Notes under the pieces: generated by a model
The model's input: only the letters and a program-made list of their open reading frames with translations
The model's database searches: none
What the model was told of the DNA's origin: nothing
Program-made: the position numbers and the translations under genes
Part shown: piece after piece, positions 1-64,000 of the stretch
How positions within the stretch are numbered: the stretch's first letter is position 1
Layout of the letters: every line of letters begins with the position of its first letter
Assembly (NCBI RefSeq): GCF_003606325.2
Contig: NZ_CP031843.2
Coordinates: forward strand, 2,115,001-2,179,000
DNA: 64,000 nt
Direction of reading: 5' to 3'
From: Bartonella kosoyi
Lineage (GTDB): Bacteria > Pseudomonadota > Alphaproteobacteria > Rhizobiales > Rhizobiaceae

Positions 1-305
1 AAATTCAACATGCGAATGGATATGTCAGCAGTTATTCACACCAAAGCCGTTATGCACCAGATATAAAACCAGGCGTGAAAGTACGACAAGGACAGGTCAT
101 CGGCTATGTTGGAACAACAGGGATGGCAACCGGTCCCCATTGTCATTTTGAAATCATCGTCAATGACGTCAAAGTTGATCCCATGCGTATCCGTATACCT
201 GATAGCAAAGCCTTAACCAATCAAGACCTGCAAACATTCTTACAAGAAAAAAACAATATTGATTCCTTAATCAACAGCCCGATAAGACCCTCTGAAGAAA
301 CTTAA
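1..305 (+). CDS. M23 family metallopeptidase, C-terminal part
   Basis: The reading frame is open from the left edge (first full codon at 3) and stops at 305, so only the last ~100 residues are seen. They contain a run ending in G-P-H-C-H-F-E, the H-x-H zinc-binding motif of LytM/M23 (Peptidase_M23) domains, preceded by SSYSHQS and a GQVIGYVGTTG segment typical of the beta-barrel core. Family members are periplasmic or envelope endopeptidases or their inactive relatives that act on peptidoglycan cross-links. About 45 residues follow the motif, a normal tail. The start, signal peptide and first zinc ligands lie outside the window, so activity cannot be judged. Confidence 0.85.
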   Translation, partial: IQHANGYVSSYSHQSRYAPDIKPGVKVRQGQVIGYVGTTGMATGPHCHFEIIVNDVKVDPMRIRIPDSKALTNQDLQTFLQEKNNIDSLINSPIRPSEET

Positions 306-772
306 AGCATGAAAAGCACCGTGCAAGTGTCTTTCTCACAAAAGCTTAACAGCATTTTCAAAGTCTTTCAAAAAAAACCTAAGAGTTTAAAAGACCTCAA
401 AGGGATTTCCGCGCTTAAGAATAGTTTAAAGAAAACGGATACACAAAAAAAATAGAGCAATGTTTAAAATAGGCATAAGCTCTATTGCCTTATCAAGACG
501 TAAAGGTGAAATTATAAAGAAAAATAGTGACTCTTCCCTTATATATTCTATCAAGAATCTGAAAAGCGCATTCTTCTCTATATCGAAAAAGATCATGAGG
601 AATAACAAAGTTTAAATTTTTCTACAAACAACAAATAAATAATATAAAATTTGCCTTCTTAAATTTTTAATTGAAATTTTCATAAATGTAAAATATGTAA
701 AACACATATTGTATAAAATTATTTTATATTTTATAATACAACGATAATAAATAATTAAAAAGGATTAAGTTT

Positions 773-1012
773 ATGAAAGCTGCAATAATAAACATAATTA
801 TTATTATAGCTTTGGTTCCTTTCTTTTTTATCTCTGAAAAAGCGATAGCGACACCTTATCACACGCAAAATGGTGTAACAGTCTCAAAAATGCAATCAGA
901 AAAATTGTAAAATTATTCAGCAAATAAGAATGGAGCTAAAAATCTAATAATTTCTGTTATTTCAGTTAAGATTGAAGAAAAGGAAAATGCACAACGAGAA
1001 AGGAAGCTTTAA
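773..1012 (+). pseudogene. Small secreted protein with in-frame stop
   Basis: ATG 773 lies 7-8 nt after an AAGGA-like site and begins a clear signal peptide: a short basic start, an isoleucine-rich hydrophobic core and an AIA-type cleavage site near residue 26. The frame stops with TAA at 908-910 (45 residues) but continues open in the same frame for 33 more codons to 1012, ending in a charged stretch (EEKENAQRERKL). This fits a ~79-residue secreted protein interrupted by a nonsense change; alternatively only the 45-residue peptide is made. No family recognised. The flanks 306-772 and 1013-1228 are AT-rich with no other gene visible. Confidence 0.4.
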
Positions 1013-1228
1013 CCATAAAGAAATTGAACAAGAAAAAATCAAAAGACAATTGCACGTCTCTCAATAAACAAAATAAAGGGCTCTTAATAACGAAAATTAC
1101 CCCAAAATAAATATATATCGGATTTAAAAGCTTGTAATACAAATTCTATTTAATAAAAAATATTTTATAGTATATTACAATATATTATTGTAAATAGAAA
1201 ACTATCAAATAACTGAGGGGCTAATTTG

Positions 1229-2425
1229 ATGAAATATAAATATACAAATATAAGTATTATTTTTTTATCAATATTGAGTTATACAAATTATACTATTGGA
1301 GGAGAAAAGGAAATTTCAAATAAACCTCATGAGGTGACAAAATCAAAAACCAAATTCGGAAATTTAAACCATCGCTCAACTGACGAAATTGATTCTCATC
1401 ATAATGCCCAAAAATCTTCAAATAGCCCGAAGAAAACCTCACCCAAAAACTATACTGTGATCATCATGAGTGATCCGCAAGCATGGCGTTTGGATTATGG
1501 TGATCCTAACAACAAAACAAACAAAGTCCTATGGCTTAAGAAAAACAAGAAAGTTGCAAAAGCAATAAAATCACAAAAACCGACGTTTTATATCGTCAAT
1601 GGTGACTTAACGGAGTTTGGTCGTATAGAAACCTACGAAGATTATACCAATACATACAAAAACCTTGGCTCTCCTGTTTATGAAGGGCTTGGAAATCATG
1701 ATTATGCGAATAATATCGGTTATTGTATAATTCCTGAAGATAAGAATTCTTCAGGTGATGCATGTGCTATAGACGCCGTCTCTAGAATGATCAAAGAAAT
1801 CAAAAAATACGAGGACGAACTCCCCCATTTCAATCAAGACATCACGGAGGTCACCAACCCTTCTAACAAATCTGTTCGTTCTATAGAAGGAAGTTTTGGC
1901 TACTCGTGGGATTATGGAGATATTCACTACGTACAACTTCACAATTATCCAACTTATACAGTTAATCTGAAACAAAGGGATATGATTATCCATGTTAAGA
2001 GCTCTTTGGATTGGCTAAAAAAAGATTTAGCTGCTGCTGATGCAAGAGGGAAAATCACTGTTATAAATTTCCACGATGCAAAAGCATTTTTTCCTAATAA
2101 TTCTTCTCATTTTATTAACCCCCAAAATGCTCAAAGTCTGTCGGTCTTTAAATCAATCATTACCTCTCATAATGTTAAAGCAATCTTTGTTGGTCATAGG
2201 CATTTTCAAACTTATTGTCGTGCACAAGATGATAAAGTTTTCGGCAATATACCTGTCTACACATCAGGAGCACTCTTTAGAGGAGACTATTATCACATCA
2301 CGGTACAGGGAAAGAATATCCATGTTAAAGCTTATAATGGCATAACCGGAAAACCTACTTTGATCGAAGATTTAGGCATGATAGGCACCAATATAGAATT
2401 CTTTGAGAGTTGTAGTAATTTATAA
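1229..2425 (+). CDS. Secreted calcineurin-like metallophosphoesterase
   Basis: A 398-residue protein. ATG 1229 is preferred over TTG 1226 because GAGGGG (1215-1220) is well spaced and the product then starts with a short signal peptide (residues 1-25, ending near TIGG). After a low-complexity S/K/N-rich linker the metallophosphatase motifs come in order: IIMSDPQAW (D-x-x position replaced by D-P-Q), YIVNGDLTEFG, GLGNHDY, NFHD and FVGHRHF. These supply the metal-binding Asp, Asn and His residues of the calcineurin-like phosphoesterase fold. It probably cleaves phosphoester bonds in the periplasm or outside the cell; the substrate is unknown. The gene stands alone between AT-rich spacers. Confidence 0.85.
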   Translation: MKYKYTNISIIFLSILSYTNYTIGGEKEISNKPHEVTKSKTKFGNLNHRSTDEIDSHHNAQKSSNSPKKTSPKNYTVIIMSDPQAWRLDYGDPNNKTNKVLWLKKNKKVAKAIKSQKPTFYIVNGDLTEFGRIETYEDYTNTYKNLGSPVYEGLGNHDYANNIGYCIIPEDKNSSGDACAIDAVSRMIKEIKKYEDELPHFNQDITEVTNPSNKSVRSIEGSFGYSWDYGDIHYVQLHNYPTYTVNLKQRDMIIHVKSSLDWLKKDLAAADARGKITVINFHDAKAFFPNNSSHFINPQNAQSLSVFKSIITSHNVKAIFVGHRHFQTYCRAQDDKVFGNIPVYTSGALFRGDYYHITVQGKNIHVKAYNGITGKPTLIEDLGMIGTNIEFFESCSNL

Positions 2426-2435
2426 AGGGGCTTTT

Positions 2436-2685
2436 CACCAAACTGTTGTTGTTCAAAAATCAAATAATCAAAACCTAGCTTTTCATCCCCACACTATCTC
2501 TTTTATAATGAATAACGATTGTCCATTTGGCTGAGAGCCAAAAGAGATATAAATATGAAGGAGACGATGATCAGAACAAGCATATTTTAAGAATTTGGTC
2601 AATAATTCACCAAGGGTAATTCCAAATGTGTTGCATCTCCTGAAAACAAGCAGCTTTTATATGAATAGTGATGGTTTCGCGAAAA
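2436..2685 (-). pseudogene. Decayed copy of the 3' end of the adjacent histidine kinase
   Basis: The stretch aligns along its length with the kinase gene at about 2846-3140, in the same orientation. Shared blocks include CTTTTCATCCCCAC, ATTGTCCATTTG, CCAAAAGAGATATAAATATG, AATTCACCAAGG and AATTCCAA. Many indels and substitutions destroy the frame, so it cannot be translated. It corresponds to the HATPase part of the kinase (N box to G boxes). It is best read as an old tandem duplication whose outer copy has decayed. The remaining spacer to 2748 shows nothing else. Confidence 0.75.
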
Positions 2686-2748
2686 CGTATTATGTTATTT
2701 TCTTCTCTTAAAAACGAACAAACAGAAAAAATTTACGCCTTTTAAAAA

Positions 2749-4176
2749 TTAGTCAGAGATTTTTTTTGAGCTCTTCGTGCTAAGTTTTGGCAAAGGAATG
2801 ACGATCTTTGTGCCCCCTAAAGCAGAAGTTTCAAAAAGAGGTTTTTCACCAAATTGCATACAGAGCTGTTCCACAACCACACGCCCAAGTCCCGTTTTTT
2901 GTTCTAAAGTTTGGCTTTTCATCCCCACGCCATCATCTTCGACAATAAGCATCAATTGTCCATTTGCCTCAGGACCAAAAGAGATATAAATATGCCCCTC
3001 TCGTTGAGAGGGAAAGGCATGTTTTAAGGAATTTGTCAACAATTCACCAAGGATAATTCCAAGTGTTGTTGCATCTCTTGAAGACAATCGACAATCTTTA
3101 AAGTTCGTGTGAATGGTAATGTTTTCACGCAATTCAAAAGGAACTGCCAGTTCGACATCATGCACAACAGAACTGAGAAAATCGGCCAAGAGAGTTGTTT
3201 CCATATCATCACTCAAGCGCAAACGACGATGGGCTGTGGAAATTGTCTGAATACGATCCCGTGCAGCGCCTAAAACAGAACGGACTTCTTCATTTTTACT
3301 CCGACTTAATTGAAGCCCTAGCAAAGAAGACACCGTCCCCAGAGAATTGCCAATGCGATGGCTTGCATCTTGCAACAATATTTCAACTCGTTGGCGTTCT
3401 TTCTCAGCGTGATTACGCGCTTTTTCTAATTCTTGGGTTCTTTCTTTCACACGAGCTTCAAGAGCAGCATTTTCGCTATGAAGTAGCAATTGATACAATT
3501 TTAAAGAACGCACATCACGATGAAAACGATTAATCACAAAATAGGCAGAAATAAAAGTACTCACGACAGAAACGATCGCTGCCAATGTTAAAGCAGCCCG
3601 CATCAATGCGATACCCTCACGCTGTTTTTGTCGCACCACATCATCACCATTAATAAAACTTGTCATCAATTGCGCTAAACGAGCCACAGGAATCCTCGAA
3701 ACATCCAACGACACAGAAGGTTGAGAAGATTGATCAGGAACTGTGTCAAGCGCCTGCATATGGGCATTCATAAATGCTTTTCGTGCTTCAACCTCGCCTT
3801 TAAAAGCCTTAAACCATTCATCCCATTGTGGATGCGCATAAACAATAAGTTCGATATAATCAAGAATATCTCCCAATTCCCGCTCTGCATTTTCAAAGCG
3901 TATTTTATCTTCTGGCTTTCGGGTTTTTGCATAACTACGATCAGCAACAGCCATATCAATCAGGCTGATCAGCACCAAATCAGCCTGTTCGCGCAATTCT
4001 GAACTTGTATTTAACTGGGCAACTTCTCGATCAACGGCATTGGAAAGCAACATAATAAAAACCGATGCTAAAAGAGCCATCACAAGGGAAACAACAATTG
4101 CTGCCCATCGCCAGCGTGATATCGTTGCATCAGAAGAAGGCATTTGAGGCAGCAAATTTGTTTTTGTTGTCATAGA
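2749..4176 (-). CDS. Membrane sensor histidine kinase (HisKA_2 family), stress-response locus
   Basis: A 475-residue protein from ATG 4176, which has GGAAA five bases upstream; ATG 4206 would add ten residues but has no ribosome site. Two membrane segments (about 25-47 and 195-217) enclose a ~150-residue periplasmic, CHASE3-like helical sensor. A coiled linker leads to a HisKA_2 dimerisation domain with the likely phosphoacceptor in DASHRIGN (His ~273), then HATPase_c with GELLTNSLKHAF (N box) and EDDGVGM (G1). HisKA_2 kinases next to nepR-phyR-ecfG usually act as PhyK-type kinases that phosphorylate PhyR. The gene ends the minus-strand side of this locus, ~220 bp from ecfG. The signal sensed is unknown. 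Confidence 0.85.
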   Translation of the reverse strand, partial: SMTTKTNLLPQMPSSDATISRWRWAAIVVSLVMALLASVFIMLLSNAVDREVAQLNTSSELREQADLVLISLIDMAVADRSYAKTRKPEDKIRFENAERELGDILDYIELIVYAHPQWDEWFKAFKGEVEARKAFMNAHMQALDTVPDQSSQPSVSLDVSRIPVARLAQLMTSFINGDDVVRQKQREGIALMRAALTLAAIVSVVSTFISAYFVINRFHRDVRSLKLYQLLLHSENAALEARVKERTQELEKARNHAEKERQRVEILLQDASHRIGNSLGTVSSLLGLQLSRSKNEEVRSVLGAARDRIQTISTAHRRLRLSDDMETTLLADFLSSVVHDVELAVPFELRENITIHTNFKDCRLSSRDATTLGIILGELLTNSLKHAFPSQREGHIYISFGPEANGQLMLIVEDDGVGMKSQTLEQKTGLGRVVVEQLCMQFGEKPLFETSALGGTKIVIPLPKLSTKSSKKISD

Positions 4177-4397
4177 ATTTCCATTGGCGAACTTGAAAGT
4201 CGTCATTTTTCAGTACAAAGGAAGGCAACCTTATGGAACAAACACCAAAAGCCTATGAGAGTGTTTCATACAGGCTTTTCTTGTGTTCCAAAGGATACAC
4301 GTCAAACATTCTGAATTTTCTCAGATACTGACTTTACTGTAATAGCTATAACGAGAATAAAAAAAACAAGGCTATCCATCATAATTATTATGCTTTT

Positions 4398-4976
4398 TTA
4401 GCCGTTAAATGAACACAATGTACTCCCAGCAGAATAAGAATCAGGCCCATAATCGGACTCACCATCGACATGAAGAAGCTCCTGTAATCGATGACGCGCC
4501 CTACTTACACGACTTTTAATGGTTCCAACAGCACAGCCACAAATAGCTGCAGCATCCTCATAAGAAAATCCCGATGCCCCAATCAGAATAATGGCTTCTC
4601 TTTGATCAGCTGAAAGCAGATTTAAGGCTTTTTTAAAATCCTGCAAATCAAGCGTTCCATATTGAGAAGGATGAACCGCAACATTTTGGGTAAATACACC
4701 GTCGGTATCTTGAACTTCTCTTCCCTTTTTGCGCATTTGACTATAAAATTCATTGCGCAAAATCGTAAAAAGCCACGCTTTAAGATTAGTTCCCATCTCA
4801 AAAGACTTTTGTTTAGCCCATGCTTTCATCACCGTATCTTGGACCAAATCTTCGGCTTTATCATGCTTGCCACTTAAAGAAACCGCAAAAGCACGCAGAG
4901 CCGGCAACACCAAAAGGAGTTCTTGTTTAAAGTTTTTAGCGCATTTTGACATAAAGGGTTCAAACCTTTTCCACAT
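4398..4976 (-). CDS. ecfG: EcfG-type extracytoplasmic-function sigma factor
   Basis: A 192-residue sigma factor with region 2 (LVQDTVMKAWAKQKSFEMGTN then LKAWLFTILRNEFYSQ) and region 4 (LLSADQREAIILIGASGFSY, then AVGTIKSRVSRARHRL, the DNA-recognition helix). This is the general stress sigma factor of alphaproteobacteria, recognising GGAAC-N16/17-CGTT promoters. It follows nepR, overlapping its end by 17 bases if ATG 4976 is used; ATG 4952 (184 residues) is equally possible and closer to family length. It is held inactive by NepR and released by phosphorylated PhyR. The role has been shown experimentally in B. henselae. Confidence 0.93.
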   Translation of the reverse strand: MWKRFEPFMSKCAKNFKQELLLVLPALRAFAVSLSGKHDKAEDLVQDTVMKAWAKQKSFEMGTNLKAWLFTILRNEFYSQMRKKGREVQDTDGVFTQNVAVHPSQYGTLDLQDFKKALNLLSADQREAIILIGASGFSYEDAAAICGCAVGTIKSRVSRARHRLQELLHVDGESDYGPDSYSAGSTLCSFNG

Positions 4977-5163
4977 TGTTTAAAGCAAATTGCTCTGCGC
5001 GCTCCAACTTTTCTAAAAGCTCGAGCAAACGCCGTGGTAGCGCTTCTTCTTGAATTTCCATGTAAAATTGGCGTAATTTCCGTGCTATCTCACTGTTAGC
5101 CCCGAGAAGATCATCTCCAACTTTAAAGGGTGTGGTGAGATTTTTTTCATCACGGTCGTTCAT
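4960..5163 (-). CDS. nepR: NepR anti-sigma factor
   Basis: A 67-residue protein with the NepR signature: SEIARKLRQFYMEIQEEALP followed by RRLLELLEKLERAE, the two helices that clamp EcfG or, when phosphorylated PhyR is present, the sigma-like domain of PhyR. The length is typical. It is first in an overlapping nepR-ecfG operon, so anti-sigma and sigma factor are translationally coupled. The spacer to phyR (5164-5330) is divergent and carries an inverted GGAAC pair, consistent with autoregulation. Confidence 0.92.
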   Translation of the reverse strand: MNDRDEKNLTTPFKVGDDLLGANSEIARKLRQFYMEIQEEALPRRLLELLEKLERAEQFALNNVEKV

Positions 5164-5248
5164 TTTTCATCCCCCTAATCCATATAATATAAGTAGCACC
5201 GCGAAGAATTTTTTCGCCTTATGGTTGTAAATATGGCTGTGGGCAAAA

Positions 5249-5269
5249 AGTTCCATACAAATCGGAACT
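5249..5269. promoter_or_regulatory. Inverted GGAAC pair between nepR and phyR
   Basis: AGTTCC (5249-5254) and GGAACT (5264-5269) form a perfect 6-bp inverted repeat around 9 bases. GGAAC is the -35 element of EcfG promoters, so the pair would give divergent -35 boxes for nepR-ecfG and phyR. The matching -10 positions 16-17 bases away read TATT on the minus and AATT on the plus strand, poor matches to CGTT. The divergent-promoter reading is therefore an inference. Confidence 0.45.
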
Positions 5270-5330
5270 TTTTTATCTGTTGAGAATTTCAACCAACAAA
5301 ATGCTTTAAAGGTCAAAGGAGTTATAAATT

Positions 5331-6125
5331 ATGTCATTATCCACGCGCATTGCCCCGCATCTTCCCTATCTTCGGCGTTTTGCCCGTTCTGTTACCGGGA
5401 GCCAATCCTCTGGCGATGCTTATGTATCAGCGATGTTGGAAGCGCTCATTGCCGACATTTCTATTTTTCCCAAAGCATCCAGTGACCGGATTGGGACCTA
5501 TTGGCTTTTTTGCCATCTTTTTGACCAAACCACCCCGAATATCCCTGAACCTCTGCCACAATTTGGAATTGAACAAAAAACCAGTGCCAAATTATCCTAT
5601 CTGACACCCCGTGCCCGCCAAGCATTTTTGCTCATTGCCGTTGAAGGATTTAATGAACAAGAAGCCAGCGAAATCATGGATCTAGATACGAAAGAGTTTC
5701 GTAAGCTTCTTACCCAAGCCTCGATTGATATTTCTCAACAAATTGCCACACAAGTGATGATTATTGAAGATGAACCTCTTATTGCACTCGATATTGAGCA
5801 AATGGTAGAAAGCTTAGGTCATCATGTTGTAGGCATAGCACGCACGCGTGATGAAGCTGTGATCATGTATCATAAGAAAAAGCCACGGTTGATTCTAGCG
5901 GATATTCAGTTAGCCGATAACAGTTCAGGCATTGATGCGGTCAATGAGATTTTGAAAAATGATCGTATCCCGGTGATTTTCATCACGGCTTTTCCGGAAA
6001 GGTTATTGACCGGCGAGCGTCCAGAACCGACTTTTTTAGTGACCAAACCTTTTAATCCAGATATGGTGAAAGCGCTTATTTCGCAGGCTTTATTTTTTCA
6101 AGAGAATGCTTCTAAAGCAGCTTAG
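5331..6125 (+). CDS. phyR: PhyR response regulator / anti-anti-sigma factor
   Basis: A 264-residue protein in the PhyR order: an N-terminal EcfG-like sigma domain (about 1-130; LTPRARQAFLLIAVEGFNEQ resembles region 4 but lacks DNA-binding capacity in this family) and a C-terminal receiver domain (about 138-260). Receiver residues visible are the acidic pair in MIIEDEPLIAL, the phosphoacceptor Asp in LILADIQLAD, Thr in VIFITAFPE, and Lys in LVTKPF. Phosphorylation frees the sigma-like domain to bind NepR and release EcfG. ATG 5331 has AAGGAG 11 bases upstream. It is transcribed away from nepR-ecfG and followed 22 bp later by an HWE kinase. Confidence 0.94.
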   Translation: MSLSTRIAPHLPYLRRFARSVTGSQSSGDAYVSAMLEALIADISIFPKASSDRIGTYWLFCHLFDQTTPNIPEPLPQFGIEQKTSAKLSYLTPRARQAFLLIAVEGFNEQEASEIMDLDTKEFRKLLTQASIDISQQIATQVMIIEDEPLIALDIEQMVESLGHHVVGIARTRDEAVIMYHKKKPRLILADIQLADNSSGIDAVNEILKNDRIPVIFITAFPERLLTGERPEPTFLVTKPFNPDMVKALISQALFFQENASKAA

Positions 6126-6147
6126 AGCAAAGTAAACCTTTTCCATT

Positions 6148-7161
6148 ATGATCGTTACGCCTCTTTCAAAGCCTCCTATGGATAGATCTCATATCAGCGC
6201 ACTCATGCAAGCGATTCGAGGTGCTGATATTTGTGTTCTCTATCAGGCAACAAATCTAGTTTATTTATGGGCTGAAAACTTGCCACACCATTTGCACCAT
6301 AAATGGCGGGTTGGGTGTCGTGACAGCGACTTTTTTTCGCTTGACCTTGCAGACAATATGGAAACCATTAAACTGCAGGTTTTAGCCAGTGGCAAAATGC
6401 AAACCGTTGAAGCACGTTTTGAAGATACGAGTAAACAAGAGATTTGGTACAAATTTTCTATTGATTGCCACCGCAATGACAACGGAGACATCATTGGTAT
6501 TATTACCACCGGTGTTAATATTTCCGGCTTACGCCGCCGTGAACAAGTGCTTAAAATTCTTCTCCGAGAAGTCAGCCACCGTTCTAAAAATCTTCTAGCG
6601 ATCATTCAAAGTATTGCGAGCCAAACGGCCCGCTATACGGAATCCCTTCAGGTTTTTTTACGCAAATTTCAAGGTCGTCTTCATTCTCTTTCTCATTCTC
6701 AAGATCTGATCACCGATTCTGATTGGCGAGGCGCCCAATTTCGTGAATTGGTCCAAACGCAAGCGTTTGGCTATTTAATAAAAGAAACAGAACGTTTTTC
6801 ACTTGAAGGTGTTGATCCTTATCTTTTTCCCAATGCCGCTTTGCATATTGGTTTGGCTTTTCATGAATTGATTGTCAATTCTCTTTCTTTTGGAGCCCTT
6901 TCCCAAGAAAAGGGCCATGTCTATGTACGCTGTGAAATCGAGACACAACTGAATGGCAAAACGCATCTACGCATCACTTGGAATGAACACTTTGAATCCG
7001 GCGCCCTTCCGGCAAATGATAAAAAAGCTTGTTTTGGCAGTGCGGTTCTCGAAAAAATTGTTCCCATTTCTGTCAATGGTTCAGCTTCTTTCAAATGGAC
7101 AAAAGAAGGGATTGTTTATTGCCTTTCTGTTCCTGATACGTATTTTGATCTTTTTTCTTAA
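6148..7161 (+). CDS. HWE-family PAS sensor histidine kinase
   Basis: A 337-residue soluble kinase. Residues ~15-130 form a PAS-like fold ending in DIIGIITTGVNISGLRRRE, the usual PAS-to-kinase junction. The phosphoacceptor region is LREVSHRSKNLLAIIQSIA, then an N box (HELIVNSLSFGAL) and the W-x-E element (TWNEHFESG) that names the HWE family. No membrane segment is seen, so it senses a cytoplasmic cue. It lies 22 bp after phyR on the same strand, so co-expression and action on PhyR are likely. The start has no strong ribosome site; ATG 6178 is an alternative ten codons in. Confidence 0.88.
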   Translation: MIVTPLSKPPMDRSHISALMQAIRGADICVLYQATNLVYLWAENLPHHLHHKWRVGCRDSDFFSLDLADNMETIKLQVLASGKMQTVEARFEDTSKQEIWYKFSIDCHRNDNGDIIGIITTGVNISGLRRREQVLKILLREVSHRSKNLLAIIQSIASQTARYTESLQVFLRKFQGRLHSLSHSQDLITDSDWRGAQFRELVQTQAFGYLIKETERFSLEGVDPYLFPNAALHIGLAFHELIVNSLSFGALSQEKGHVYVRCEIETQLNGKTHLRITWNEHFESGALPANDKKACFGSAVLEKIVPISVNGSASFKWTKEGIVYCLSVPDTYFDLFS

Positions 7162-7988
7162 AAGAAGCCTTTTAAACCGTAAATTCCTCTCTTCAGGAAA
7201 ATTTCTAATCTTTTGAGGCCTTTTTCTTCAGCCCAAAGATATTTTTCCCCTCGCAAAAAACCGTAACAACGAAAATCCGCAATAAAAGCCCCTTCCTGCT
7301 ATCCCTCAACGCCCCATCCCTCCCATCACAGCCTCTTCTTCTAAAACAGAAACCAAAACAGTGAAGAACAAGCCGTTTCAGTTTTTTATATACCCCATCA
7401 GAGCAGACCTATCCCCCTGTCTTTTTGTATAATGTTCGTGTGTCATTTTTGCCCTGTGCAGACCTTTTTATTTTGGAAAAATGATGAAATTTTAAGGATT
7501 AAAGCCAACCATCACGCTTCAGAGTTTGACTGAGCTTAAAGCATCTATGACAAAATCAATAAACCAATAAAAATGACACAATTCTAATGTTTTTATTGAC
7601 CGCATTCTAAATCCTCCTCTTCACACAAAAGACAACATCCAAAACAGAAAATCCCTTTTCCCTTCACGCACTTTTTTAATATTTCTCAATATTTTCAAGT
7701 TCATTTCAAAACAGCGCCTGTCAACAAAATCTTCTCCCCCATAAAGTGAGCCACCAAGCCCTTCATAGCCCTTACGCGCTAAAAAACGCCATTGGACATC
7801 ATTATACCCAGCGATACAACAAATCCATTATATTTTCCCGTACAACAAACCTTTGATATGAAAGAGCATTCACCAGCGCTATTTTGAGTGTTTTTTTTCA
7901 AATCGTCCCCTTACCAGTTTTCTCCAAAAGCTTGGCTTTTATGCGGTGCAAGCCAATGATTTTGAGTGATTCAATTTGGAAAATTTTG
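7162..7988. other. Spacer without recognisable gene
   Basis: About 830 bp of AT-rich and C-rich sequence after the HWE kinase. Every frame on both strands is broken by stops, and no tRNA cloverleaf or strong terminator was found. A short block near 7943-7972 (AATGATTTTGA core) recurs imperfectly near 13300; its meaning is unclear. Confidence 0.5.
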
Positions 7989-8023
7989 GAACCGCTTGGA
8001 ACAAAAAAACGTTAAAAACGTTT
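7989..8023 (+). promoter_or_regulatory. Two overlapping EcfG-type promoters
   Basis: GGAAC at 7989-7993 is followed after exactly 17 bases by CGTT at 8011-8014. A second GGAAC at 7999-8003 is followed after exactly 16 bases by CGTT at 8020-8023. Both match the known alphaproteobacterial EcfG consensus GGAAC-N16/17-CGTT. They lie 70-100 bp upstream of the gene at 8093, making it a likely member of the general stress regulon encoded a few kb away. Confidence 0.7.
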
Positions 8024-8092
8024 AACAATGAAGAGACCCTAGGCTGAAAAATTGGAACCCACGCTATCAACCGCTCATTTGGGAAATATTTT

Positions 8093-8458
8093 ATGAATCC
8101 CCTTATTTTTATTCTCTTATTGGTTTCATGTACGGATGATTTTAACAGTTGTTATTCCAACAATACCATGGCTAAAATCTACCCAACGGCTCAAGCCTGT
8201 GAGCAAGCCATGGTGCCATCCATAAAAAAGTCTGCATTTTATGGACAGCAAGTTTTTGCCCAATGTATAAACATACACCCCCAATTACATCAACAAAAAG
8301 TAAAATTGATCTGGTCTGTAACAAACCACGGAAATTTTCTGCTTAAAAGCCAAAATGTCAATGACAAGAGATCAACAGTCCACAAAGAAGACATTTTACC
8401 AACATTGCCTTCTCTTCTGCGTTCTTCTTCCACAAACCTCTTGCACAAAAAACTTTAA
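8093..8458 (+). CDS. Hypothetical protein, probable general stress gene
   Basis: A 121-residue protein of no recognised family. It starts with a hydrophobic run (PLIFILLLVSC) that could be a short signal or anchor, and has four cysteines in the first ~60 residues (two in SCTDDFNSC, one in AQACEQAM, one in AQCINI), suggesting disulfides if exported. The C-terminal third is polar. ATG 8093 has GGGAAA eight bases upstream. The two EcfG-type promoters just upstream make stress induction likely. It could be co-transcribed with the gene at 8514. Confidence 0.65.
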   Translation: MNPLIFILLLVSCTDDFNSCYSNNTMAKIYPTAQACEQAMVPSIKKSAFYGQQVFAQCINIHPQLHQQKVKLIWSVTNHGNFLLKSQNVNDKRSTVHKEDILPTLPSLLRSSSTNLLHKKL

Positions 8459-8513
8459 ACGCATAAACCCATCAGAAAATAATCAATAGAAGACATGATG
8501 GATAAACAAGCCA

Positions 8514-8954
8514 ATGCCCTCCTCAAAAGCCCCTCACACAGAGCAAAATTCTCACCCCCAAGATCTCCCCTTAGATCCTGCTGTAGAACGAGTGAGAAAA
8601 AAATTGATGGGTTTAATGATGATTTCCGTTTTAATAACGCTCTTCCTCATTCTAACCGTCCTATTTTTAATCGTTTATAAAGTTACAACGGGATCAGCGC
8701 TAAAACAAACAGAGCTCTCTTCCTCTCACAGCAAAAATCCACACGTTATCCACCACACGCTCTCCCTACCGAAAAAAACACAGATTTTGTCGCAAAGCCT
8801 CTCAGAAGACAATATTGTTCTAAAGACGTTAACCCCTGAGGGGCAAACAAAATTGATGATTTACAATTATCATACCGGTGCACTGATTGCCGTTCTTTCT
8901 ATTGAAACAATAGAAGAAATATCAACGGCAATACCTCATGAAGCAAGTCAATAA
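8514..8954 (+). CDS. DUF6476-like single-pass membrane protein
   Basis: A 146-residue protein. After a short polar N-terminus comes LDPAVERVRKKLMGLMMISV and a hydrophobic segment (about 37-60) ending in VYKVTTGS, a pattern I associate with the small alphaproteobacterial DUF6476 family. A variable linker and an ILSQSLSEDNIVLKTLTPEG region with beta-strand character follow, ending with YHTGALIAVLSI. The frame has a stop just upstream (8496), so ATG 8514 is the first possible start. Function unknown. The family assignment is from memory of the pattern and is moderately certain. Confidence 0.6.
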   Translation: MPSSKAPHTEQNSHPQDLPLDPAVERVRKKLMGLMMISVLITLFLILTVLFLIVYKVTTGSALKQTELSSSHSKNPHVIHHTLSLPKKTQILSQSLSEDNIVLKTLTPEGQTKLMIYNYHTGALIAVLSIETIEEISTAIPHEASQ

Positions 8955-9793
8955 CATCACCGGCTGACAAAACCATTCTTGGGGTTTAAACATTGTCTTC
9001 AGCTTCAAGGTGGGGGCACTTCAAGATAGGATTACTTGAGCAGATGGTGGTTTTTCTCCGTCTCCTCTCGCCTCATCGAGATAAAGGAGCTACTTTTCAA
9101 GTCAATGCATTCCCATTTTTAAGAAAATGGATATTGCCTGTAAAAACTCAAATGAAAGTGCAAGAAACACCCCTTCTTGAGGACGAAAGTTCAACCTATT
9201 AATTTATAATAACCCTTTATTTTTGCATGCCAAACGAGTGCTTCAAATACCTTAAGATTCTCTCATTCCACCGCTCTTCATGATGAAGCTTATCAAAAGC
9301 ATTTCCTCACACATCACACCAAAGAAGCCTATGCATAAAAAGCTCTTTATGAACTGCTTCAAAAGCCAAAGGAAAAGCCGTTGCGACATTGAGAATAAAA
9401 GCAAGAATGCCCAGTTTGCACCTTTTATTTAGCAAAAGCAATTGATGGCTTTCACAGTGTAGCTTTCCGGTAGTAAAATAGGCTGAGTAGATTGAGAAAG
9501 ATTAAACACCACACGCGCATAAACAAAGCAATCTATTCTTTATAAAAGAACGGCCTCTTAAAATACACAAACTAAAATACACAAATGCGGATTTTCTCCA
9601 TCCCCCTCATCTCTTCCAAGCCGCCCCACTTAAAGCTAAGAGATAATCTTCTTAGCCACATCTCCCCTATTGGCGACTATTATTCATAAAAACGTAAAGA
9701 ATAAAAACTCAAAGAAAGTGCAAAAAATCGCACCTTTACACATTCTTAGATCAAAAGCACCATTAAACACTTAACATAGCTTACTTGAAGAAT
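8955..9793. other. Spacer with possible decayed gene
   Basis: About 840 bp with no convincing gene. A 69-codon frame at 8993-9202 lacks a ribosome site and a recognisable domain. On the plus strand around 9283-9400 a frame reads HDEAYQKHFLTHHTKEAYA, stop, then KALYELLQKPKEKPL, which looks like a former helical protein broken by a nonsense codon. No RNA gene was found. Confidence 0.35.
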
Positions 9794-10567
9794 TTAAACA
9801 TTTTCCTCTGCTTCAAGATTGACCACACGGCGACGGCGGGTTTTTCTCTGTATTCCCTCACTTAATCCCGGTAAAGCAGAGACCTCTTCTGTTGAAGTTG
9901 ACACATCGCCATTTTTTGAATTTTCTGCTGTAGTCAGTGAAAGCTCAAGAGATGCTTGCTCTTTAGTCCGTACCGTACGCCGGCGGGGAGAACGACGTGT
10001 TTTCTTAACCGGTTCACCATTTTCCACAGAGCAACCATTCTCCTGATCTGTTTTCTCATCCGATAGAGCCTCGACAGCATTTTCACGCGCATTAGCATTT
10101 TGTGCTTCGACATATGAACCATGACCATTTTTCTGCGACTTTTTCTGCAATCCATCTGTGTTCTGCAATCCATCTGCGTCACACGCGATAGCCTCTGTTT
10201 TTTGCTCTTCAGGATCACTTTCACTACATTCTTGTCCATTGTTTTCATCACGATTTTCATCACCACGCGTTTCATCACGTCGAGCTGATTGAGCCATTTG
10301 CCCAGCTGCAGCTAAAATAATCCGCAAATAGTGCTCGGCATGTTGTAAATAATTCTCGGACATCACACGATCCCCCGCCCCTTGTGCATCCCGCGCAAGG
10401 CTGATGTATTTATCGGCAATTTGCTGAGCATTTCCGCGAATTTTAACATCCGGACCGCTACTTTCATAATTGCGAGACAACGGATTAGGACCGCGACGAT
10501 TATTATTGTTATTACCATTATTGTTATTATTGCGACCGCGTACCCGTCTATTTTGTTGTGGCCTCAT
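9794..10567 (-). CDS. DUF4167 domain protein
   Basis: A 257-residue protein. The N-terminus is rich in Asn and Arg (residues ~1-30), followed by the DUF4167 core with VKIRGNAQQIADKYISLARD and SENYLQHAEHYLRII (residues ~40-90). The remainder is acidic, low-complexity and ends in two arginine-rich motifs (KKTRRSPRRRTVR and RKTRRRRVVN), suggesting nucleic-acid or ribosome contact. The family is conserved in rhizobia-like alphaproteobacteria, often beside prfA-prmC and clpB, but has no assigned function. Those neighbours are absent here and clpB lies 27 kb away. A tandem repeat (two copies of NTDGLQ) occurs near residue 135. Confidence 0.85.
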   Translation of the reverse strand: MRPQQNRRVRGRNNNNNGNNNNNRRGPNPLSRNYESSGPDVKIRGNAQQIADKYISLARDAQGAGDRVMSENYLQHAEHYLRIILAAAGQMAQSARRDETRGDENRDENNGQECSESDPEEQKTEAIACDADGLQNTDGLQKKSQKNGHGSYVEAQNANARENAVEALSDEKTDQENGCSVENGEPVKKTRRSPRRRTVRTKEQASLELSLTTAENSKNGDVSTSTEEVSALPGLSEGIQRKTRRRRVVNLEAEENV

Positions 10568-12331
10568 CTTTATCCCTTTATTGGAGTGTGTGTCTTAATT
10601 GACTCTTCTTCATTGCATTATTTTTTGATCATGCTGCTCATGTTTAACATACGGTTATCAAGCTATCCGCGTTTTATTTCACTCAAACGAACCCTACTGA
10701 TATTGATAAAAGCACATGTTTTCTTGAAAATCACCCAACAGCAGGGAAATTGTAAATCAAAAATTCCCTCTTTCTCTGTCAACCAGCAGAAACCTAGTGA
10801 TGTTCACATAAAATGCCAAGTGTTTTTTTTAAAATAAACCATATTTCACTAAAAAAATAACTACCTTGTGGAAAACAAAAAGGAGAACACATATAGAACA
10901 TACCTGACAAGGAACAAATTCACAAAGAACAAACTCCTACCAGAGAACATGGGAAGCTTCCCTTTTTCTGCCCTAAAACCACTTTTTGCTCTAAAACCAC
11001 CGCTCCTAAAAACGCCGATATTCCTTCCCCCCTCGAGCCTTAAACTCATAAGCACCTCTGCCCTAACGAGTCATTGCGCGAACCTCTTTATTTTATGAAT
11101 ATAGCCTTTCTTCACCGCTAAAGCAACCCCTTGCGAGCGATAATTCACGATCGCTTCACAAAATCTCTTAAGACTCTTATAGATAGATTAATATGAAAGA
11201 TTATTCAAGCCCTATAATCATCAAAAGACCACTCTTCTTTCTCAAACATGCCAACGATCCTCTTAATTTCTATTTTAATCCCATAGATTTTTAAGTTAAT
11301 CCCCCCTCCTCATTGATAACAAATTGAGCAAAAAAATAAATAGTTAAATACAAAAAATATCAAATTATTTAAAAAAGAGACTAATATGTTACACTTTCTT
11401 AAAAATCGGATTCTTCTTAAAAAAAATGTCTCTTCAAAGTCTATCCATATGAATAATATCACGCATTTTTTCTCTTATCCTAATCTTATCAAGAAAACTG
11501 GGGGAGATAGAATAAGCTCCATAGCAAAACCCCATAGAACGCTTTAGGCATAAAACAACCTTGAAGTTTATACCCTCGCAAAGAAAGAAATGTTTTTACT
11601 CAGTTTTATCATATCTATTGCCGCCTTTGTTATCCCTGTTGGCTTATGCCCCCTCAAAGGAAGCGGATTCTTTCTCCACACCAATCTGTATAATCTGAAA
11701 TTTTTTTAAAATTCATACAAATAAATTGATTTATAAAGATCATTCATCTTTTTTGTTTTAAATTTTTGTATTGAGTAAAAAACCTTCAGACCGTAAGATT
11801 TTTTCATCCTCAATCTGTTCCCTATTTAATCAATCCAGATTCATTGACTTGCACATTACATGCGAAGGAGAGCCTACGCAGAGTAAAAACGGCAAAAGGA
11901 AAGATTAAAAATACCTCTTATGAACTGTCTATAAAGCTCAAAGGCTGTCCGTAACCTTGGAGCGCTAGCTTGCACTTTTATGAAACAAAAAGAGAGGGGG
12001 CCTTATAAGTTTTATATACTCCATAAACGTTTTATATATTTCATGAGCGCCTTCCTCATTTACGCAGCATCGTTGCAAAATGGGCTTTCCACGCTGTTCT
12101 TTCCCTTACATGAAACGCGCACAAAAATTCCCTGAAAAAGCACCATACCCCTTAAAATACTTTAAAGAATCCTCCATAGCTTATACGATCACACCTTAAA
12201 TGGACCAATGCTTGTACAAAATAAATACATTTTAGTGGTATAGAGGTTATGGGTAATAAAGGCAGAGAGTAATGAGGCGTTTTTTATCTTTTCATCAAAA
12301 TTCGCATTCTTTTAACTTTCCGTATAACAGC
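10568..12331. other. Long AT-rich spacer with two doubtful small ORFs
   Basis: About 1.8 kb with no supported gene. Two plus-strand frames have purine-rich leaders: 11386-11547 (53 codons, basic, start MLHFLKNRILL) and 11590-11709 (39 codons, one hydrophobic segment, MFLLSFIISIAAFVIPVG). Neither shows a family or conserved partner, and chance is a good explanation in such AT-rich DNA. No tRNA, terminator or repeat was recognised. Confidence 0.4.
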
Positions 12332-12775
12332 TTAAAAGTAATTGCGTTTTCTGCCTTTTTCACTTTCTTTTTCATTGAGAAAACAATCTCGTAAGAGAAA
12401 ATAATTTCCATCCCCCGGTCGAACCCTTGTCAAACATTGTTTTTTTGCCGTATCAGAAAGCTTATCCCACATTTCGCGAATAGCAAAATAAGCCTCACTT
12501 TCCAAATTAAGGCAATGCTGATAAACTTCTCTTTTCATATCAGACGTCACGGAAGCAGAAATTTCCTTGCAATACACACGCAAGTCAAAAACAGGAATAG
12601 TCAATTCAACAGGCGCTTGTTGTGCTATTTTTTTGTGAGAAGAAAAATAACTGATCGCCTTTGCAAAAACAAAACACAAAATCACGATACAAAAGAGTAT
12701 CATGCAAACAAAAGCAATCTTGCGATATAACCTTTTGAAATAAGCCTTTTGTCTTGCGCGGATTCTTTTTTCCAT
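12332..12775 (-). CDS. Hypothetical single-pass membrane protein
   Basis: A 147-residue protein with a basic N-terminus (MEKRIRARQKAYFKRLYRK), one membrane segment (about 20-43) and a soluble domain with four cysteines: YCKEIS, QHCLNLE, KKQCLTR and RDCFLNE. Positive-inside topology puts the cysteine domain in the periplasm, where two disulfides are plausible. Family not recognised. The context is gene-poor on both sides and no promoter was identified. Confidence 0.6.
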   Translation of the reverse strand: MEKRIRARQKAYFKRLYRKIAFVCMILFCIVILCFVFAKAISYFSSHKKIAQQAPVELTIPVFDLRVYCKEISASVTSDMKREVYQHCLNLESEAYFAIREMWDKLSDTAKKQCLTRVRPGDGNYFLLRDCFLNEKESEKGRKRNYF

Positions 12776-13454
12776 AAAGACTATACCTTAAAACATACCA
12801 AGAGAAGCTTTTTACAGCAAAAAATGATAGAAGTGTCTTCTTACATAATACAGGGTATAACAGCAAACGATCAATACGCTTAAAGACTCTTTTTTCTCTG
12901 TATTGTTAATATTTTTACTGTTTTTTATCGTATAAAATTCTTGTGAAAAATCTTTTTCCTTTATAAAGAAGCAGAGATTATCATTTTTTCACAGCAGCTT
13001 AAAAGACAAAGATTCTTCATCCAGCCCACTCTGTAAACAATTCATTTTCGTTAAGACAGAACTCGTTGATTGATAAAAAATGTTCATTATTTTTTTATGT
13101 TGCATGAGCAATCCGGCGACCATAAAATTCATTTTGCACCTTCATCTTTACACTTATGAAGAAGCAAGCCGGCATTATTACACTATTTTCCAGCTCTAAA
13201 ATGTTTTAACAACCCTTGACGCTTGAGATACTCTACTAAGAAGCATGTCTTTCTTGAACCGTTTTTACCCACACGCCAATCCCACTTATACGATGCGAAC
13301 AAATGATTTTGATTGATTGAAGCTAAACAGGTTTGAAATGAGAGAACCTTACGATACTCAGGGTTTTAAATTCAGATTGCATCATGCTAAATTATTATAA
13401 ATAAGTAGGTTAACCAGATAAAAAAGAACAAAGATCCCCTCCTTTTCAGCAACC
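12776..13454. other. Spacer without recognisable gene
   Basis: About 680 bp, AT-rich, with all frames broken. A segment near 13292-13322 (GATGCGAACAAATGATTTTG) resembles 7943-7972, possibly an old dispersed repeat. Nothing else was seen. Confidence 0.4.
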
Positions 13455-13661
13455 TTGAAGACAATCAATGCAAAGAAACAAAAAACAAAACCCTGCATTT
13501 TCACTTTAAATTCACCCTATTGTGATAAAAACGCAAAAGAATTTAGAGATTTCATGACAAAAAAACATCACAAAATATCATTCACAAAATATCATGATGA
13601 GAATTATGAGAAAAATATCCAAAGCTCTCTCAAAAACAGAGATCAAGCGCTCCACCTGTGA
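13455..13661 (+). CDS. Doubtful small lysine-rich ORF
   Basis: A 68-codon frame from TTG 13455 encoding a basic protein (K/N-rich, two cysteines) that ends seven bases before a hairpin. There is no clear ribosome site and no recognised family. The hairpin is a good terminator only for the opposite strand, so it does not support this ORF. Kept because its length is above its surroundings. Confidence 0.2.
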   Translation: MKTINAKKQKTKPCIFTLNSPYCDKNAKEFRDFMTKKHHKISFTKYHDENYEKNIQSSLKNRDQALHL

Positions 13662-13667
13662 GGCAAT

Positions 13668-13701
13668 AAAAAAAAGCCGCACCATTTACATGGTGCGGCT
13701 T
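13668..13701 (-). terminator. Strong intrinsic terminator, minus strand
   Basis: AAGCCGCACCAT (13674-13685) and ATGGTGCGGCTT (13690-13701) form a perfect 12-bp stem with a 4-base loop. Read on the minus strand the stem is followed by eight T (13675-13668), a textbook rho-independent terminator. No annotated minus-strand gene precedes it. Confidence 0.85.
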
Positions 13702-13746
13702 ATGAATAGAGATATAATTTAAATAACATAAAAAAGAAATCAATCA
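13668..13746 (-). ncRNA. Candidate small RNA
   Basis: A terminator with no gene ahead of it implies a short minus-strand transcript. Upstream on that strand TTGCAA (13780-13775) and TATAAG (13758-13753) are 16 bases apart, a credible sigma-70 promoter, giving a start near 13746 and an RNA of about 80 nt. The body is AU-rich and single-stranded until the terminator hairpin. It carries no ORF worth naming. Target unknown; this is a prediction from promoter plus terminator only. Confidence 0.45.
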
Positions 13747-13780
13747 TCAATACTTATACACGAAATGTATAGTATTGCAA

Positions 13781-14635
13781 GATTTTTAATTATATTTATA
13801 AAACTTATCCAAAGATAAGTATAAAGAATGAGCGATAAACGCACTTTTTTATCACATTCATCTGAATGAAAAAAAACCGTTGTCTCTCTTCTTTCTCTAA
13901 CCATATGAAGGATAATATCTTTTTATTGACGGGGCCGTTTACAGTAACGCATACTAAAAAAACAAAATAGATTGAATAAATCAAATTTTTAAGGATGGTA
14001 TTTTACGACATCAGCAAGATACGATAAACAAACAACTGCTTCCCTATAAGTATACCCTATCTTATACGGCATTATCGATAGGAAAAACAGAAGCCTTCTC
14101 CAATTACACAGCCTTTCTGTTCCTGATAAGAAAAGACACAATACCACGCATTTTTTTATTGATAATTTTCTCTGCTCTGATTTTTTGGTAATTTAAAAAT
14201 TCTTTTTATAGAATGTTTAACCAACTAAAATTGCCACAAATTGATATTTTTTTCTTTGAAAAGAGCAAATTTTTATAGATGTAAAACCAAGATGTGCTCT
14301 ATTATCAAAATGTTTCAAATGGCTGCAAGAGCTTTTTTTGCAAACTTTTTTGCCATTGTTTTTTATTTGGGTAAGGCTTTTTTTGCTCTGTGGGCTCCCA
14401 AACCTTCCCTATAGACTTGCCTATGCGCACTCATCATACGCTCTCATTTTTTCAAAAACATCACGATAAACTTTCCTGTAACACCGCTTGTTTCTGAAGA
14501 CACGCTTTTTAATCAATTTTTGACATTTTTAAAAATATCTCAAACGTATAGCAATGACACGCCCACCAAAGATAGTAATAAGATTTCTCTTTATCTATAG
14601 CTTCAACGCATACATACTATTATGATCACTGTTTT
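13781..14635. other. Spacer without recognisable gene
   Basis: About 850 bp of AT-rich sequence between the candidate small RNA and the last gene of the phage-type cluster. All frames are short. A block near 13990-14060 (TTTTACGACAT) recurs near 15568 and 34060 but no element could be defined. Confidence 0.4.
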
Positions 14636-15079
14636 TTATTTCTCTTTTTTAACAAAAGAAGAAGAGCCTTTAAAAGATCCAAGAGTGATGTTATCATCAG
14701 CACAATTGTGTATTTCTGGGGTCTTGAGTGATGTAAATTCTAAAAAAAAATTTCTCTTATCCACAGATGGTTCTAATTTAATTTCCGGTATATTCATTTG
14801 AGTATTTGGTACGGTTATTCCACCGCTCACAATACTACTACTCATAATGCTTTGATCATCTTCTTTCGCATTTTTTTTCTGTTTGAAATTGTCAAGATCG
14901 AGAGTCTTTAACTTTTTTTCTAAAGCATCCATACGCTCTGAAATTTTTGTCATATCTTCATATGCTTTTTTCAACAATGCGTTCAAAGGAGCATGGCCCA
15001 TTCTCCCGCTGGCATAAAGCACCACACGAATACATTCAGGATCATCAATATCGGCAATAGAAAATGGAAAAAGTGCCAT
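14636..15079 (-). CDS. Last gene of the GTA/phage cluster, coiled-coil protein
   Basis: A 147-residue protein of unknown family. Residues ~35-75 form a likely coiled coil (KKAYEDMTKISERMDALEKK), followed by a Ser/Ile-rich tail. The N-terminus (FPFSIADIDDPECIRVVLYA) is compact. It lies ~0.94 kb downstream of the collar protein on the same strand; if the cluster is BaGTA it occupies the place of the eleventh gene (bgtK by order). A role in particle assembly or release is possible but not shown by the sequence. Confidence 0.55.
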   Translation of the reverse strand: MALFPFSIADIDDPECIRVVLYASGRMGHAPLNALLKKAYEDMTKISERMDALEKKLKTLDLDNFKQKKNAKEDDQSIMSSSIVSGGITVPNTQMNIPEIKLEPSVDKRNFFLEFTSLKTPEIHNCADDNITLGSFKGSSSFVKKEK

Positions 15080-16015
15080 TATACCCCCTTTTTGAACAGC
15101 TCCATGGAGCCTTTGAGTCTCTTTTCGCTTTGCACGGTTCTTTCATTTTTTATACAACCGCGTAATAGGTTTTTCTTTATCGAAAATTTTTACAAAATAT
15201 TTTTTTTAGATTATTTCTGTTTTCCACCTAAAATGATGATTTTACCTCCTCCCCCCTCAAAAAAAATGCATAACGACATGGCATACTTTGTCGACTTCTC
15301 CCAACAGAACAAAGCAAACCTCAATCGCTCTTTCAACAATTCCCATCGATAAACAATAGTCTGGAAACAATACGGCTTTTTGCCAAGCGGAATTCTGCTT
15401 GGATTTCTCCTTCAAATGCTCTCTATTCCTAAAGCTCAAAGAAGAGGATTTCATAAAAGCGCTACGAGCAAATCCTGTACTGAAGATTTGCTCATATCTT
15501 CAATACTGAATGGATCAAGCGATCTGACGAGATATCATCACCTTCAATGACAGTATTTTAATGATGATCTTTTACGACATTATAAAAATAAAACTATCCC
15601 TGCGCTCTTTTTCATCGCCCATCAAAGCATTAAACTGAAGCACTCTCAACAATGGATCACGACACCACAAGAGAAAGAGAGATTGAATAAAACCTTTGAT
15701 TTTTTAGATGAAAACTCTATAAGCGAAGGAGGATTTTCTTCTCTCTTTTAGCCCCTCCCCACAATGATCCCCTCCCCACAATGATCCCCTCCCCACAATG
15801 ATCATTGCCTTGATTTTCTAAAGAACAAGAGGCAAAAAGATCTTTATCTCCAACAAAGGTGCGACAAAAAGTAAAATCATCAAGAGGGTTTAAGGGCGCA
15901 TTTTTTTTTCAGGAGCATCTCAAAGCTTTCTGCACGATAAATTCGATAAGGCTTTTTTTCATCATAAAGATTTTGCAGCCATTTTGCTCTCTCTTTTATC
16001 TCTCAGCTTTCATTC
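15080..16015. other. Gap inside the cluster: remnant ORF and 17-bp triplicate
   Basis: About 940 bp between two cluster genes. A plus-strand frame ending at 15750 stays open for ~62 codons (IPALFFIAHQSIKLKHSQQW among others) but has no start, suggesting a decayed gene. It is followed by three exact copies of a 17-bp unit (15752-15802). The minus-strand frame 15257-15454 lacks any support. Confidence 0.35.
15752..15802. repeat. Three tandem 17-bp repeats
   Basis: The unit CCCCTCCCCACAATGAT occurs three times in a row without mismatch. It lies in non-coding DNA downstream of the collar-domain gene. Slippage is the likely origin. Confidence 0.9.
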
Positions 16016-17020
16016 TCAGGCTTTGATCGCATAAACCACCGCCATATTGATGGGGCGTGTTTCATCTCCCCCTGTTTTTTGCAATAAAATCTTATGTTCA
16101 TGCTCTCCCGCAGGTTCTGTCAACGTTGTTTTAATGAGGGTGAGAGCTGCATACCTTTTAAGATCCCCCCAATCCGCCTCGAAAATTCTGTTTTCAGACT
16201 CTGAAAAACTATGCTGGTGTTTACCTGTCGAATCTGTTTTCCCTTCATGGGTATGGGCTTTAAAAGACTCCTCTTGTCGACTTCCCAAGAGGCGTCCTTT
16301 ATCAATGTTTTTTCCACTATCGAGCCCCCGTAAAAACATTCCCCGCAAATCGGGAACATTAAATGTTGTTTTCCCATCTCCTTTTCCCCATATTTCCCCC
16401 AAAACAGCAAAGAGATTGGCATAACTCTTTCGCGAATATTCTTTCCCATCACACAACAGCCACCCAGAGGGTATTTTTTCACTGGCAAAAGTTCCAATAA
16501 ACCCAGGTGAAAAAGATTCCGGCAAAGGAGGAAAGGGCGGAATTTCAGGAAGTTTTATAGTAGGATTGGTTAAAAACCAGCCATCAGCATTTTTCCCAGC
16601 AATATCATGCGTATAGACGAGTTCATAAAGCCCTCCCTTTTGGATTTCTCCCCCTTTTAAAGGCATAATCCCCTCTGTCGTTGCCATATAGGTTGGTCTT
16701 GGAGGCAATTGATTTAAAGAAACATTTGTTATTCCTCTATTGACGCCTTGTGCTTTAAAGCGCACCACAATGCCATCGATATAGGTCTCAAAAAAAGATT
16801 TTGTCGCCAAACGAAGGGATGTTCTCTTGTTCTCGTTATCAATCGTAAACTGTGTTTCAATCACGCCCCCATTATCCAAAACATATTCTTTGATACGTTG
16901 CATCATAGCACGTGCACTATCATTGACTGAACTTGGCGGTTGCCCTTCAGCCCAGTTTATACTCTCATCGACATAAGCATTTTCTGATGCGATGATTGAC
17001 CAATCATAAATCGAACTCAT
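16016..17020 (-). CDS. Phage tail fibre protein with collar domain
   Basis: A 334-residue protein. ATG 17020 overlaps the previous stop in an ATGA arrangement; GTG 17029 is less likely. The N-terminus carries INWAEGQPPSSVNDSARAMM, a segment common at the start of tail-fibre proteins of short-tailed phages. The C-terminal half is a phage tail collar domain: FIGTFASEKIPSGWLLCDGK, YANLFAVLGEIWGKGDG, FNVPDLRGMFLRGLD. It probably forms the distal fibre that contacts the recipient cell. Position next-to-last in the 11-gene cluster. Confidence 0.85.
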   Translation of the reverse strand: MSSIYDWSIIASENAYVDESINWAEGQPPSSVNDSARAMMQRIKEYVLDNGGVIETQFTIDNENKRTSLRLATKSFFETYIDGIVVRFKAQGVNRGITNVSLNQLPPRPTYMATTEGIMPLKGGEIQKGGLYELVYTHDIAGKNADGWFLTNPTIKLPEIPPFPPLPESFSPGFIGTFASEKIPSGWLLCDGKEYSRKSYANLFAVLGEIWGKGDGKTTFNVPDLRGMFLRGLDSGKNIDKGRLLGSRQEESFKAHTHEGKTDSTGKHQHSFSESENRIFEADWGDLKRYAALTLIKTTLTEPAGEHEHKILLQKTGGDETRPINMAVVYAIKA

Positions 17021-18156
17021 AGGAGACACTCTTTTTGCAAAAAGGAAAGACGCGCAAAAACGGAAGAAAAGAAAGCCAGAATTTTATTTTTAGAGGCCGG
17101 TGTTTCTTCGATTTTCATTTTCTTCATTTTCAGCCCTATTTTGTCATAATCCACATGGAGTAATTTTGTTTTCGCATTGACAAAGACAGCTTCCGGTTTC
17201 ACACGCAACACTTCTTGCGCCAGAACACCCTGATACCGTTGTGGATTTCCTTTATAATTAAAGCTATAAAGAGAATATCCTTTTTTCTTTCCCACAAGGA
17301 TAATATTTTCTTTTGCTCTCACATCACAAAGCCCCAGAATTCCTCCAACCAATCCCAGCACTTGCTGCGCATCACGCAATGGATCTTTTGTCACAGAAGG
17401 GATTATTGTAGATTTTCCGGAAGTTGTTCCGTAATTTCCAGCCGCCTGTGTTCCGACCTGTAACAAGCGTTCCAACCGGTTCCAATCTTGATTATCTTTT
17501 TCTGACCATTTTTGGCGCTCCGCATCTAAGATATTTTGACGGTTGAGATCTTGAATCATCCCCCCTTTGAGAGCATTTCCTTGTACATTACTCTGCCCTT
17601 GATAATAGGCGTTTGCCGCATTCACTTGATCATGCTGCGCGCGATCAATCATCTGGTTTGCATTCATCATATTGTTAATATCTTGATTATATTGCTGTGC
17701 TGCGGCATTTGTAGCCAAGGCGCCTAGTTCATCAGCAAGCACGCCGGTATGGGCTCCAGAGCCATAACGCCCCGCCCCAGACATCGATTGATTAATGGCA
17801 TCAGAAGTTTTATTGAGAGCATTTTGCAATGCAGCATTAAATTTACTATTACTTCCCATCCAATTTCCCTTCGCCATACTGGAAAGATTTGCAGCACTGT
17901 TGGTTGGTGCATTTAACCACTGGGTTACCACAGGATTATCATAAAGCTCTGCGGCTTGTTGTAAACCGGACAGCGCATTTTTTGTCATATCGCTAAGACC
18001 TGCAACGCGCTCTCCTTGATAAACGTTTCCACCAATTCCTTTCTTATAAAGCCCCTGTGCATCCGCACTGGCTTGTTTAAGAATATCCGCCGCCCAAGCG
18101 GGTGGTGCATTTGTTTGTGTTGTCGTCTGCACTTGAGGTGTTTTTTTTCTACTCAT
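17017..18156 (-). CDS. Tail fibre protein with S74-type intramolecular chaperone domain
   Basis: A 379-residue protein. The N-terminal ~250 residues are Ala/Asn/Gln-rich and helical (NAPPAWAADILKQASADAQG; many NAANAYYQGQ-like stretches), as in internal virion or tail-needle-like proteins of podoviruses. The C-terminus has DVRAKENIILVGKKKGYSLY then FNYKG and YQGVLAQEVL, the Peptidase_S74 / endosialidase chaperone motif that assists trimerisation and may cleave itself off. It overlaps the upstream gene by ATGA and the downstream gene by ATGA, so three genes are translationally coupled. Confidence 0.8.
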   Translation of the reverse strand: MSRKKTPQVQTTTQTNAPPAWAADILKQASADAQGLYKKGIGGNVYQGERVAGLSDMTKNALSGLQQAAELYDNPVVTQWLNAPTNSAANLSSMAKGNWMGSNSKFNAALQNALNKTSDAINQSMSGAGRYGSGAHTGVLADELGALATNAAAQQYNQDINNMMNANQMIDRAQHDQVNAANAYYQGQSNVQGNALKGGMIQDLNRQNILDAERQKWSEKDNQDWNRLERLLQVGTQAAGNYGTTSGKSTIIPSVTKDPLRDAQQVLGLVGGILGLCDVRAKENIILVGKKKGYSLYSFNYKGNPQRYQGVLAQEVLRVKPEAVFVNAKTKLLHVDYDKIGLKMKKMKIEETPASKNKILAFFSSVFARLSFLQKECLL

Positions 18157-18605
18157 GGCCCCAGAACCTTTCTATATTGAATAAGATTACGAGAATATCC
18201 GTGATGAGCGAGCCTTTTCGCCCATCCAATTCTTCCAAACATGTGTATTTCTTCAGCGTTGATTTTTCGCGCCCATTTTTCGACCTCATCAATCAATTTG
18301 ACCAGTTTCAGTCCTCCCTCTCCAGCAAGATCTGAGAGAACGACGCATTTTTTCCCCGTATGGGCACTTTCAACTTTGGTTATTGCAAAAGCACTAAATT
18401 GGATTTTATTTTTTAAGACCAGCCACAATTGGGCTTGTCCTGTCGCGATTTCTTCAGCAATTTTTTCCAGACAAACATCATCAGGAAAACGCTGTGCATA
18501 TTTTTTAAATGCCCCATTGATTGCCTCTTGATAAGGCGCTATTTTTTCCCATGGCCATTGCTCTGTTAAATGAGCAGAATACAAATCTTGACGATCTTGC
18601 ATCAT
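18153..18605 (-). CDS. GNAT-like phage protein
   Basis: About 150 residues from ATG 18605, preferred for its AGAGAG leader; earlier starts up to 18650 are open. The fold suggested by order is GNAT-like: helices, then AQLWLVLKNKIQFSAFAITK (central strands), KCVVLSDLAGEGGLKLVKL and INAEEIHMFGRIGWAKRLAHH, ending in GYSRNLIQYRKVL. Similar small acetyltransferase-like proteins occur between head and tail genes of podoviruses, with unknown role. It is coupled by a 4-base overlap to the tail fibre gene. Confidence 0.6.
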   Translation of the reverse strand: MMQDRQDLYSAHLTEQWPWEKIAPYQEAINGAFKKYAQRFPDDVCLEKIAEEIATGQAQLWLVLKNKIQFSAFAITKVESAHTGKKCVVLSDLAGEGGLKLVKLIDEVEKWARKINAEEIHMFGRIGWAKRLAHHGYSRNLIQYRKVLGP

Positions 18606-18895
18606 GATTTTAGCTCTCTTCACTTTTTCGCGCATCCCCTTTAAGAACATCCCCCCTGGCAGACTTCACCCATTCCATGTTTACCGCCCACCTTTCAAAA
18701 AAAAGAAGAAACCGAAAAGCCCCCCCCATCATCCCCCATCATCCCTTTTTCACAAGATAAGAGGAAACTTTTTATAGAAAAAAAACATGATGCAAGCTAT
18801 TTTCCCATATCATAAGAAAGCATCAGCCCCGCCTTATTCCTTTAAAGATAAGGACATAGCTTATCGCATGGTTTCTTTGGTTATCACGACTTGGC

Positions 18896-20359
18896 TTATC
18901 GCATGCCGGCAGGCATCAACTCCACATCAAATCCGGTGACATGAGACCAATTCATCCCCTCAGGAATGCGCAATTTAAAGCGATAAAACCGTGCCCTTGC
19001 GCGACAATGAATTTGTCCTGTATTATGAGAAGGCTGTTTTTCTGGTAACCAAACCGTTTCTTCTTCAAGAGATTGTCGAAAGCGCATTCCCACAGACAAA
19101 TAAAACTTTCCACTATTGACTTGAGGCATAATATTTTTCACCCGTGTTATCATGCCATTTGTCTGCCCCATTTCTTGTGAAGTGACCACACACCCCATAG
19201 GAGAACCAGAAAACGACCCCAATCTTCCCTTTTGATCAAATGCGCCCAGAATAGGTGATTCATTTTTCCACGCTTTACTATCGAGAGAAAAGGACAAATC
19301 ATCAATATTCTTAGCCACAAAATCAAGACCTTCTAGCGTTGTTCCCGTCAAGAAAATGGGGAGGATCATTTTGATATCCACGAGAGCTTTTGTCCATTTT
19401 TGCAATCCCCAATCATAAATGAGCAAGATACGTTTATGGAGGCTCTCATCGCTATCCACCATCCAATAAACACGATTATACACGCCATCGATCGCCGCAG
19501 ACATGGTATACAGATTACTCTGTCTTGATTTTGCAGTCATGGTTCGATCCACTTTTTCAAAGCCAATGGGTATAATCTGTCCGTCATTGGTTATTTGATA
19601 AAAACCGCCCTCATCCGCAAAAAATGCCAAATCTCCGCGACCAACAATCGATTCAGCATTTTTTGCGCCTCGTTTATCGTGGATTTTTTGGAAACTAAAA
19701 ATAATCTTAGAGCCTGGAATAAAAGAACCAGCATAGATTGCAGAGCGCATAAAGATAATGGGATTTGTTGTCTCCGTTGCCCCTTGCACGAAACCGCCAT
19801 CAGGAAAATCTTGATAATCACAGCTTTTTTTCCCCACGGTCCAAAATTCTGCATCATTAAGTCCAGACCAATGCACCCGTCTTGGATGTTCGGTTAATTT
19901 CATCAAACAAACGAAATCTCCCCAGACGCGAACGATCCCTGCTTGTGGTGGATTTCCTCCTAAATTTCTAAATGTTTTATCATGAATAATATCGATCACT
20001 TGTGGTTTATCATTAGCATTCACCGCAATAATAAAATCACCAAACAAAGCAAAAGACCACGGGGCATCGATATTCGCCAGATAAGCCTTTCCTTTTTGGC
20101 TAATATCTTTCCACTTCATTGTTGTGTTATCCAGCAAGAAGATTTTTTCTCTTGTCCCAACAAGAATAGAAACGCCATTTTTTGTTTTAACCGCAAGAGC
20201 GCCTAAAATGGGCTCCGGACATGGCTCTGACAAAGCTTCAAAATTTGGCATAGGGATATAAGAGCCATCCGCCGGGAGCACATTGACAAGTTCATCGGTA
20301 AAAATTCCATTGATATCCGCCACATCGGGTCGATAATCAGCGATTGGGAAAAAAGCCAT
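18896..20359 (-). CDS. gp10-like tail / DNA-stabilisation protein
   Basis: A 487-residue protein from ATG 20359, with AGGGGGG four bases upstream. It is beta-rich with propeller-like repeats (GVSILVGTREKIFLLDNTTM, WSFALFGDFIIAVNANDKP, GDLAFFADEGGFYQITNDGQ, YNRVYWMVDSDESLHKRILL) and begins ADYRPDVADINGIFTDELVN, resembling the P22 gp10-type head-closure proteins of short-tailed phages. It would plug the portal-adaptor and carry the tail. Its position after the adaptor gene supports this. Assignment is from pattern and order. Confidence 0.65.
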   Translation of the reverse strand: MAFFPIADYRPDVADINGIFTDELVNVLPADGSYIPMPNFEALSEPCPEPILGALAVKTKNGVSILVGTREKIFLLDNTTMKWKDISQKGKAYLANIDAPWSFALFGDFIIAVNANDKPQVIDIIHDKTFRNLGGNPPQAGIVRVWGDFVCLMKLTEHPRRVHWSGLNDAEFWTVGKKSCDYQDFPDGGFVQGATETTNPIIFMRSAIYAGSFIPGSKIIFSFQKIHDKRGAKNAESIVGRGDLAFFADEGGFYQITNDGQIIPIGFEKVDRTMTAKSRQSNLYTMSAAIDGVYNRVYWMVDSDESLHKRILLIYDWGLQKWTKALVDIKMILPIFLTGTTLEGLDFVAKNIDDLSFSLDSKAWKNESPILGAFDQKGRLGSFSGSPMGCVVTSQEMGQTNGMITRVKNIMPQVNSGKFYLSVGMRFRQSLEEETVWLPEKQPSHNTGQIHCRARARFYRFKLRIPEGMNWSHVTGFDVELMPAGMR

Positions 20360-20452
20360 CAAGCCCCCCTAAAATGTTTCAAGCACCCAGTGCCAAAACA
20401 CCAAGGCTTGCTCATTGAAACCAAAAAAAGCCCTTAAAATTCTAAGAGCACA

Positions 20453-20592
20453 AAATTCTATAAATATACAACCCAAGGCTGACACACGCCTTGAGAAAAA
20501 TAAGACCACACGATCATGGCAAGCCTACAGCTCTCACCAGCGCCCAACCAAAATCCACCACCCACACTCTTTAAATGCCAGTTAAATGCCAG
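20453..20592. repeat. Direct repeat, copy 1, between adaptor and gp10-like genes
   Basis: About 140 bp nearly identical to 20739-20879 (offset ~287). Shared core includes ACACGCCTTGAGAAAAATAA and CACCAGCGCCCAACCAAAAT. A short third remnant is near 21002-21025. The spacer 20363-21220 holds no gene. Confidence 0.9.
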
Positions 20593-20738
20593 CGGCACCC
20601 CCAAGGATTAAGAAAAAATCATCAAACACCCCAGAAGATGCCTCCATAAGATAAGATAAGATATCTGAAAAGCCTAGTGTTATTCAAAACATCAAAGCTG
20701 ATTGATGAGCCCCCCCTAGAACAAAACTTTAAAGGCAT

Positions 20739-20879
20739 AAAATTCCATCAATATACAACCCAAAGTTGACACACGCCTTGAGAAAAATAAGACCACACGA
20801 TCATGGCAAGCCCACAGCTCTCACCAGCGCCCAACCAAAATCCACCACCCACACTCTTTAAATGCCAGTTAAATGCCAG
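20739..20879. repeat. Direct repeat, copy 2
   Basis: Second copy of the ~140-bp unit at 20453, differing at a few positions. The copies separate two structural genes of one operon without encoding anything recognisable. Confidence 0.9.
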
Positions 20880-21220
20880 CCTCAACCTCAAGTATTGAAA
20901 AAAAGCCATAAAACTCTCTATAAAATTTTTGAAGAGTCCAACATAATCAAGGGACAAAGGCTTGCTCATTGAAACCACAAAAGCCTTTAAAACGAGAGCA
21001 TGCCCCCAATACACAACTCAAAGTTGATACATTCAAAAAATATCAACATCCACTGCCCTCAGAAGCGGCTCCTCGCTTAAAACCCGCCCCTCAAAGCCAA
21101 TCTGGTTCTCAGCACCAATCGAGATACCAACACGAATTCAGTTCCCAAAGCTCATCGAGGCATAAGCACTGCTCTAATTTTCAACGCCAATCTGAGGATA
21201 AAGGATTAGAAAAAAAACTT

Positions 21221-21916
21221 TTAAAAATTCATTGGACGAATTTTTAAGGAACCTTTTCGACGGGATGTTTCAATACGCAAAGCTTGAAGCTGTTCTTGAA
21301 AATCTCTAAAAGAAACGGCAGCATATTCAGGATCTTTAAGGATATTTTTATAAAGTTCATATTTTGCCCGTGCTTTAATGAGATCAAAAGCATAAATCAA
21401 CCAGGGATTATCGTCCTCTTTCAACTGTTCATCGCTAACATAAACAGGAGTATACGAAAGTTGTACGTCTTCGACACTTTCTGGTGTTGGAAAGAGTCCT
21501 ATTTTTTGATCAAGGGTGGTATAAAAGAATGGCGTTCCTAACTCAGGATGCCTACCATATTGTTGATGCAACACTTCAACGGGCTTAAAGAACAACTTTG
21601 TTGGTGTTGCATTCTTTGTTACTAAAAAGACGTCTTCCAAACTCTTTTCTGATTCAATAAAAACGCCTTCTTCTCGTCCATACCATGTTTTTTCACTTTG
21701 TGTTTTGAAGGTGCTTTTTCTCCTTTCATTAAAGAAAAAGGGTTCGCGTTCACACAAGCGCAAAGCTGTAACAATAGAATCTTGAATTTGCAGAGAATAT
21801 TCAGCTGTTGTATCGTCAATTTCATCTTGAATCAGCGCGACCATAGAGGCAAAAGTTTGCGAGCGGTTTGAATGTGTAAGATCGCGCTTGTTAGGATCAC
21901 TGGATAAAGCGGTCAT
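21221..21916 (-). CDS. Head-tail adaptor protein (P22 gp4-like)
   Basis: A 231-residue protein from ATG 21916, which has AAGGACAGG upstream; the longer frame to 21988 has no such site. The N-terminal half is helical (FASMVALIQDEIDDTTAEYS), the middle beta-rich (GTPFFYTTLDQKIGLFPTPE), and it ends with DNPWLIYAFDLIKARAKYEL and FRDFQEQLQALR, the helical signature of gp4-type adaptors that bind beneath the portal. It follows the capsid gene by 81 bp. Confidence rests on motif pattern plus position. Confidence 0.65.
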   Translation of the reverse strand: MTALSSDPNKRDLTHSNRSQTFASMVALIQDEIDDTTAEYSLQIQDSIVTALRLCEREPFFFNERRKSTFKTQSEKTWYGREEGVFIESEKSLEDVFLVTKNATPTKLFFKPVEVLHQQYGRHPELGTPFFYTTLDQKIGLFPTPESVEDVQLSYTPVYVSDEQLKEDDNPWLIYAFDLIKARAKYELYKNILKDPEYAAVSFRDFQEQLQALRIETSRRKGSLKIRPMNF

Positions 21917-21997
21917 AAGCCTGTCCTTTTTCTGGAAGTATTTTAAATTTTCCCCCAACAAGAAGAATCTGTTGGGGGAAGTGAGCAAGCATTCGCT

Positions 21998-23116
21998 TTA
22001 AGCAGGCGCTCCATAAGTTGGGATAACGATTGTGCCGAAATCCTGAGCCCCTTGCGAACTTCCTGGCAAGGTAAAGCAGGTTTTTTTCATTCCAATAATG
22101 GTTTTTGCCGCGACCCCGAATTCTCTTTCATAATCGAAGAGTTCTTCGACCAATTTATAGCGTGTTGCGCCTCGATCTTTCCCAAAAGCGATTACAGCAC
22201 TTTGCGCCCCAAGCAGCACCGCACGACGCACATTGGGGACAGCTTTATTTGCCGTTCCAGACTCGACCCCTTCGGTAATATGTTCAGCTTCGCGTAAAAC
22301 GACACCATTATACATTCCCAAAGATCCATCATAGAGCGGATTTTTGATACGGCTTCCGCTATAGATTGCCTTAGTAATGTCGAGCCATTGTCCCGCATCT
22401 GTATTGGTTCGCAATTGCGTCACTTGGGTTGGATGAAGATAAAGCACATAGACATTTTCCCCATCGATCCGCACGGGTCTAATTTTAGGATTTGCCAATT
22501 TAGCCCGTTCAACAGCTTTATCGATGAGTTTAAGATCAAAAACATCATTTTCTTTTAAGTCTTCATCTTTTGTTTTATCGTGAGGACGCACCACGCGTTT
22601 ATTGGTTGGAGCCGTTGGGGCATTAAACCCATAATGAACGGGTTTAAGAGTAATTGTGCGTCCCTCAAAGTTAATGGTTTTTGCGGTATATCCGCAAACT
22701 TGAATGAAGAACATCATACTGAGACGATCCGCATACCAATCAACCAACCCATTTTTTGCTTCTGTGCGCAAATCGTGGAGAATGCGTTGTTGATCAATGG
22801 TGCCCTCATTTTTGACACGCACCGCATGAACGAGTTCATTAATTGCCAAGCGATCATTGAGAAACTGTAAAGCTTCTTCATTGCCTTCCAATGTCTGCCC
22901 TTCACTCACCCCATCACCGAGCAACTGGACACGTAAATTAAAGCTAATGGCATCGCCACTTGCTTTCGTGGTTTCATCCTTTAATTGTACGATACTGTTT
23001 GAATCATTTCCAATCAACGGTGCAATTGGGATTGCTTTTGAGACTTCTTGATTTAAAAGTTTAGACCATGTGCGCACTGCCATTGGGTCATTGAGTCCGA
23101 TATAAGTTACAGTCAT
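21998..23116 (-). CDS. Major capsid protein, N4-gp56 family
   Basis: A 372-residue protein from ATG 23116, with GAGGAT seven bases upstream; the frame upstream to 23248 runs through a terminator and is not coding. It opens MTVTYIGLNDPMAVRTWSKL and continues with GDAISFNLRVQLLGDGVSEG and LVDWYADRLSMMFFIQVCGY, features of the N4-gp56/P22-like capsid group. Near the C-terminus DRGATRYKLVEELFDYEREF fits the A-domain. It forms the head shell. A terminator just upstream (23143-23164) may boost its separate expression. Confidence 0.85.
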   Translation of the reverse strand: MTVTYIGLNDPMAVRTWSKLLNQEVSKAIPIAPLIGNDSNSIVQLKDETTKASGDAISFNLRVQLLGDGVSEGQTLEGNEEALQFLNDRLAINELVHAVRVKNEGTIDQQRILHDLRTEAKNGLVDWYADRLSMMFFIQVCGYTAKTINFEGRTITLKPVHYGFNAPTAPTNKRVVRPHDKTKDEDLKENDVFDLKLIDKAVERAKLANPKIRPVRIDGENVYVLYLHPTQVTQLRTNTDAGQWLDITKAIYSGSRIKNPLYDGSLGMYNGVVLREAEHITEGVESGTANKAVPNVRRAVLLGAQSAVIAFGKDRGATRYKLVEELFDYEREFGVAAKTIIGMKKTCFTLPGSSQGAQDFGTIVIPTYGAPA

Positions 23117-23142
23117 TTTATCCTCGAAAAGTTTATTGACAT

Positions 23143-23164
23143 AAAAAAACCCGGCAAAGTGCCG
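23143..23164 (-). terminator. Intrinsic terminator between scaffold and capsid genes
   Basis: CGGCA (23152-23156) and TGCCG (23160-23164) form a stem, extended by a flanking C-G pair. On the minus strand it is followed by GG and then seven T (23149-23143). It lies directly ahead of the capsid ribosome site, so it would attenuate read-through from the scaffold gene; a capsid promoter would have to overlap it. Confidence 0.65.
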
Positions 23165-23324
23165 AGCGCTCAAAACACCACATTTCATTTCAGATGGTGA
23201 ATAGGTTGTTTTCGTGTGTTTTGTTTCTGTTAGCCTCTCGCCTCCCACTGATAAGAGCGCTCCTCACCGCATCCGTGCTTTGAGAAATCCCCTCTTCCCC
23301 CTCCACCCACACTCTCTTATGTTT

Positions 23325-23655
23325 CCACAAAAGACATCCCCCGCATTTCATGCACCAGAACCCCCCTCACGTATCCCGCAAAAGACACCCCACGCATTTC
23401 ATGCACCAGAACCCCTCTCACGTATCCCGCAAAAGACACCCCACGCATTTCATGCGCCCAAAACCCCCCTCTCACGTATCCCGCAAAAGACACCCCACGC
23501 ATTTCATGCGCCCAAAACCCCCCTCTCACGTATCCCGCAAAAGACACCCCGCGCATTTCATGCGCCAGCCCCCCCCTCTCACGTATCCCGCAAAAGACAC
23601 CCCACGCATTTCATGCACCAGACCCCCCCTCACGTATCCCGCAAAAGACACCTAC
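23325..23655. repeat. 51-55-bp minisatellite between scaffold and capsid genes
   Basis: Six to seven units of 51-55 bp, each with CGTATCCCGCAAAAGACACC and CACGCATTTCATGC followed by a variable C-rich spacer. Unit lengths vary in the C run. Frames on both strands stay open across it, which produces spurious proline/histidine-rich ORFs; the GC-rich repetitive character and lack of ribosome sites argue against coding. Confidence 0.92.
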
Positions 23656-23668
23656 TACATTCTTGTTT

Positions 23669-24442
23669 TTAAAATTCTCTGCCACCCATTAAACGATTAA
23701 AAGCCGCTTTATTCTTAGGATCAGCAACCCAAGTACTAAATTCCGCTTCTGACATTTTATCCAGCATATCCAAAGAAATTGGTCCATTTGGCATCAAGCC
23801 GTTATAAGCAGCCAGTGTCCGAGCAGAATTGTGTCTTTCTTGTAAATTTTCCCCCATGGTATTGGGAACATTTGTATAGCCAAATTTTTGTGCAATCGTG
23901 TAAATCACTTCAGCTGGATTTTGATTTTTTTGCGCACAATCGCGCAAGATCTGCTTCAATTCATCACCAATCCTTGCGTCAATATTTTGGGGATCGGCCA
24001 GCTCAGGATAGAGCGAAGCAAAAGCTGCCAACTGTTTCGCACGTGTTTCATAAATAAAATCGGCTGCTTGATCAAAATCATGGTGCTTTTGTTTAACGCT
24101 TGCAACCGACTGCTGATAAAACGCCTGCAGCTGTTCTGCTTCGGAAAAAGAGGAAGGTTGTTGTTTTTCATGTAAAAGCCCTTGTTTTTGCAGTGTTTTT
24201 CCCAACCATTGCATATAGCCCATAAAGTCCTTTTGCGGATCTGGCGGCGCATTTTCTTCCCCCTGCACCTCTTTTCCCCCTTCTTGGAAAGGTGTCTGTT
24301 GTTGATGCCTTTGTCCTTGAAAATTTTCTTCCAAAGTTTTTGCTTCTCTTCCACTTTCACCCTCTTCTCCCTCTTGTGTTGAGGCAAAAAAATCCTGTTT
24401 CAAATGGTTTTGTTCTGCTGGCGTTAAATGTTCTTGATCCAT
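23669..24442 (-). CDS. Scaffold-like protein of the cluster
   Basis: A 257-residue acidic, Gln/Glu-rich protein. Residues 1-85 are low complexity (EEGESGREAKTLEENFQG), followed by helices (FMGYMQWLGKTLQKQG, AEQLQAFYQQSVASVKQKHH) and an ordered C-terminus (AYNGLMPNGPISLDMLDKMS, AEFSTWVADPKNKAAFNRLM). Composition, size and place between portal and capsid are those of phage scaffolding proteins, which guide capsid assembly and then leave. No sequence signature proves it. It is ATG-started with no overlap to neighbours. Confidence 0.65.
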   Translation of the reverse strand: MDQEHLTPAEQNHLKQDFFASTQEGEEGESGREAKTLEENFQGQRHQQQTPFQEGGKEVQGEENAPPDPQKDFMGYMQWLGKTLQKQGLLHEKQQPSSFSEAEQLQAFYQQSVASVKQKHHDFDQAADFIYETRAKQLAAFASLYPELADPQNIDARIGDELKQILRDCAQKNQNPAEVIYTIAQKFGYTNVPNTMGENLQERHNSARTLAAYNGLMPNGPISLDMLDKMSEAEFSTWVADPKNKAAFNRLMGGREF

Positions 24443-24770
24443 GACGTTAGCCTTTTCTTTTTTTAAACAATAAAATTAAATTTTTCAGATAAAACAGTTT
24501 GTGCGCATTGATCCCCAATGCCCTTCCATCACTTGGGCTCCAGCATATCGACACCATGCTCCCTCTCACATGACGGCAAAACACCATCTTCTCACCTGCT
24601 TCTGCCCCAAAACGGACTGTCCAACAAAACAGCTCTTCTGAGCTAAAGAGAGATGACATTGCACAACATAAGCAACACTGTGCTATGGAAATTATAGAGA
24701 TAATCACCCCGCCCATTGATAAAGATCATCCAAGATCGCCCATCATAAAGCCCTCTATTCATAAAGCCCC
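24443..24770. other. Spacer between portal and scaffold genes
   Basis: 328 bp. A minus-strand frame 24447-24716 (89 codons, Cys-rich start) has no ribosome site or family and is probably chance. No repeat matching the other cluster spacers was seen. Confidence 0.4.
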
Positions 24771-26609
24771 TTATTGTTGGGCATTTACTGTCTGCAACAT
24801 CTGCATGATCTGCTCTGCTCCTCCATGCATCCCCATCGGTGCTGCAGCATTTTGCTCTTCTTGAAGAGCGTTTTGCGCCTTTAGCGCAATTTTATGAATA
24901 AGGGAGGCGGGTAAAGGCGAATAGCGTAAGAGATCGAGCATAATCTCTGGTGTTGCAAAATTTTGCATCAAAGGGAGCAATTGCATGATCAATGCAAAAG
25001 TACGCTCTTTTTCATTGAGACTTGTTGGAGCATCATCGACGACAATATCATATTCCAAACTTGTCACCACTTCGCGTGTCAAAGGAACATACTGCGCATT
25101 TTCATCCCCAGCAATACGAACCAACCGCCCATCGGACAGATAATTTTGAATGAGATAGAGAATAATTTTCCCCTGTCGCTGCCGATATCGACGCAAACCA
25201 TCAAAAAAGGAAGCCAATAGATTAAGGGATGATTGTCGCCGTTGTTGTTCAAGAATACCAGGCTGATTAACAGCGCGCGTCCCAATAAATTCAGAAGACA
25301 ATCCCGTCACTTGCTCGAGAGCGCTCTTTGCTTCATTAAACAATTGGAAAAACCCTTGCGGAAATTGCGCCACCGGTTTAGGCTGGATTCTTCCACCAGA
25401 CACAGCCCCACTTTTCAACCAAGTAATGCTATCGGCTCTAGCCCAACTCTCGACAGCTTGTCGATCATCATCAAAAGCATCACGTTCAGCCATAATCCCG
25501 CCTTTTGATTGGCTATTAAGCAAATGCATCACTTGACTAAAATATTTGTTTGCCCACCGTTGCGGATCTTTTGTAGGGCGCACAAGCCCGTAGAATTGCC
25601 GGCTTAACTTATCAAAAGTACCGGTAATACATTCCCATCCCAATTGCCCTGCGGGGACCAAAGGCTTATCCGGTGCTTCGAGTAATTTTCTGCCTAAAAA
25701 CGCTCGTTTGACAATTTTTCTCATCAACCGTGTTGCTTGAATATCCGGAAAGGCTTTACTTAAACTTTGGAAATCCTGCTCTGCATAATCAATAAACTTT
25801 CCACTTTGCGGCTCGAGTACTTTATAAACCACCTCACGTTCAAACCAGCGACATTCTGCCAATGTCACCATTTTAGGGCGTTGATAGCTTGTTCCCTCTT
25901 CTCCCCCTTCTTGATATTCCCCCTCTCTTTGATAAGGTTGTGTCCCATTGTTGGTTGGGTATAAAAAACTCTGATGTTTCACCCAATCGGCATGAAGATC
26001 GCTCCAATGAACATGGGGAAACATTTGTTGAGCCACTTCTAAAGGCTTTTCATCAATGTACCATAAGCGTTGTGCATCAATGAGATTAGACTTAACAGCA
26101 CTCGCATCCCAGACCATTTTCATAGGGTCAAGTCGCGCAATGATTGGTTTTCCTTGCGGATCTTCTTCATAATCAAGGCGGGTATCTGTCCAGCCCATTC
26201 CACAAATGACCGCATCTTGAAAAGCATCGGAATCTTCATATTCCCCATCAGCTTCATCGCGAAACCATTCGGCTGCCCCTGTTAGAATCTGGTTTGCAAA
26301 GGCTGCCCCTTCTTGTCGTGGAATAAATTGGACTTGTCTTTTATTATTGCGCTCAGCCCCAATAACGGCATTAATCAAAGGCGCAATACGATTAAAAGTC
26401 ATGACCGGTCTATTTTGTTCGTTCAAGACAGCCAAGTCTTGCTCATTCCATTGCCGTCCATTATAAAAATCATAGTCTTCTTGGGCATTTTTTCGCCATT
26501 TTTCCACATGCGCAATATCATCCTGATACCAGCCTACGAGTTTTTTAAAAAGCGCTTGTTGTTCAAGCGTTTCGATTTGATCGAAAGAAGAATCTGTAAG
26601 TATATTCAT
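24771..26609 (-). CDS. Portal protein (P22-like)
   Basis: A 612-residue protein. ATG 26609 overlaps the terminase stop by one base (TAATG), so it is chosen over an in-frame start five codons upstream. N-terminal helices contain KWRKNAQEDYDFYNGRQW, then NRPVMTFNRIAPLINAVIGA, ERNNKRQVQFIPR and CGMGWTDTRLDY, the core of the P22 gp1-type portal; the C-terminal third (VTGLSSEFIGT, NQPGILEQQRRQSSL, LVRIAGDE) forms the clip-to-barrel region. Twelve copies would form the channel through which DNA enters the head. Transcribed directly after the large terminase. Confidence 0.88.
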   Translation of the reverse strand: MNILTDSSFDQIETLEQQALFKKLVGWYQDDIAHVEKWRKNAQEDYDFYNGRQWNEQDLAVLNEQNRPVMTFNRIAPLINAVIGAERNNKRQVQFIPRQEGAAFANQILTGAAEWFRDEADGEYEDSDAFQDAVICGMGWTDTRLDYEEDPQGKPIIARLDPMKMVWDASAVKSNLIDAQRLWYIDEKPLEVAQQMFPHVHWSDLHADWVKHQSFLYPTNNGTQPYQREGEYQEGGEEGTSYQRPKMVTLAECRWFEREVVYKVLEPQSGKFIDYAEQDFQSLSKAFPDIQATRLMRKIVKRAFLGRKLLEAPDKPLVPAGQLGWECITGTFDKLSRQFYGLVRPTKDPQRWANKYFSQVMHLLNSQSKGGIMAERDAFDDDRQAVESWARADSITWLKSGAVSGGRIQPKPVAQFPQGFFQLFNEAKSALEQVTGLSSEFIGTRAVNQPGILEQQRRQSSLNLLASFFDGLRRYRQRQGKIILYLIQNYLSDGRLVRIAGDENAQYVPLTREVVTSLEYDIVVDDAPTSLNEKERTFALIMQLLPLMQNFATPEIMLDLLRYSPLPASLIHKIALKAQNALQEEQNAAAPMGMHGGAEQIMQMLQTVNAQQ

Positions 26610-27970
26610 TAAAAAGCCATCCATGAAGTTTGAGAATGGTGAGAAGAGCGATAGGTATTTTTTTTAGGGCGGACATGGGGCTGTTCATAAGCCACACACA
26701 TCAATCCAAAGGCATCAGCCCCATGGCTTGCCCAATCATGTTCAGCGCCAAGACCAATATTGCGTTGTTCATCACGCTTTTCATGATACCAAGCGAGCGC
26801 TTTTCTCCCCGCAGCTGTTGTGTCACGATTAAACCATAGAGCAGGAAACAAACGCCTTACGGCTTCGATCCGCATTTTCACCGCGCCTGTTCCCTGATTA
26901 GGAATGATTTTGGTTTGAAAACCGGCTTGTTGGAGTGCGCTTTCAAAACTGACATTATAGACACGATCTTTTGTTGCGCCATCATGAGGCAAAACCATGA
27001 GCGCCTTTTCATATCCCCTTTGAAAAACCCACCCCACATGTTCAGAGAGCGGCTGCCCTTGGGCTTCATAATAATCGAGCACGCGAATTTCCCGCCCCAC
27101 AAATTGCGCGACCCACAAGGCGGTAGCATCGGCCTTTGCTCCCGTTCCCCCGATATCCCAAAAGATTCTCACCTGCATCAAAGGATCCCGTGGAACGGTG
27201 GTAATGCGCCCTTCCATTTCGGCTTCGAGCAGACATTTCTGATAATAAGCGCCTTGCACAGCTTGGAGATATCCCCCTTCCCAAATATGGTTATACTGCT
27301 CTGGTCTTTGCTGCAAATCGCTCAATCGATCTCGATTGAGTTTTTCGGGAAATTTGGGATTATCGCGCCAATTAATTTCCACGCCTTTGATATTGGGATT
27401 ATCGACATTTCGAAAACGTTTTTCCACGGGAGCATTTTCATGATATGGGTTCCAAGTGACCCATAATTCTGCATTCCAATCGTCTCCCTCTTCGCGCAAA
27501 GTTGGGATAAGGGTTTGCCAAGCTGTCTCAGTGACTGGCTCCGCCTCATCGACCCAACAGAGGAACACCCGTCCCATAGACTTAATACTCGCGATATTTC
27601 GATCAAGCCCCGCAAACACATAGACGATCCGTCCATCTTTTGATTTAATATATTTATCGCCGATTTCATAATAATCTTGCAGAAAAGGGTAAGCTTCAAT
27701 GGCGCGTTTAATTTCTTCCAAAGAACTCTCATTGAGAGAATTTTGAAACTGTCGCGCACAAAGAATAATCCCGCGTTCTCCTGCCATTCCATGGCGATAT
27801 CCCACCACCGCTGTCATCAGAGCAAAAGAGCGTGTTTTTCCAGAGCCCCGTCCGCCCCAAGCGGCTCGGACATCTGCTTTTCCAGTAAAGACAGGAATAA
27901 GCTTTGGGATAAGAGCCACTTGAGCCGTTTTCTGCCCTATTTTTTGAGAAATTTTCTGAACCATTGTCAT
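26609..27970 (-). CDS. Terminase large subunit
   Basis: A 453-residue packaging ATPase/nuclease. Walker A is AWGGRGSGKTRSFALM, Walker B with catalytic Glu is FLCWVDEAEPV, and a coupling motif VTWNPYHENAP follows. The nuclease half starts IFWDIGGTGAKADATALWVA with the metal-binding Asp, and later has LPHDGATKDRVYN and HDWASHGADAFGLM. It pumps DNA into heads and cuts it; in a gene transfer agent it packages chromosomal pieces by head-full. ATG 27970 or 27964 may be used. By order this is the second gene of the cluster (bgtB if the cluster is BaGTA). Confidence 0.92.
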   Translation of the reverse strand: MTMVQKISQKIGQKTAQVALIPKLIPVFTGKADVRAAWGGRGSGKTRSFALMTAVVGYRHGMAGERGIILCARQFQNSLNESSLEEIKRAIEAYPFLQDYYEIGDKYIKSKDGRIVYVFAGLDRNIASIKSMGRVFLCWVDEAEPVTETAWQTLIPTLREEGDDWNAELWVTWNPYHENAPVEKRFRNVDNPNIKGVEINWRDNPKFPEKLNRDRLSDLQQRPEQYNHIWEGGYLQAVQGAYYQKCLLEAEMEGRITTVPRDPLMQVRIFWDIGGTGAKADATALWVAQFVGREIRVLDYYEAQGQPLSEHVGWVFQRGYEKALMVLPHDGATKDRVYNVSFESALQQAGFQTKIIPNQGTGAVKMRIEAVRRLFPALWFNRDTTAAGRKALAWYHEKRDEQRNIGLGAEHDWASHGADAFGLMCVAYEQPHVRPKKNTYRSSHHSQTSWMAF

Positions 27971-28423
27971 GATAAATTTTTATACTTTATCAACAATTGA
28001 GCTCCACATTTTTGATGATGCCAATTTGATGATGCCAAGTTTTATTATTCCAGAACCATTGAAGGAAAAACGCTTATCTCAAAAGCGCTCTGTTCATTCT
28101 GATACGCGATACATCCTTCTTTTTGGGCACTCCCCTTTTTTGCATGCGCCCCTTTTGACGCCCCAACGCCCCCCCACTTCCTCGAAGCGCGCGAAAAGCC
28201 CCACCCCTTGAAACACCGTCCCCCTGTCCCCCACAAAAGCACGGTATTTCCCCTCCCCTGAATTTCACCGATCCTTCACAAAAGCCCTTACAAGCACACC
28301 ATCTTAAATTTCACGCTCCTCATCCATCAAAACAGTATCTCGTACCACCCACCCCCAGATACCCAAAGCCCCCAGCAGTTAAGTATCACGAACACCTACA
28401 AGCACGATATCCTCTGCTTCAAA

Positions 28424-28620
28424 CGCCCTCACACCTCATCCCCCCAAGCAGCGCCCTTCCAAAAGGACATCTCCGATCATCCACTTCCACGCAACATTTT
28501 CCGATATCACAAACCTCAATTTTCCGCAGGCTCACGCTTCAAAATCTTGCTTCTCCGGTTCGGTATTTTTAGGCTTCACGGGTACGATCTCGATCCGCGA
28601 AATTGTTTTGACCTCTCCCC
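28424..28620. repeat. Direct repeat carrying a copy of the small-terminase 3' end
   Basis: 197 bp nearly identical to 28785-28981 (offset 361). It includes a duplicate of the last ~29 codons and stop of the gene at 28893-29219, so a non-functional tail lies between the small and large terminase genes. The rest of 27971-28423 and 28621-28784 holds no gene. Confidence 0.92.
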
Positions 28621-28784
28621 CCCTTCAATAACGAGAAAAGACAAACCTTCACAAGAAATCCAAAACGGCAAAGTGCATCAAGCGCTCTCCCCCGCGCCTT
28701 TCAAGCATCACAGCCATGTCCCCTTACGTACCAAGCCCAGATCTCTTGACAAAATCTCTTGAAAGCTTCATCCACTTCGATACA

Positions 28785-28981
28785 CGCCCTCACACCTCAT
28801 CCCCCCAAGCAGCGCCCTTCCAAAAGGACATCTCCGATCATCCACTTCCACGCAACATTTTCCGATATCACAAACCTCAATTTTCCGCAGGCTCACGCTT
28901 CAAAATCTTGCTTCTCCGGTTCGGTATTTTTAGGCTTCACGGGTACGATCTCGATCCGCGAAATTGTTTTGACCTCTCCCC
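28785..28981. repeat. Direct repeat, resident copy overlapping the small-terminase gene end
   Basis: Partner of 28424-28620. Positions 28893-28981 are the true 3' end of the small-terminase-like gene; 28785-28892 is downstream sequence shared by both copies. Confidence 0.92.
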
Positions 28982-29219
28982 CTGCTTCTCCCGTCACCTG
29001 AAGAGGCAAAACTTTTGCCAGCAGTGAAAAAAAAGGCACGGGATTATTCAGCGCATGATATTGAAGATAAGATACCAACCCATCCTCCCCATACTGAGAT
29101 CCAGCCTGTTCAGCGGCTGTAAGTAAGGCTTCATTAAATCGCTTTGTTGTTTTATTCAAAGACCCTTTTTCCCGCCCTTTTCGACGTAAGGGAAGACAAT
29201 TTTTCTCAGCCATCATCAT
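28893..29219 (-). CDS. Small terminase-like protein, first gene of the cluster
   Basis: A 108-residue protein starting MMMAEKN; three consecutive ATGs (29219, 29216, 29213) follow GGAAGG and any may be used. It has a basic start (LPLRRKGREKGSLNKTTKRF), a helical middle and NNPVPFFSLLAKVLPLQVTG, the pattern of short phage proteins encoded before the large terminase. Function in DNA recognition is inferred from position. By order it would be bgtA if the cluster is BaGTA. Its 3' end has been duplicated downstream. Confidence 0.65.
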   Translation of the reverse strand: MMMAEKNCLPLRRKGREKGSLNKTTKRFNEALLTAAEQAGSQYGEDGLVSYLQYHALNNPVPFFSLLAKVLPLQVTGEAGGEVKTISRIEIVPVKPKNTEPEKQDFEA

Positions 29220-29470
29220 GTTCCTTCCAATAAAGAAAAACCAATTCCATGCCATGAAAAAATGTCATGAAAATCAGCAACGAACCTTCAAAAGCACTCC
29301 ACAATTAAAAAAGGAAAACCACCCCAACAAGCCAAAAGCTGCCATAATGTTGAAACCTTCACCCCCAAACCTCTCATCCCATTCCATGCCCTCACAAAAG
29401 GGCAACAAACACGACCAGAAGCCCACACAACGTGTAAATTCTCCAGCTCCTTGAACTTCCTCTTCCTTTT

Positions 29471-29945
29471 TTACAGATCCACGTTTTTACGCTTTTACGT
29501 CTTTACAGAGAATAGCCCAGAAAGGCTTAAATAGCCAGCCCGCGCTGCACTATAAACACCAATCTGTAGACCAATGACTTTTCTAGCAGAATTTTCTTCT
29601 AACCACTTCATATGGTTATCACCACCCCTCAGAAGACGATATTTCATAAAAACTTAAGAGCAAGAGCTATTCTTGCCACTTTTTGCCTTTTCACACTCTC
29701 TGCCCCCTATTTTTCTCACCGCATTCCCTACCACGACGAAAGCCCACACAACGCATAAATTCTCCGCTTCATTTTTACAGATTCACATTTTTACGCTTTT
29801 GCATCTTTACAGAAGGCGCCAAACGAAACTCAAAAACCGCCATCCCTACGCCCCCTGTAAACAACAGTCTATAAAAATCCAGCTTCGCTTAAAGCAGGTG
29901 CGGCTTGCTAATTATTTTATATGGTCATCCCCCCTCAAAGGACCT
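29471..29945. repeat. Long dispersed repeat A, copy 1
   Basis: About 475 bp shared with 30807-31285 (copy 2) and in part with 33415-33800 (copy 3). Markers: CAGCCCGCGCTGCACTAT, ACTTTTCTAGCAGAATT, CACTTCATATGGTTATCA, AAGAGCAAGAGCTATTCTTG and a TTTACAGAT/CGTTTTTACGC motif twice. No gene. The copies flank the first Brt-trp module, so recombination between them would delete or duplicate it. The remaining spacer 29220-29470 holds nothing recognisable. Confidence 0.88.
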
Positions 29946-30156
29946 TACTTCATCAGATTTACCACCCCTAAAATATTTCACCACACACTTTTAAAAAAGC
30001 ATCTTATAAATTTATAGGTTTGAAGGTGCCTTTAACAGCCTATCCCAGCTCTCATGAACCATCACCCCTCAAACAACAATGTTGTACAGTATAACCGCAC
30101 AGCCAAATATTTTAATTTTTCTTGCCAATCTTTTGAAATTACTTTATTGATAAGTT

Positions 30157-30367
30157 TGTGTTTTTGATCGTCCACGCAACGGTCAAATAGGGAGTTGAAA
30201 ACCCGAACGCTCAGTACATAAATTTATCCCGCTTTGCGGGTATCCCGGAATTCCGGGAGTTTTTGCTATGTCCAGGTGCATCTTCGCACTAAAAGCAAAA
30301 AGCTGACTGAGCTCAGTATTTTCAACCTCCCGGAATACTCATGCGAGGGCGCTCGCAACCGGAGGGG
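30157..30367 (+). ncRNA. Brt RNA 1 (riboswitch-like leader of trp1)
   Basis: Promoter TTGCCA (30122-30127), 17 bases, TATTGA (30145-30150); start near 30157. Elements in order: 5' hairpin (TTGATCG with CGGTCAA), closing helix P1 (GTTGAAAA 30194-30201 with TTTTCAAC 30319-30326), helix P2 (GCTCAG 30209-30214 with CTGAGC 30307-30312), hairpins CCCGC/GCGGG and TCCCGGA/TCCGGGA, an AGCAAAA-closed hairpin, and a 3' hairpin (TGCGAG/CTCGCA) whose outer stem CCTCC/GGAGG can hide the trp ribosome site. Matches the Brt family described in B. henselae (~200 nt, upstream of trp genes). Confidence 0.85.
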
Positions 30368-30375
30368 AGCTTGAA

Positions 30376-30768
30376 GTACAAACTAAAAATCCACATTTTC
30401 CAACCAAAAATCCCAATTTTATTGACATTTCAATAGGCAAAAGAATTCATCACAGACGCATTTCAATGGGGCTTTCCCAAAAGGAATTAGGAAGCCACTT
30501 AGGTGTCAGTTTCCAACAAATCCAAAAATATGAAAAAGGTTTAAATCGTGTAAGCGCAGGACGTTTACAAGAAATTGCCAACAGATTGGAAGTTCCCATT
30601 CACTTTTTTTACGCGGATATTGCTACAAAAGAAGATCTTTCCACAAAAGACAATCTCTCACACCATGATCAAGAAACCTATAGCGAAAAAGAACAGGCCC
30701 TTTTGAGAAACTTTAGAGAACTCCACCCTAAAAAACAGAAAGCAATCTGGTGGTTAATTTCTGATTAG
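30376..30768 (+). CDS. Trp1 HTH regulator with lost start codon
   Basis: The frame equivalent to the other trp genes begins at 30376, but the GTG start is GTA. The next in-frame ATG is 30466, giving a 100-residue product that lacks the first HTH helices (IGKRIRHRR). The full frame (130 codons) otherwise matches Trp2 closely: XRE-type HTH with SQKELGSHLGVSFQQIQKYE, then VPIHFFYADI and a C-terminal NFRELHPKKQKAIWWLISD. Family members are DNA-binding proteins that activate surface genes in B. henselae. With the start lost this copy is probably silent or makes a truncated protein without intact DNA binding. Confidence 0.7.
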   Translation, partial: VQTKNPHFPTKNPNFIDISIGKRIHHRRISMGLSQKELGSHLGVSFQQIQKYEKGLNRVSAGRLQEIANRLEVPIHFFYADIATKEDLSTKDNLSHHDQETYSEKEQALLRNFRELHPKKQKAIWWLISD

Positions 30769-30806
30769 ACAGAAGTCCACACAACGCATAAATTCTCCAC
30801 TTCATT

Positions 30807-31285
30807 TTACAGATTCACATTTTTACGCTTTACCATCTTTACTAAAAATCAACCAAACGAAAGGCTTAAACAGCCAGCACGCGCTGCACTATCAACATAA
30901 ATCTTTAAACCACATGACTTTTCTAGCAGAATTTTCTTCTAACCACTTCATATGGTTATCACCACGCCTCAAAGGCCGATATTTCATAAAAACTTAAGAG
31001 CAAGAGCTATTCTTGCCACTTTTTGCCTTTTCACACTCTCTGCCCCCTATTTTTCTCACCGCATTCCCTACCACGACGAAAGCCCACACAACGCATAAAT
31101 TCTCCACTTCATTTTACAGATTCACGTTTTTACGCTTTTGCATCTTTACAGAAGGCGCCAAACGAAACTCAAAAACCGCCATCCCTACGCCCCCTGTAAA
31201 CAACAGTCTATAAAAATCCAGCTTCGCTTAAAGCAGGTGCGGCTTGCTAATTATTTTATATGGTCATCCCCCCTCAAAGAAGAGT
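30807..31285. repeat. Long dispersed repeat A, copy 2
   Basis: Second copy of the unit at 29471, same orientation, lying after trp1. It runs up to the RepL-like fragment, whose apparent upstream extension (codons from 31138) is only this repeat read in frame. Confidence 0.88.
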
Positions 31286-31413
31286 GTTCCCCAGCCTGCA
31301 AATCCTGCCCTAAAATATCCACCCCCCACTTTCATAGGCAAGCCCTTACATTTACATTACTCAACGAACATCACACCCAAAAAAGCAGTGTTTTATGGCT
31401 TGCTAGGATAAAC

Positions 31414-31803
31414 TTGCGAAAGCAAAAATTTTCACCGCGTGAAAATCCTTTTCTCAAAAAATCTGAAATCTTTGCTAATGGAATCCAAAAAGTTTTTAAT
31501 TTATCTCGTACAGGTCATCGTGTTTTGATAATTGTTTTAGAGGAGTGTCAATCTAATAAGACAGAAAATAAAAATAATAATAGTATTACTCTAATTTGGT
31601 TTGATGGAGGCGTTAATGGAAAAAAACACGATATGGTCGACAGAACTTTTCACAATGGTTTAAGAGAGCTCATACAAAAAGGAATTTTAAAACCAAAATT
31701 ACCTAATCAATATTGGATCAATCCAATCCTATTCTTCAAAGGAAATAAAATTACTTTTATGAAAGAATATCAAATAGATCTCGAAGATTTTACAAAAATA
31801 TGA
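31414..31803 (+). CDS. RepL-like winged-helix protein, probably N-terminally truncated
   Basis: About 129 residues from TTG 31414 (AGGAT five bases upstream). The protein has SGHR-like TGHRVLIIVLEEC, then DMVDRTFHNGLRELIQKG, LKPKLPNQYWINPILFFKGN and MKEYQID. The WINP-LFFKGN pattern is that of RepL-type plasmid or phage replication proteins. The usual N-terminal part is missing: the frame runs back into repeat A. The segment just ahead (AGTGTTTTATGGCTTGCTAG) belongs to a short repeat found ~11 times in this region, so the current start may be supplied by that repeat. Function doubtful; may be a remnant of a phage-derived origin. Confidence 0.5.
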   Translation: MRKQKFSPRENPFLKKSEIFANGIQKVFNLSRTGHRVLIIVLEECQSNKTENKNNNSITLIWFDGGVNGKKHDMVDRTFHNGLRELIQKGILKPKLPNQYWINPILFFKGNKITFMKEYQIDLEDFTKI

Positions 31804-31869
31804 CTTGTATCATTTATCGTATTGTATATATTATGAGACATCTTAATTTAAGCGCGTGAGGGGAAAATA

Positions 31870-32127
31870 ATGTCAAAATTACAAATAGGCAAAAGCGCAT
31901 TGTTTTTTTTGCTTTTATGGCTTCGTGGTCCTGTAATAGTTATACTAAGCACTCTATCAGTTACATCTTTTATAACATTAGTTGGACTTCCTATTGCAAT
32001 ACATTTTACAGCAGTAAGTCGGTCAATATCATCATTAATATACCCCATGTTTTTGTTGTTTATTGTCAGTTTTGGCTCTTTCCTTCTCATTTTTTGTTAT
32101 GAAACATTGATACGCTTTTTAAGGTAA
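31870..32127 (+). CDS. Small two-pass membrane protein
   Basis: An 85-residue hydrophobic protein with a strong ribosome site (GAGGGG, seven bases before ATG 31870). Membrane segments at about 9-50 (with a possible hairpin around Pro-21) and 55-80, ending in CYETLIRFLR. No family recognised. It lies between a RepL-like fragment and a small lipoprotein gene, all on the plus strand, which suggests a mobile-element origin. Confidence 0.6.
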   Translation: MSKLQIGKSALFFLLLWLRGPVIVILSTLSVTSFITLVGLPIAIHFTAVSRSISSLIYPMFLLFIVSFGSFLLIFCYETLIRFLR

Positions 32128-32264
32128 ACTGTTTACACATTCCCCATTAACAATGCTCATAAAAAACAAAAGCGCGCGATAATTAATCTGTACACCAATA
32201 CAATAAACCATCTCATACCTTAGGATGATGATATTAACACATATAAATTTAAAGAGGGATAAAA

Positions 32265-32429
32265 ATGAAAAAAACCATTTTATTATGCATGGTTATGTTA
32301 GCTGTAGGATTTAGTATTACCGGTTGTGGTAAAACTGAAGAGGAAAAGCGTAGAGCCCAACAAGAAGAACAAGCTAAAAAGTTTTTTGAGACAAAATTAC
32401 CAGATACAGATCGTGGACATGCATATTAA
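32265..32429 (+). CDS. Small lipoprotein
   Basis: A 54-residue precursor. ATG 32265 follows AGAGGG by seven bases. The signal peptide is MKKTILLCMVMLAVGFSITG with the lipobox cysteine at residue 21 (ITGC), leaving a mature peptide of 34 residues that is charged and helical (TEEEKRRAQQEEQAKKFF). Signal peptidase II processing and membrane anchoring are expected. Resembles entry-exclusion or lysis-type small lipoproteins in size, but no specific family is claimed. Confidence 0.75.
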   Translation: MKKTILLCMVMLAVGFSITGCGKTEEEKRRAQQEEQAKKFFETKLPDTDRGHAY

Positions 32430-32457
32430 AAAAATCCCCTACAATATAAGATGTGAA

Positions 32458-32580
32458 TTTTGACTTCCCCCCTCACCTCAAAGGACGCAGGTTCCATCCA
32501 GCGCCATTCTTGTGCACGGTCCAGCTTCTTCTAGAGAAGAAGCTGCCTGTTGACTTCAGCTCACGCCCCTCAAAGAGCAG
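32458..32580. repeat. Repeat B copy 1 with perfect palindrome
   Basis: About 120 bp shared with 33120-33255. It contains CAGCTTCTTC-TAGA-GAAGAAGCTG, a perfect 10-bp inverted repeat, preceded by TTGTGCACGGTC. It is followed by the short CCTCAAAG...GTGTTT repeat. The palindrome lacks a T-run, so it is not a standard terminator. Confidence 0.85.
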
Positions 32581-32742
32581 TGTTTGACGGCATGATGGGA
32601 TAAATAAAACACTCCGCAAACGGAAGTTTCACAATCACTTGTTGAAATATCCTCTATAGAGGTATACCGTGTCAGGAAACCGCTATTAATGGAGAATTTA
32701 TGAGCACGATCCCCTCTTAATCCTGTTACCCCGAACCTACAG

Positions 32743-33090
32743 TTGATATACGTATCAAACATCGAGCATTCTACCGCTTTTTACAAATTCATCTTCAAAA
32801 AAGAGCCTATTTTCCTCTCGCCACGCTATGTTGCATTTACTTCTTCGGGTGATGCCCTCTTTGCTCTCTAGTCTGGAGGCGATACGCCTGAGGAAAATGT
32901 GCCTCGTTTTTCAGAAATCAGCATTATGTTGCCTCACGGAGAGGACGTAGATAAACTCTATGCAGAATGGCAAGAACAAACCACCGTTGAGATAAATGTC
33001 TTGAAAGAACCCTATACGGACGTATTTGGACGAACCTTCCTCATCAAAGATCCCGACGGTCATCTTATTCGTGTTTGCCCACTGGATTAA
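32743..33090 (+). pseudogene. VOC (glyoxalase/bleomycin resistance-like) remnant
   Basis: A single frame reads YVSNIEHSTAFYKFIFKK, then PIFLSPRYVAFTSSGDALFA, an in-frame TAG at about 32872, then SGGDTPEENVPRFSEISIML and FGRTFLIKDPDGHLIRVCPL. The IEHSTAFYK start and the FLIKDPDGHLIRV end are typical of VOC-fold proteins of ~115 residues. There is no good start codon, and the amber codon sits where family members carry a Trp or similar residue. A TTG at 32743 is the best remaining start. Read-through is unlikely; treat as a pseudogene. Confidence 0.75.
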
Positions 33091-33119
33091 AAAACTTTAA
33101 GACCTGATCTTTAATCGCC

Positions 33120-33255
33120 TGAATTTTGAGTTCCACCCCTCTCACCTCAAAGGACGAAGACTTCATCCAGCGCCGTTCTTGTGCACGGTCCAGCTTCTTC
33201 TAAAGAAGAAGCTGCTTGTTTACTTCGAGATCTTCACCCCTCAAAGCAGAGTGTT
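33120..33255. repeat. Repeat B copy 2 with palindrome
   Basis: Second copy of the unit at 32458; the palindrome reads CAGCTTCTTC-TAAA-GAAGAAGCTG. The two copies bracket the VOC remnant, which suggests the remnant was carried in or trapped between them. Confidence 0.85.
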
Positions 33256-33414
33256 TTATCAAGCTTGTCCATCCAGCCCTAAAATATTTTTTCTCTCGTC
33301 ATCCCTCTTCATCTACCCCCCCTGCTCCATAAACAGACTCCTTGCACCCCAATCCTCTCTCTATTCCACGCCATAACAAAAAGCCCAAATAAATAACGCA
33401 TCAATTCTCCGCTT

Positions 33415-33800
33415 TCTTTTACAGATCCACGTTTTTACGCTTTTACGTCTTTACAGAGAACAGCTCAACGAAAGGCTTAAACAGCCAGCACGCGCTGCAC
33501 TATCAACATAAATCTTTAAACCACATGACTTTTCTAGCAGAATTCTCTTCTAACCACTTCATATGGTTATCATCACCCCTCAGAAGACAATATTTCATGG
33601 AAACTTAAGAGCAAGAGCTATTCTTGCCACTTTTTGCCTTTTTACACTCTCTGCCCGCTATTTTCTCGCGACATTTCCTAGCACAACAAAAGCCCCCACA
33701 ACGCATAAATTCTCCGCATCATTTTACGGCTTCACGTTTTTACGCTTTTGCGTCTTTACAGAAGACATCCTAGGGAAATTTCTAAACCACCCCACCATTC
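33415..33800. repeat. Long dispersed repeat A, copy 3 (partial)
   Basis: Shares the CAGCCAGCACGCGCTGCACT to ATATGGTTATCA part and the double TTTACAG motif with copies 1 and 2, then diverges. The spacer to the next Brt promoter (33801-34133) has no gene. Confidence 0.85.
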
Positions 33801-34168
33801 GATAAACAAGAATCTGTAAATAATCCAATTTTTATCGCGTACATTGCAGTCGAGCAACCACCTCTCATCGCCCCTCAAAGGATGAGATTACACCAGACAC
33901 AACAGATAAGCCCGGCTCTTAAATATTCACCACACACTTTTAAAAAAGCACCTTATAAATTTACATGCTTGAAGATCCCACAACGGCATATTCTTGGCCT
34001 CTAATGCCTCCTCCTCACCCCGCCTCAAACACCCCTTTTTACGGCATAATCCTATTTTACGACATAAGAAGGATAATTAGATAATTTTTAAGATACAAAA
34101 AATGCTCTCATTTTTCACATCTTTTAATTTTTCTTGCCAATCTTTTGAAATTACTTTATCACTCAAAA

Positions 34169-34379
34169 GGTGCTTTGGTCGTCTACGCAGCGATCAATAG
34201 GGAGTTGAAGCCTGAAAAGCCTAATACATGAATTTGTCCCGCTTTGCGGGTATCCCGGAGTTCCGGGAGCTTTTGCTATGTCCAAGTGCATCTTCGCACT
34301 AAAAGCAAAAGGCTGATTAGGCTCAGTACTTTCAACCTCCCGGAATACTCATGCGAGGGCGCTCGCAACCGGAGGGGAG
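34169..34379 (+). ncRNA. Brt RNA 2
   Basis: Promoter TTGCCA (34134-34139), 17 bases, TATCAC (34157-34162). P1 is GTTGAA (34204-34209) with TTCAAC (34331-34336); P2 is AGCCTAA (34218-34224) with TTAGGCT (34317-34323), different in sequence from Brt1 yet fully paired. The CCCGC/GCGGG and TCCCGGA hairpins and the ribosome-site hairpin are conserved. Leads directly into trp2. Confidence 0.87.
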
Positions 34380-34385
34380 CTTGAA

Positions 34386-34778
34386 GTGCAAACTAAAAAT
34401 TCACATTTTCCAACCAAAAATCCCAATTTTATTGATATTTCAATAGGGAAAAGAATTCGTCACAGACGCATTTCAATGGGGCTTTCCCAAAAAGAATTAG
34501 GAAGCCACTTAGGTGTCAGTTTTCAACAAATCCAAAAATATGAAAAAGGTTTAAATCGTGTCAGCGCAGGACGTTTACAAGAAATTGCCAACAGATTGGA
34601 AGTTCCCATTCACTTTTTTTACGGAGATATTGCTACAAAAGAAGATCTTTCCACAAAAGACAATCTCTCACACCATGATCAAGAAACCTATAGCGAAAAA
34701 GAACATGCCCTTTTAAGAAATTTTAGAGAACTCCACCCTAAAAAACAGAAAGCAATCTGGTGGTTAATTTCTGATTAG
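34386..34778 (+). CDS. Trp2 XRE-family HTH regulator
   Basis: A 130-residue protein from GTG 34386, with GGAGGGG nine bases upstream in the Brt 3' hairpin. XRE/Cro-type HTH at about 19-75 (IGKRIRHRRISMGLSQKELG, VSFQQIQKYEKGLNRVSAGR), a short VPIHFFYGDI link and a C-terminal helix region NFRELHPKKQKAIWWLISD. Only intact member of the 'SQKELGSHL' subtype here; the five downstream copies are of a second subtype. Expected to be a dimeric DNA-binding regulator; in B. henselae such proteins influence badA expression. Confidence 0.9.
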   Translation: MQTKNSHFPTKNPNFIDISIGKRIRHRRISMGLSQKELGSHLGVSFQQIQKYEKGLNRVSAGRLQEIANRLEVPIHFFYGDIATKEDLSTKDNLSHHDQETYSEKEHALLRNFRELHPKKQKAIWWLISD

Positions 34779-36281
34779 ATAAAAACGCCCTCATCAGCAT
34801 ATTCCGCAACATATCCAACACAACATACCTCAATAAAACTTATGTACATCTCAAGAGACAATATTTCAAGGAATCTTAAGAACAAGCCCGATCCTCTTCT
34901 TCACTCTTCGTCCCCACTTCTCTCCCTACAGGCTATGCCACAACAAAAGCCCCCACAAAGCCCAACTCCTTCACATCATTTTACAGATTCACGCCTTTAC
35001 GCTTTGCTCCCCCCCTGCACCTAACGCTTTTGATATCGGATATCACCCGCCTCCAATAATGTACAGTAGCCTCCCAATGGGGAAGGACATCCCCCCACTT
35101 CAAACGACATCCCCTTGTTCATCCCCCCTTGACAGCATCAGAGAGCAACAAGCAATAAAGCAACAAAATCTTGGAAAAAAACCTTGAGCACCCTCACCCC
35201 ATATTCCTTCTCACCCATCGTCTTCCCAATGGTTTTTATGGGGGCTCTTATCTTCTCTGGTTTAAAGATACAATTCCGATTGTGTCATTATGATACCTTT
35301 TTACATTAACCTTGTCAAGTTTTTATATTGTTCTTTTAATATTTCGTGTCATTCTTTCTCATAATCATCTCTCTTATGCAACCAGAATGCCCAAAACATA
35401 AAGCACAAAATAAACCATCATTATGTTGCTTATTCACGCATTTTTGAAAAAACATGCCTACTGCTTTTGCCATTTCACGACAGTGCACTGCAAAATAACG
35501 CTCCATACCTTGTGATCATATAAACCAACCTTTCCCCCTTCACCTCTCCTCCCTCTCTTATAGTGACCACGCCCCCTTCATCCCATTCTCTCCCCCTTCA
35601 CTCTCTGCTTTCTCTTCTCTCCCATCAACGCACCCATACGCCCCTCTTCATCTCAACGTGTCCCCTCCATTGACAAAATCTCCACCTCCAAATCCTCTCC
35701 ACCCCTCAACGCATCACACAAAACGCCAATACGCCTCCAAAGGCTATACAACGCCTAAATCCCCCCACGCTCTTGAACGTTCACTTCATTTTCACAGAAC
35801 CACATTTTTACGCTTTTACAGAATTAAGCCAAATGCAACGTCCACAACAGTTTTACAAGAGCGCATACATAACCACTTATTTCCCAACAAGCTTATCTTC
35901 CCACGACCTTGCCTCCATTCTCCACGCATTCCCTCACGCTTCTCACCGTCTCTTTTAAAGAATTTTCTGCCCTTCCTCAAAGAATGAAAATTTCGATTAA
36001 CATCGATTGACAATCCCTCTTCAAAAAGCATCTTCCCCAAAAAACAAAACGTCCACACCACTCAAGCAACAATACGCTACACTCCAACTTCGCCAAGCCA
36101 AGCCCCCTTCATATCACATCCCCTCAAACGATGTTTTTTCTTGATAAAAAACATCAAAGATCAAAACAGATATCTTAATTTTCCTCTTACACGACAGATT
36201 GAAAAGTGCCTAGAAAATTTAATTGATCAGCTTCAACCATTAGACTAATATTTAAAAGAAGATTACAGAAAGGAATTTCCT
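34779..36281. other. Repeat-derived spacer
   Basis: About 1.5 kb, C-rich on the plus strand, with no gene. It contains one TTTACAG/CGCCTTTACGC motif near 34981 and one copy (about 35690-35850) of the unit that is tandemly repeated at 37300-37924. Open frames here are low-complexity Pro/His/Ser strings produced by C-rich DNA. Confidence 0.5.
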
Positions 36282-36587
36282 ATGCAAAAGAAATTACCCA
36301 AAAGTTATATGACAGATGCTGAACGTGAGGAATTACGAGCAGGCGGTTTAGATTAAGACTGTATCTATCTCTCTGAATCAGAAGCAGCAGATCGTGCTGG
36401 TGATGACAAAGCAGCATGGGAATGGTTAGCAATAGCTGATTTACCAGCTCACACACTCTTGTTTCTTAGATCTCAAAATGGAGCACAATTTATACGTGAT
36501 ATGGGGTTTTCTACCAAGAATGCGGATGAAGAATATTGTGCAGATTGGCTAGACAAAGGTGTTATGATAGGAGGTCATTATTTCTAA
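36282..36587 (+). pseudogene. Hypothetical protein with in-frame stop
   Basis: ATG 36282 with AAGGAA ten bases upstream begins a 101-codon frame (MQKKLPKSYMTDAEREELRA) interrupted by TAA at 36354-36356 and then continuing intact: YLSESEAADRAGDDKAAWEW, LPAHTLLFLRSQNGAQFIRD, ADEEYCADWLDKGVMIGGHY. The intact flanks on both sides of a single stop indicate recent loss. Family not recognised. The end overlaps the beginning of the next broken gene, so they formed an operon. Confidence 0.65.
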
Positions 36588-37113
36588 AGAATTAGAACGG
36601 ATTTTGTCTCGCGAAGAAGGCTATGTGAAAAAAATCAATGATACATTAGCCGCGAAGAGATGAAGAGATTATGTGATATACGAAATGATTTGTGTAGTCA
36701 TATTCGTAACGTTAGAAAGAGTGGGGATTTATCATCGCTTCTTGATACAGAGCGTAGCATAATAAAAAGTGACTTGCTCAGATATGCCAATAGCCAGGCT
36801 ATGACCAGCAGCCTTAAAACAGCATTAACTGAAATAAATGTTGTTAAGAAGCACGGAGCACTTGTTAATGATCCTACGCGTTACAAAGTGATCAATGAGG
36901 CTTATAGTTTACCCAAAAATCGTAAAGGTGATTTGCCTTATGATGAAGCTATGCCAAGCCATGGCATCCCATTATGCACGGTTAGAAAATTTAGACAAAG
37001 AGCGTTTAACATCCGTTGAAAAATCAATTATTGACATGCGAAGAGAAAATATCAAGGCAATGCAAAAACTTTACGAAAAGATGCAAGCTAAAGCTATCGG
37101 CGTAGACCTATAA
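36577..37113 (+). pseudogene. Helical hypothetical protein broken by frameshifts
   Basis: Three consecutive frames together make one ~175-residue helical protein. Part 1 (36577-36661) reads SKELERILSREEGYVKKIND, part 2 (from 36660) MKRLCDIRNDLCSHIRNVRK through YSLPKNRKGDLPYDEA, part 3 (to 37113) MASHYARLENLDKERLTSVE and MRRENIKAMQKLYEKMQAKA. Shifts fall near 36655 and 36955. The presumed start after GGAGG reads ATT. No family identified. Its loss together with the upstream gene suggests an abandoned operon from a mobile element. Confidence 0.6.
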
Positions 37114-37299
37114 AAATCGATTAGTATACAAATTAAAAAGGCTTTTCATAACGCTCGTATCCAATTACCTGCCATCTCCCAAAGACCGAAAGTTTTTAAG
37201 CATCAATTGACAATCCCACTTCCAAAAGTAGATTCCCCAAAAACGACAAAGCACACACACACCACTCAGTAAACAACCGCTCAATCAACAATCTCCCCC

Positions 37300-37924
37300 T
37301 CAACACATCAGACAAAAGCCCCAATACACCTCCAAAGGCTATACAACGCCTAAATCCCCCCACGCTCTTGAACGTTCACTTCATTTTCACAGAACCACAT
37401 TTTTACGCTTTTACAGAATTAAGCCAAATGCAACGTCCAAACCAACCACCCCACACTGCTCTATAAACAACAGTGTGTGCATAAATAATCTAAATGCTTT
37501 CCTAGCAGATTTTCACCATTGTCCACTCAAGCAGAGCAGCAGACCGTAAGAACCCCTAACACCAACGGTGTTATGGTATAAGAGGATTATCGCCCCTCCT
37601 CTTCGCCCTCCAATCCTCTCCACCCCTCAACACATCAGACAAAAGCCCCAATACACCTCCAAAGGCTATACAACGCCTAAATCCCCCCACGCTCTTGAAC
37701 GTTCACTTCATTTTCACAGAACCACATTTTTACGCTTTTACAGAATTAAGCCAAATGCAACGTCCAAACCAACCACCCCACACTGCTCTATAAACAACAG
37801 TGTGTGCATAAATAATCTAAATGCTTTCCTAGCAGATTTTCACCATTGTCCACTCAAGCAGAGCAGCAGACCGTAAGAACCCCTAACACCAACGGTGTTA
37901 TGGTATAAGAGGATTATCGCCCCT
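37300..37924. repeat. Tandem ~327-bp repeat (two copies)
   Basis: Copies at about 37300-37594 and 37627-37924, almost identical, period ~327 bp. Each contains CTCCAAAGGCTATACAACGC, CACATTTTTACGCTTTTACA, ACTGCTCTATAAACAACAGT and ends AACACCAACGGTGTTATGGT. A third, partial copy is at 35690-35850. The unit includes the TTTACG-type dispersed motif. No coding function seen. Confidence 0.9.
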
Positions 37925-37949
37925 TCTATCCCGTGGAATTTCCCCCGAC

Positions 37950-40529
37950 TTATGTTTCCGGTAAAAACGCTAATCGATCACCTTGTTTTGTCACTGTCAC
38001 CGCTGTTTCGTCTTGTATTTCTCCAAACAAGATTTTTTCTGCGAGAGGATCTTGAATTTCCTTTTGGATAATCCGTTTAAGGGGGCGTGCCCCATAAAGG
38101 GGATCATAGCCTTTATCGGCAAGGAATTGTCGTACTTCTGGTTTGATCTGCAAGGTTATGTTGCGTTCATTGAGCAAATTTTGCAAATGTTGTATCTGAA
38201 TATCAACAATCGCCTCCATATCTTTGCGTTGCAACCGCTGAAAAAGAATAATCTCATCAATACGATTTAAAAACTCCGGACGGAAAGCAGCTTTTACAAC
38301 ATTCATCACATCGTCTTTTGCTTGATCAACCGTTTGTCCTTCCGGCAAAGCGGTTAAAAATTCAGCACCAAGATTGGAAGTCATAATCAACAAAGTATTA
38401 CGAAAATCGACTGTTCTTCCTTGACTATCGGTCAAGCGCCCTTCATCCAACACTTGCAGCAGCAGATTAAAGATATCCGGATGCGCCTTTTCAATTTCAT
38501 CAAAGAGAATAACTTGATAAGGTCTTCTTCGTACAGCCTCTGTCAGCACGCCCCCTTCTTCATATCCGACGTATCCTGGAGGTGCTCCGATCAAGCGTGC
38601 TCCTGCATGCTTTTCCATATATTCCGACATATCAATACGCAACATGGCATTGGGATCTTGAAAAAGAAACGCTGCCAAAGCTTTGGTGAGTTCTGTTTTT
38701 CCCACACCGGTAGGTCCCAAAAACATGAAAGAACCCAGAGGACGATTGGGATCTTGCAGCCCTGCCCGCGCCCGCCGTACAGCCCGCGCAACAGCTTGAA
38801 CCGCTTCACTCTGTCCCACAACACGGGTAGCAATTTCATCTTCCATGCGCAAGAGCGCTTCGCGTTCTGCTTCCAACATCCGATCAACAGGAATACCGGT
38901 CCAGCGTGAAACAATCCGGGCAATATGTTCAGCGGTCACCGTTTCTTCAACGAGATGATTTTGCTGGTCATCATTTTCGGCTAAAGTTAATTGTTTTTCG
39001 AGTTCTGGAATAACACTATAAGCCAATTCCCCAGCGCGTTGGAATTGTCCATCCCGCTGTGCAATAGCCAAAGCATTGCGCGCTTCTTCGAGTTGTTTTT
39101 TCAAATCAGCCGCATGCCCTAATTTTTGTTTTTCAGCCTGCCAAGCCGTTGTCATTTCCGCAGATTGTTGTTCCAATATTTTGAGTTCTTCCTGCACATT
39201 TTTCAAACGCTCTTTAGCTGTAGGTTCAACATCTGTCTTCAAGGCTTCCCGTTCGATTTTCAACTGTAAAATGCGCCGATCGAGAGCATCTAATTCTTCA
39301 GGCTTTGAATCAACCTGCATACGCAAGCGTGCAGCGGCTTCATCGATCAGATCAATCGCTTTATCGGGCAAGAACCGATCGGTAATATAACGAGAAGAAA
39401 GTCGTGCAGCGGCAATTAAAGCACTGTCTGCCAAGCGCACTTTGTGGTGCTGTTCATATTTTTCTTTAATACCGCGCAAAATAGAAATGGTATCTTCTAA
39501 AGAGGGCTCAGGTACGAAGACCGGTTGGAAACGTCTAGCAAGAGCAGCATCTTTTTCGACATATTTTCGATATTCATCGAGGGTTGTTGCGCCCACACAA
39601 TGGAGTTCTCCACGGGCAAGAGCCGGCTTTAACAAGTTGGAAGCATCCATCGGACCATCAGATTTTCCAGCCCCCACGAGGTTATGCAATTCATCAATAA
39701 AGAGAATAATCTGCCCATTTTCGGCTTGCACTTCCGCTAGAACAGCTTTAAGGCGTTCTTCAAATTCCCCGCGATATTTTGCGCCCGCAATAAGCGCGCC
39801 CATATCGAGCGCATAGAGTTGTTTATCGCGCAAAGTTTCTGGAACATCGCCATTGATAATACGCAGTGCCAACCCTTCGACAATAGCGGTTTTTCCCACA
39901 CCGGGTTCACCGATCAGCACAGGATTATTTTTCGTCCGCCGTGAGAGTACCTGAATGGTGCGACGAATTTCTTCTTCTCGCCCGATGACAGGGTCGAGTT
40001 TTCCCTCGCGTGCATCTTTTGTGAGATCACGAGCATATTTTTGCAAGGCATCATATTGGCCCTCAGCATGGGGGCTTGTCGCTGTTTTTCCTTTGCGCAG
40101 ATCATTAATTGCCTGATTAAGGGCTTGCGGGGTTAACCCAGCCTTTGTGAGAATATCAGCTGTTTTTGCGGACTTTTCCATCAACAGCGCTTGCAACATG
40201 CGCTCCACGGTCACAAATTGATCACCGGCTTTTTGTGCGATCTCCTCCGCGGCTGCGAAGACTTTTGCCACCGGCTGCGAGAGATAGAGCTGTCCATTTC
40301 CCCCTTGCACTTTTGGCAAAGCTTCGAGCGCTTCTTTAAGCGCCTTTTGAATAAGCTTCAGATCTCCCCCTGCTTTTTGGATCAGCGATGCAGCCAATCC
40401 TTGCGGATCATCTAACAAGACTTTCAAGAAATGTTCCGGCATAAACTGCTGATGATCAGAAGCCAGAGCATTATTTTGTGCTGATTGTAAAAACCCCTGC
40501 ACGCGTTCGCTATATTTTTCCAAGTGCAT
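37950..40529 (-). CDS. clpB: ClpB disaggregase
   Basis: An 859-residue AAA+ chaperone. ATG 40529 ([18 protein letters not shown]) has AAAGGA upstream and matches family N-termini; seven extra codons are open upstream. Domains: Clp_N (1-145), NBD1 with Walker [15 protein letters not shown] and Walker [15 protein letters not shown], the coiled-coil middle domain (~400-525), NBD2 with [14 protein letters not shown] and [16 protein letters not shown], and the C-terminal D2-small domain. With DnaK it resolves heat-induced aggregates. Full length and intact. It stands alone among repeats; no sigma-32 promoter was identified with certainty. Confidence 0.97.
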
Positions 40530-40572
40530 TTTTTTCCTTTCTTGAGGCAACCCTTTAAGCCTGACTTCTTAG

Positions 40573-40767
40573 TCATCGCCACGGCCCTTTTTCTCTCTCA
40601 AAACACCTACCAAAAGCTCTCCCCAGCATGTCATAAAGACCGCCCCACCACACGAACACCAGAAACGTTGAAGCATGAAGAACTGTCGTGTTAAAATGAA
40701 TATGGGTTGTGATCCAAACGAGTGCAAGAGCAAAACATGAAAGAAAAAACAAGAACAAGAAACGCAT
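40573..40767 (-). CDS. Small two-pass membrane protein upstream of clpB
   Basis: 64 residues from ATG 40767, which has GAGG eight bases upstream. Two hydrophobic segments (about 2-22 and 30-50) and a basic tail (FGRCFEREKGPWR). The frame is open further upstream but without a ribosome site. Located 43 bp ahead of clpB on the same strand. Unknown family; could be a chance hydrophobic ORF. Confidence 0.35.
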   Translation of the reverse strand: MRFLFLFFLSCFALALVWITTHIHFNTTVLHASTFLVFVWWGGLYDMLGRAFGRCFEREKGPWR

Positions 40768-41489
40768 GCGAAAAACCTCATAGAACCAGAAGATAGAGCA
40801 CCAAGATTTTGCAAAAAAGCTCTCCCAAAAGTGGCTCTCATCCCTTGCGACAAATTGCCCATCGCCCAAGACACTCAGAAGAGCACCTTTAAGAAGAACA
40901 TGAAAGCCGCCGCCTCTCAAAAATTGACTTTACCCCGCCATACGTGCCCCTCTTCCCTCAACACACCCCGAATATTCAATTGTTCTCACCTTCCCTCCAT
41001 CAACACCCCAATACGTGCGCGCCCTTCTCCATCCCAACTTACCCTCCATTCATAAGATCTTCACTCCCCAAGCCTCTCTCCCCATTCCACACTATGGCAA
41101 AAAAACCAAACCACACCCTAAAACCTCCACAGCTTAAACGCCCCTTTCTTTTTTACAGATACACGCCTTTACGCTTTCCCCATTTTTACTCAAAAGCAGC
41201 CAACCAAAGCGGCACACTCCTGCGTTTCTCAATACACAGCCACTTTGTAAACAACACAAACAATTTAGCAACGCTCCTATCTTGAGATCACCGCCCTTGG
41301 GGGGGGCGGTGCGACAAAAGGTGCAACAAGCAAGCTCCACAATCCACGCAGACAAAAAAGAATCTTAAATGTATAAAGCGATAGAACTGATATCACCACA
41401 CTTCAAAGATTAGTGTTTTACACTATGGTAGGATCATGAGCGCACTGTCTTTTTTTTAAAAAAGAAACGACATGGAGATCTCAAATCGC
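40768..41489. other. C-rich spacer with repeat motifs
   Basis: No supported gene. Contains one TTTACAGATACACG...TTTACGC motif (about 41151-41185), a GC hairpin near 41290-41310 and one copy of the GTGTTTTA...GGTAGGAT short repeat near 41403-41432. Confidence 0.5.
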
Positions 41490-42725
41490 TCAATGATCGT
41501 CCTCTCCTGTCGTATCAGAGGGTGTTAACGTTTTACTTTTTTTAATTTTTATAACACCAGTCATTCCAGTAAGAATGATAAAGGCAGACATCGTTAAAAA
41601 AGAGCTCATTAATCCGACGAGAGCAAAAAGCCCAGCAATAAGGCCAGACGCAGCTTCAGCAGAGTTTGCTAGAGTTGAAAAGGTTCCAAAACTCTTACCA
41701 AAATCTTCACGACGAGAATATAATTGAAGCGCTGAGACTAAACTAATATCCACAAATGCACCCGTAAATCCTAAAACAAAAGCGAACACGAGAAGGAGTT
41801 TGAAAGAAAGGACTACCACTAAAGGCATAACAAATAAAACGCTCCCATAAAGAAGCCAAAAGACCATAAGCTTTAATGATGTAACCTTGGATATAATTTT
41901 ATGATAGAATACACCACCGATAATCGTTCCCACAGCCATGAGAGAAAAAAGTGAACTCACAAAGCTTTCTTCTCCCCCCACAGACAGAACAAAAGCTGGA
42001 ATTAAAAATCTTAAAATTGCCCCCGTAAAGAGAATAGCAACCGACGATCCAATAAGCGTAATCAATAAGTTATTATTTTCAGTATAAATAGCTTTAAGAT
42101 AAGAAGTGGTTTCGCGATAAATTTTTATAAAATTGAATGATTGAGTCTCACTTGCATTTAAACTCATGAGATTCAATAACAGGATAATAGAGATAAAGTA
42201 GGTAAAAAAATCAAAAATGAGGACGGTGGATTTATTGGCTAAAAACAGCAGGAGGGAACAAACTAAAGGACCAATGACGGCGGCAATTTCATTGATAATT
42301 TGTGCAAGACTATTTGCTTTAGTCAGATCCTTTCTTGCAAACATTTTCAGGATAGCAGCTTGAAAGCTTGGTTGAAAAATACTTCTTCCAATTGTTGTAC
42401 CTATTGCTGCCAAAATAAGCACAATAATATGAGCCGTCCCTGTTATCGTGGTTATCCAAACGAATAATGAGGCAAATAATCTCACCACTTCACTGCAGAT
42501 CATATTTTTCTTCAAAGAAAAATTATCTGCGAACCAACCGCCTATAGGTCCAAAAAAGAGAAAAGGGATAAATCGAAAAAAATACACAAGACCGATCAAA
42601 AAGGCATTATCTGTGACTTCTAAGACAAGTAAAACGAAAACGACTTCATAAGCATAATCACCAACTTTAGAAATAAACAGAGAAGAAAAAAGAGCGAAGG
42701 GACTCTTTTTAAAAAATAACTTCAT
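41490..42725 (-). CDS. MFS transporter (MFS_3-like)
   Basis: A 411-residue membrane protein from ATG 42725 (GGGTG leader). Twelve membrane segments are evident; FFGPIGGWFADNFSLKKN between TM2 and TM3 is the MFS signature loop, and ANSLAQIINEIAAVIGPLVC fits TM5. It resembles the enterobactin-exporter/MFS_3 group of drug and siderophore exporters. Substrate unknown. Its AT-rich, Ile/Phe-rich composition and place between repeats and trp modules suggest horizontal acquisition. The next MFS gene (43824-45035) is on the same strand but a Brt-trp module on the other strand lies between. Confidence 0.88.
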   Translation of the reverse strand: MKLFFKKSPFALFSSLFISKVGDYAYEVVFVLLVLEVTDNAFLIGLVYFFRFIPFLFFGPIGGWFADNFSLKKNMICSEVVRLFASLFVWITTITGTAHIIVLILAAIGTTIGRSIFQPSFQAAILKMFARKDLTKANSLAQIINEIAAVIGPLVCSLLLFLANKSTVLIFDFFTYFISIILLLNLMSLNASETQSFNFIKIYRETTSYLKAIYTENNNLLITLIGSSVAILFTGAILRFLIPAFVLSVGGEESFVSSLFSLMAVGTIIGGVFYHKIISKVTSLKLMVFWLLYGSVLFVMPLVVVLSFKLLLVFAFVLGFTGAFVDISLVSALQLYSRREDFGKSFGTFSTLANSAEAASGLIAGLFALVGLMSSFLTMSAFIILTGMTGVIKIKKSKTLTPSDTTGEDDH

Positions 42726-42980
42726 ATCACCCACCCGATATTAAACTTTTTTACAGTTAAAGTCCCCCGCCCTTTCATACAATTGATGATATGAACTTCA
42801 AAGGAACGCCCAATTCGTTGTCAAAATATCTCCGCTAAGTATTCCATACCCTAATATCGATCTCAAAGAACATTTTTTCACAAAAAAAGAGGATAATTCT
42901 TGAGTTCCAAAAAATATTTTCACCTTCCCAATATCTTCATTTTTCTTGCCAATCTTCTGAAATTCCTTTATTACTTAAAA

Positions 42981-43190
42981 GATATTTTGATCGTCTACGC
43001 ACCGATCAAGAGGGAACTAAAAGCCCTAAACCCTAGCGTATAGTTGAACCCACTCTTGTGGGTGTCCCGGGATTCCGGGAGATTTTGCTATGTCCAGGTG
43101 CTTGACCGCACTAAAAGCAAAAAGCTGACTAGGGTTCAGTACTTTTAGACTCCCGGAATACCCATGCGAGGGCGCTCGCAACCGGAGGGG
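42981..43190 (+). ncRNA. Brt RNA 3
   Basis: Promoter TTGCCA (42946-42951), 17 bases, TATTAC (42969-42974). 5' hairpin TTGATCG/CGATCAA perfect. P1 CTAAAAG (43017-43023) with CTTTTAG (43142-43148); P2 AACCCTAG (43029-43036) with CTAGGGTT (43129-43136); apical hairpin CCCAC/GTGGG replaces CCCGC/GCGGG of Brt1-2. Ribosome site GGAGGGG at 43184-43190 in the 3' hairpin. Confidence 0.88.
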
Positions 43191-43197
43191 AAACAAA

Positions 43198-43587
43198 GTG
43201 CAAACCAAAAATTCACAGTTTCAAACCAAAAACCCACATTTTATTGATATTGCGATTGGCAAAAGAATTCGTCAAAGACGCATGGCCATGGGGCTTACTC
43301 AAAAGGCATTAGGGAATTCTTTAGGGGTGAGTTTCCAACAAATTCAAAAATATGAAAAAGGTTTAAACCGTGTAAGCGCAAGCTGTTTACTAGAAATCGC
43401 TACACAACTACAAGTTCCAATAAGCTTTTTTTATGCGGATCTTTTAACAAAGGATATTGTCTCAAAAGACCATCACGCACACCCTGATCAATACATCTAT
43501 AGCGCACAAGAATTTTCCCTTTTAAAAAACTTTAGAGAGCTTACCCGCAAAAAACAGCAAGCGATTTGGTGTCTAATCTCTGACTAG
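43198..43587 (+). CDS. Trp3 XRE-family HTH regulator
   Basis: 129 residues from GTG 43198. XRE-type HTH (IGKRIRQRRMAMGLTQKALG, VSFQQIQKYEKGLNRVSASC), linker VPISFFYADLLTKDIVSKDH and C-terminus NFRELTRKKQQAIWCLISD. It represents the second trp subtype, shared with Trp4-7; Trp3 and Trp5 differ by essentially one residue (G versus E in MAM-G/E-LTQ). Expression is expected to depend on the Brt3 leader. Confidence 0.9.
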   Translation: MQTKNSQFQTKNPHFIDIAIGKRIRQRRMAMGLTQKALGNSLGVSFQQIQKYEKGLNRVSASCLLEIATQLQVPISFFYADLLTKDIVSKDHHAHPDQYIYSAQEFSLLKNFRELTRKKQQAIWCLISD

Positions 43588-43823
43588 ACCAAAGTGCACA
43601 GAAACATTCTTCGCGCATCTCCCCCTAAAATATAAGATTCAGATCAAGCCCCCTCAAAGGACAAAGGACCGTATTTCAAAAAACTTACCAAACAAGCCGT
43701 CCCTTAAATATTCAACATGACATGCGCACAAAAACACCTAAATTGTAAATCTATTCTCCAATACCAACCTCACAGAACGGTGTTTTAGGGCATGATAAGA
43801 TACTTGTTTCATTGATGAGTAAA

Positions 43824-45035
43824 TCATTTAGAAGAAACAATTGATAAAGAACTGTTTACCAATATTCTGATCCCCAATAAACAGAATAATCCCATCATTC
43901 CAGAAAGAAGGAATAACTTCCCCGAAGAAGTGTGATCTAAAACAAAGGCTCCAATAAACGGCGCCACCAACATCGCTAAATTTTGTATAGACTGCACCCA
44001 TCCAGAAGCGACCCCAATTTGTTCATTAAAATTGGTTACCAGATAAACGTTAGAAGATATGGAAAAGTAAGCACTGACCATTCCAATGAGGAAAAAACAG
44101 AGCAACAAAGTTTCAATATGGAGTAAGTCTAAGTAAAAAAAGCACACGGAGATCATGACAAAACACACCATTGTTAACATCGCTGGCATTAACAACTCCG
44201 ATATTTTGCCTGTAAGGGGTCTATGTTTTGATTTTTTCACACTCCAAAACCCATATAGAAAATTACCAATCGCCGAAGCAGATACCAGCATCCCAAGTGC
44301 CTGTTTATTCATCTTCATTGCCTTAAGAATGACCGGCAACTGATTATTCACCATAAAAACCATGGCAAAATAAATGAACATCACCCCCACATAGGCATAC
44401 CAATTTATCCCATAAAGGCTCTGTTGTGATGTCTTACTATTTGCTTTTTTTATCATTGACATTGAGACAGGCTGCGAACCAATACTACAAAACACCATAA
44501 AACCTAGCAATGTCAAAAATCCAGAAAACAATAAAGTATAGGTGTCTGACCAAAGTGCAGAGAGCGTACTGCCCAAAGCAGGTCCGATCATTTTTGCCGC
44601 GCTATTGATCATGTTCAAAACAGAATAGTAACGGCTCCGTTCGCATTCAGGGACAGAATTTGCACTAAGAACGGAAATTGCAGGCATAGCGACACTATTG
44701 AATATCGCTCGAATGACTGCCAATACAATAAATCCTTGCAGAGTAGTCGCCATCAATAAAGCGACAGTACACAGCGCGCGCAACAGCAGTGACGCCCGCA
44801 ACCAATGTATCATATACTTGCTACTAACAAGCATTCCAATTGGCTTAGACAGAATAATTCCAGGGAATAATGTTGCAGCCCCAATAAAAGCGACATCATA
44901 TTGATCTGCTTTCCAATAGAACACGGATACGGTCAAAATTACAATGTAATCAATCCATCCCCCAAATGACACGATGCCATCTCCCAGCAAAATCACCCGC
45001 AAGCGATTTTTTGTTGCCGCATTTACTTGCACCAA
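43824..45035 (-). CDS. MFS transporter
   Basis: A 403-residue, 12-segment membrane protein. MFS hallmarks: GWIDYIVILTVSVFYW (TM1), GIILSKPIGMLVSSKYMIHW (TM2-3 loop with a diverged signature), RSRYYSVLNMINSAAKMIGP (TM5 region) and a central charged loop near residue 195. Probably an exporter of a small molecule; substrate unknown. It is preceded by a small ORF that overlaps its start by 13 bases, so translation is likely coupled. Confidence 0.87.
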   Translation of the reverse strand: MVQVNAATKNRLRVILLGDGIVSFGGWIDYIVILTVSVFYWKADQYDVAFIGAATLFPGIILSKPIGMLVSSKYMIHWLRASLLLRALCTVALLMATTLQGFIVLAVIRAIFNSVAMPAISVLSANSVPECERSRYYSVLNMINSAAKMIGPALGSTLSALWSDTYTLLFSGFLTLLGFMVFCSIGSQPVSMSMIKKANSKTSQQSLYGINWYAYVGVMFIYFAMVFMVNNQLPVILKAMKMNKQALGMLVSASAIGNFLYGFWSVKKSKHRPLTGKISELLMPAMLTMVCFVMISVCFFYLDLLHIETLLLCFFLIGMVSAYFSISSNVYLVTNFNEQIGVASGWVQSIQNLAMLVAPFIGAFVLDHTSSGKLFLLSGMMGLFCLLGIRILVNSSLSIVSSK

Positions 45036-45211
45036 AATACGACTCCTGCTTTTTCATCAGCAAAGCTGATAGGATTTTTGCTTCTTTCTTGCGCCCTAAA
45101 GGCATCAATGACTGTCCTGCAACCCGGCAATTTATAATCGTCAATAATAACAAAACCAGCAGTGACCATTGCAGTGCAAAGCAGCAATGCGGTTATCATG
45201 ATGTTGCTCAT
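45023..45211 (-). CDS. Small exported protein coupled to MFS transporter
   Basis: 62 residues from ATG 45211 (GGTGGGAAA leader); the frame is open to 45259 without a better site. A hydrophobic N-terminus (NIMITALLLCTAMVTAGFVI) acts as signal or anchor; the remainder is DDYKLPGCRTVIDAFRAQER and ADEKAGVVFWCK, with two cysteines 35 residues apart. The last 13 bases overlap the MFS start. Family not recognised. The pairing with a transporter could mean a peptide substrate or accessory subunit, but this is inference from position only. Confidence 0.5.
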   Translation of the reverse strand: MSNIMITALLLCTAMVTAGFVIIDDYKLPGCRTVIDAFRAQERSKNPISFADEKAGVVFWCK

Positions 45212-45570
45212 AGATTTCCCACCCCATTTGTCTTTCAGTTTGAGGAGGTTTAAGCACAATTTAAAAATTCTGCCATACTACCAATTTTTCACAACCAATG
45301 ATGCCAAGATATCATGGTGCCATAAATACAATGGACCTTAGATTACCATACCAGAGTGGATAGATTCCGCTGTAACTATTTGAATGGTTTAAGACATTTC
45401 CGATGAAAATTCCCCGCTCTTTTAGTGTCTACTGTAGTCAGTAGGCATCTATTATATCTTCCCTACCTCTTTAGCAAGAGATAGTTGTGGAATGATACAC
45501 TCCCTTGCAGTTTTATAGTAATTTTTTCATTTTTCTTGCCAACCTTCTAAGATTCCTTTATTAATGAGCA

Positions 45571-45781
45571 CGTGTTTTTGATCGTCCACGCAACGGTCAA
45601 ATAGGGATCTAAAAGCCCGAAAGCTTAATACATAAATTTATCCCGCTTTGCGGGTATCCCGGGATTCCGGGAGATTTTGCTATGTCCAGGTGCTCGACCG
45701 CACTAAAAGCAAAATGCTGACTAGGGTTCAGTACTTGTTACTCCCGGAATACCAATGCGAGGGCGCTCGCAACCGGAGGGG
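45571..45781 (+). ncRNA. Brt RNA 4, chimeric with unpaired stems
   Basis: Promoter TTGCCA (45536-45541), 17 bases, TATTAA (45559-45564). The conserved hairpins and the 3' ribosome-site hairpin are present. The P1 strands are CTAAAAG (45609-45615) and CTTGTTA (45734-45740), which do not pair, and the P2 strands (AGCTTAA and CTAGGGTT) do not pair either. The 3' half matches Brt3 in P2 and Brt6 in P1. This copy seems to be a recombinant of different Brt halves. Confidence 0.8.
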
Positions 45782-45788
45782 AAGCAAA

Positions 45789-46178
45789 GTGCAAGCTAAA
45801 AATTCACAGTTTCAAACCAAAAACCCACATTTTATTGATGTTTCAATCGGCAAAAGAATTCGTCAAAGACGCATGGCCATGGGGCTTACTCAAAAGGCAT
45901 TAGGGAATTCTTTAGGGGTGAGTTTCCAACAAATTCAAAAATATGAAAAAGGTTTAAACCGTGTAAGCGCAAGCTGTTTACTAGAAATCGCTACACAACT
46001 ACAAGTTCCAATAAGCTTTTTTTATGCGGATCTTTTAACAAAGGATATTGTCTCAAAAGACCATCACGCACACCCTGATCAATACATCTATAGCGCACAA
46101 GAATTTTCCCTTTTAAAAAACTTTAGAGAGCTTACCCGCAAAAAACAGCAAGCGATTTGGTGTCTAATCTCTGATTAG
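45789..46178 (+). CDS. Trp4 XRE-family HTH regulator
   Basis: 129 residues from GTG 45789, nearly identical to Trp3 (start VQAKNSQF instead of VQTKNSQF; FIDVSIGKRI instead of FIDIAIGKRI). HTH and C-terminal motifs as in Trp3. A longer frame runs back through the Brt, but the GTG with the GGAGGGG site is the start shared by all copies. Because Brt4 cannot form its stems, this gene may be expressed differently from its sisters. Confidence 0.88.
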   Translation: MQAKNSQFQTKNPHFIDVSIGKRIRQRRMAMGLTQKALGNSLGVSFQQIQKYEKGLNRVSASCLLEIATQLQVPISFFYADLLTKDIVSKDHHAHPDQYIYSAQEFSLLKNFRELTRKKQQAIWCLISD

Positions 46179-46367
46179 ACCAAAGTGCACAGAAACATTC
46201 TTCGCGCATCTCCCTCCCCCAGCTTAAAATTCCCATCCCCCACAAAGAGCAGTGTTTTAGGGCATGATAGGATAAATTTATCATAGAAGAGAAAAATGCG
46301 CTAAGCTTAAAAAGTAAGCCCCATTATTCCTATAACAATGACACCATCACGATCTTAACTGAAAAGG

Positions 46368-46766
46368 TTAAGAAAGGAGTCTTGCTGAGAGCCCATTTTG
46401 CGTTAGCAGGTCTATTGCTAATTTATCAAATGAAACAAAGGTTTCACCGCCTAGCCAATGTCCCTCATAAGATATAATTCCATCAGCAAAATCTCCACCA
46501 GCCTCAAGCATAGCAAGCCCTGCTTCAACAGCTGGTCGATTCATGACAACATTACGCGTTGCAAGAAGATTACGAACCATCAAAGCAATCTCTTCTTTTG
46601 ATAATTTTGCCCCGCGGCGGAGTATCCAAATAAGTTCACAAAGACAAGGCAAAGAAATAGCGATGAGAGAAGCTTCTCTTAAGATCTTACTTGCTATTTC
46701 ACCTTGCTTTTTATCATCTTGTAAAACAGCGCGGGCTAAAACATTTGTATCTACAGAAATCCTCAC
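46368..46766 (-). CDS. vapC: VapC-type PIN-domain toxin
   Basis: 132 residues from GTG 46766, which overlaps the antitoxin stop in GTGA; a start 15 bases upstream is possible. PIN-domain acidic residues are visible: D in ISVDTNVLARA, E in LCELIWILRR, D in GGDFADGIIS and D in VSFDKLAID. VapC toxins are Mg-dependent endoribonucleases, often cutting tRNA or rRNA. All catalytic positions are present, so it should be active. Forms an operon with the AbrB-type antitoxin upstream. Confidence 0.88.
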   Translation of the reverse strand: MRISVDTNVLARAVLQDDKKQGEIASKILREASLIAISLPCLCELIWILRRGAKLSKEEIALMVRNLLATRNVVMNRPAVEAGLAMLEAGGDFADGIISYEGHWLGGETFVSFDKLAIDLLTQNGLSARLLS

Positions 46767-47014
46767 TTTTTCCCCGCCCAACCAGAGGCAGCAATTTCGT
46801 TCATTTCTTCGACAGTCAGTGTTTTTTTAACTTTTCCGGCAAATCGTCCAATAAAGCTATCAATTGTGCTTGTAGGCTGTGCTGCTTTTATACGAAGTTC
46901 ACCACCTGGTAACTTATCAAAGTTGATGCGCTCTCCTGGTTTAACACCAAGGTGCTGGAGTAAATCCCGCTTCAGCGTCACTTGTCCTTTTGCTGTAACA
47001 GTTAGTGAAGGCAT
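46763..47014 (-). CDS. vapB: AbrB/SpoVT-type antitoxin
   Basis: 83 residues. The N-terminal swapped-hairpin AbrB fold is visible: LTVTAKGQVTLKRDLLQHLG, VKPGERINFDKLPGGELRI. The C-terminal tail (DSFIGRFAGKVKKTLTVEEM, NEIAASGWAGKK) would wrap the VapC toxin. ATG 47014 follows AGAGGA. Overlaps vapC by 4 bases. It binds its own promoter in related systems; the region 47015-47075 is AT-rich but no clean operator was defined. Confidence 0.88.
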   Translation of the reverse strand: MPSLTVTAKGQVTLKRDLLQHLGVKPGERINFDKLPGGELRIKAAQPTSTIDSFIGRFAGKVKKTLTVEEMNEIAASGWAGKK

Positions 47015-47536
47015 AGAAAAATCCTCTTAATATAAATATCGTTATTCAGTATATATATAAAAAATAATGAAAAATTCAATTACTTTTTAAAATTACCAAA
47101 GCACTATAGGGCAGATCCTGAACATGAGGAATTGTAAGATATATTCGTTTTCATACCGGCAATATCTGATTACACCCGAAAAATAGGAGACCTTGAACTC
47201 CTTCCTGCATTAAACAACGGTGCTTTATGGCATAGGAGAATGTGTAGAATTGAAGATGATCATGTTTCATCTATCCACTAACACAAATGCGATCAATAGG
47301 AAAAGCTTTTAAAGCAGAAAAACACGCACCATTGAAAAAAAATGATGAGGCCGTAGGTTTTACGCATCCTCCACCTTTTTCTTAAAACAGCAAAGGAACG
47401 CCCAATTCGTTGTCAAAATATCCTCGCTAAGTATTCCATACCCTAATATCGATCTCAAAGAACATTTTTTCACAAAAAAAGAGATAATTCTTGAGTTCCA
47501 AAAAATATTTTCACCTTTCCAGTATCTTCATTTTTC
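47015..47536. other. Spacer: promoter side of vapBC and upstream arm of a duplicated block
   Basis: No gene. 47395-47536 is nearly identical to 42802-42945, the sequence ahead of Brt3, so the duplicated block containing a Brt-trp module starts here. One copy of the CGGTGCTTTATGGCAT short repeat occurs near 47217. Confidence 0.6.
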
Positions 47537-47571
47537 TTGCCAATCTTCTGAAATTGCCTTATTACTTAAAA

Positions 47572-47782
47572 GATATTTTGATCGTCTACGCACCGATCAA
47601 GAGGGAACTAAAAGCCCTAAATCCGAGCGTACCATTGAACCCACTGTTGTGGATATCCCGGAATTCCGGGAGTTTTTGCTATGTCCAGGTGCTTGTCTGC
47701 ACTAAAAGCAAAAAAACTGACTCGGATTCAGTACTTTTAGACTCCCGGAATACCCATGCGAGGGCGCTCGCAACCGGAGGGG
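47572..47782 (+). ncRNA. Brt RNA 5
   Basis: Promoter TTGCCA (47537-47542), 17 bases, TATTAC (47560-47565). P1 CTAAAAG (47608-47614) with CTTTTAG (47734-47740) as in Brt3; P2 AATCCGAG (47620-47627) with CTCGGATT (47721-47728), a fully compensated change against Brt3. Apical hairpin is CCAC/GTGG. Ribosome-site hairpin conserved. Confidence 0.88.
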
Positions 47783-47789
47783 AAATAAA

Positions 47790-48179
47790 GTGCAAACCAA
47801 AAATTCACAATTTCAAACCAAAAACCCACATTTTATTGATATTGCGATTGGCAAAAGAATTCGTCAAAGACGCATGGCCATGGAGCTTACTCAAAAGGCA
47901 TTAGGGAATTCTTTAGGGGTGAGTTTCCAACAAATTCAAAAATATGAAAAAGGTTTAAACCGTGTAAGCGCAAGCTGTTTACTAGAAATCGCTACACAAC
48001 TACAAGTTCCAATAAGCTTTTTTTATGCGGATCTTTTAACAAAGGATATTGTCTCAAAAGACCATCACGCACACCCTGATCAATACATCTATAGCGCACA
48101 AGAATTTTCCCTTTTAAAAAACTTTAGAGAGCTTACCCGCAAAAAACAGCAAGCGATTTGGTGTCTAATCTCTGACTAG
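47790..48179 (+). CDS. Trp5 XRE-family HTH regulator
   Basis: 129 residues from GTG 47790. Same architecture as Trp3; the HTH reads MAMELTQKALG (Glu instead of Gly). The gene and ~150 bp of flank on each side duplicate the Trp3 locus almost base for base. Identical protein with different leader stems suggests that regulation rather than DNA specificity has diversified. Confidence 0.9.
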   Translation: MQTKNSQFQTKNPHFIDIAIGKRIRQRRMAMELTQKALGNSLGVSFQQIQKYEKGLNRVSASCLLEIATQLQVPISFFYADLLTKDIVSKDHHAHPDQYIYSAQEFSLLKNFRELTRKKQQAIWCLISD

Positions 48180-48497
48180 ACCAAAGTGCACAGAAACATT
48201 CTTCGCGCATCTCCCCCTAAAATATAAGATTCAGATCAAGCCCCCTCAAAGGACAAAGGACCGTATTTCAAAAAGCTTACCAAACAAGCCGTCCCTTAAA
48301 TATTCAACATGACACGCGCACAAAAACACCTAAATTGTAAATTTATATACCCAATATCGAATCTTAAAGAGTGTTTTTTACAGCATAATACAACATAAGA
48401 GGATAATGAGATAATTCTTGAGCTCCAAAAATATTTTCACCTTTCCAGTATCTTCATTTTTCTTGCCAATCTTCTGAAATTCCTTTATTACTTAAAA

Positions 48498-48707
48498 GAT
48501 ATTTTGATCGTCTACGCACCGATCAAGAGGGAAAACAAGCCCTAAATCCGAGCGTATAGTTGAACCCACTGTTGTGGATATCCCGGAATTCCGGGAGTTT
48601 TTGCTATGTCCAGGTGCTTGTCTGCACTAAAAGCAAAAAAACTGACTCGGATTCAGTACTTGTTACTCCCGGAATACCAATGCGAGGGCGCTCGCAACCG
48701 GAGGGGA
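48498..48707 (+). ncRNA. Brt RNA 6
   Basis: Promoter TTGCCA (48463-48468), 17 bases, TATTAC (48486-48491). P1 AACAAG (48534-48539) with CTTGTT (48659-48664), new sequence and fully paired; P2 AATCCGAG (48545-48552) with CTCGGATT (48646-48653) as in Brt5. The AUG in the central hairpin (48606) is here in frame with trp6 without a stop between, unlike in the other copies. Confidence 0.88.
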
Positions 48708-48713
48708 AGCAAA

Positions 48714-49103
48714 GTGCAAACTAAAAATTCACAATTTCAAACCAAAAACCCACATTTTATTGATGTTTCAATTGGCAAAAGAATTCGTCAAAGACGCATG
48801 GCCATGGAGCTTACTCAAAAGGCATTAGGGAATTCTTTAGGGGTGAGTTTCCAACAAATCCAGAAATATGAAAAAGGTTTAAACCGTGTAAGCGCAAGCT
48901 GTTTACTAGAAATCGCTACACAACTACAAGTTCCAATAAGCTTTTTTTATGCAGATATTGTGACAGCAGATATTGTCTCAAAAGAAAATCTCTCACACCC
49001 TGATCAATACATCTATAGCGCACAAGAATTTTCCCTTTTAAAAAACTTTAGAGAGCTTACCCGCAAAAAACAGCAAGCGATTTGGTGTCTAATCTCTGAC
49101 TAG
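48714..49103 (+). CDS. Trp6 XRE-family HTH regulator
   Basis: 129 residues from GTG 48714. HTH as in Trp5 (MAMELTQKALG); linker differs (YADIVTADIVSKENLSHPD), a mixture of both trp subtypes, which suggests gene conversion. If translation began at ATG 48606 inside the Brt, a 36-residue extension (starting MSRCLSALKAKK) would be fused to the protein. The GTG start is preferred for its ribosome site. Confidence 0.9.
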   Translation: MQTKNSQFQTKNPHFIDVSIGKRIRQRRMAMELTQKALGNSLGVSFQQIQKYEKGLNRVSASCLLEIATQLQVPISFFYADIVTADIVSKENLSHPDQYIYSAQEFSLLKNFRELTRKKQQAIWCLISD

Positions 49104-49389
49104 ACCAAAACGCACAGCAACATTCTTCGCGCATAGAGCCCTTTTGTTAAAATTGATGCCCCCTCACCATACTTTAAAAGACGCGACAAACAACCCCACC
49201 CCTAAAACATTCAACACTCTCTCTTACAAAAAAATACCCCAATGCGTAAAATCTATAAACCCAATATCAGCCTCAAAAAGTAGTGTTTCACAAAATAAGA
49301 GGATAATTCTTGCGATACAAAAAAAATTTCATTTTCCAAATAATTTCATTTTTCTTGCCAATCTCCTGAAATTCCTTTATTGATGAACA

Positions 49390-49590
49390 CGTGTTTTGAT
49401 CGTCCACGCAACGGTCAATAAGGAGTTGGATTCCTTAAAACTTAACGCATAAACAATTATGGCTATCCCGGAAATTCCGGGGGCTTTTGTTATGTCCAAG
49501 TGCGATAAGCACTAAAAACAAGAGACTGTTTAAGTTCAGTGAATCCAACCTCCCGGAATACCCATGCGAGGGCGCTCGCAACCGGAGGGG
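49390..49590 (+). ncRNA. Brt RNA 7
   Basis: Promoter TTGCCA (49355-49360), 17 bases, TATTGA (49378-49383). The most divergent copy. P1 GTTGGATT (49425-49432) with AATCCAAC (49542-49549); P2 AACTTAA (49439-49445) with TTAAGTT (49530-49536); inner hairpin AGTGC/GCACT. The apical CCCGC hairpin is degenerate. The ribosome-site hairpin is unchanged. Confidence 0.87.
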
Positions 49591-49597
49591 AAATAAA

Positions 49598-49987
49598 GTG
49601 CAAACCAAAAATTCACAATTTCAAACCAAAAACCCACATTTTATTGATATTGCGATTGGCAAAAGAATTCGTCAAAGACGCATGGCCATGGAGCTTACTC
49701 AAAAGGCATTAGGGAATTCTTTAGGGGTGAGTTTCCAACAAATTCAAAAATATGAAAAAGGTTTAAACCGTGTAAGCGCAAGCTGTTTACTAGAAATCGC
49801 TACACAACTACAAGTTCCAATAAGCTTTTTTTATGCGGATCTTTTAACAAAGGATATTGTCTCAAAAGACCATCACGCACACCCTGATCAATACATCTAT
49901 AGCGCACAAGAATTTTCCCTTTTAAAAAACTTTAGAGAGCTTACCCGCAAAAAACAGCAAGCGATTTGGTGTCTAATCTCTGACTAG
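49598..49987 (+). CDS. Trp7 XRE-family HTH regulator
   Basis: 129 residues from GTG 49598, essentially identical to Trp5 although its Brt leader is the most different of the seven. Same HTH and C-terminal motifs. This is the last of three consecutive Brt-trp modules (47.5-50 kb) in the same orientation, each ~0.9-1 kb apart. Confidence 0.9.
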   Translation: MQTKNSQFQTKNPHFIDIAIGKRIRQRRMAMELTQKALGNSLGVSFQQIQKYEKGLNRVSASCLLEIATQLQVPISFFYADLLTKDIVSKDHHAHPDQYIYSAQEFSLLKNFRELTRKKQQAIWCLISD

Positions 49988-50179
49988 ACCAAAGTGCACA
50001 GAAACATTCTTCGCTCATACTATGCTTTTCAGTAAAATTTATGCACCTCTCAAAGAGAATATTTCATAAGACAGGACAGATAATGCCACTCTAAAATATT
50101 CTTAATTTCTATGTACTTTCAAAAAAGTTCCCAACCATCATTGCTCCAAAAAACACCCAATAACCCCGCTTCTTCTCCC

Positions 50180-51410
50180 CCCACCCCACAAGACAAAACC
50201 TCCACACCACACCATTGAGAAAACAAACGACAATCCAGCCTCTTAACCCCGCGCGCTATCCCAAATCACCTCTTCAAAAATATGGAACAGACAAGACCAA
50301 ACAATCCCTATCCTCTGCGCTTTTTCATGCATCCCTTCACACCACCACTTTTTTGTACAGGACCATCCTAACCTATCCATACGCACTTTCCCTCTCCTCC
50401 ATTCTATCCTCTCATTCCCCTACACACACTTACCTCTTTCTCTCTTTCCCAACTTCTCCCTCCTCCAATCATACCACCCCTCACCATCCCAATTTGCCCT
50501 TCCACTCACACGAGGCTCTCCTCCAGTCACATCTCCCTTTTCACCACGGCTTACCCCCATTCACAAACGCTTCCGCCCCAATTCGCTCCCTCCATTTCAC
50601 GCCATGCCACAAGCCCAAACCACGGCCCCAAAGCTTGCACAACAGATCAATCCTCCACGGCTTAAACGACCCTTATCTTTTTACAGATACACGTTTTTAC
50701 ATTTTACCATTTTTAAAGAAATCTGTAGACTAAACTGCCAATAAAAAGACCGATTGGCTTGCCCCCACAAGACAAAACCTCCACCCCACACCATTGAGAA
50801 AACAAACGACAATCCAGCCTCTTAACCCCGCGCGCTATCCCAAATCGTCCCCTCAAAAACATGGAACAGACAAGACCAAACAATCCCCTATCCTCCGCGC
50901 TTTTTCATGCATCCCTTCGCACCGCCGCCTCTTATACAGGACCATCCTAACCTATCCATACGCACTTTTCCTCTCCTCCATTCTATCCTCTCATTCCCCT
51001 ACACACACTTACCTCTTTCTCTCTTTCCCAACTTCTCCCTCCTCCAATCATACCACCCCTCACCATCCCAATTTGCCCTTCCACTCACACGAGGCTCTCC
51101 TCCAGTCACATCTCCCTTTTCACCACGGCTTACCCCCATTCACAAACGCTTCCGCCCCAATTCGCTCCCTCCATTTCACGCCATGCCACAAGCCCAAACC
51201 ACGGCCCCAAAGCTTGCACAACAGATCAATCCTCCACGGCTTAAACGACCCTTATCTTTTTACAGATACACGTTTTTACATTTTACCATTTTTAAAGAAA
51301 TCTGTAGACTAAACTGCCAATAAAAAGACCGATTGGCTTGCCCCCACAAGACAAAACCTCCACACCACACCATTGAGGAAACAAACGACAATCCAGCCTC
51401 TTATCCCACA
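50180..51410. repeat. 579-bp tandem repeat, block 1
   Basis: Two full units (starting near 50180 and 50760) and a partial third (51340-51410), period 579 bp. Each runs from CACAAGACAAAACCTCCAC through ACACGAGGCTCTCCTCCAGT to TTTACAGATACACGTTTTTA. A 172-codon frame of Ser/Pro/His-rich sequence is open in each unit but has a TTG start, no ribosome site and no domain; I regard it as non-coding. Block 2 is at 53605-54960. The remaining stretches 49988-50179 and 51411-51831 hold no gene. Confidence 0.92.
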
Positions 51411-51831
51411 CTCTTCTCTCCCTTACACATTCGCCTTCACACACTTACCCCCTATTCCGCATGCCTTCACGCTCTCCACCTTTCCCATCAGCGCCCTCAA
51501 CATACCTCTCCACCCTGCAGCTTGTCCCTCCATTGACAAACTCTTCACTCCCCAATCCTCTCTCCCCATTCCACACTATGGCAAAAAACCAAACCCCACC
51601 CCCAAGCCTCCACAAAGCATAAAACCCTCCACGTCTTGGAACTTTCCTTCTTTTCTTACGATTTAACGTTTTTACGCTTTACCATCTTTACTAAAAAGCA
51701 ACCCAATGAAACTTCGAAACCACTCCCCTATTCCCCTTCAAAAGGCAAATTCCCCCAAAGAACAAATCCTCCCCCCAACCCTTACCCCAATACGCAAAGC
51801 TCACATAACCTCCACCATAGAAATCCGCCCT

Positions 51832-52164
51832 TTATTCTTCTTCATCACTAACCTGCGAAGGTGGAGGAAGGATATAAGCCCCCGAAAGCCAACGATTAAG
51901 GTCAATGGCGCGGCATCGGGGTGAGCAAAAAGGATAAGCAGATTTTTGCGACATTTGACCACAAATAGGACAAGGATGCGGCGGACGAGTGTCTTTTAGC
52001 AAAGGGGGATCTTGTTGCTCAGAGCATCCTTTTTGACTATGCAGCTTCCTTTGACTTTGAAACGTTTGTGTTCTTTCCTCTTTCATTAAATTTTCTTCTG
52101 TTTCTTTTTTTTCATTTTTGCTTTGCACTTTTTGGCACTCTTTTTGCTGCCTTTCACCCTGCAT
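51832..52164 (-). CDS. yacG: DNA gyrase inhibitor YacG
   Basis: About 110 residues from ATG 52164 (GAAGG eight bases upstream). The C-terminal ~55 residues are the YacG zinc finger: HPCPICGQMSQKSAYPFCSP then RCRAIDLNRWLSGAYILPPP, with Cys-x2-Cys and Cys-x3-Cys ligands. The family binds gyrase GyrB and is usually ~65 residues; the ~55-residue Lys/Gln/Glu-rich N-terminal extension is unusual. Encoded directly after maf (21 bp), the common alphaproteobacterial order. Confidence 0.85.
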   Translation of the reverse strand: MQGERQQKECQKVQSKNEKKETEENLMKEERTQTFQSQRKLHSQKGCSEQQDPPLLKDTRPPHPCPICGQMSQKSAYPFCSPRCRAIDLNRWLSGAYILPPPSQVSDEEE

Positions 52165-52185
52165 AGCTCTTACCTTCAAATTTTT

Positions 52186-52857
52186 CTACGGCATCTCTTC
52201 AGTCCACTGAGCGTAAAGTGGATAGTGATAAGCAGTCAAGAGATCGGCGGTTTCCGCCAAAGGCAATCCCACGACATTCGAATAAGAGCCTGCGATATAG
52301 ACCACAAAAGCGCCAGCTTTTCCTTGGATAGCGTAGCCACCTGCTTTCCCTTGCCATTCTCCAGAATCAAGGTAAGCCTTCATCATAAAAGAGGTTAAAC
52401 GTCTAAAACGGACACGCGTTTCAACCAATTTTACGGTTATTTTTCCCTGTTCATTCAAGGCACAAATGGCGCCATAGACCTTGTGCGCCCTTCCAGAAAG
52501 GAAGCGTAAACATTCATAAGCCTCATCCTCGCTTTCTGGTTTAGGAAGAACGGTGCGCCCCACCGCCACCACCGTATCAGCCGCCAAGATAATCATTTTC
52601 TGCCCAGATAATTTTTCTTGGAGGTTTTGATTTTCTTGGGATTTTTGAGCGTACCAGCGCAAGCTCTCTTGCGCTTTGAGTGCTTTTTCTTTTGCCAAAC
52701 GTTTGGCAAGGTTTGCGGGATGTTCTTTTAATTTTGGCGTTTCATCAATATCGCTTGCATAAACCTGTTGGGGCTCAATGCCCATTTGCGCTAAGAGCAT
52801 TAAACGCCGTGGCGAAGCAGAGGCAAGCACCAAATGAATTTCTTCTCCCAAATCCAT
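52186..52857 (-). CDS. maf: Maf-like nucleotide pyrophosphatase
   Basis: 223 residues from ATG 52857, which has GGGGGA six bases upstream; a longer frame to 52920 is unlikely. Maf motifs: LVLASASPRRLMLLAQMGIE at the start, DIDETP, ILAADTVVAVGRTVLPKPES, FLSGRAHKVYGAICAL and GKAGGYAIQGKAGAFVVYIA with SYSNVVGLPL. Maf proteins hydrolyse modified or canonical NTPs and affect septum formation. Slightly longer than usual because of an insert around residues 70-90 (YAQKSQENQNLQEKLSGQ). Confidence 0.93.
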   Translation of the reverse strand: MDLGEEIHLVLASASPRRLMLLAQMGIEPQQVYASDIDETPKLKEHPANLAKRLAKEKALKAQESLRWYAQKSQENQNLQEKLSGQKMIILAADTVVAVGRTVLPKPESEDEAYECLRFLSGRAHKVYGAICALNEQGKITVKLVETRVRFRRLTSFMMKAYLDSGEWQGKAGGYAIQGKAGAFVVYIAGSYSNVVGLPLAETADLLTAYHYPLYAQWTEEMP

Positions 52858-53148
52858 TTTTCCCCCAAGAGTTTCTGCCCAACGCTTTTTCCCCCACTCT
52901 TTTATAATTTTCATTTCCACCCCTTTTACAATCGGCTTATTTCTTCCCCTATTTTAAGCGCCATGGGTCTCCTTATTCTTTATTGTGCACTACCCTTATT
53001 GTATACTTTCCGCACTGATTTTACACTTTTTCAAGGTCACTTTAAACATTGCTCTTTTTTCATGCAGAGAAAGCCCCTTCAAGGACTGTTAAAAATAACA
53101 GAAAGAATATTGTGACTTTTACAAAAAAGCGCGGGGGCATCTATGAGA

Positions 53149-53367
53149 TTACTTATAACGGTATGTAATGCGTCCTTTTGTTAAATCATAAGGGGTCATT
53201 TCGACCATGATTTTATCACCGGCTAACACGCGAATGCGATTTTTTCGCATTCTTCCAGCAGTATGAGCAATAATTTCATGATCATTTTCGAGTTTTACAC
53301 GAAACATCGCATTCGGCAAGAGTTCGGTAACGATACCCGAAAATTCTAAAACTTCTTCTTTTGACAT
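53149..53367 (-). CDS. infA: Translation initiation factor IF-1
   Basis: 72 residues from ATG 53367 (AAGGA upstream), exactly the family length. OB-fold S1 domain: [59 protein letters not shown] and KGRITYRYK. Essential; blocks the A site during initiation. infA-maf-yacG on one strand is conserved in this group. The gene sits between two blocks of near-identical 579-bp repeats. Confidence 0.97.
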
Positions 53368-53604
53368 AAACAATCATTTCCTTATATAATGCGCATATTT
53401 TATTAAGCTAGCGTTATTTTCCAGCGTTCATACCCTATTTTCTCAAATTTGTGAATAAAAATTCCACAAAAAGGGAAAGGTTTTTCGAGTTTTCTCTTTT
53501 CTATTCTCAAAAAACCGCACCCTTCATTTTGAGCATTCCCATTTCATTCCCTCAAATTTTACCATCCAATTTTTTTCAATTTTTAGGATAATCTTAGTTT
53601 AAGC

Positions 53605-54960
53605 ATGACAAGAAATACCACCCCTCACCATCCCAATTTGCCCTTCCACTCACACGAGGCTCTCCTCCAGTCACATCTCCCTTTTCACCACGGCTTACCC
53701 CCATTCACAAACGCTTCCGCCCCAATTCGCTCCCTCCATTTCACGCCATACCACAAGCCCAAACCACGGCCCCAAAGCTTGCACAACAGATCAATCCTCC
53801 ACGGCTTAAACGACCCTTATCTTTTTACAGATACACGTTTTTACATTTTACCATTTTTAAAGAAATCTGTAGACTAAACTGCCAATAAAAAGACCGATTG
53901 GCTTGCCCCCACAAGACAAAACCTCCACCCCACACCATTGAGAAAACAAACGACAATCCAGCCTCTTAACCCCGCGCGCTATCCCAAATCACCTCTTCAA
54001 AAATATGGAACAGACAAGACCAAACAATCCCTATCCTCTGCGCTTTTTCATGCATCCCTTCACACCACCACTTTTTTGTACAGGACCATCCTAACCTATC
54101 CATACGCACTTTCCCTCTCCTCCATTCTATCCTCTCATTCCCCTACACACACTTACCTCTTTCTCTCTTTCCCAACTTCTCCCTCCTCCAATCATACCAC
54201 CCCTCACCATCCCAATTTGCCCTTCCACTCACACGAGGCTCTCCTCCAGTCACATCTCCCTTTTCACCACGGCTTACCCCCATTCACAAACGCTTCCGCC
54301 CCAATTCGCTCCCTCCATTTCACGCCATGCCACAAGCCCAAACCACGGCCCCAAAGCTTGCACAACAGATCAATCCTCCACGGCTTAAACGACCCTTATC
54401 TTTTTACAGATACACGTTTTTACATTTTACCATTTTTAAAGAAATCTGTAGACTAAACTGCCAATAAAAAGACCGATTGGCTTGCCCCCACAAGACAAAA
54501 CCTCCACCCCACACCATTGAGAAAACAAACGACAATCCAGCCTCTTAACCCCGCGCGCTATCCCAAATCGTCCCCTCAAAAACATGGAACAGACAAGACC
54601 AAACAATCCCCTATCCTCCGCGCTTTTTCATGCATCCCTTCGCACCGCCGCCTCTTATACAGGACCATCCTAACCTATCCATACGCACTTTCCCTCTCCT
54701 CCATTCTATCCTCTCATTCCCCTACACACACTTACCTCTTTCTCTCTTTCCCAACTTCTCCCTCCTCCAATCATACCACCCCTCACCATCCCAATTTGCC
54801 CTTCCACTCACACGAGGCTCTCCTCCAATCACATCTCCCTTTTCACCACGGCTTACCCCCATTCACAAACGTTTCCGCCCCAATTCGCTCCCTCCATTTC
54901 ACGCCATACCACAAGCCCAAACCACGGCCCCAAAGCTTGCACAACAGATCAATCCTCCAC
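53605..54960. repeat. 579-bp tandem repeat, block 2
   Basis: One partial unit (53605-53900) and two units (from about 53904 and 54484), same orientation and nearly the same bases as block 1 at 50180-51410. The last unit breaks off near 54960. The two blocks lie ~2.2 kb apart and enclose yacG, maf and infA. Confidence 0.92.
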
Positions 54961-56018
54961 TCTTTTTTGCGTATTTCTGTTTTCACGCTTTTAAAGATTT
55001 ACAGAAATATTTGTACAAAATGATGATACAATCCTTTTTTTAAAAAAACGCCTTTAAAATCTCGGTCTCATTTTCACGTCAAATTCTCCCATTTTAATTT
55101 CAATGATAGAGATAAACCAGTTTATTATTTTATTGACCAGCGCAAAATTTTACACGCCCATTTGGGTGATTAAAAGGAGTCATAAAAAGCATTTTTACAA
55201 TTTTTTAGAGAATCTTGCCCCACAAGCAGTGCTTTTTTAAAATGAATAAAGATCCATTGAATGGCTTCACTCTCAGAAAGTTAGACATGAGAAGACCTTT
55301 TTGATTTTTGCCTTCAATAATCACAATGATAAATTGTTTTTCTATGCCAATGTTTTTTTGTAAGGAGAATCATCATCAAAGTGCTCATGCTTTTCTAAAA
55401 CAAAGGCTTCATAAAAAAAGGAGATATCAAGAAAAAAAAGATAAAAAAAAAAAGGTTCGTCTCTTATAAAACAAACCTCTAGAGAAAATTATTGGAATAA
55501 TTTTCAAAATTTTAAACTACTCCCTCTAAAAGTATCTAAAATACTTCAGAAGCACCAAAATGAATACAAAGGATTATCTAGCACAAAGCGAAAAAAAAAT
55601 CAAGAACAAAAAAATTTTATCGTTAATGCCCCTTAACAAACGAGATTTCTTATCCCCCACCGCTCGACAATCCAACGGCTCAAGACAAGTCCCCTCGAAC
55701 GAATCGTCCAACACCGCTCAACGATAACACGTTTTTTTTTTAAAAAAAAAAAATTACAAACCCCAAAAAAAGACGATAAACCAAGTCTTTTTTTTTTTAC
55801 AGATCAATCGCACATAGGCATAAAAGCCAATTTTTCGATAAAAGATCCCTTTGAGGAGATCAACAATCTTGATGAATCATCGCCCCAGTAAAAAAAAAAA
55901 AAAAAGCGGATTTTTTAACATTTCCGCCTCTTTAATCGTAAAGTTATGATGAGAAATAATTTAAAAAATTCAAGACTATGAAGGGAACCAATTTGATAAC
56001 AATTCGTACCTTACAGGA
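54961..56018. other. AT-rich, homopolymer-rich spacer
   Basis: No gene. Runs of 9-17 A or T are frequent (near 55440, 55730-55752, 55786-55799, 55891-55906). These are longer than in the rest of the window and continue through the broken genes downstream, consistent with unchecked slippage in dead sequence. Confidence 0.6.
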
Positions 56019-56565
56019 TCATCGGCGCATTGTCCACCACCACATTCCAATATGGTCGAAATCAAATTTGCCGCGATTAAAAAACACAAATAAGAAACTT
56101 GCTGTTTTACTTAAGATTGGAAAAGAAGAAAACTCTTTAAACTTGTGTGCCAATTCACCTAAAATCATGACGAATGCAACAGCAAAGATACAAAGGACAG
56201 AAATAATGAAAGCCCAAGTATAAAAAATGCAATCCAAAGAACGTTGAACCATATCCCAGATCATCAGGTGTGATATGCAAAAAAAATACCTGCCGAGCAG
56301 CAACAGCACTGGTGACCATACAACCGATAATAACCATCCCATAATGGGTATTTTTTTCACTCTATGGTGAATATTGAGCAAGAACCCACATCCTGCCAGC
56401 ATCAATCCAACGCGTTGCAGCAAACAGAGGGGACAAGGTAACTCAAATTTTACCAATTGATAATAAAAAAAAAAGCAACCACCAAGACAATGGACAACCC
56501 AATCAGTCCTAGTGTATTCATAAAAAATGACGAAATGAGGATTTTTTTTGTTCAACATTTTCCAT
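56019..56565 (-). pseudogene. dsbB: dsbB, disulfide bond formation protein B, multiply frameshifted
   Basis: The likely start is ATG 56565 (MENVEQKKSSFRHF). The protein can be read only by changing frame several times: MNTLGLIGLSIVLVVAFF, then FELPCPLCLLQRVGLMLAGC (DsbB CxxC motif and quinone-loop start), then VIIGCMVTSAVAARQVFFLH and ITPDDLGYGSTFFGLHF, then YTWAFIISVLCIFAVAFVMI. Shifts coincide with T-runs (six to ten T) in at least three of four places. An intact gene would re-oxidise DsbA in the inner membrane. Either a pseudogene or affected by homopolymer sequencing errors. Confidence 0.8.
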
Positions 56566-56569
56566 GGCT

Positions 56570-56731
56570 ATTCTCTCAAAAAAAGATAAATTCAAAGTAG
56601 AAGTTGCGTGATGATTAAAGGTTAGAAGAATAACAACGAACAAAATAGCCCACAAAACATAACTTATATTTTTTTTTGCCATACACCGTTGTTATTGCAG
56701 TGCCTAAAGCGATTAAAAATGGAAAAAACAT
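56570..56731 (-). pseudogene. DUF5993-like small membrane protein, frameshifted
   Basis: ATG 56731 follows AAAGGAG. It begins MFFPFLIALGTAITTVYGK and meets a run of nine A; one base fewer restores ISYVLWAILFVVILLTFNHH and ATSTLNLSF, giving a ~50-residue two-pass protein. Small DUF5993 proteins are found directly ahead of dsbB, as here. As read, the frame ends early after the A-run. Same homopolymer problem as dsbB. Confidence 0.65.
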
Positions 56732-57598
56732 AACTTTTAAATCTCCTTTCTTAATATCCGGTGTTTAACTGTTCTTTCTTATTATGAGGGTTCAACATAT
56801 TAAAAATTGGGCAAAAAAAAAGAGACCATGGATTTATTATTCACAATTCATCCTTCACTTTATATTGTCGTTATGTTTATAGCTTATCGTTACATTTATA
56901 TGAAGAAATGATGAAAGAGCTAAACGCCTCAAAATACCTTTGAACAAAAGCATTAAAGCGTTGATTATTTTATTCTTTGATCTCAACAATTATTGAAAGA
57001 GCCCCTTTCCCCATACCTCAACAGCAAAATAAAAAAAAAGCCTTTGAAAGACAAGATACCCCTCTGTACTTTTTTGGAAAAATATCCTTATTTAGAACGC
57101 AGTTTTGCCATAAAAAATCTCTTTTTATCATAAAATAGTGTTTCAAATTGCACCATTACAGTATATGGGAACGGTATTTGTTTTTTAGCAACAAAAAATG
57201 AGACATTTTCTAAAAAACCTTATAGTCTTCAAAGACTTTTCCAGAATATATTTGCAGTCTGTATTTTTTTTTTTCTGCTTCAAAGTACATTTTCTTAAAG
57301 TACAAAAAAGCATTCTTAAAGTAAAAGACACTCTGGCTGTTTAACCACTTCCCCTCCAACATCCTCCAACATATTGAACAGCGAAAAGCTCAAAGGACAG
57401 TGTTTTATGAGCTTCAAGAGGGTATTTTTGAACTTCTGTACTTGCCCTTTAAATTTTGACCTTTCAATCTTATTTTAAAAAAAACTGTTTCTCTGTCATC
57501 AATTGGCTTTTGCAAAGAGATTATAAAACTCTTACAAAACGAATGATAAAGAATCGCCTTGAATCTTTGAAAAGGACGAAGAATGATGAAGAAATCAT
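56732..57598. other. AT-rich spacer upstream of purE
   Basis: No supported gene. A 27-codon plus-strand frame at 56828-56911 (one hydrophobic segment) is probably chance. A copy of the GGACAGTGTTTTATGAGC short repeat lies near 57395-57420. Confidence 0.45.
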
Positions 57599-57601
57599 GT
57601 G

Positions 57602-58081
57602 ATGTCGGATTTTTTAATGGGGAGCCAATCGGATTGGCAAACGATGTGCCATAGTGCCGATATTTTGACGGCTCTTGGCGTTTCTCATAGTTCGCATATT
57701 GTCTCAGCCCACCGCACCCCTGAACGCCTTTATCAATTTGCCAAAGAAGCAAAATCGGCAGGTTTTAAAGTTTTAATTGCTGGTGCTGGAGGTGCAGCGC
57801 ATCTTCCTGGAATGCTCGCAGCGCTTACGCCACTTCCTGTTTTTGGCGTTCCAGTTCACTCACAATCTCTCTCTGGTCAAGACTCTTTACTTTCAATCGT
57901 GCAAATGCCAGCAGGCATACCGGTTGGCACGTTAGCCATTGGCAAATCAGGGGCAATTAATGCCGCCCTTTTAGCCGCCGCCGTTATGGCGGTTTATGAT
58001 CCTGATCTTGCCCAACGCTTAGAAGATTGGCGTCAGCAACAAACCGCCAATGTCGCCCTAACGCCTGTAACGGAGGTTTAA
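57602..58081 (+). CDS. purE: N5-carboxyaminoimidazole ribonucleotide mutase
   Basis: 159 residues from ATG 57602 (GTG 57599 adds one). PurE motifs: [76 protein letters not shown] and [20 protein letters not shown]. It converts N5-CAIR to CAIR in purine synthesis, after PurK. The first strand is two to three residues shorter than usual (SDFLMGS against xVAIIMGS), so the true start may have been altered. Followed after a GC-rich minisatellite by purK. Confidence 0.93.
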
Positions 58082-58097
58082 AATGACACCGTCTTCC

Positions 58098-58340
58098 AGC
58101 ACCTCCGCCCCCCCTCCAGCACCACGCCCTCCAACACCGCCCCATCATCCAGCACCACCCTATCCAACACGCCCTCCAACACCGCACCCTCCAACACGCC
58201 CTCCAACGCCGCCCCTCCAACACCACGCCCTCCAGCTCCACCCCCCCCTCCAGCACCGCCCCCCTCCAGCTCCACGCCCTCCAACGCCGCCCCCTCCAGC
58301 ACCGCACCCTCCAGCACGCCTACTATCTCCAGCACGCCGG
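58098..58340. repeat. GC-rich minisatellite between purE and purK
   Basis: About 240 bp of degenerate 15-bp units of the type CCCTCCAGCACCGCC / CCCTCCAACACCGCC. The same unit forms the array at 61832-61991. All plus-strand frames are free of stops; in the purK frame it reads as P-S-S-T-A repeats up to ATG 58352 without a start codon. It separates two genes that are normally adjacent or overlapping. Confidence 0.92.
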
Positions 58341-58351
58341 CCTCTTCTAGC

Positions 58352-59434
58352 ATGCTCCCTCCAGGTAGTATCATTGGTTTAATCGGCGGTGGACAATTAG
58401 CACGCATGCTCGCCATAGCGGCCGCAGAATTAGGATTTCGAACGGTTATTTTTTGCCCTGAATCTGATTGCCCAGCCGCTCAAACAGCCAATAAGCATAT
58501 TGTTTCCTCCTATGATGATACATCAGCCTTAGATGAATTGATTGCGCAGTGTGATGTTGTCAGTTATGAATTTGAAAATCTTTCACTTGAAACGATTCAA
58601 TATATAGAGAAGGACAAGCCTGTTTATCCTTCTTCCAACGCCTTAGAGATCGCACAAGACCGACTTTTTGAGAAACAATTTTTACGGGATCAAGGGATCA
58701 ACACCGCCTCATGGCATGCTGTTGACGATTTTTCTTCTCTTATTTCTGCTCTTGATGCCTTAGGTAAACGTGCTCTTTTAAAGACACGTCGTTTTGGTTA
58801 TGATGGAAAAAATCAGCTCAAGCTTGATCGTCCCGATGAACAAACCTGTCAAGAAGCCTTAAAAACTTTTCAAGGACAGCCTTGTATTTTGGAAGAAATC
58901 GTTCCTTTTTTATCGGAAATTTCGGTTCTCTCAGCGCGGACAAAAGAAGGGACGCATATTTTTTATGATTGTCCTGAAAACCAACATCAAAACGGCATTC
59001 TCCATAAATCGTTTGTTCCCTCTCATATTCCCCTTGAAGTGCAAAAAGCCGCGCAAGATATCAGCGTCACAGTGATGAATGCTCTTCATTATGTAGGTGT
59101 TCTTTGCATTGAATTTTTTGTCTTAACGGATGGTCGTCTTTTAGTGAATGAATTAGCCCCGCGTGTGCATAATTCTGGTCACTGGACGCAAAAAGCCTGC
59201 ATCACCTCACAATTTGAGCAGCATATTCGTGCGATTTGTGGTCTGCCCTTAGGCAGCCCCTATCGCCATAGTGATTGCCAAATGACCAATCTTCTTGGGA
59301 GCAATTTGAACACTTTAAAATATTTTCTCACGCAAGAGCGCACTTCGATCCATTTATATGGCAAAAGCACTGTCCAACCCTACCGCAAAATGGGCCATGT
59401 CATTCAATTAACGGGACCAGCGAATAAATCTTAA
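58352..59434 (+). CDS. purK: N5-carboxyaminoimidazole ribonucleotide synthase
   Basis: 360 residues, ATP-grasp. Motifs: GSIIGLIGGGQLARMLAIAA (N-terminal nucleotide-type fold), ALLKTRRFGYDGKNQ, CILEEIVPFLSEISVLSART, FFVLTDGRLLVNELAPRVHN with SGHWTQKAC. It makes N5-CAIR from AIR, ATP and bicarbonate. ATG 58352 has no ribosome site because the minisatellite lies directly upstream; the family start is close to residue 5. Translation may rely on re-initiation or on read-in from the repeat. C-terminus complete. Confidence 0.94.
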   Translation: MLPPGSIIGLIGGGQLARMLAIAAAELGFRTVIFCPESDCPAAQTANKHIVSSYDDTSALDELIAQCDVVSYEFENLSLETIQYIEKDKPVYPSSNALEIAQDRLFEKQFLRDQGINTASWHAVDDFSSLISALDALGKRALLKTRRFGYDGKNQLKLDRPDEQTCQEALKTFQGQPCILEEIVPFLSEISVLSARTKEGTHIFYDCPENQHQNGILHKSFVPSHIPLEVQKAAQDISVTVMNALHYVGVLCIEFFVLTDGRLLVNELAPRVHNSGHWTQKACITSQFEQHIRAICGLPLGSPYRHSDCQMTNLLGSNLNTLKYFLTQERTSIHLYGKSTVQPYRKMGHVIQLTGPANKS

Positions 59435-60668
59435 CCCCCTATATACAAACATTTTTTCATCCATTCCCCCGCGAATGAACTGAAAGAATAAAAACTTCCA
59501 CCCAACACCGCTATCCAACGGCTCGGCCAACCACGCCTCTAATTCTTGCCGCTCCTCACGGCTTTCTTTCCTGCCAATTCCCTTCTCCTCCATGCCTCCC
59601 TCTGAAAAAAAAACAAAAAAACGCACCATTCAACAATCCAACAGTGCCTTCCCTTTTCAAAAATCTCCCTCCACGACTTAAAACCATCCACTGTCGCACT
59701 CAGTTTTGCCTTTCCTCCACCTTTCACAACATCATTCTTCCCCCATTCATACCCTTTTCATTCCAACCTTTAAGGAATAGACTTGTCTCTTGCCCCCATA
59801 GAAAAAGCACTCTCACAATGCAATGCACTCTTCTTCTCTCACGCTCCCAGCTTTTTTTAGTATTTTTCCATTTTTTCTTTAAGTTTGTTCAGACAATGAA
59901 TGATCATGAAATGATAAGGCGCCTCAGGAACCTTGAATATCCATTAATTTTATGCCCTATTTTATGGCATTTTGCACAAAGCCTCCCCTTAACGTAAGCC
60001 TCCTTGTGTTTTGCAATAAGCTTGTCACACATAAGAAACTGTTTTCTCTCTCTTATCTCAGCAATATCATTCATCAAGACCATCAAAACAGCACTTTACA
60101 AAGCGGCAAATTTTCCGCGCTTCAAGCATCTTACAAGAGCCACGAACAACGCCACCACCCGTTAGCTCTCCTTGTCTGATAGGATTCATAACCCTACTCT
60201 TTTAAAAACATCACCACATCCTTAAAAGCCCGCCACCATGCAACAATCCAATGGCGCAACAACGGCGCGGGGCCCGAACTCTTCAACGCCCCTCTAACAG
60301 AGCTTATTTGTTCAAAACTGAGAAACTTTGAGCTTATTTTCATACCTTATCCCTGTTTTGCTCAAATATTTTGTCCTTCAAAGCAACCATCAAGATAGCC
60401 TTTTTGTTGCAGAGAAACCCTTGACAAGCGTAAGTCTTCTTGTTAGATTTCGCTCACTTTTTTGCAATTTTCGCTTATTCATTTGTGCTAATGAAGTGTA
60501 TTGAGCGTGCCTTAAGGGTGTGTTTTTATTTTTGTGATCACAGTGAAAAAGTGTATGGTGTTGTATTATGATGCAATGATATGATCATAGGGCAATGTTT
60601 GTATGCCGTGTATTGTTTTATTGTTGTTATGATATTGTGTTATGTAAACTGTTTAAACGGTGAATAGG
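59435..60668. other. Spacer upstream of rpmJ
   Basis: About 1.2 kb without a supported gene. The first part is C-rich, the second AT-rich. 60500-60668 presumably contains the rpmJ promoter, but no clear -35/-10 pair was chosen. Confidence 0.45.
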
Positions 60669-60794
60669 ATGAAAATTAAAAATTCGCTTAAAGCACTCAA
60701 GGAACGCCATCGGAACAATCGTTTGGTGCGCCGTAAAGGACGTGTTTATATCCTCAATAAAACGAACCCGCGTTTTAGAGCACGTCAGGGCTAA
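60669..60794 (+). CDS. rpmJ: 50S ribosomal protein L36 (C-minus type)
   Basis: 41 residues: [20 protein letters not shown] followed by [20 protein letters not shown] and G. This is the zinc-free (YkgO-like, type B) L36 of alphaproteobacteria, lacking the four cysteine/histidine ligands. The start is preceded by ATAGG. Too short for many gene finders. A hairpin follows 23 bp after the stop. Confidence 0.95.
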
Positions 60795-60816
60795 TTTTTT
60801 CAGAGTGAATGTTTTT

Positions 60817-60837
60817 ATGCCTACTTTTTGTAGGCAT
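60817..60837 (+). terminator. Hairpin after rpmJ
   Basis: ATGCCTAC (60817-60824) and GTAGGCAT (60830-60837) form an 8-bp stem with a T5 loop. The downstream T content is modest (TTAAAGTCTTCTCTT), so termination may be partial. Confidence 0.5.
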
Positions 60838-60939
60838 TTAAAGTCTTCTCTTGAGATTTTTTTAAGGGGTGTAAGTCTATTGGTGACGAGTCCACTGTTT
60901 GATAATGTTTGGTGATTTATCTTTTGAGGGCTTGTTTTT

Positions 60940-61722
60940 ATGGATTTTTCTATTTTAAAAGCTTTTCAATTTTTTCCGCGGTGTTTTTTTTGTCTTTTCC
61001 AGCGCGCTTTTTTTCTTTCTTTGATGGGCATTTTTTGTTTCATTTCTTCTAGCTATGGACAAAATCCCCCTTCACTTCCTGAAGATCGTCCTTCTCCACA
61101 ATCGCTTTTACCTTTAGATGATCTCATCCCCAATTCTCCTCCTCCCTCTGCAACATCCTCTGATTCTGATTCATCGGCGATGATTCTTGAAGATTTCGAC
61201 TCAGAGCAGCTTTCCTCTGTTGACAAGGTTCAGCAACGCAAAGAGGCAGAAATTTTACGTTTATTGAAAGAATTAAAATATTGTGCTGATGTTACGAAAG
61301 CAAAAAAGATCAGTCAACAACTTCAACTTTTATGGTCCCAATCGGGGAGTGAGACGATTGATCTTTTAATGTCATGGGCTGAAAATGCGATCAATAATGA
61401 TGATTATGGGCTTGCACTTGATTATATTGATAATGCTCTTGCCCTTTTACCTCACCACGCTGAAGCCTGGATAAGACGTGCTTGGATTCACATTCAACTG
61501 AGTGATTTCAAACTTGCCATGCTTGATCTCAACCATGCTCTTGAACTTGAGCCGCGTAACTACATTGCCTTTTTTGAACTTGGGGTTACCATGGAAGCGA
61601 CAGAGCGTCCAAAACTTGCTCTTAAAGCTTATGAAAAGGCCTTAAGCATCTACCCACAAATGCAAAGGATTCAAAAGCGCATTGAGGCTCTCTTAGACGA
61701 ACAATCACCGCAAGCTCTTTGA
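60940..61722 (+). CDS. Exported TPR-repeat protein
   Basis: 260 residues from ATG 60940 (GAGGG at 60926). The N-terminus has a long hydrophobic signal or anchor (about 8-40, ending SSYGQ). A Pro/Ser-rich linker leads to TPR helices from ~residue 120: LLMSWAENAINNDDYGLALD, YIDNALALLPHHAEAWIRRA, WIHIQLSDFKLAMLDLNHAL, ELEPRNYIAFFELGVTMEAT, KLALKAYEKALSIYPQMQRI. Such periplasmic TPR proteins act as scaffolds; partner unknown. A TPR gene next to rpmJ and 6S RNA is common in Rhizobiales. Confidence 0.85.
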   Translation: MDFSILKAFQFFPRCFFCLFQRAFFLSLMGIFCFISSSYGQNPPSLPEDRPSPQSLLPLDDLIPNSPPPSATSSDSDSSAMILEDFDSEQLSSVDKVQQRKEAEILRLLKELKYCADVTKAKKISQQLQLLWSQSGSETIDLLMSWAENAINNDDYGLALDYIDNALALLPHHAEAWIRRAWIHIQLSDFKLAMLDLNHALELEPRNYIAFFELGVTMEATERPKLALKAYEKALSIYPQMQRIQKRIEALLDEQSPQAL

Positions 61723-61831
61723 ACGGATCATACTGCCCCCCTTACGCCTCTTGCAAGTTTGCACAAAACGCGCGGCCCCTTTCAAACTGAATAAATGCGC
61801 CCTGCTCCCTACCACAAACAAACCCTCCACG

Positions 61832-61991
61832 CTCTCCAGCACCGCCCCCTCCAGCACCGCCCCCTCCAGCACCGCCCCCTCCAGCACCACGCTCTCCAGC
61901 ACCGCACCCTCCAGCACCACACCCTCCAGCACCACGCTCTCCAGCACCGCACCCTCCAGCACCGCACCCTCCAGCACCACGCTCTCCAGCA
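61832..61991. repeat. 15-bp minisatellite downstream of the TPR gene
   Basis: About 10-11 units of CTCCAGCACCGCCCC or CTCCAGCACCACGCT type. Same family as the array between purE and purK. Open frames across it (P-S-S-T or H-R-P-L-Q strings) are artefacts of repetition. Confidence 0.92.
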
Positions 61992-61993
61992 CT

Positions 61994-62480
61994 ATGCTAT
62001 TGGCAATGTTTTTTTTACAACCTTAGTGATCAAAACGAAAGATATCCCCTGCGTGCTCTCATAATTGATCAAACAGCCTTAAAATACACTTCATAAGACA
62101 AAAAACTTCAAAGGTGCTTCGTTTGAATTCAACAAACATCCTTGAATAAGAAATATTCCCCTTCAAGCTTTGCCGGCAAACATTTCCATAAAACATCAAA
62201 GTCAAGCCTTGCCTAGAAAGCGCCAATCAAGCTTTCCCCCGAAAAAGCAATCAAACATTGCTCGAAAAAGCAAAACGCCCATCAAGCATTGCCAATGGAA
62301 AAAAGTTGCTACATTCTCCCTCTCCCATCCAGTGTTTTTTTGATTTTTATACTTTGAATAAGCCATCCATCCATTCTTCAGCGCTTCCCCGCCATCACCA
62401 ACGAGGATGTAAAAAATCTCTTGTAAAACTTTATAAAAAATAAATGGTTGAGATTATTTTATCTCTAGCAGAAGCTGTGA
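61994..62480. other. Spacer before 6S RNA
   Basis: About 490 bp without a gene. It has a few short imperfect repeats around CAAGCTTTGCC / CAAGCATTGCC / CAAGCTTTCC (62160-62300). The end holds the 6S promoter region. Confidence 0.45.
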
Positions 62481-62500
62481 AATTGTTTTATATTAAAGGG

Positions 62501-62668
62501 GGTGTTCTGCGCTTCTCGACAGGAAATAACGTATTCCTGAGACCTTAGTGATCTCCAAGGGAGCTGTCCCTGATGAAGCCCGTGGGCTTTTTCATATGGC
62601 GCCCACCTATTTGTATAGGTTCCCGGGGTCAACTTTTTCCATCGGCTGTTGTGGATCACCCTTTTTTT
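62501..62668 (+). ncRNA. ssrS: 6S RNA
   Basis: A -10-like TATATT at 62489-62494 gives a start near 62501; a T7 run at about 62662-62668 ends the RNA, so ~165 nt. The 5' half holds ATTCCTGAGACCTTAGTGAT and CTCCAAGGGAGCTGTCCCTG, the central hairpin is AGCCCGTGGGCT, and the 3' half holds GGCGCCCACCTATTTGTATA and GGTTCCCGGGGTC, the pattern I know from rhizobial 6S RNAs. 6S RNA binds sigma-70 RNA polymerase in stationary phase. Its position ahead of a 5-FTHF cyclo-ligase gene is the classical ssrS-ygfA order. Confidence 0.8.
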
Positions 62669-62829
62669 GCATCATTTTTCCCCCTTAAAACTTTTTCGCC
62701 CCTACACTAAAATTGTTCATGCCCTTTTCTATGAGACTCCCTTTTCTGTGAAGCTTTCTTTTCTATGAGCCCCTCTTTGTCCATAAAGCAAGAGGCTTAA
62801 GCGATCAAAATGACGATAAGCTTTAACTT

Positions 62830-63719
62830 CATAAGATTTGCAACAGGCTCCTTCATCGCTTCGCGTGAGAGCAGCACAAGAGCGGTCTATCGCGTTGTGA
62901 TGCTTTTTAACAAGAAGAATGCATTCTTGTTTTCACAAGGGATGGAGCTTATTTTGAGCAGCAGTTTACAAAAGAGCAACCATGGCTACAATGGAGACAA
63001 GACCAACCGCTAAACAAATGACGAAATCATGACAAAAGTTCCTCTCTGTGAAACAGCTTCATCGCTTCGCGCGTGAGCAGCGCAAGAATAGTTTATTGCC
63101 TCAAAAGGCTCTTTCAAAAGAAGAGCGTGCCCCTTTTTTTCACGAGCCCTGCTTGTTTCATGCGCACGAGCTTTTGTCCATAAAGCGGTTTACACAATGC
63201 CAACAATAGATAAAATACCCAAAGCTTATAAAGTAACAGCTTAATAATTTGGCGAGAAAATGACCCATAATCCCCCTTCTGAAACAGCTTCATCGCTTCG
63301 CGCGTGAGCAGCGCAAGAATGGTTTATTGCCTCAAAAGGCTCTTTCAAAAGAAGAGCGTGCCCTTTTTTTCACGAGCCCTGCTTGTTTCATGCGCACGAG
63401 CTTTTGTCCATAAAGCGGTTTACACAATGCCAACAATAGATAAAATACCCAAAGCTTATAAAGTAACAGCTTAATAATTTGGCGAGAAAATGACCCATAA
63501 TCCCCCTTCTGAAACAGCTTCATCGCTTCGCGCGTGAGCAGCGCAAGAATGGTTTATTGCCTCAAAAGGCTCTTTCAAAAGAAGAGCGTGCCCTTTTTTT
63601 CACGAGCCCTGCTTGTTTCATGCGCACGAGCTTTTGTCCATAAAGCGGTTTACACAATGCCAACAATAGATAAAATACCCAAAGCTTATAAAGTAACAGC
63701 TTAATAATTTGGCGAGAAA
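62830..63719 (+). repeat. Tandem truncated copies of the 5' end of the cyclo-ligase gene
   Basis: Units of ~230 bp. Near-identical copies start at about 63045, 63276 and 63506 and run into the real gene; an older, diverged copy is at 62850-63044. Each of the last two carries the ribosome site GGCGAG and an ATG (63260, 63490) followed by the first 15 codons of the gene (MTHNPPSETASSLRA) and then TGA, because CGCGTGAGC replaces CGCACAGC of the real gene. The unit then continues with a diverged gene segment and the sequence leading to the next ATG. Confidence 0.9.
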
Positions 63720-64000
63720 ATGACCCATAATCCCCCTTCTGAAACAGCTTCATCGCTTCGCGCACAGCAGCGCAAGAATGGTTTATTGCGTCGTGAAGCT
63801 CTTTCAAAAGAAGAGCGTGCCCTTTTTTCACAGCGCGCTTGTCACCACTTTCTTGAAAGCCTTGAAAAAAAAGGAACCGATTTTTCACGCCTCATTTTGG
63901 CAGGCTATTGGCCCATTAAATCGGAAATTGACCCACGCCCTCTCTTGGAGGCGATAGCATCACGCGGAGGGCGTTTAGCCTTACCAGCCGTGCTTGATTC
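63720..64000 (+). CDS. 5-formyltetrahydrofolate cyclo-ligase, N-terminal part
   Basis: The frame is open from ATG 63720 (GGCGAG three bases upstream) to the right edge, 93 codons. The sequence RKNGLLRREALSKEERALFS and ILAGYWPIKSEIDPRPLLEA, IASRGGRLALPAVLD matches the 5-FTHF cyclo-ligase (YgfA/Fau) family: substrate loop with YWPIKSEID and the glycine-containing strand after it. It converts 5-formyl-THF to methenyl-THF with ATP. Downstream of 6S RNA as in many proteobacteria. Three or more truncated copies of its 5' end lie ahead of it. The C-terminal half is outside the window. Confidence 0.9.
   Translation, partial: MTHNPPSETASSLRAQQRKNGLLRREALSKEERALFSQRACHHFLESLEKKGTDFSRLILAGYWPIKSEIDPRPLLEAIASRGGRLALPAVLD

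Follow-up and report, generated by a model that had tools for sequence, protein, structure and literature searches.

The Brt RNAs of Bartonella probably serve as 5' leaders of the trp regulator genes, with a C4-like antisense scaffold as their framework, and act as a switch between two folds. Computational analysis supports the pairing of two long-range, copy-specific stems (P1 and P2), an alternative fold that replaces them, kinship to leaders of rhizobial traM genes, and a layout shared with sRNA-Xcc1-type loci. In the proposed mechanism, the 5' half of the leader would provide two short strands, a1 and b1, and the 3' half would form a three-way-junction core displaying one partner strand (b') in a hairpin loop and the other (a') in a linker. 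As P4, which closes the core, cannot form once a1 pairs with a' and b1 with b', the leader could switch between two folds, and the choice of fold may set the level of trp output. The 3' strand of P4 (P4', CTCCCGG) may have two alternative sets of partners, those on its 5' side and the G-rich Shine-Dalgarno region, and the copy-specific letters, or barcodes, would mainly hold each leader to pairing with itself.

Brt copies in the window

The window, a stretch of 64,000 nucleotides of Bartonella kosoyi DNA, contains seven copies that fit the description of Brt as a predicted RNA region of ~200 nt immediately 5' of a gene for a helix-turn-helix (HTH) regulator in Bartonella, and 24 Brt matches occur in its genome (2.28 Mb plus a 41 kb second contig). 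The features are listed below with E values from R2, a model that excludes Bartonella sequence and was made from rhizobial plasmid leaders, several of them immediately 5' of traM.

30194-30214, + strand: copy 1, 5' strands of P1 (a1, 30194-30201) and P2 (b1, 30209-30214)
30250-30336, + strand: copy 1, C4-like core from P4 5' to P4 3' strand; b' 30307-30312, a' 30319-30326; R2 match 30253-30333, E 6e-9
30376-30768, + strand: copy 1, trp frame; GTA at the expected start codon, first in-frame ATG at 30466
34204-34224, + strand: copy 2, 5' strands of P1 (34204-34210) and P2 (34218-34224)
34260-34346, + strand: copy 2, C4-like core; b' 34317-34323, a' 34329-34336; R2 E 1e-8
34386-34778, + strand: copy 2, trp, 130 aa, GTG start
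43017-43036, + strand: copy 3, 5' strands of P1 (43017-43023) and P2 (43029-43036)
43072-43159, + strand: copy 3, C4-like core; b' 43129-43136, a' 43142-43148; R2 E 5e-6
43198-43587, + strand: copy 3, trp, 129 aa, Pfam HTH_3
45609-45628, + strand: copy 4 (chimera), 5' strands CTAAAAG (45609-45615) and AGCTTAA (45622-45628), not matching its own 3' strands
45664-45750, + strand: copy 4, core region; P4 without the usual inner hairpins in the minimum-energy fold; R2 E 1e-6
45789-46178, + strand: copy 4, trp, 129 aa, intact
47608-47627, + strand: copy 5, 5' strands of P1 (47608-47614) and P2 (47620-47627)
47663-47751, + strand: copy 5, C4-like core; b' 47721-47728, a' 47734-47740; R2 E 7e-7
47790-48179, + strand: copy 5, trp, 129 aa
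48534-48552, + strand: copy 6, 5' strands of P1 (48534-48539) and P2 (48545-48552)
48588-48675, + strand: copy 6, C4-like core; b' 48646-48653, a' 48659-48664; R2 E 2e-8
48714-49103, + strand: copy 6, trp; GTG at the usual place, within a longer open frame from 48606
49425-49445, + strand: copy 7, 5' strands of P1 (49425-49432) and P2 (49439-49445)
49474-49559, + strand: copy 7, C4-like core; b' 49530-49536, a' 49542-49549; R2 E 9e-6
49598-49987, + strand: copy 7, trp; GTG at the usual place, within a longer open frame from 49487

An earlier, sequence-only reading of this DNA had proposed that P1 and P2 pair despite copy-specific letters, with strands ~100-125 nt apart. All of the strand sequences that it quoted were located in the window, and the pairing holds for copies 1, 2, 3, 5, 6 and 7 but fails for copy 4, which that reading had left out. 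The spacing is 117-119 nt for P1 (109 in copy 7) and 92-93 nt for P2 (84 in copy 7), with a gap of 5-7 nt between a1 and b1. Copy 4 is a chimera in which both stems are broken: the 5' strands listed for it stand unpaired with 3' strands CTTGTTA and CTAGGGTT, and the best helices in place have 3 and 4 pairs. Its trp gene is nevertheless intact, an observation that counts against our best explanation. Single-sequence minimum-energy folds form P1 and P2 in five of the seven copies (1, 3, 5, 6 and 7); copy 2 folds in other registers that contain none of the quoted pairs (0/6 and 0/7), and P4 takes the place of P1/P2 in copy 4. An apical change of CCCGC/GCGGG to CCCAC/GTGGG had also been described as compensated, which is true only in part: GTGGA at the end in copies 5 and 6 leaves one C.A mismatch, and the hairpin is absent from copy 7.

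Covariation across Bartonella

Across the genus, 628 matches occur in 49 of 71 Bartonella genomes. The set used for pairing statistics began with 134 pattern matches, which were reduced to 118 unique, 113 full-length and finally 111 usable copies (L069_875 and L006_1276 were lost). Covariation of P1 and P2 in such a set, on which the original proposal had been staked beforehand, is present and extends to rhizobial relatives. Both stems are intact in 85 of the 111 copies, compared with a mean of 6.7 and a maximum of 15 in 300 shuffles of the 3' strands; the other 26, which count against our best explanation, have one or both stems broken. Duplex energies (RNAduplex) average -16.7 kcal/mol for a 3' strand with its own 5' half and -9.8 with those of other copies, a result equalled in 0 of 2000 permutations. 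Expressed as a fraction of the maximum, excess mutual information is 0.59 and 0.71 for the paired strands, ~90-120 nt apart, and 0.31 and 0.46 for neighbouring strands. The condition of the stems is also associated with that of the downstream gene, intact stems accompanying intact trp (61/77 versus 5/22; p=2e-6).

The covariation figures from alignment A2 favour pairing, because A2 was made for model building from 68 of 95 non-redundant cores and omits most broken copies; the intact-stem count uses all 111. Structural pairs account for 6 of the 20 column pairs ranked highest by mutual information in A2 and for 9 of 20 in the rhizobial alignment A5, and many of the other top-ranked pairs in A2 are linked polymorphisms in columns 28-45.

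Within genomes, own pairing is stronger than pairing with every sibling in 78 of the 85 intact copies, exact duplicates having been removed first. An apparent avoidance of shared barcodes within genomes was rejected: its 0 of 492 ordered pairs came after exact duplicates were dropped, and with duplicates kept the count is 2/199 within-genome pairs (both in a 100% identical block) versus 63/2961 between genomes, a comparison confounded by orthology.

An alternative fold

The claim of one defined multi-branched fold with copy-specific stems was correct in that P1 and P2 are real, but incomplete, as there is a second, exclusive and conserved fold. This consists of P4, formed by ATTCCGGGAG with CTCCCGGAAT, and a GCTGA/TCAGT hairpin that holds the 3' strand of P2 in its loop, and it is mutually exclusive with P1/P2. 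RNAalifold, applied to the same genus alignment, returns the P4 fold and not P1/P2. Excised cores of six of the seven window copies fold into a three-way junction with the 3' strand of P2 in a hairpin loop (b') and that of P1 in a linker (a'); P1 therefore corresponds to a1:a' and P2 to b1:b'. Rhizobial relatives have the P4 fold with pairs changed on both sides, P4 being paired in only 84.7% of cells of their alignment, a figure that speaks against our best explanation.

One candidate direction for the switch, with the Shine-Dalgarno sequence paired in the P1/P2 state and released by P4, was dropped because the sequence was more open with P4 in just 7 of the 65 copies (out of 85 intact) used for this test; its mean unpaired fraction under constraints was 0.32 with P4, 0.49 with P1+P2 and 0.41 when folding was free. 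Inspection by eye for a terminator-like 3' end revealed no U-run.

Leaders of rhizobial traM genes

R2 matches all seven Brt copies and nothing else in the window (E 6e-9 to 9e-6), and its 19 places in the whole genome all lie within the 24 Brt matches. Of 24 rhizobial loci read, 22 fit the core pattern (L224 and L228 did not), and A5 comprises 21 of these (L160 omitted). Both the P1/P2 and the P4 folds covary in these 21 leaders. Behind the 5' hairpin, their a1 lies in a small hairpin that is 98.8% paired, with double changes at 3 of 4 pairs; in Brt a candidate for this hairpin was noted by eye. Related plasmid leaders were found in 335 records, and traM on a Ti record, which we take to be octopine-type, carries the same type of leader. 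Five of 11 non-Bartonella family matches (L156, L157, L158, L162 and L163; 56-94 nt) were set aside as chance. Judged by sequence and model matches, Brt-type RNA also precedes traM, which encodes a quorum-sensing regulator and is carried on plasmids in plant-associated bacteria, and thus extends beyond Bartonella. A bolder reading, rather less likely than not, is that Brt and traM leaders are widespread self-addressed RNA switches, a C4 scaffold minus its cis target, in which many paralogous regulators per genome could be controlled separately because the two-part barcode of each leader pairs with itself or with one trans partner.

Alternative explanations

Brt may instead be a riboswitch or attenuator that senses a ligand, its stems undergoing neutral, compensated drift; the barcodes would then be meaningless and the likeness to C4 convergent. 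We regard this as rather unlikely. Heme has been suggested as the ligand, and a review describes a brt1 reporter as responsive to heme level (PMC8070961); the internal-loop motif TATGTCCA/ACTAAA is kept in both Bartonella and rhizobia, and the searches run here found neither a cis nor a trans target, all of which would suit such a sensor. Convergence is opposed by the recurrence of the full order of parts (putative a1 hairpin, b1, three-way junction, b' loop, a' linker) in phage P1 C4 and in sRNA-Xcc1-type loci.

Also improbable, at about the same level, is that Brt is a trans-acting antisense RNA of C4 type in which P1/P2 is an inactive precursor fold and the a'/b' strands of each copy hit different mRNAs, for example those of badA or mobile-element genes. 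C4 itself works in that manner (PMC5320573), and Tu et al. 2016 (PMC5387305) describe increased badA upon antisense knockdown of Brt1 and abundant Brt RNA compared with poorly transcribed trp. A genome-wide search with two barcode patterns argues against it. Each pattern gave 5 matches (1 and 11 for reversed-pattern controls); 6 of them fall outside Brt, and among these just one lies ahead of a start codon that opens a frame of at least 60 aa, a TTG inside a longer open frame. Scanned with seven barcodes, the window gave a few candidate sites besides the copies themselves.

That the matching strands are a product of recombination among repeats, without selection on pairing, is highly improbable: recombination is evident from the 53 combinations of 33 P1 and 28 P2 types among the 85 intact copies and from chimeras such as copy 4, but linkage is tighter for distant paired strands than for neighbouring ones, broken trp accompanies broken stems, and rhizobial leaders covary as well.

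Comparison with known RNAs

The preferred reading, a leader on a C4-like scaffold, places Brt among several known RNAs. The nine Brt1-9/Trp1-9 copies of B. henselae Houston-1 described by Tu et al. 2016 (PMC5387305) belong to the same family, being multicopy leaders immediately 5' of HTH regulator genes. That paper applied RNAfold to single copies and calls the RNAs genus-specific on the basis of BLAST; its main text has no match for 'covari'.

Nearest by model score are the traM leaders, which share with Brt P1, P2, the core motif, P4 and the lack of a cis target and differ in the downstream gene (traM, another regulator or unannotated) and in another G-rich 3' element. The loci scanned against Rfam 15 at E<=10 matched no family except sub-threshold sRNA-Xcc1 (RF02221), for which the rhizobial leaders reach 23 of 53 bits.

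C4 of phages P1 and P7 and c4-a1b1 (RF01695, RF03163) resemble Brt in having a 5' hairpin, a hairpin bearing a1 (in Brt a candidate judged by eye) and b1 ~7 nt later (7 nt in phage P1). The C4 of phage P1, in which a1, b1, a2 and b2 are annotated, also shares the three-way junction that places b' in a loop and a' in a linker. The 5' end of the C4 core is produced by RNase P (PMC5320573). Brt agrees with C4 in its three-way-junction core (in window cores, consensus fold and rhizobia) and in upstream a1/b1 complementary to a'/b'. In contrast, C4 has icd-ant downstream where Brt has an HTH regulator, and Brt carries no a2/b2 copy at the trp start (912/2000 permutations as good); none was found downstream of rhizobial leaders plus L109 either (698/2000). 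The Rfam C4 model (RF01695) does not match Brt, in the whole window at gathering score or in copy 3 alone at E<=10, and R2 does not match phage P1 C4. Because the cis target is missing and the Rfam C4 model misses Brt, Brt and traM leaders are classed here as a C4-like variant and not as C4 members.

sRNA-Xcc1 does not match the window at the Rfam gathering score, and direct score support is thin, R2 matching 2 of 44 sRNA-Xcc1-type loci at E<1e-5. Its core layout equals that of Brt, with a1/b1-like copies upstream, outside the 87-nt Rfam model; unlike in Brt, the barcode is repeated at the mRNA start. In the 28 of 44 loci used for duplex tests, the core strand of each locus matches that locus's upstream copy as well as its mRNA start (0/2000 permutations each), and the genome studied here contains 14 sRNA-Xcc1-like loci of the same layout (40-52.5 bits) with barcodes that recur at the downstream mRNA start. 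This common layout accounts for the stem differences among Brt copies, unites RNAs that are separate in Rfam, and yields a testable strand-to-strand pairing statement for a highly expressed RNA tied to BadA and biofilm. Brt, previously viewed as confined to Bartonella and riboswitch-like, can now be set beside C4, sRNA-Xcc1 and the plasmid traM leaders.

Brt leaders and their copy-specific helices

The window contains seven Brt-trp pairs, in which the Brt leader RNA lies upstream of trp, a gene for an HTH regulator, and one Brt copy used as query gave 24 matches in the 2.28 Mb, two-contig genome. The leader begins with a 5' hairpin and then the P1 and P2 5' strands. Next come an apical hairpin (absent from copy 7), hairpin A and stem P3, which encloses the motif TATGTCCA...ACTAAA; these are followed by the P2 and P1 3' strands, CTCCCGGAAT, a further hairpin, a G-rich Shine-Dalgarno (SD) region and the trp start. 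The trp gene of copy 1 has GTA at 30376-30378 where the other copies have a GTG start, and its first in-frame ATG is at 30466. In one genome, Brt copies 381 bases apart occur in identical blocks on two contigs (L043 and L046), which represent either a duplication or an assembly artefact. Other features of the window are:

62501-62661, 6S RNA, the sole Rfam match in the window at the gathering score
58095-58347 and 61797-62007, arrays whose 15-base unit resembles CCAGCACCGCCCCCT

The sequence-only reading held that the long-range helices P1 and P2 covary between the seven copies. The strand strings it quoted match the window sequence and six of the seven copies can form the pairing, with the exception of the chimeric copy 4. 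Both helices are present in the minimum-energy folds of copies 1, 3, 5, 6 and 7; the fold of copy 2 uses other registers, and that of copy 4 forms nine of the ten pairs of P4, a core-closing stem that excludes the P1/P2 fold, with a probability of 0.98. An exact-pattern scan of public genomes and the B. kosoyi genome provided 113 full-length copies (111 usable); 85 of the usable copies keep both helices intact, against a mean of 6.7 and a maximum of 15 when 3' strands were shuffled. In an alignment of 68 copies from which most broken copies were left out, 91.5% of cells are paired in the P1/P2 structure (86.6% shuffled) with 173 double-change cells (66.5 shuffled); by helix, pairing is 93.9% for P1 including its extension and 74.2% for P2. 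Stems are retained where the trp gene is retained, as trp is intact in 61 of 77 copies with intact stems versus 5 of 22 without (12 not assessable), an association that may be partly due to decay of whole copies.

An alternative fold and a possible switch

The fold given by RNAalifold on the 68-copy alignment is not P1/P2; it comprises P4 (10 bp, nearly invariant) and a GCTGA/TCAGT hairpin with the 3' strand of P2 in its loop. Hairpin A and the P1 extension are mutually exclusive with P4. Both P4 strands are altered together in one copy with a broken trp (L057_6099), and in three genomes that each carry just one, divergent copy (L107-L109) P4 is GACCGGGGG/CCCCCGGTC and the hairpin around the P2 3' strand is GCTA/TAGC.

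The two folds would most likely act as a switch in the trp leader. In 49 of 65 copies, enforcing P1 and P2 gives a lower ensemble energy than enforcing P4 (mean difference 3.2 kcal/mol). Contrary to the prediction that P4 would free it, the SD is more open with P4 in only 7 of 65 copies. Two published accounts describe increased trp1 on 3' deletion (PMC8070961) and increased badA on antisense knockdown (PMC5387305); these data are compatible with a repressive 3' region, and either fold could be the repressing one. The best explanation for the copy-specific strands, or barcodes, is that they make each leader pair with its own sequence; they may have a target in trans.

Related leaders on rhizobial plasmids

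A search beyond the window with a Brt model (R1) gave 628 matches in 49 of 71 Bartonella genomes, and matches in 14 of 394 genomes of the family, 3 of them Bartonella. Six matches outside Bartonella look genuine (L153, L154, L155, L159, L160 and L161; E 1e-8 to 0.055); five others were discarded as short, chance matches. BLAST with L155 and L153 as queries returned 335 and 196 plasmid records, respectively, each headed by Agrobacterium and Rhizobium. Among 18 plasmid regions read, an annotated TraM lies directly 3' of the leader in six and an unnamed gene next to traR or a luxR gene in two; in the remaining ten this position holds another regulator or a hypothetical protein, is unannotated or lacks a gene. 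Pfam identifies the proteins downstream of L155 and L160 as TraM. The leader at L160 contains the end of a group II intron (RF00029; L160:1454-1526), adjoining the expected P1 position.

Across 21 rhizobial leaders the P1/P2 structure is 93.8% paired (83.1% shuffled) with 97 double-change cells (33 shuffled), and the alternative fold 92.8% paired (85.9% shuffled) with 38 (13 shuffled); P4 itself reaches 84.7%, as two of its columns do not pair in roughly half of the rows. A second model (R2), built from these rhizobial leaders, whose seeds were originally located via R1 and which itself contains no Bartonella sequence, recovered exactly the seven Brt copies in the window and 19 places in the genome, each within the 24 Brt matches.

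sRNA-Xcc1-type loci

Of the Rfam families, sRNA-Xcc1 alone gave a hint on the rhizobial leaders, in register and far under threshold (23 of 53 bits); a scan of eight loci gave no such hint. sRNA-Xcc1 matches at E<=0.001 occur in 51 of 299 genomes of the phylum, with 35 above the cut-off. The B. kosoyi genome has 14, all under the cut-off:

L207-L220 (e.g. L210:542-632), 14 sRNA-Xcc1-like loci apart from the Brt loci

Barcodes at loci of this type stand upstream of the core, within it, and a further time next to the SD where the mRNA begins. Across 28 loci own pairing exceeded permuted pairing in 2000 of 2000 permutations at upstream and mRNA-start sites alike, with the own strand the single best partner in just 9 of 28 at each site. 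The protein downstream of L210 is an AntA/KilAC phage antirepressor, the sole phage-like gene among those tested; that of L214 has weak repeat matches only.

Comparison with phage C4

Full-text searches of the open literature returned no paper combining Brt, Bartonella and C4 antisense, and none with three together for traM with C4, sRNA-Xcc1, leader RNA and Agrobacterium; we found no earlier paper there linking Brt, traM leaders and C4.

According to PMC5320573, the C4 5' end is made by RNase P, b' covers part of the ribosome-binding site and a' confers specificity. A target copy (a2/b2) at the downstream mRNA start is absent from Brt (912 of 2000 permutations as good) and from rhizobial leaders (698 of 2000). 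Rfam C4 gave no match to Brt in the whole window at the gathering score or in copy 3 at a relaxed score, and R2 does not match phage P1 C4 and at E<1e-5 matches just 2 of 44 sRNA-Xcc1-type loci. C4 membership is not claimed because of the missing target copy, the lack of an Rfam C4 match to Brt and the weak reach of R2. The isrK family (RF01394) matches the phage P1 c4-a1b1 region (L232:731-812; 35 of 50 bits) and may belong to a leader of this type.

The barcode arrangement of the sRNA-Xcc1-type loci is that of the phage P1 annotation (a1, b1, C4, a2, b2, icd, ant). Common descent of the Brt and rhizobial leaders with sRNA-Xcc1 is likely, if thinly supported. In Rfam c4-a1b1, a1 lies in a hairpin behind a 5' hairpin; in the 21 rhizobial leaders the corresponding hairpin is 98.8% paired, with double changes in 3 of 4 pairs, and in Brt it appears to be present on inspection. 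The likeness to C4 in layout is strong, and the three-way junction of P1 C4 is also the shape adopted by excised cores of six of the seven window copies.
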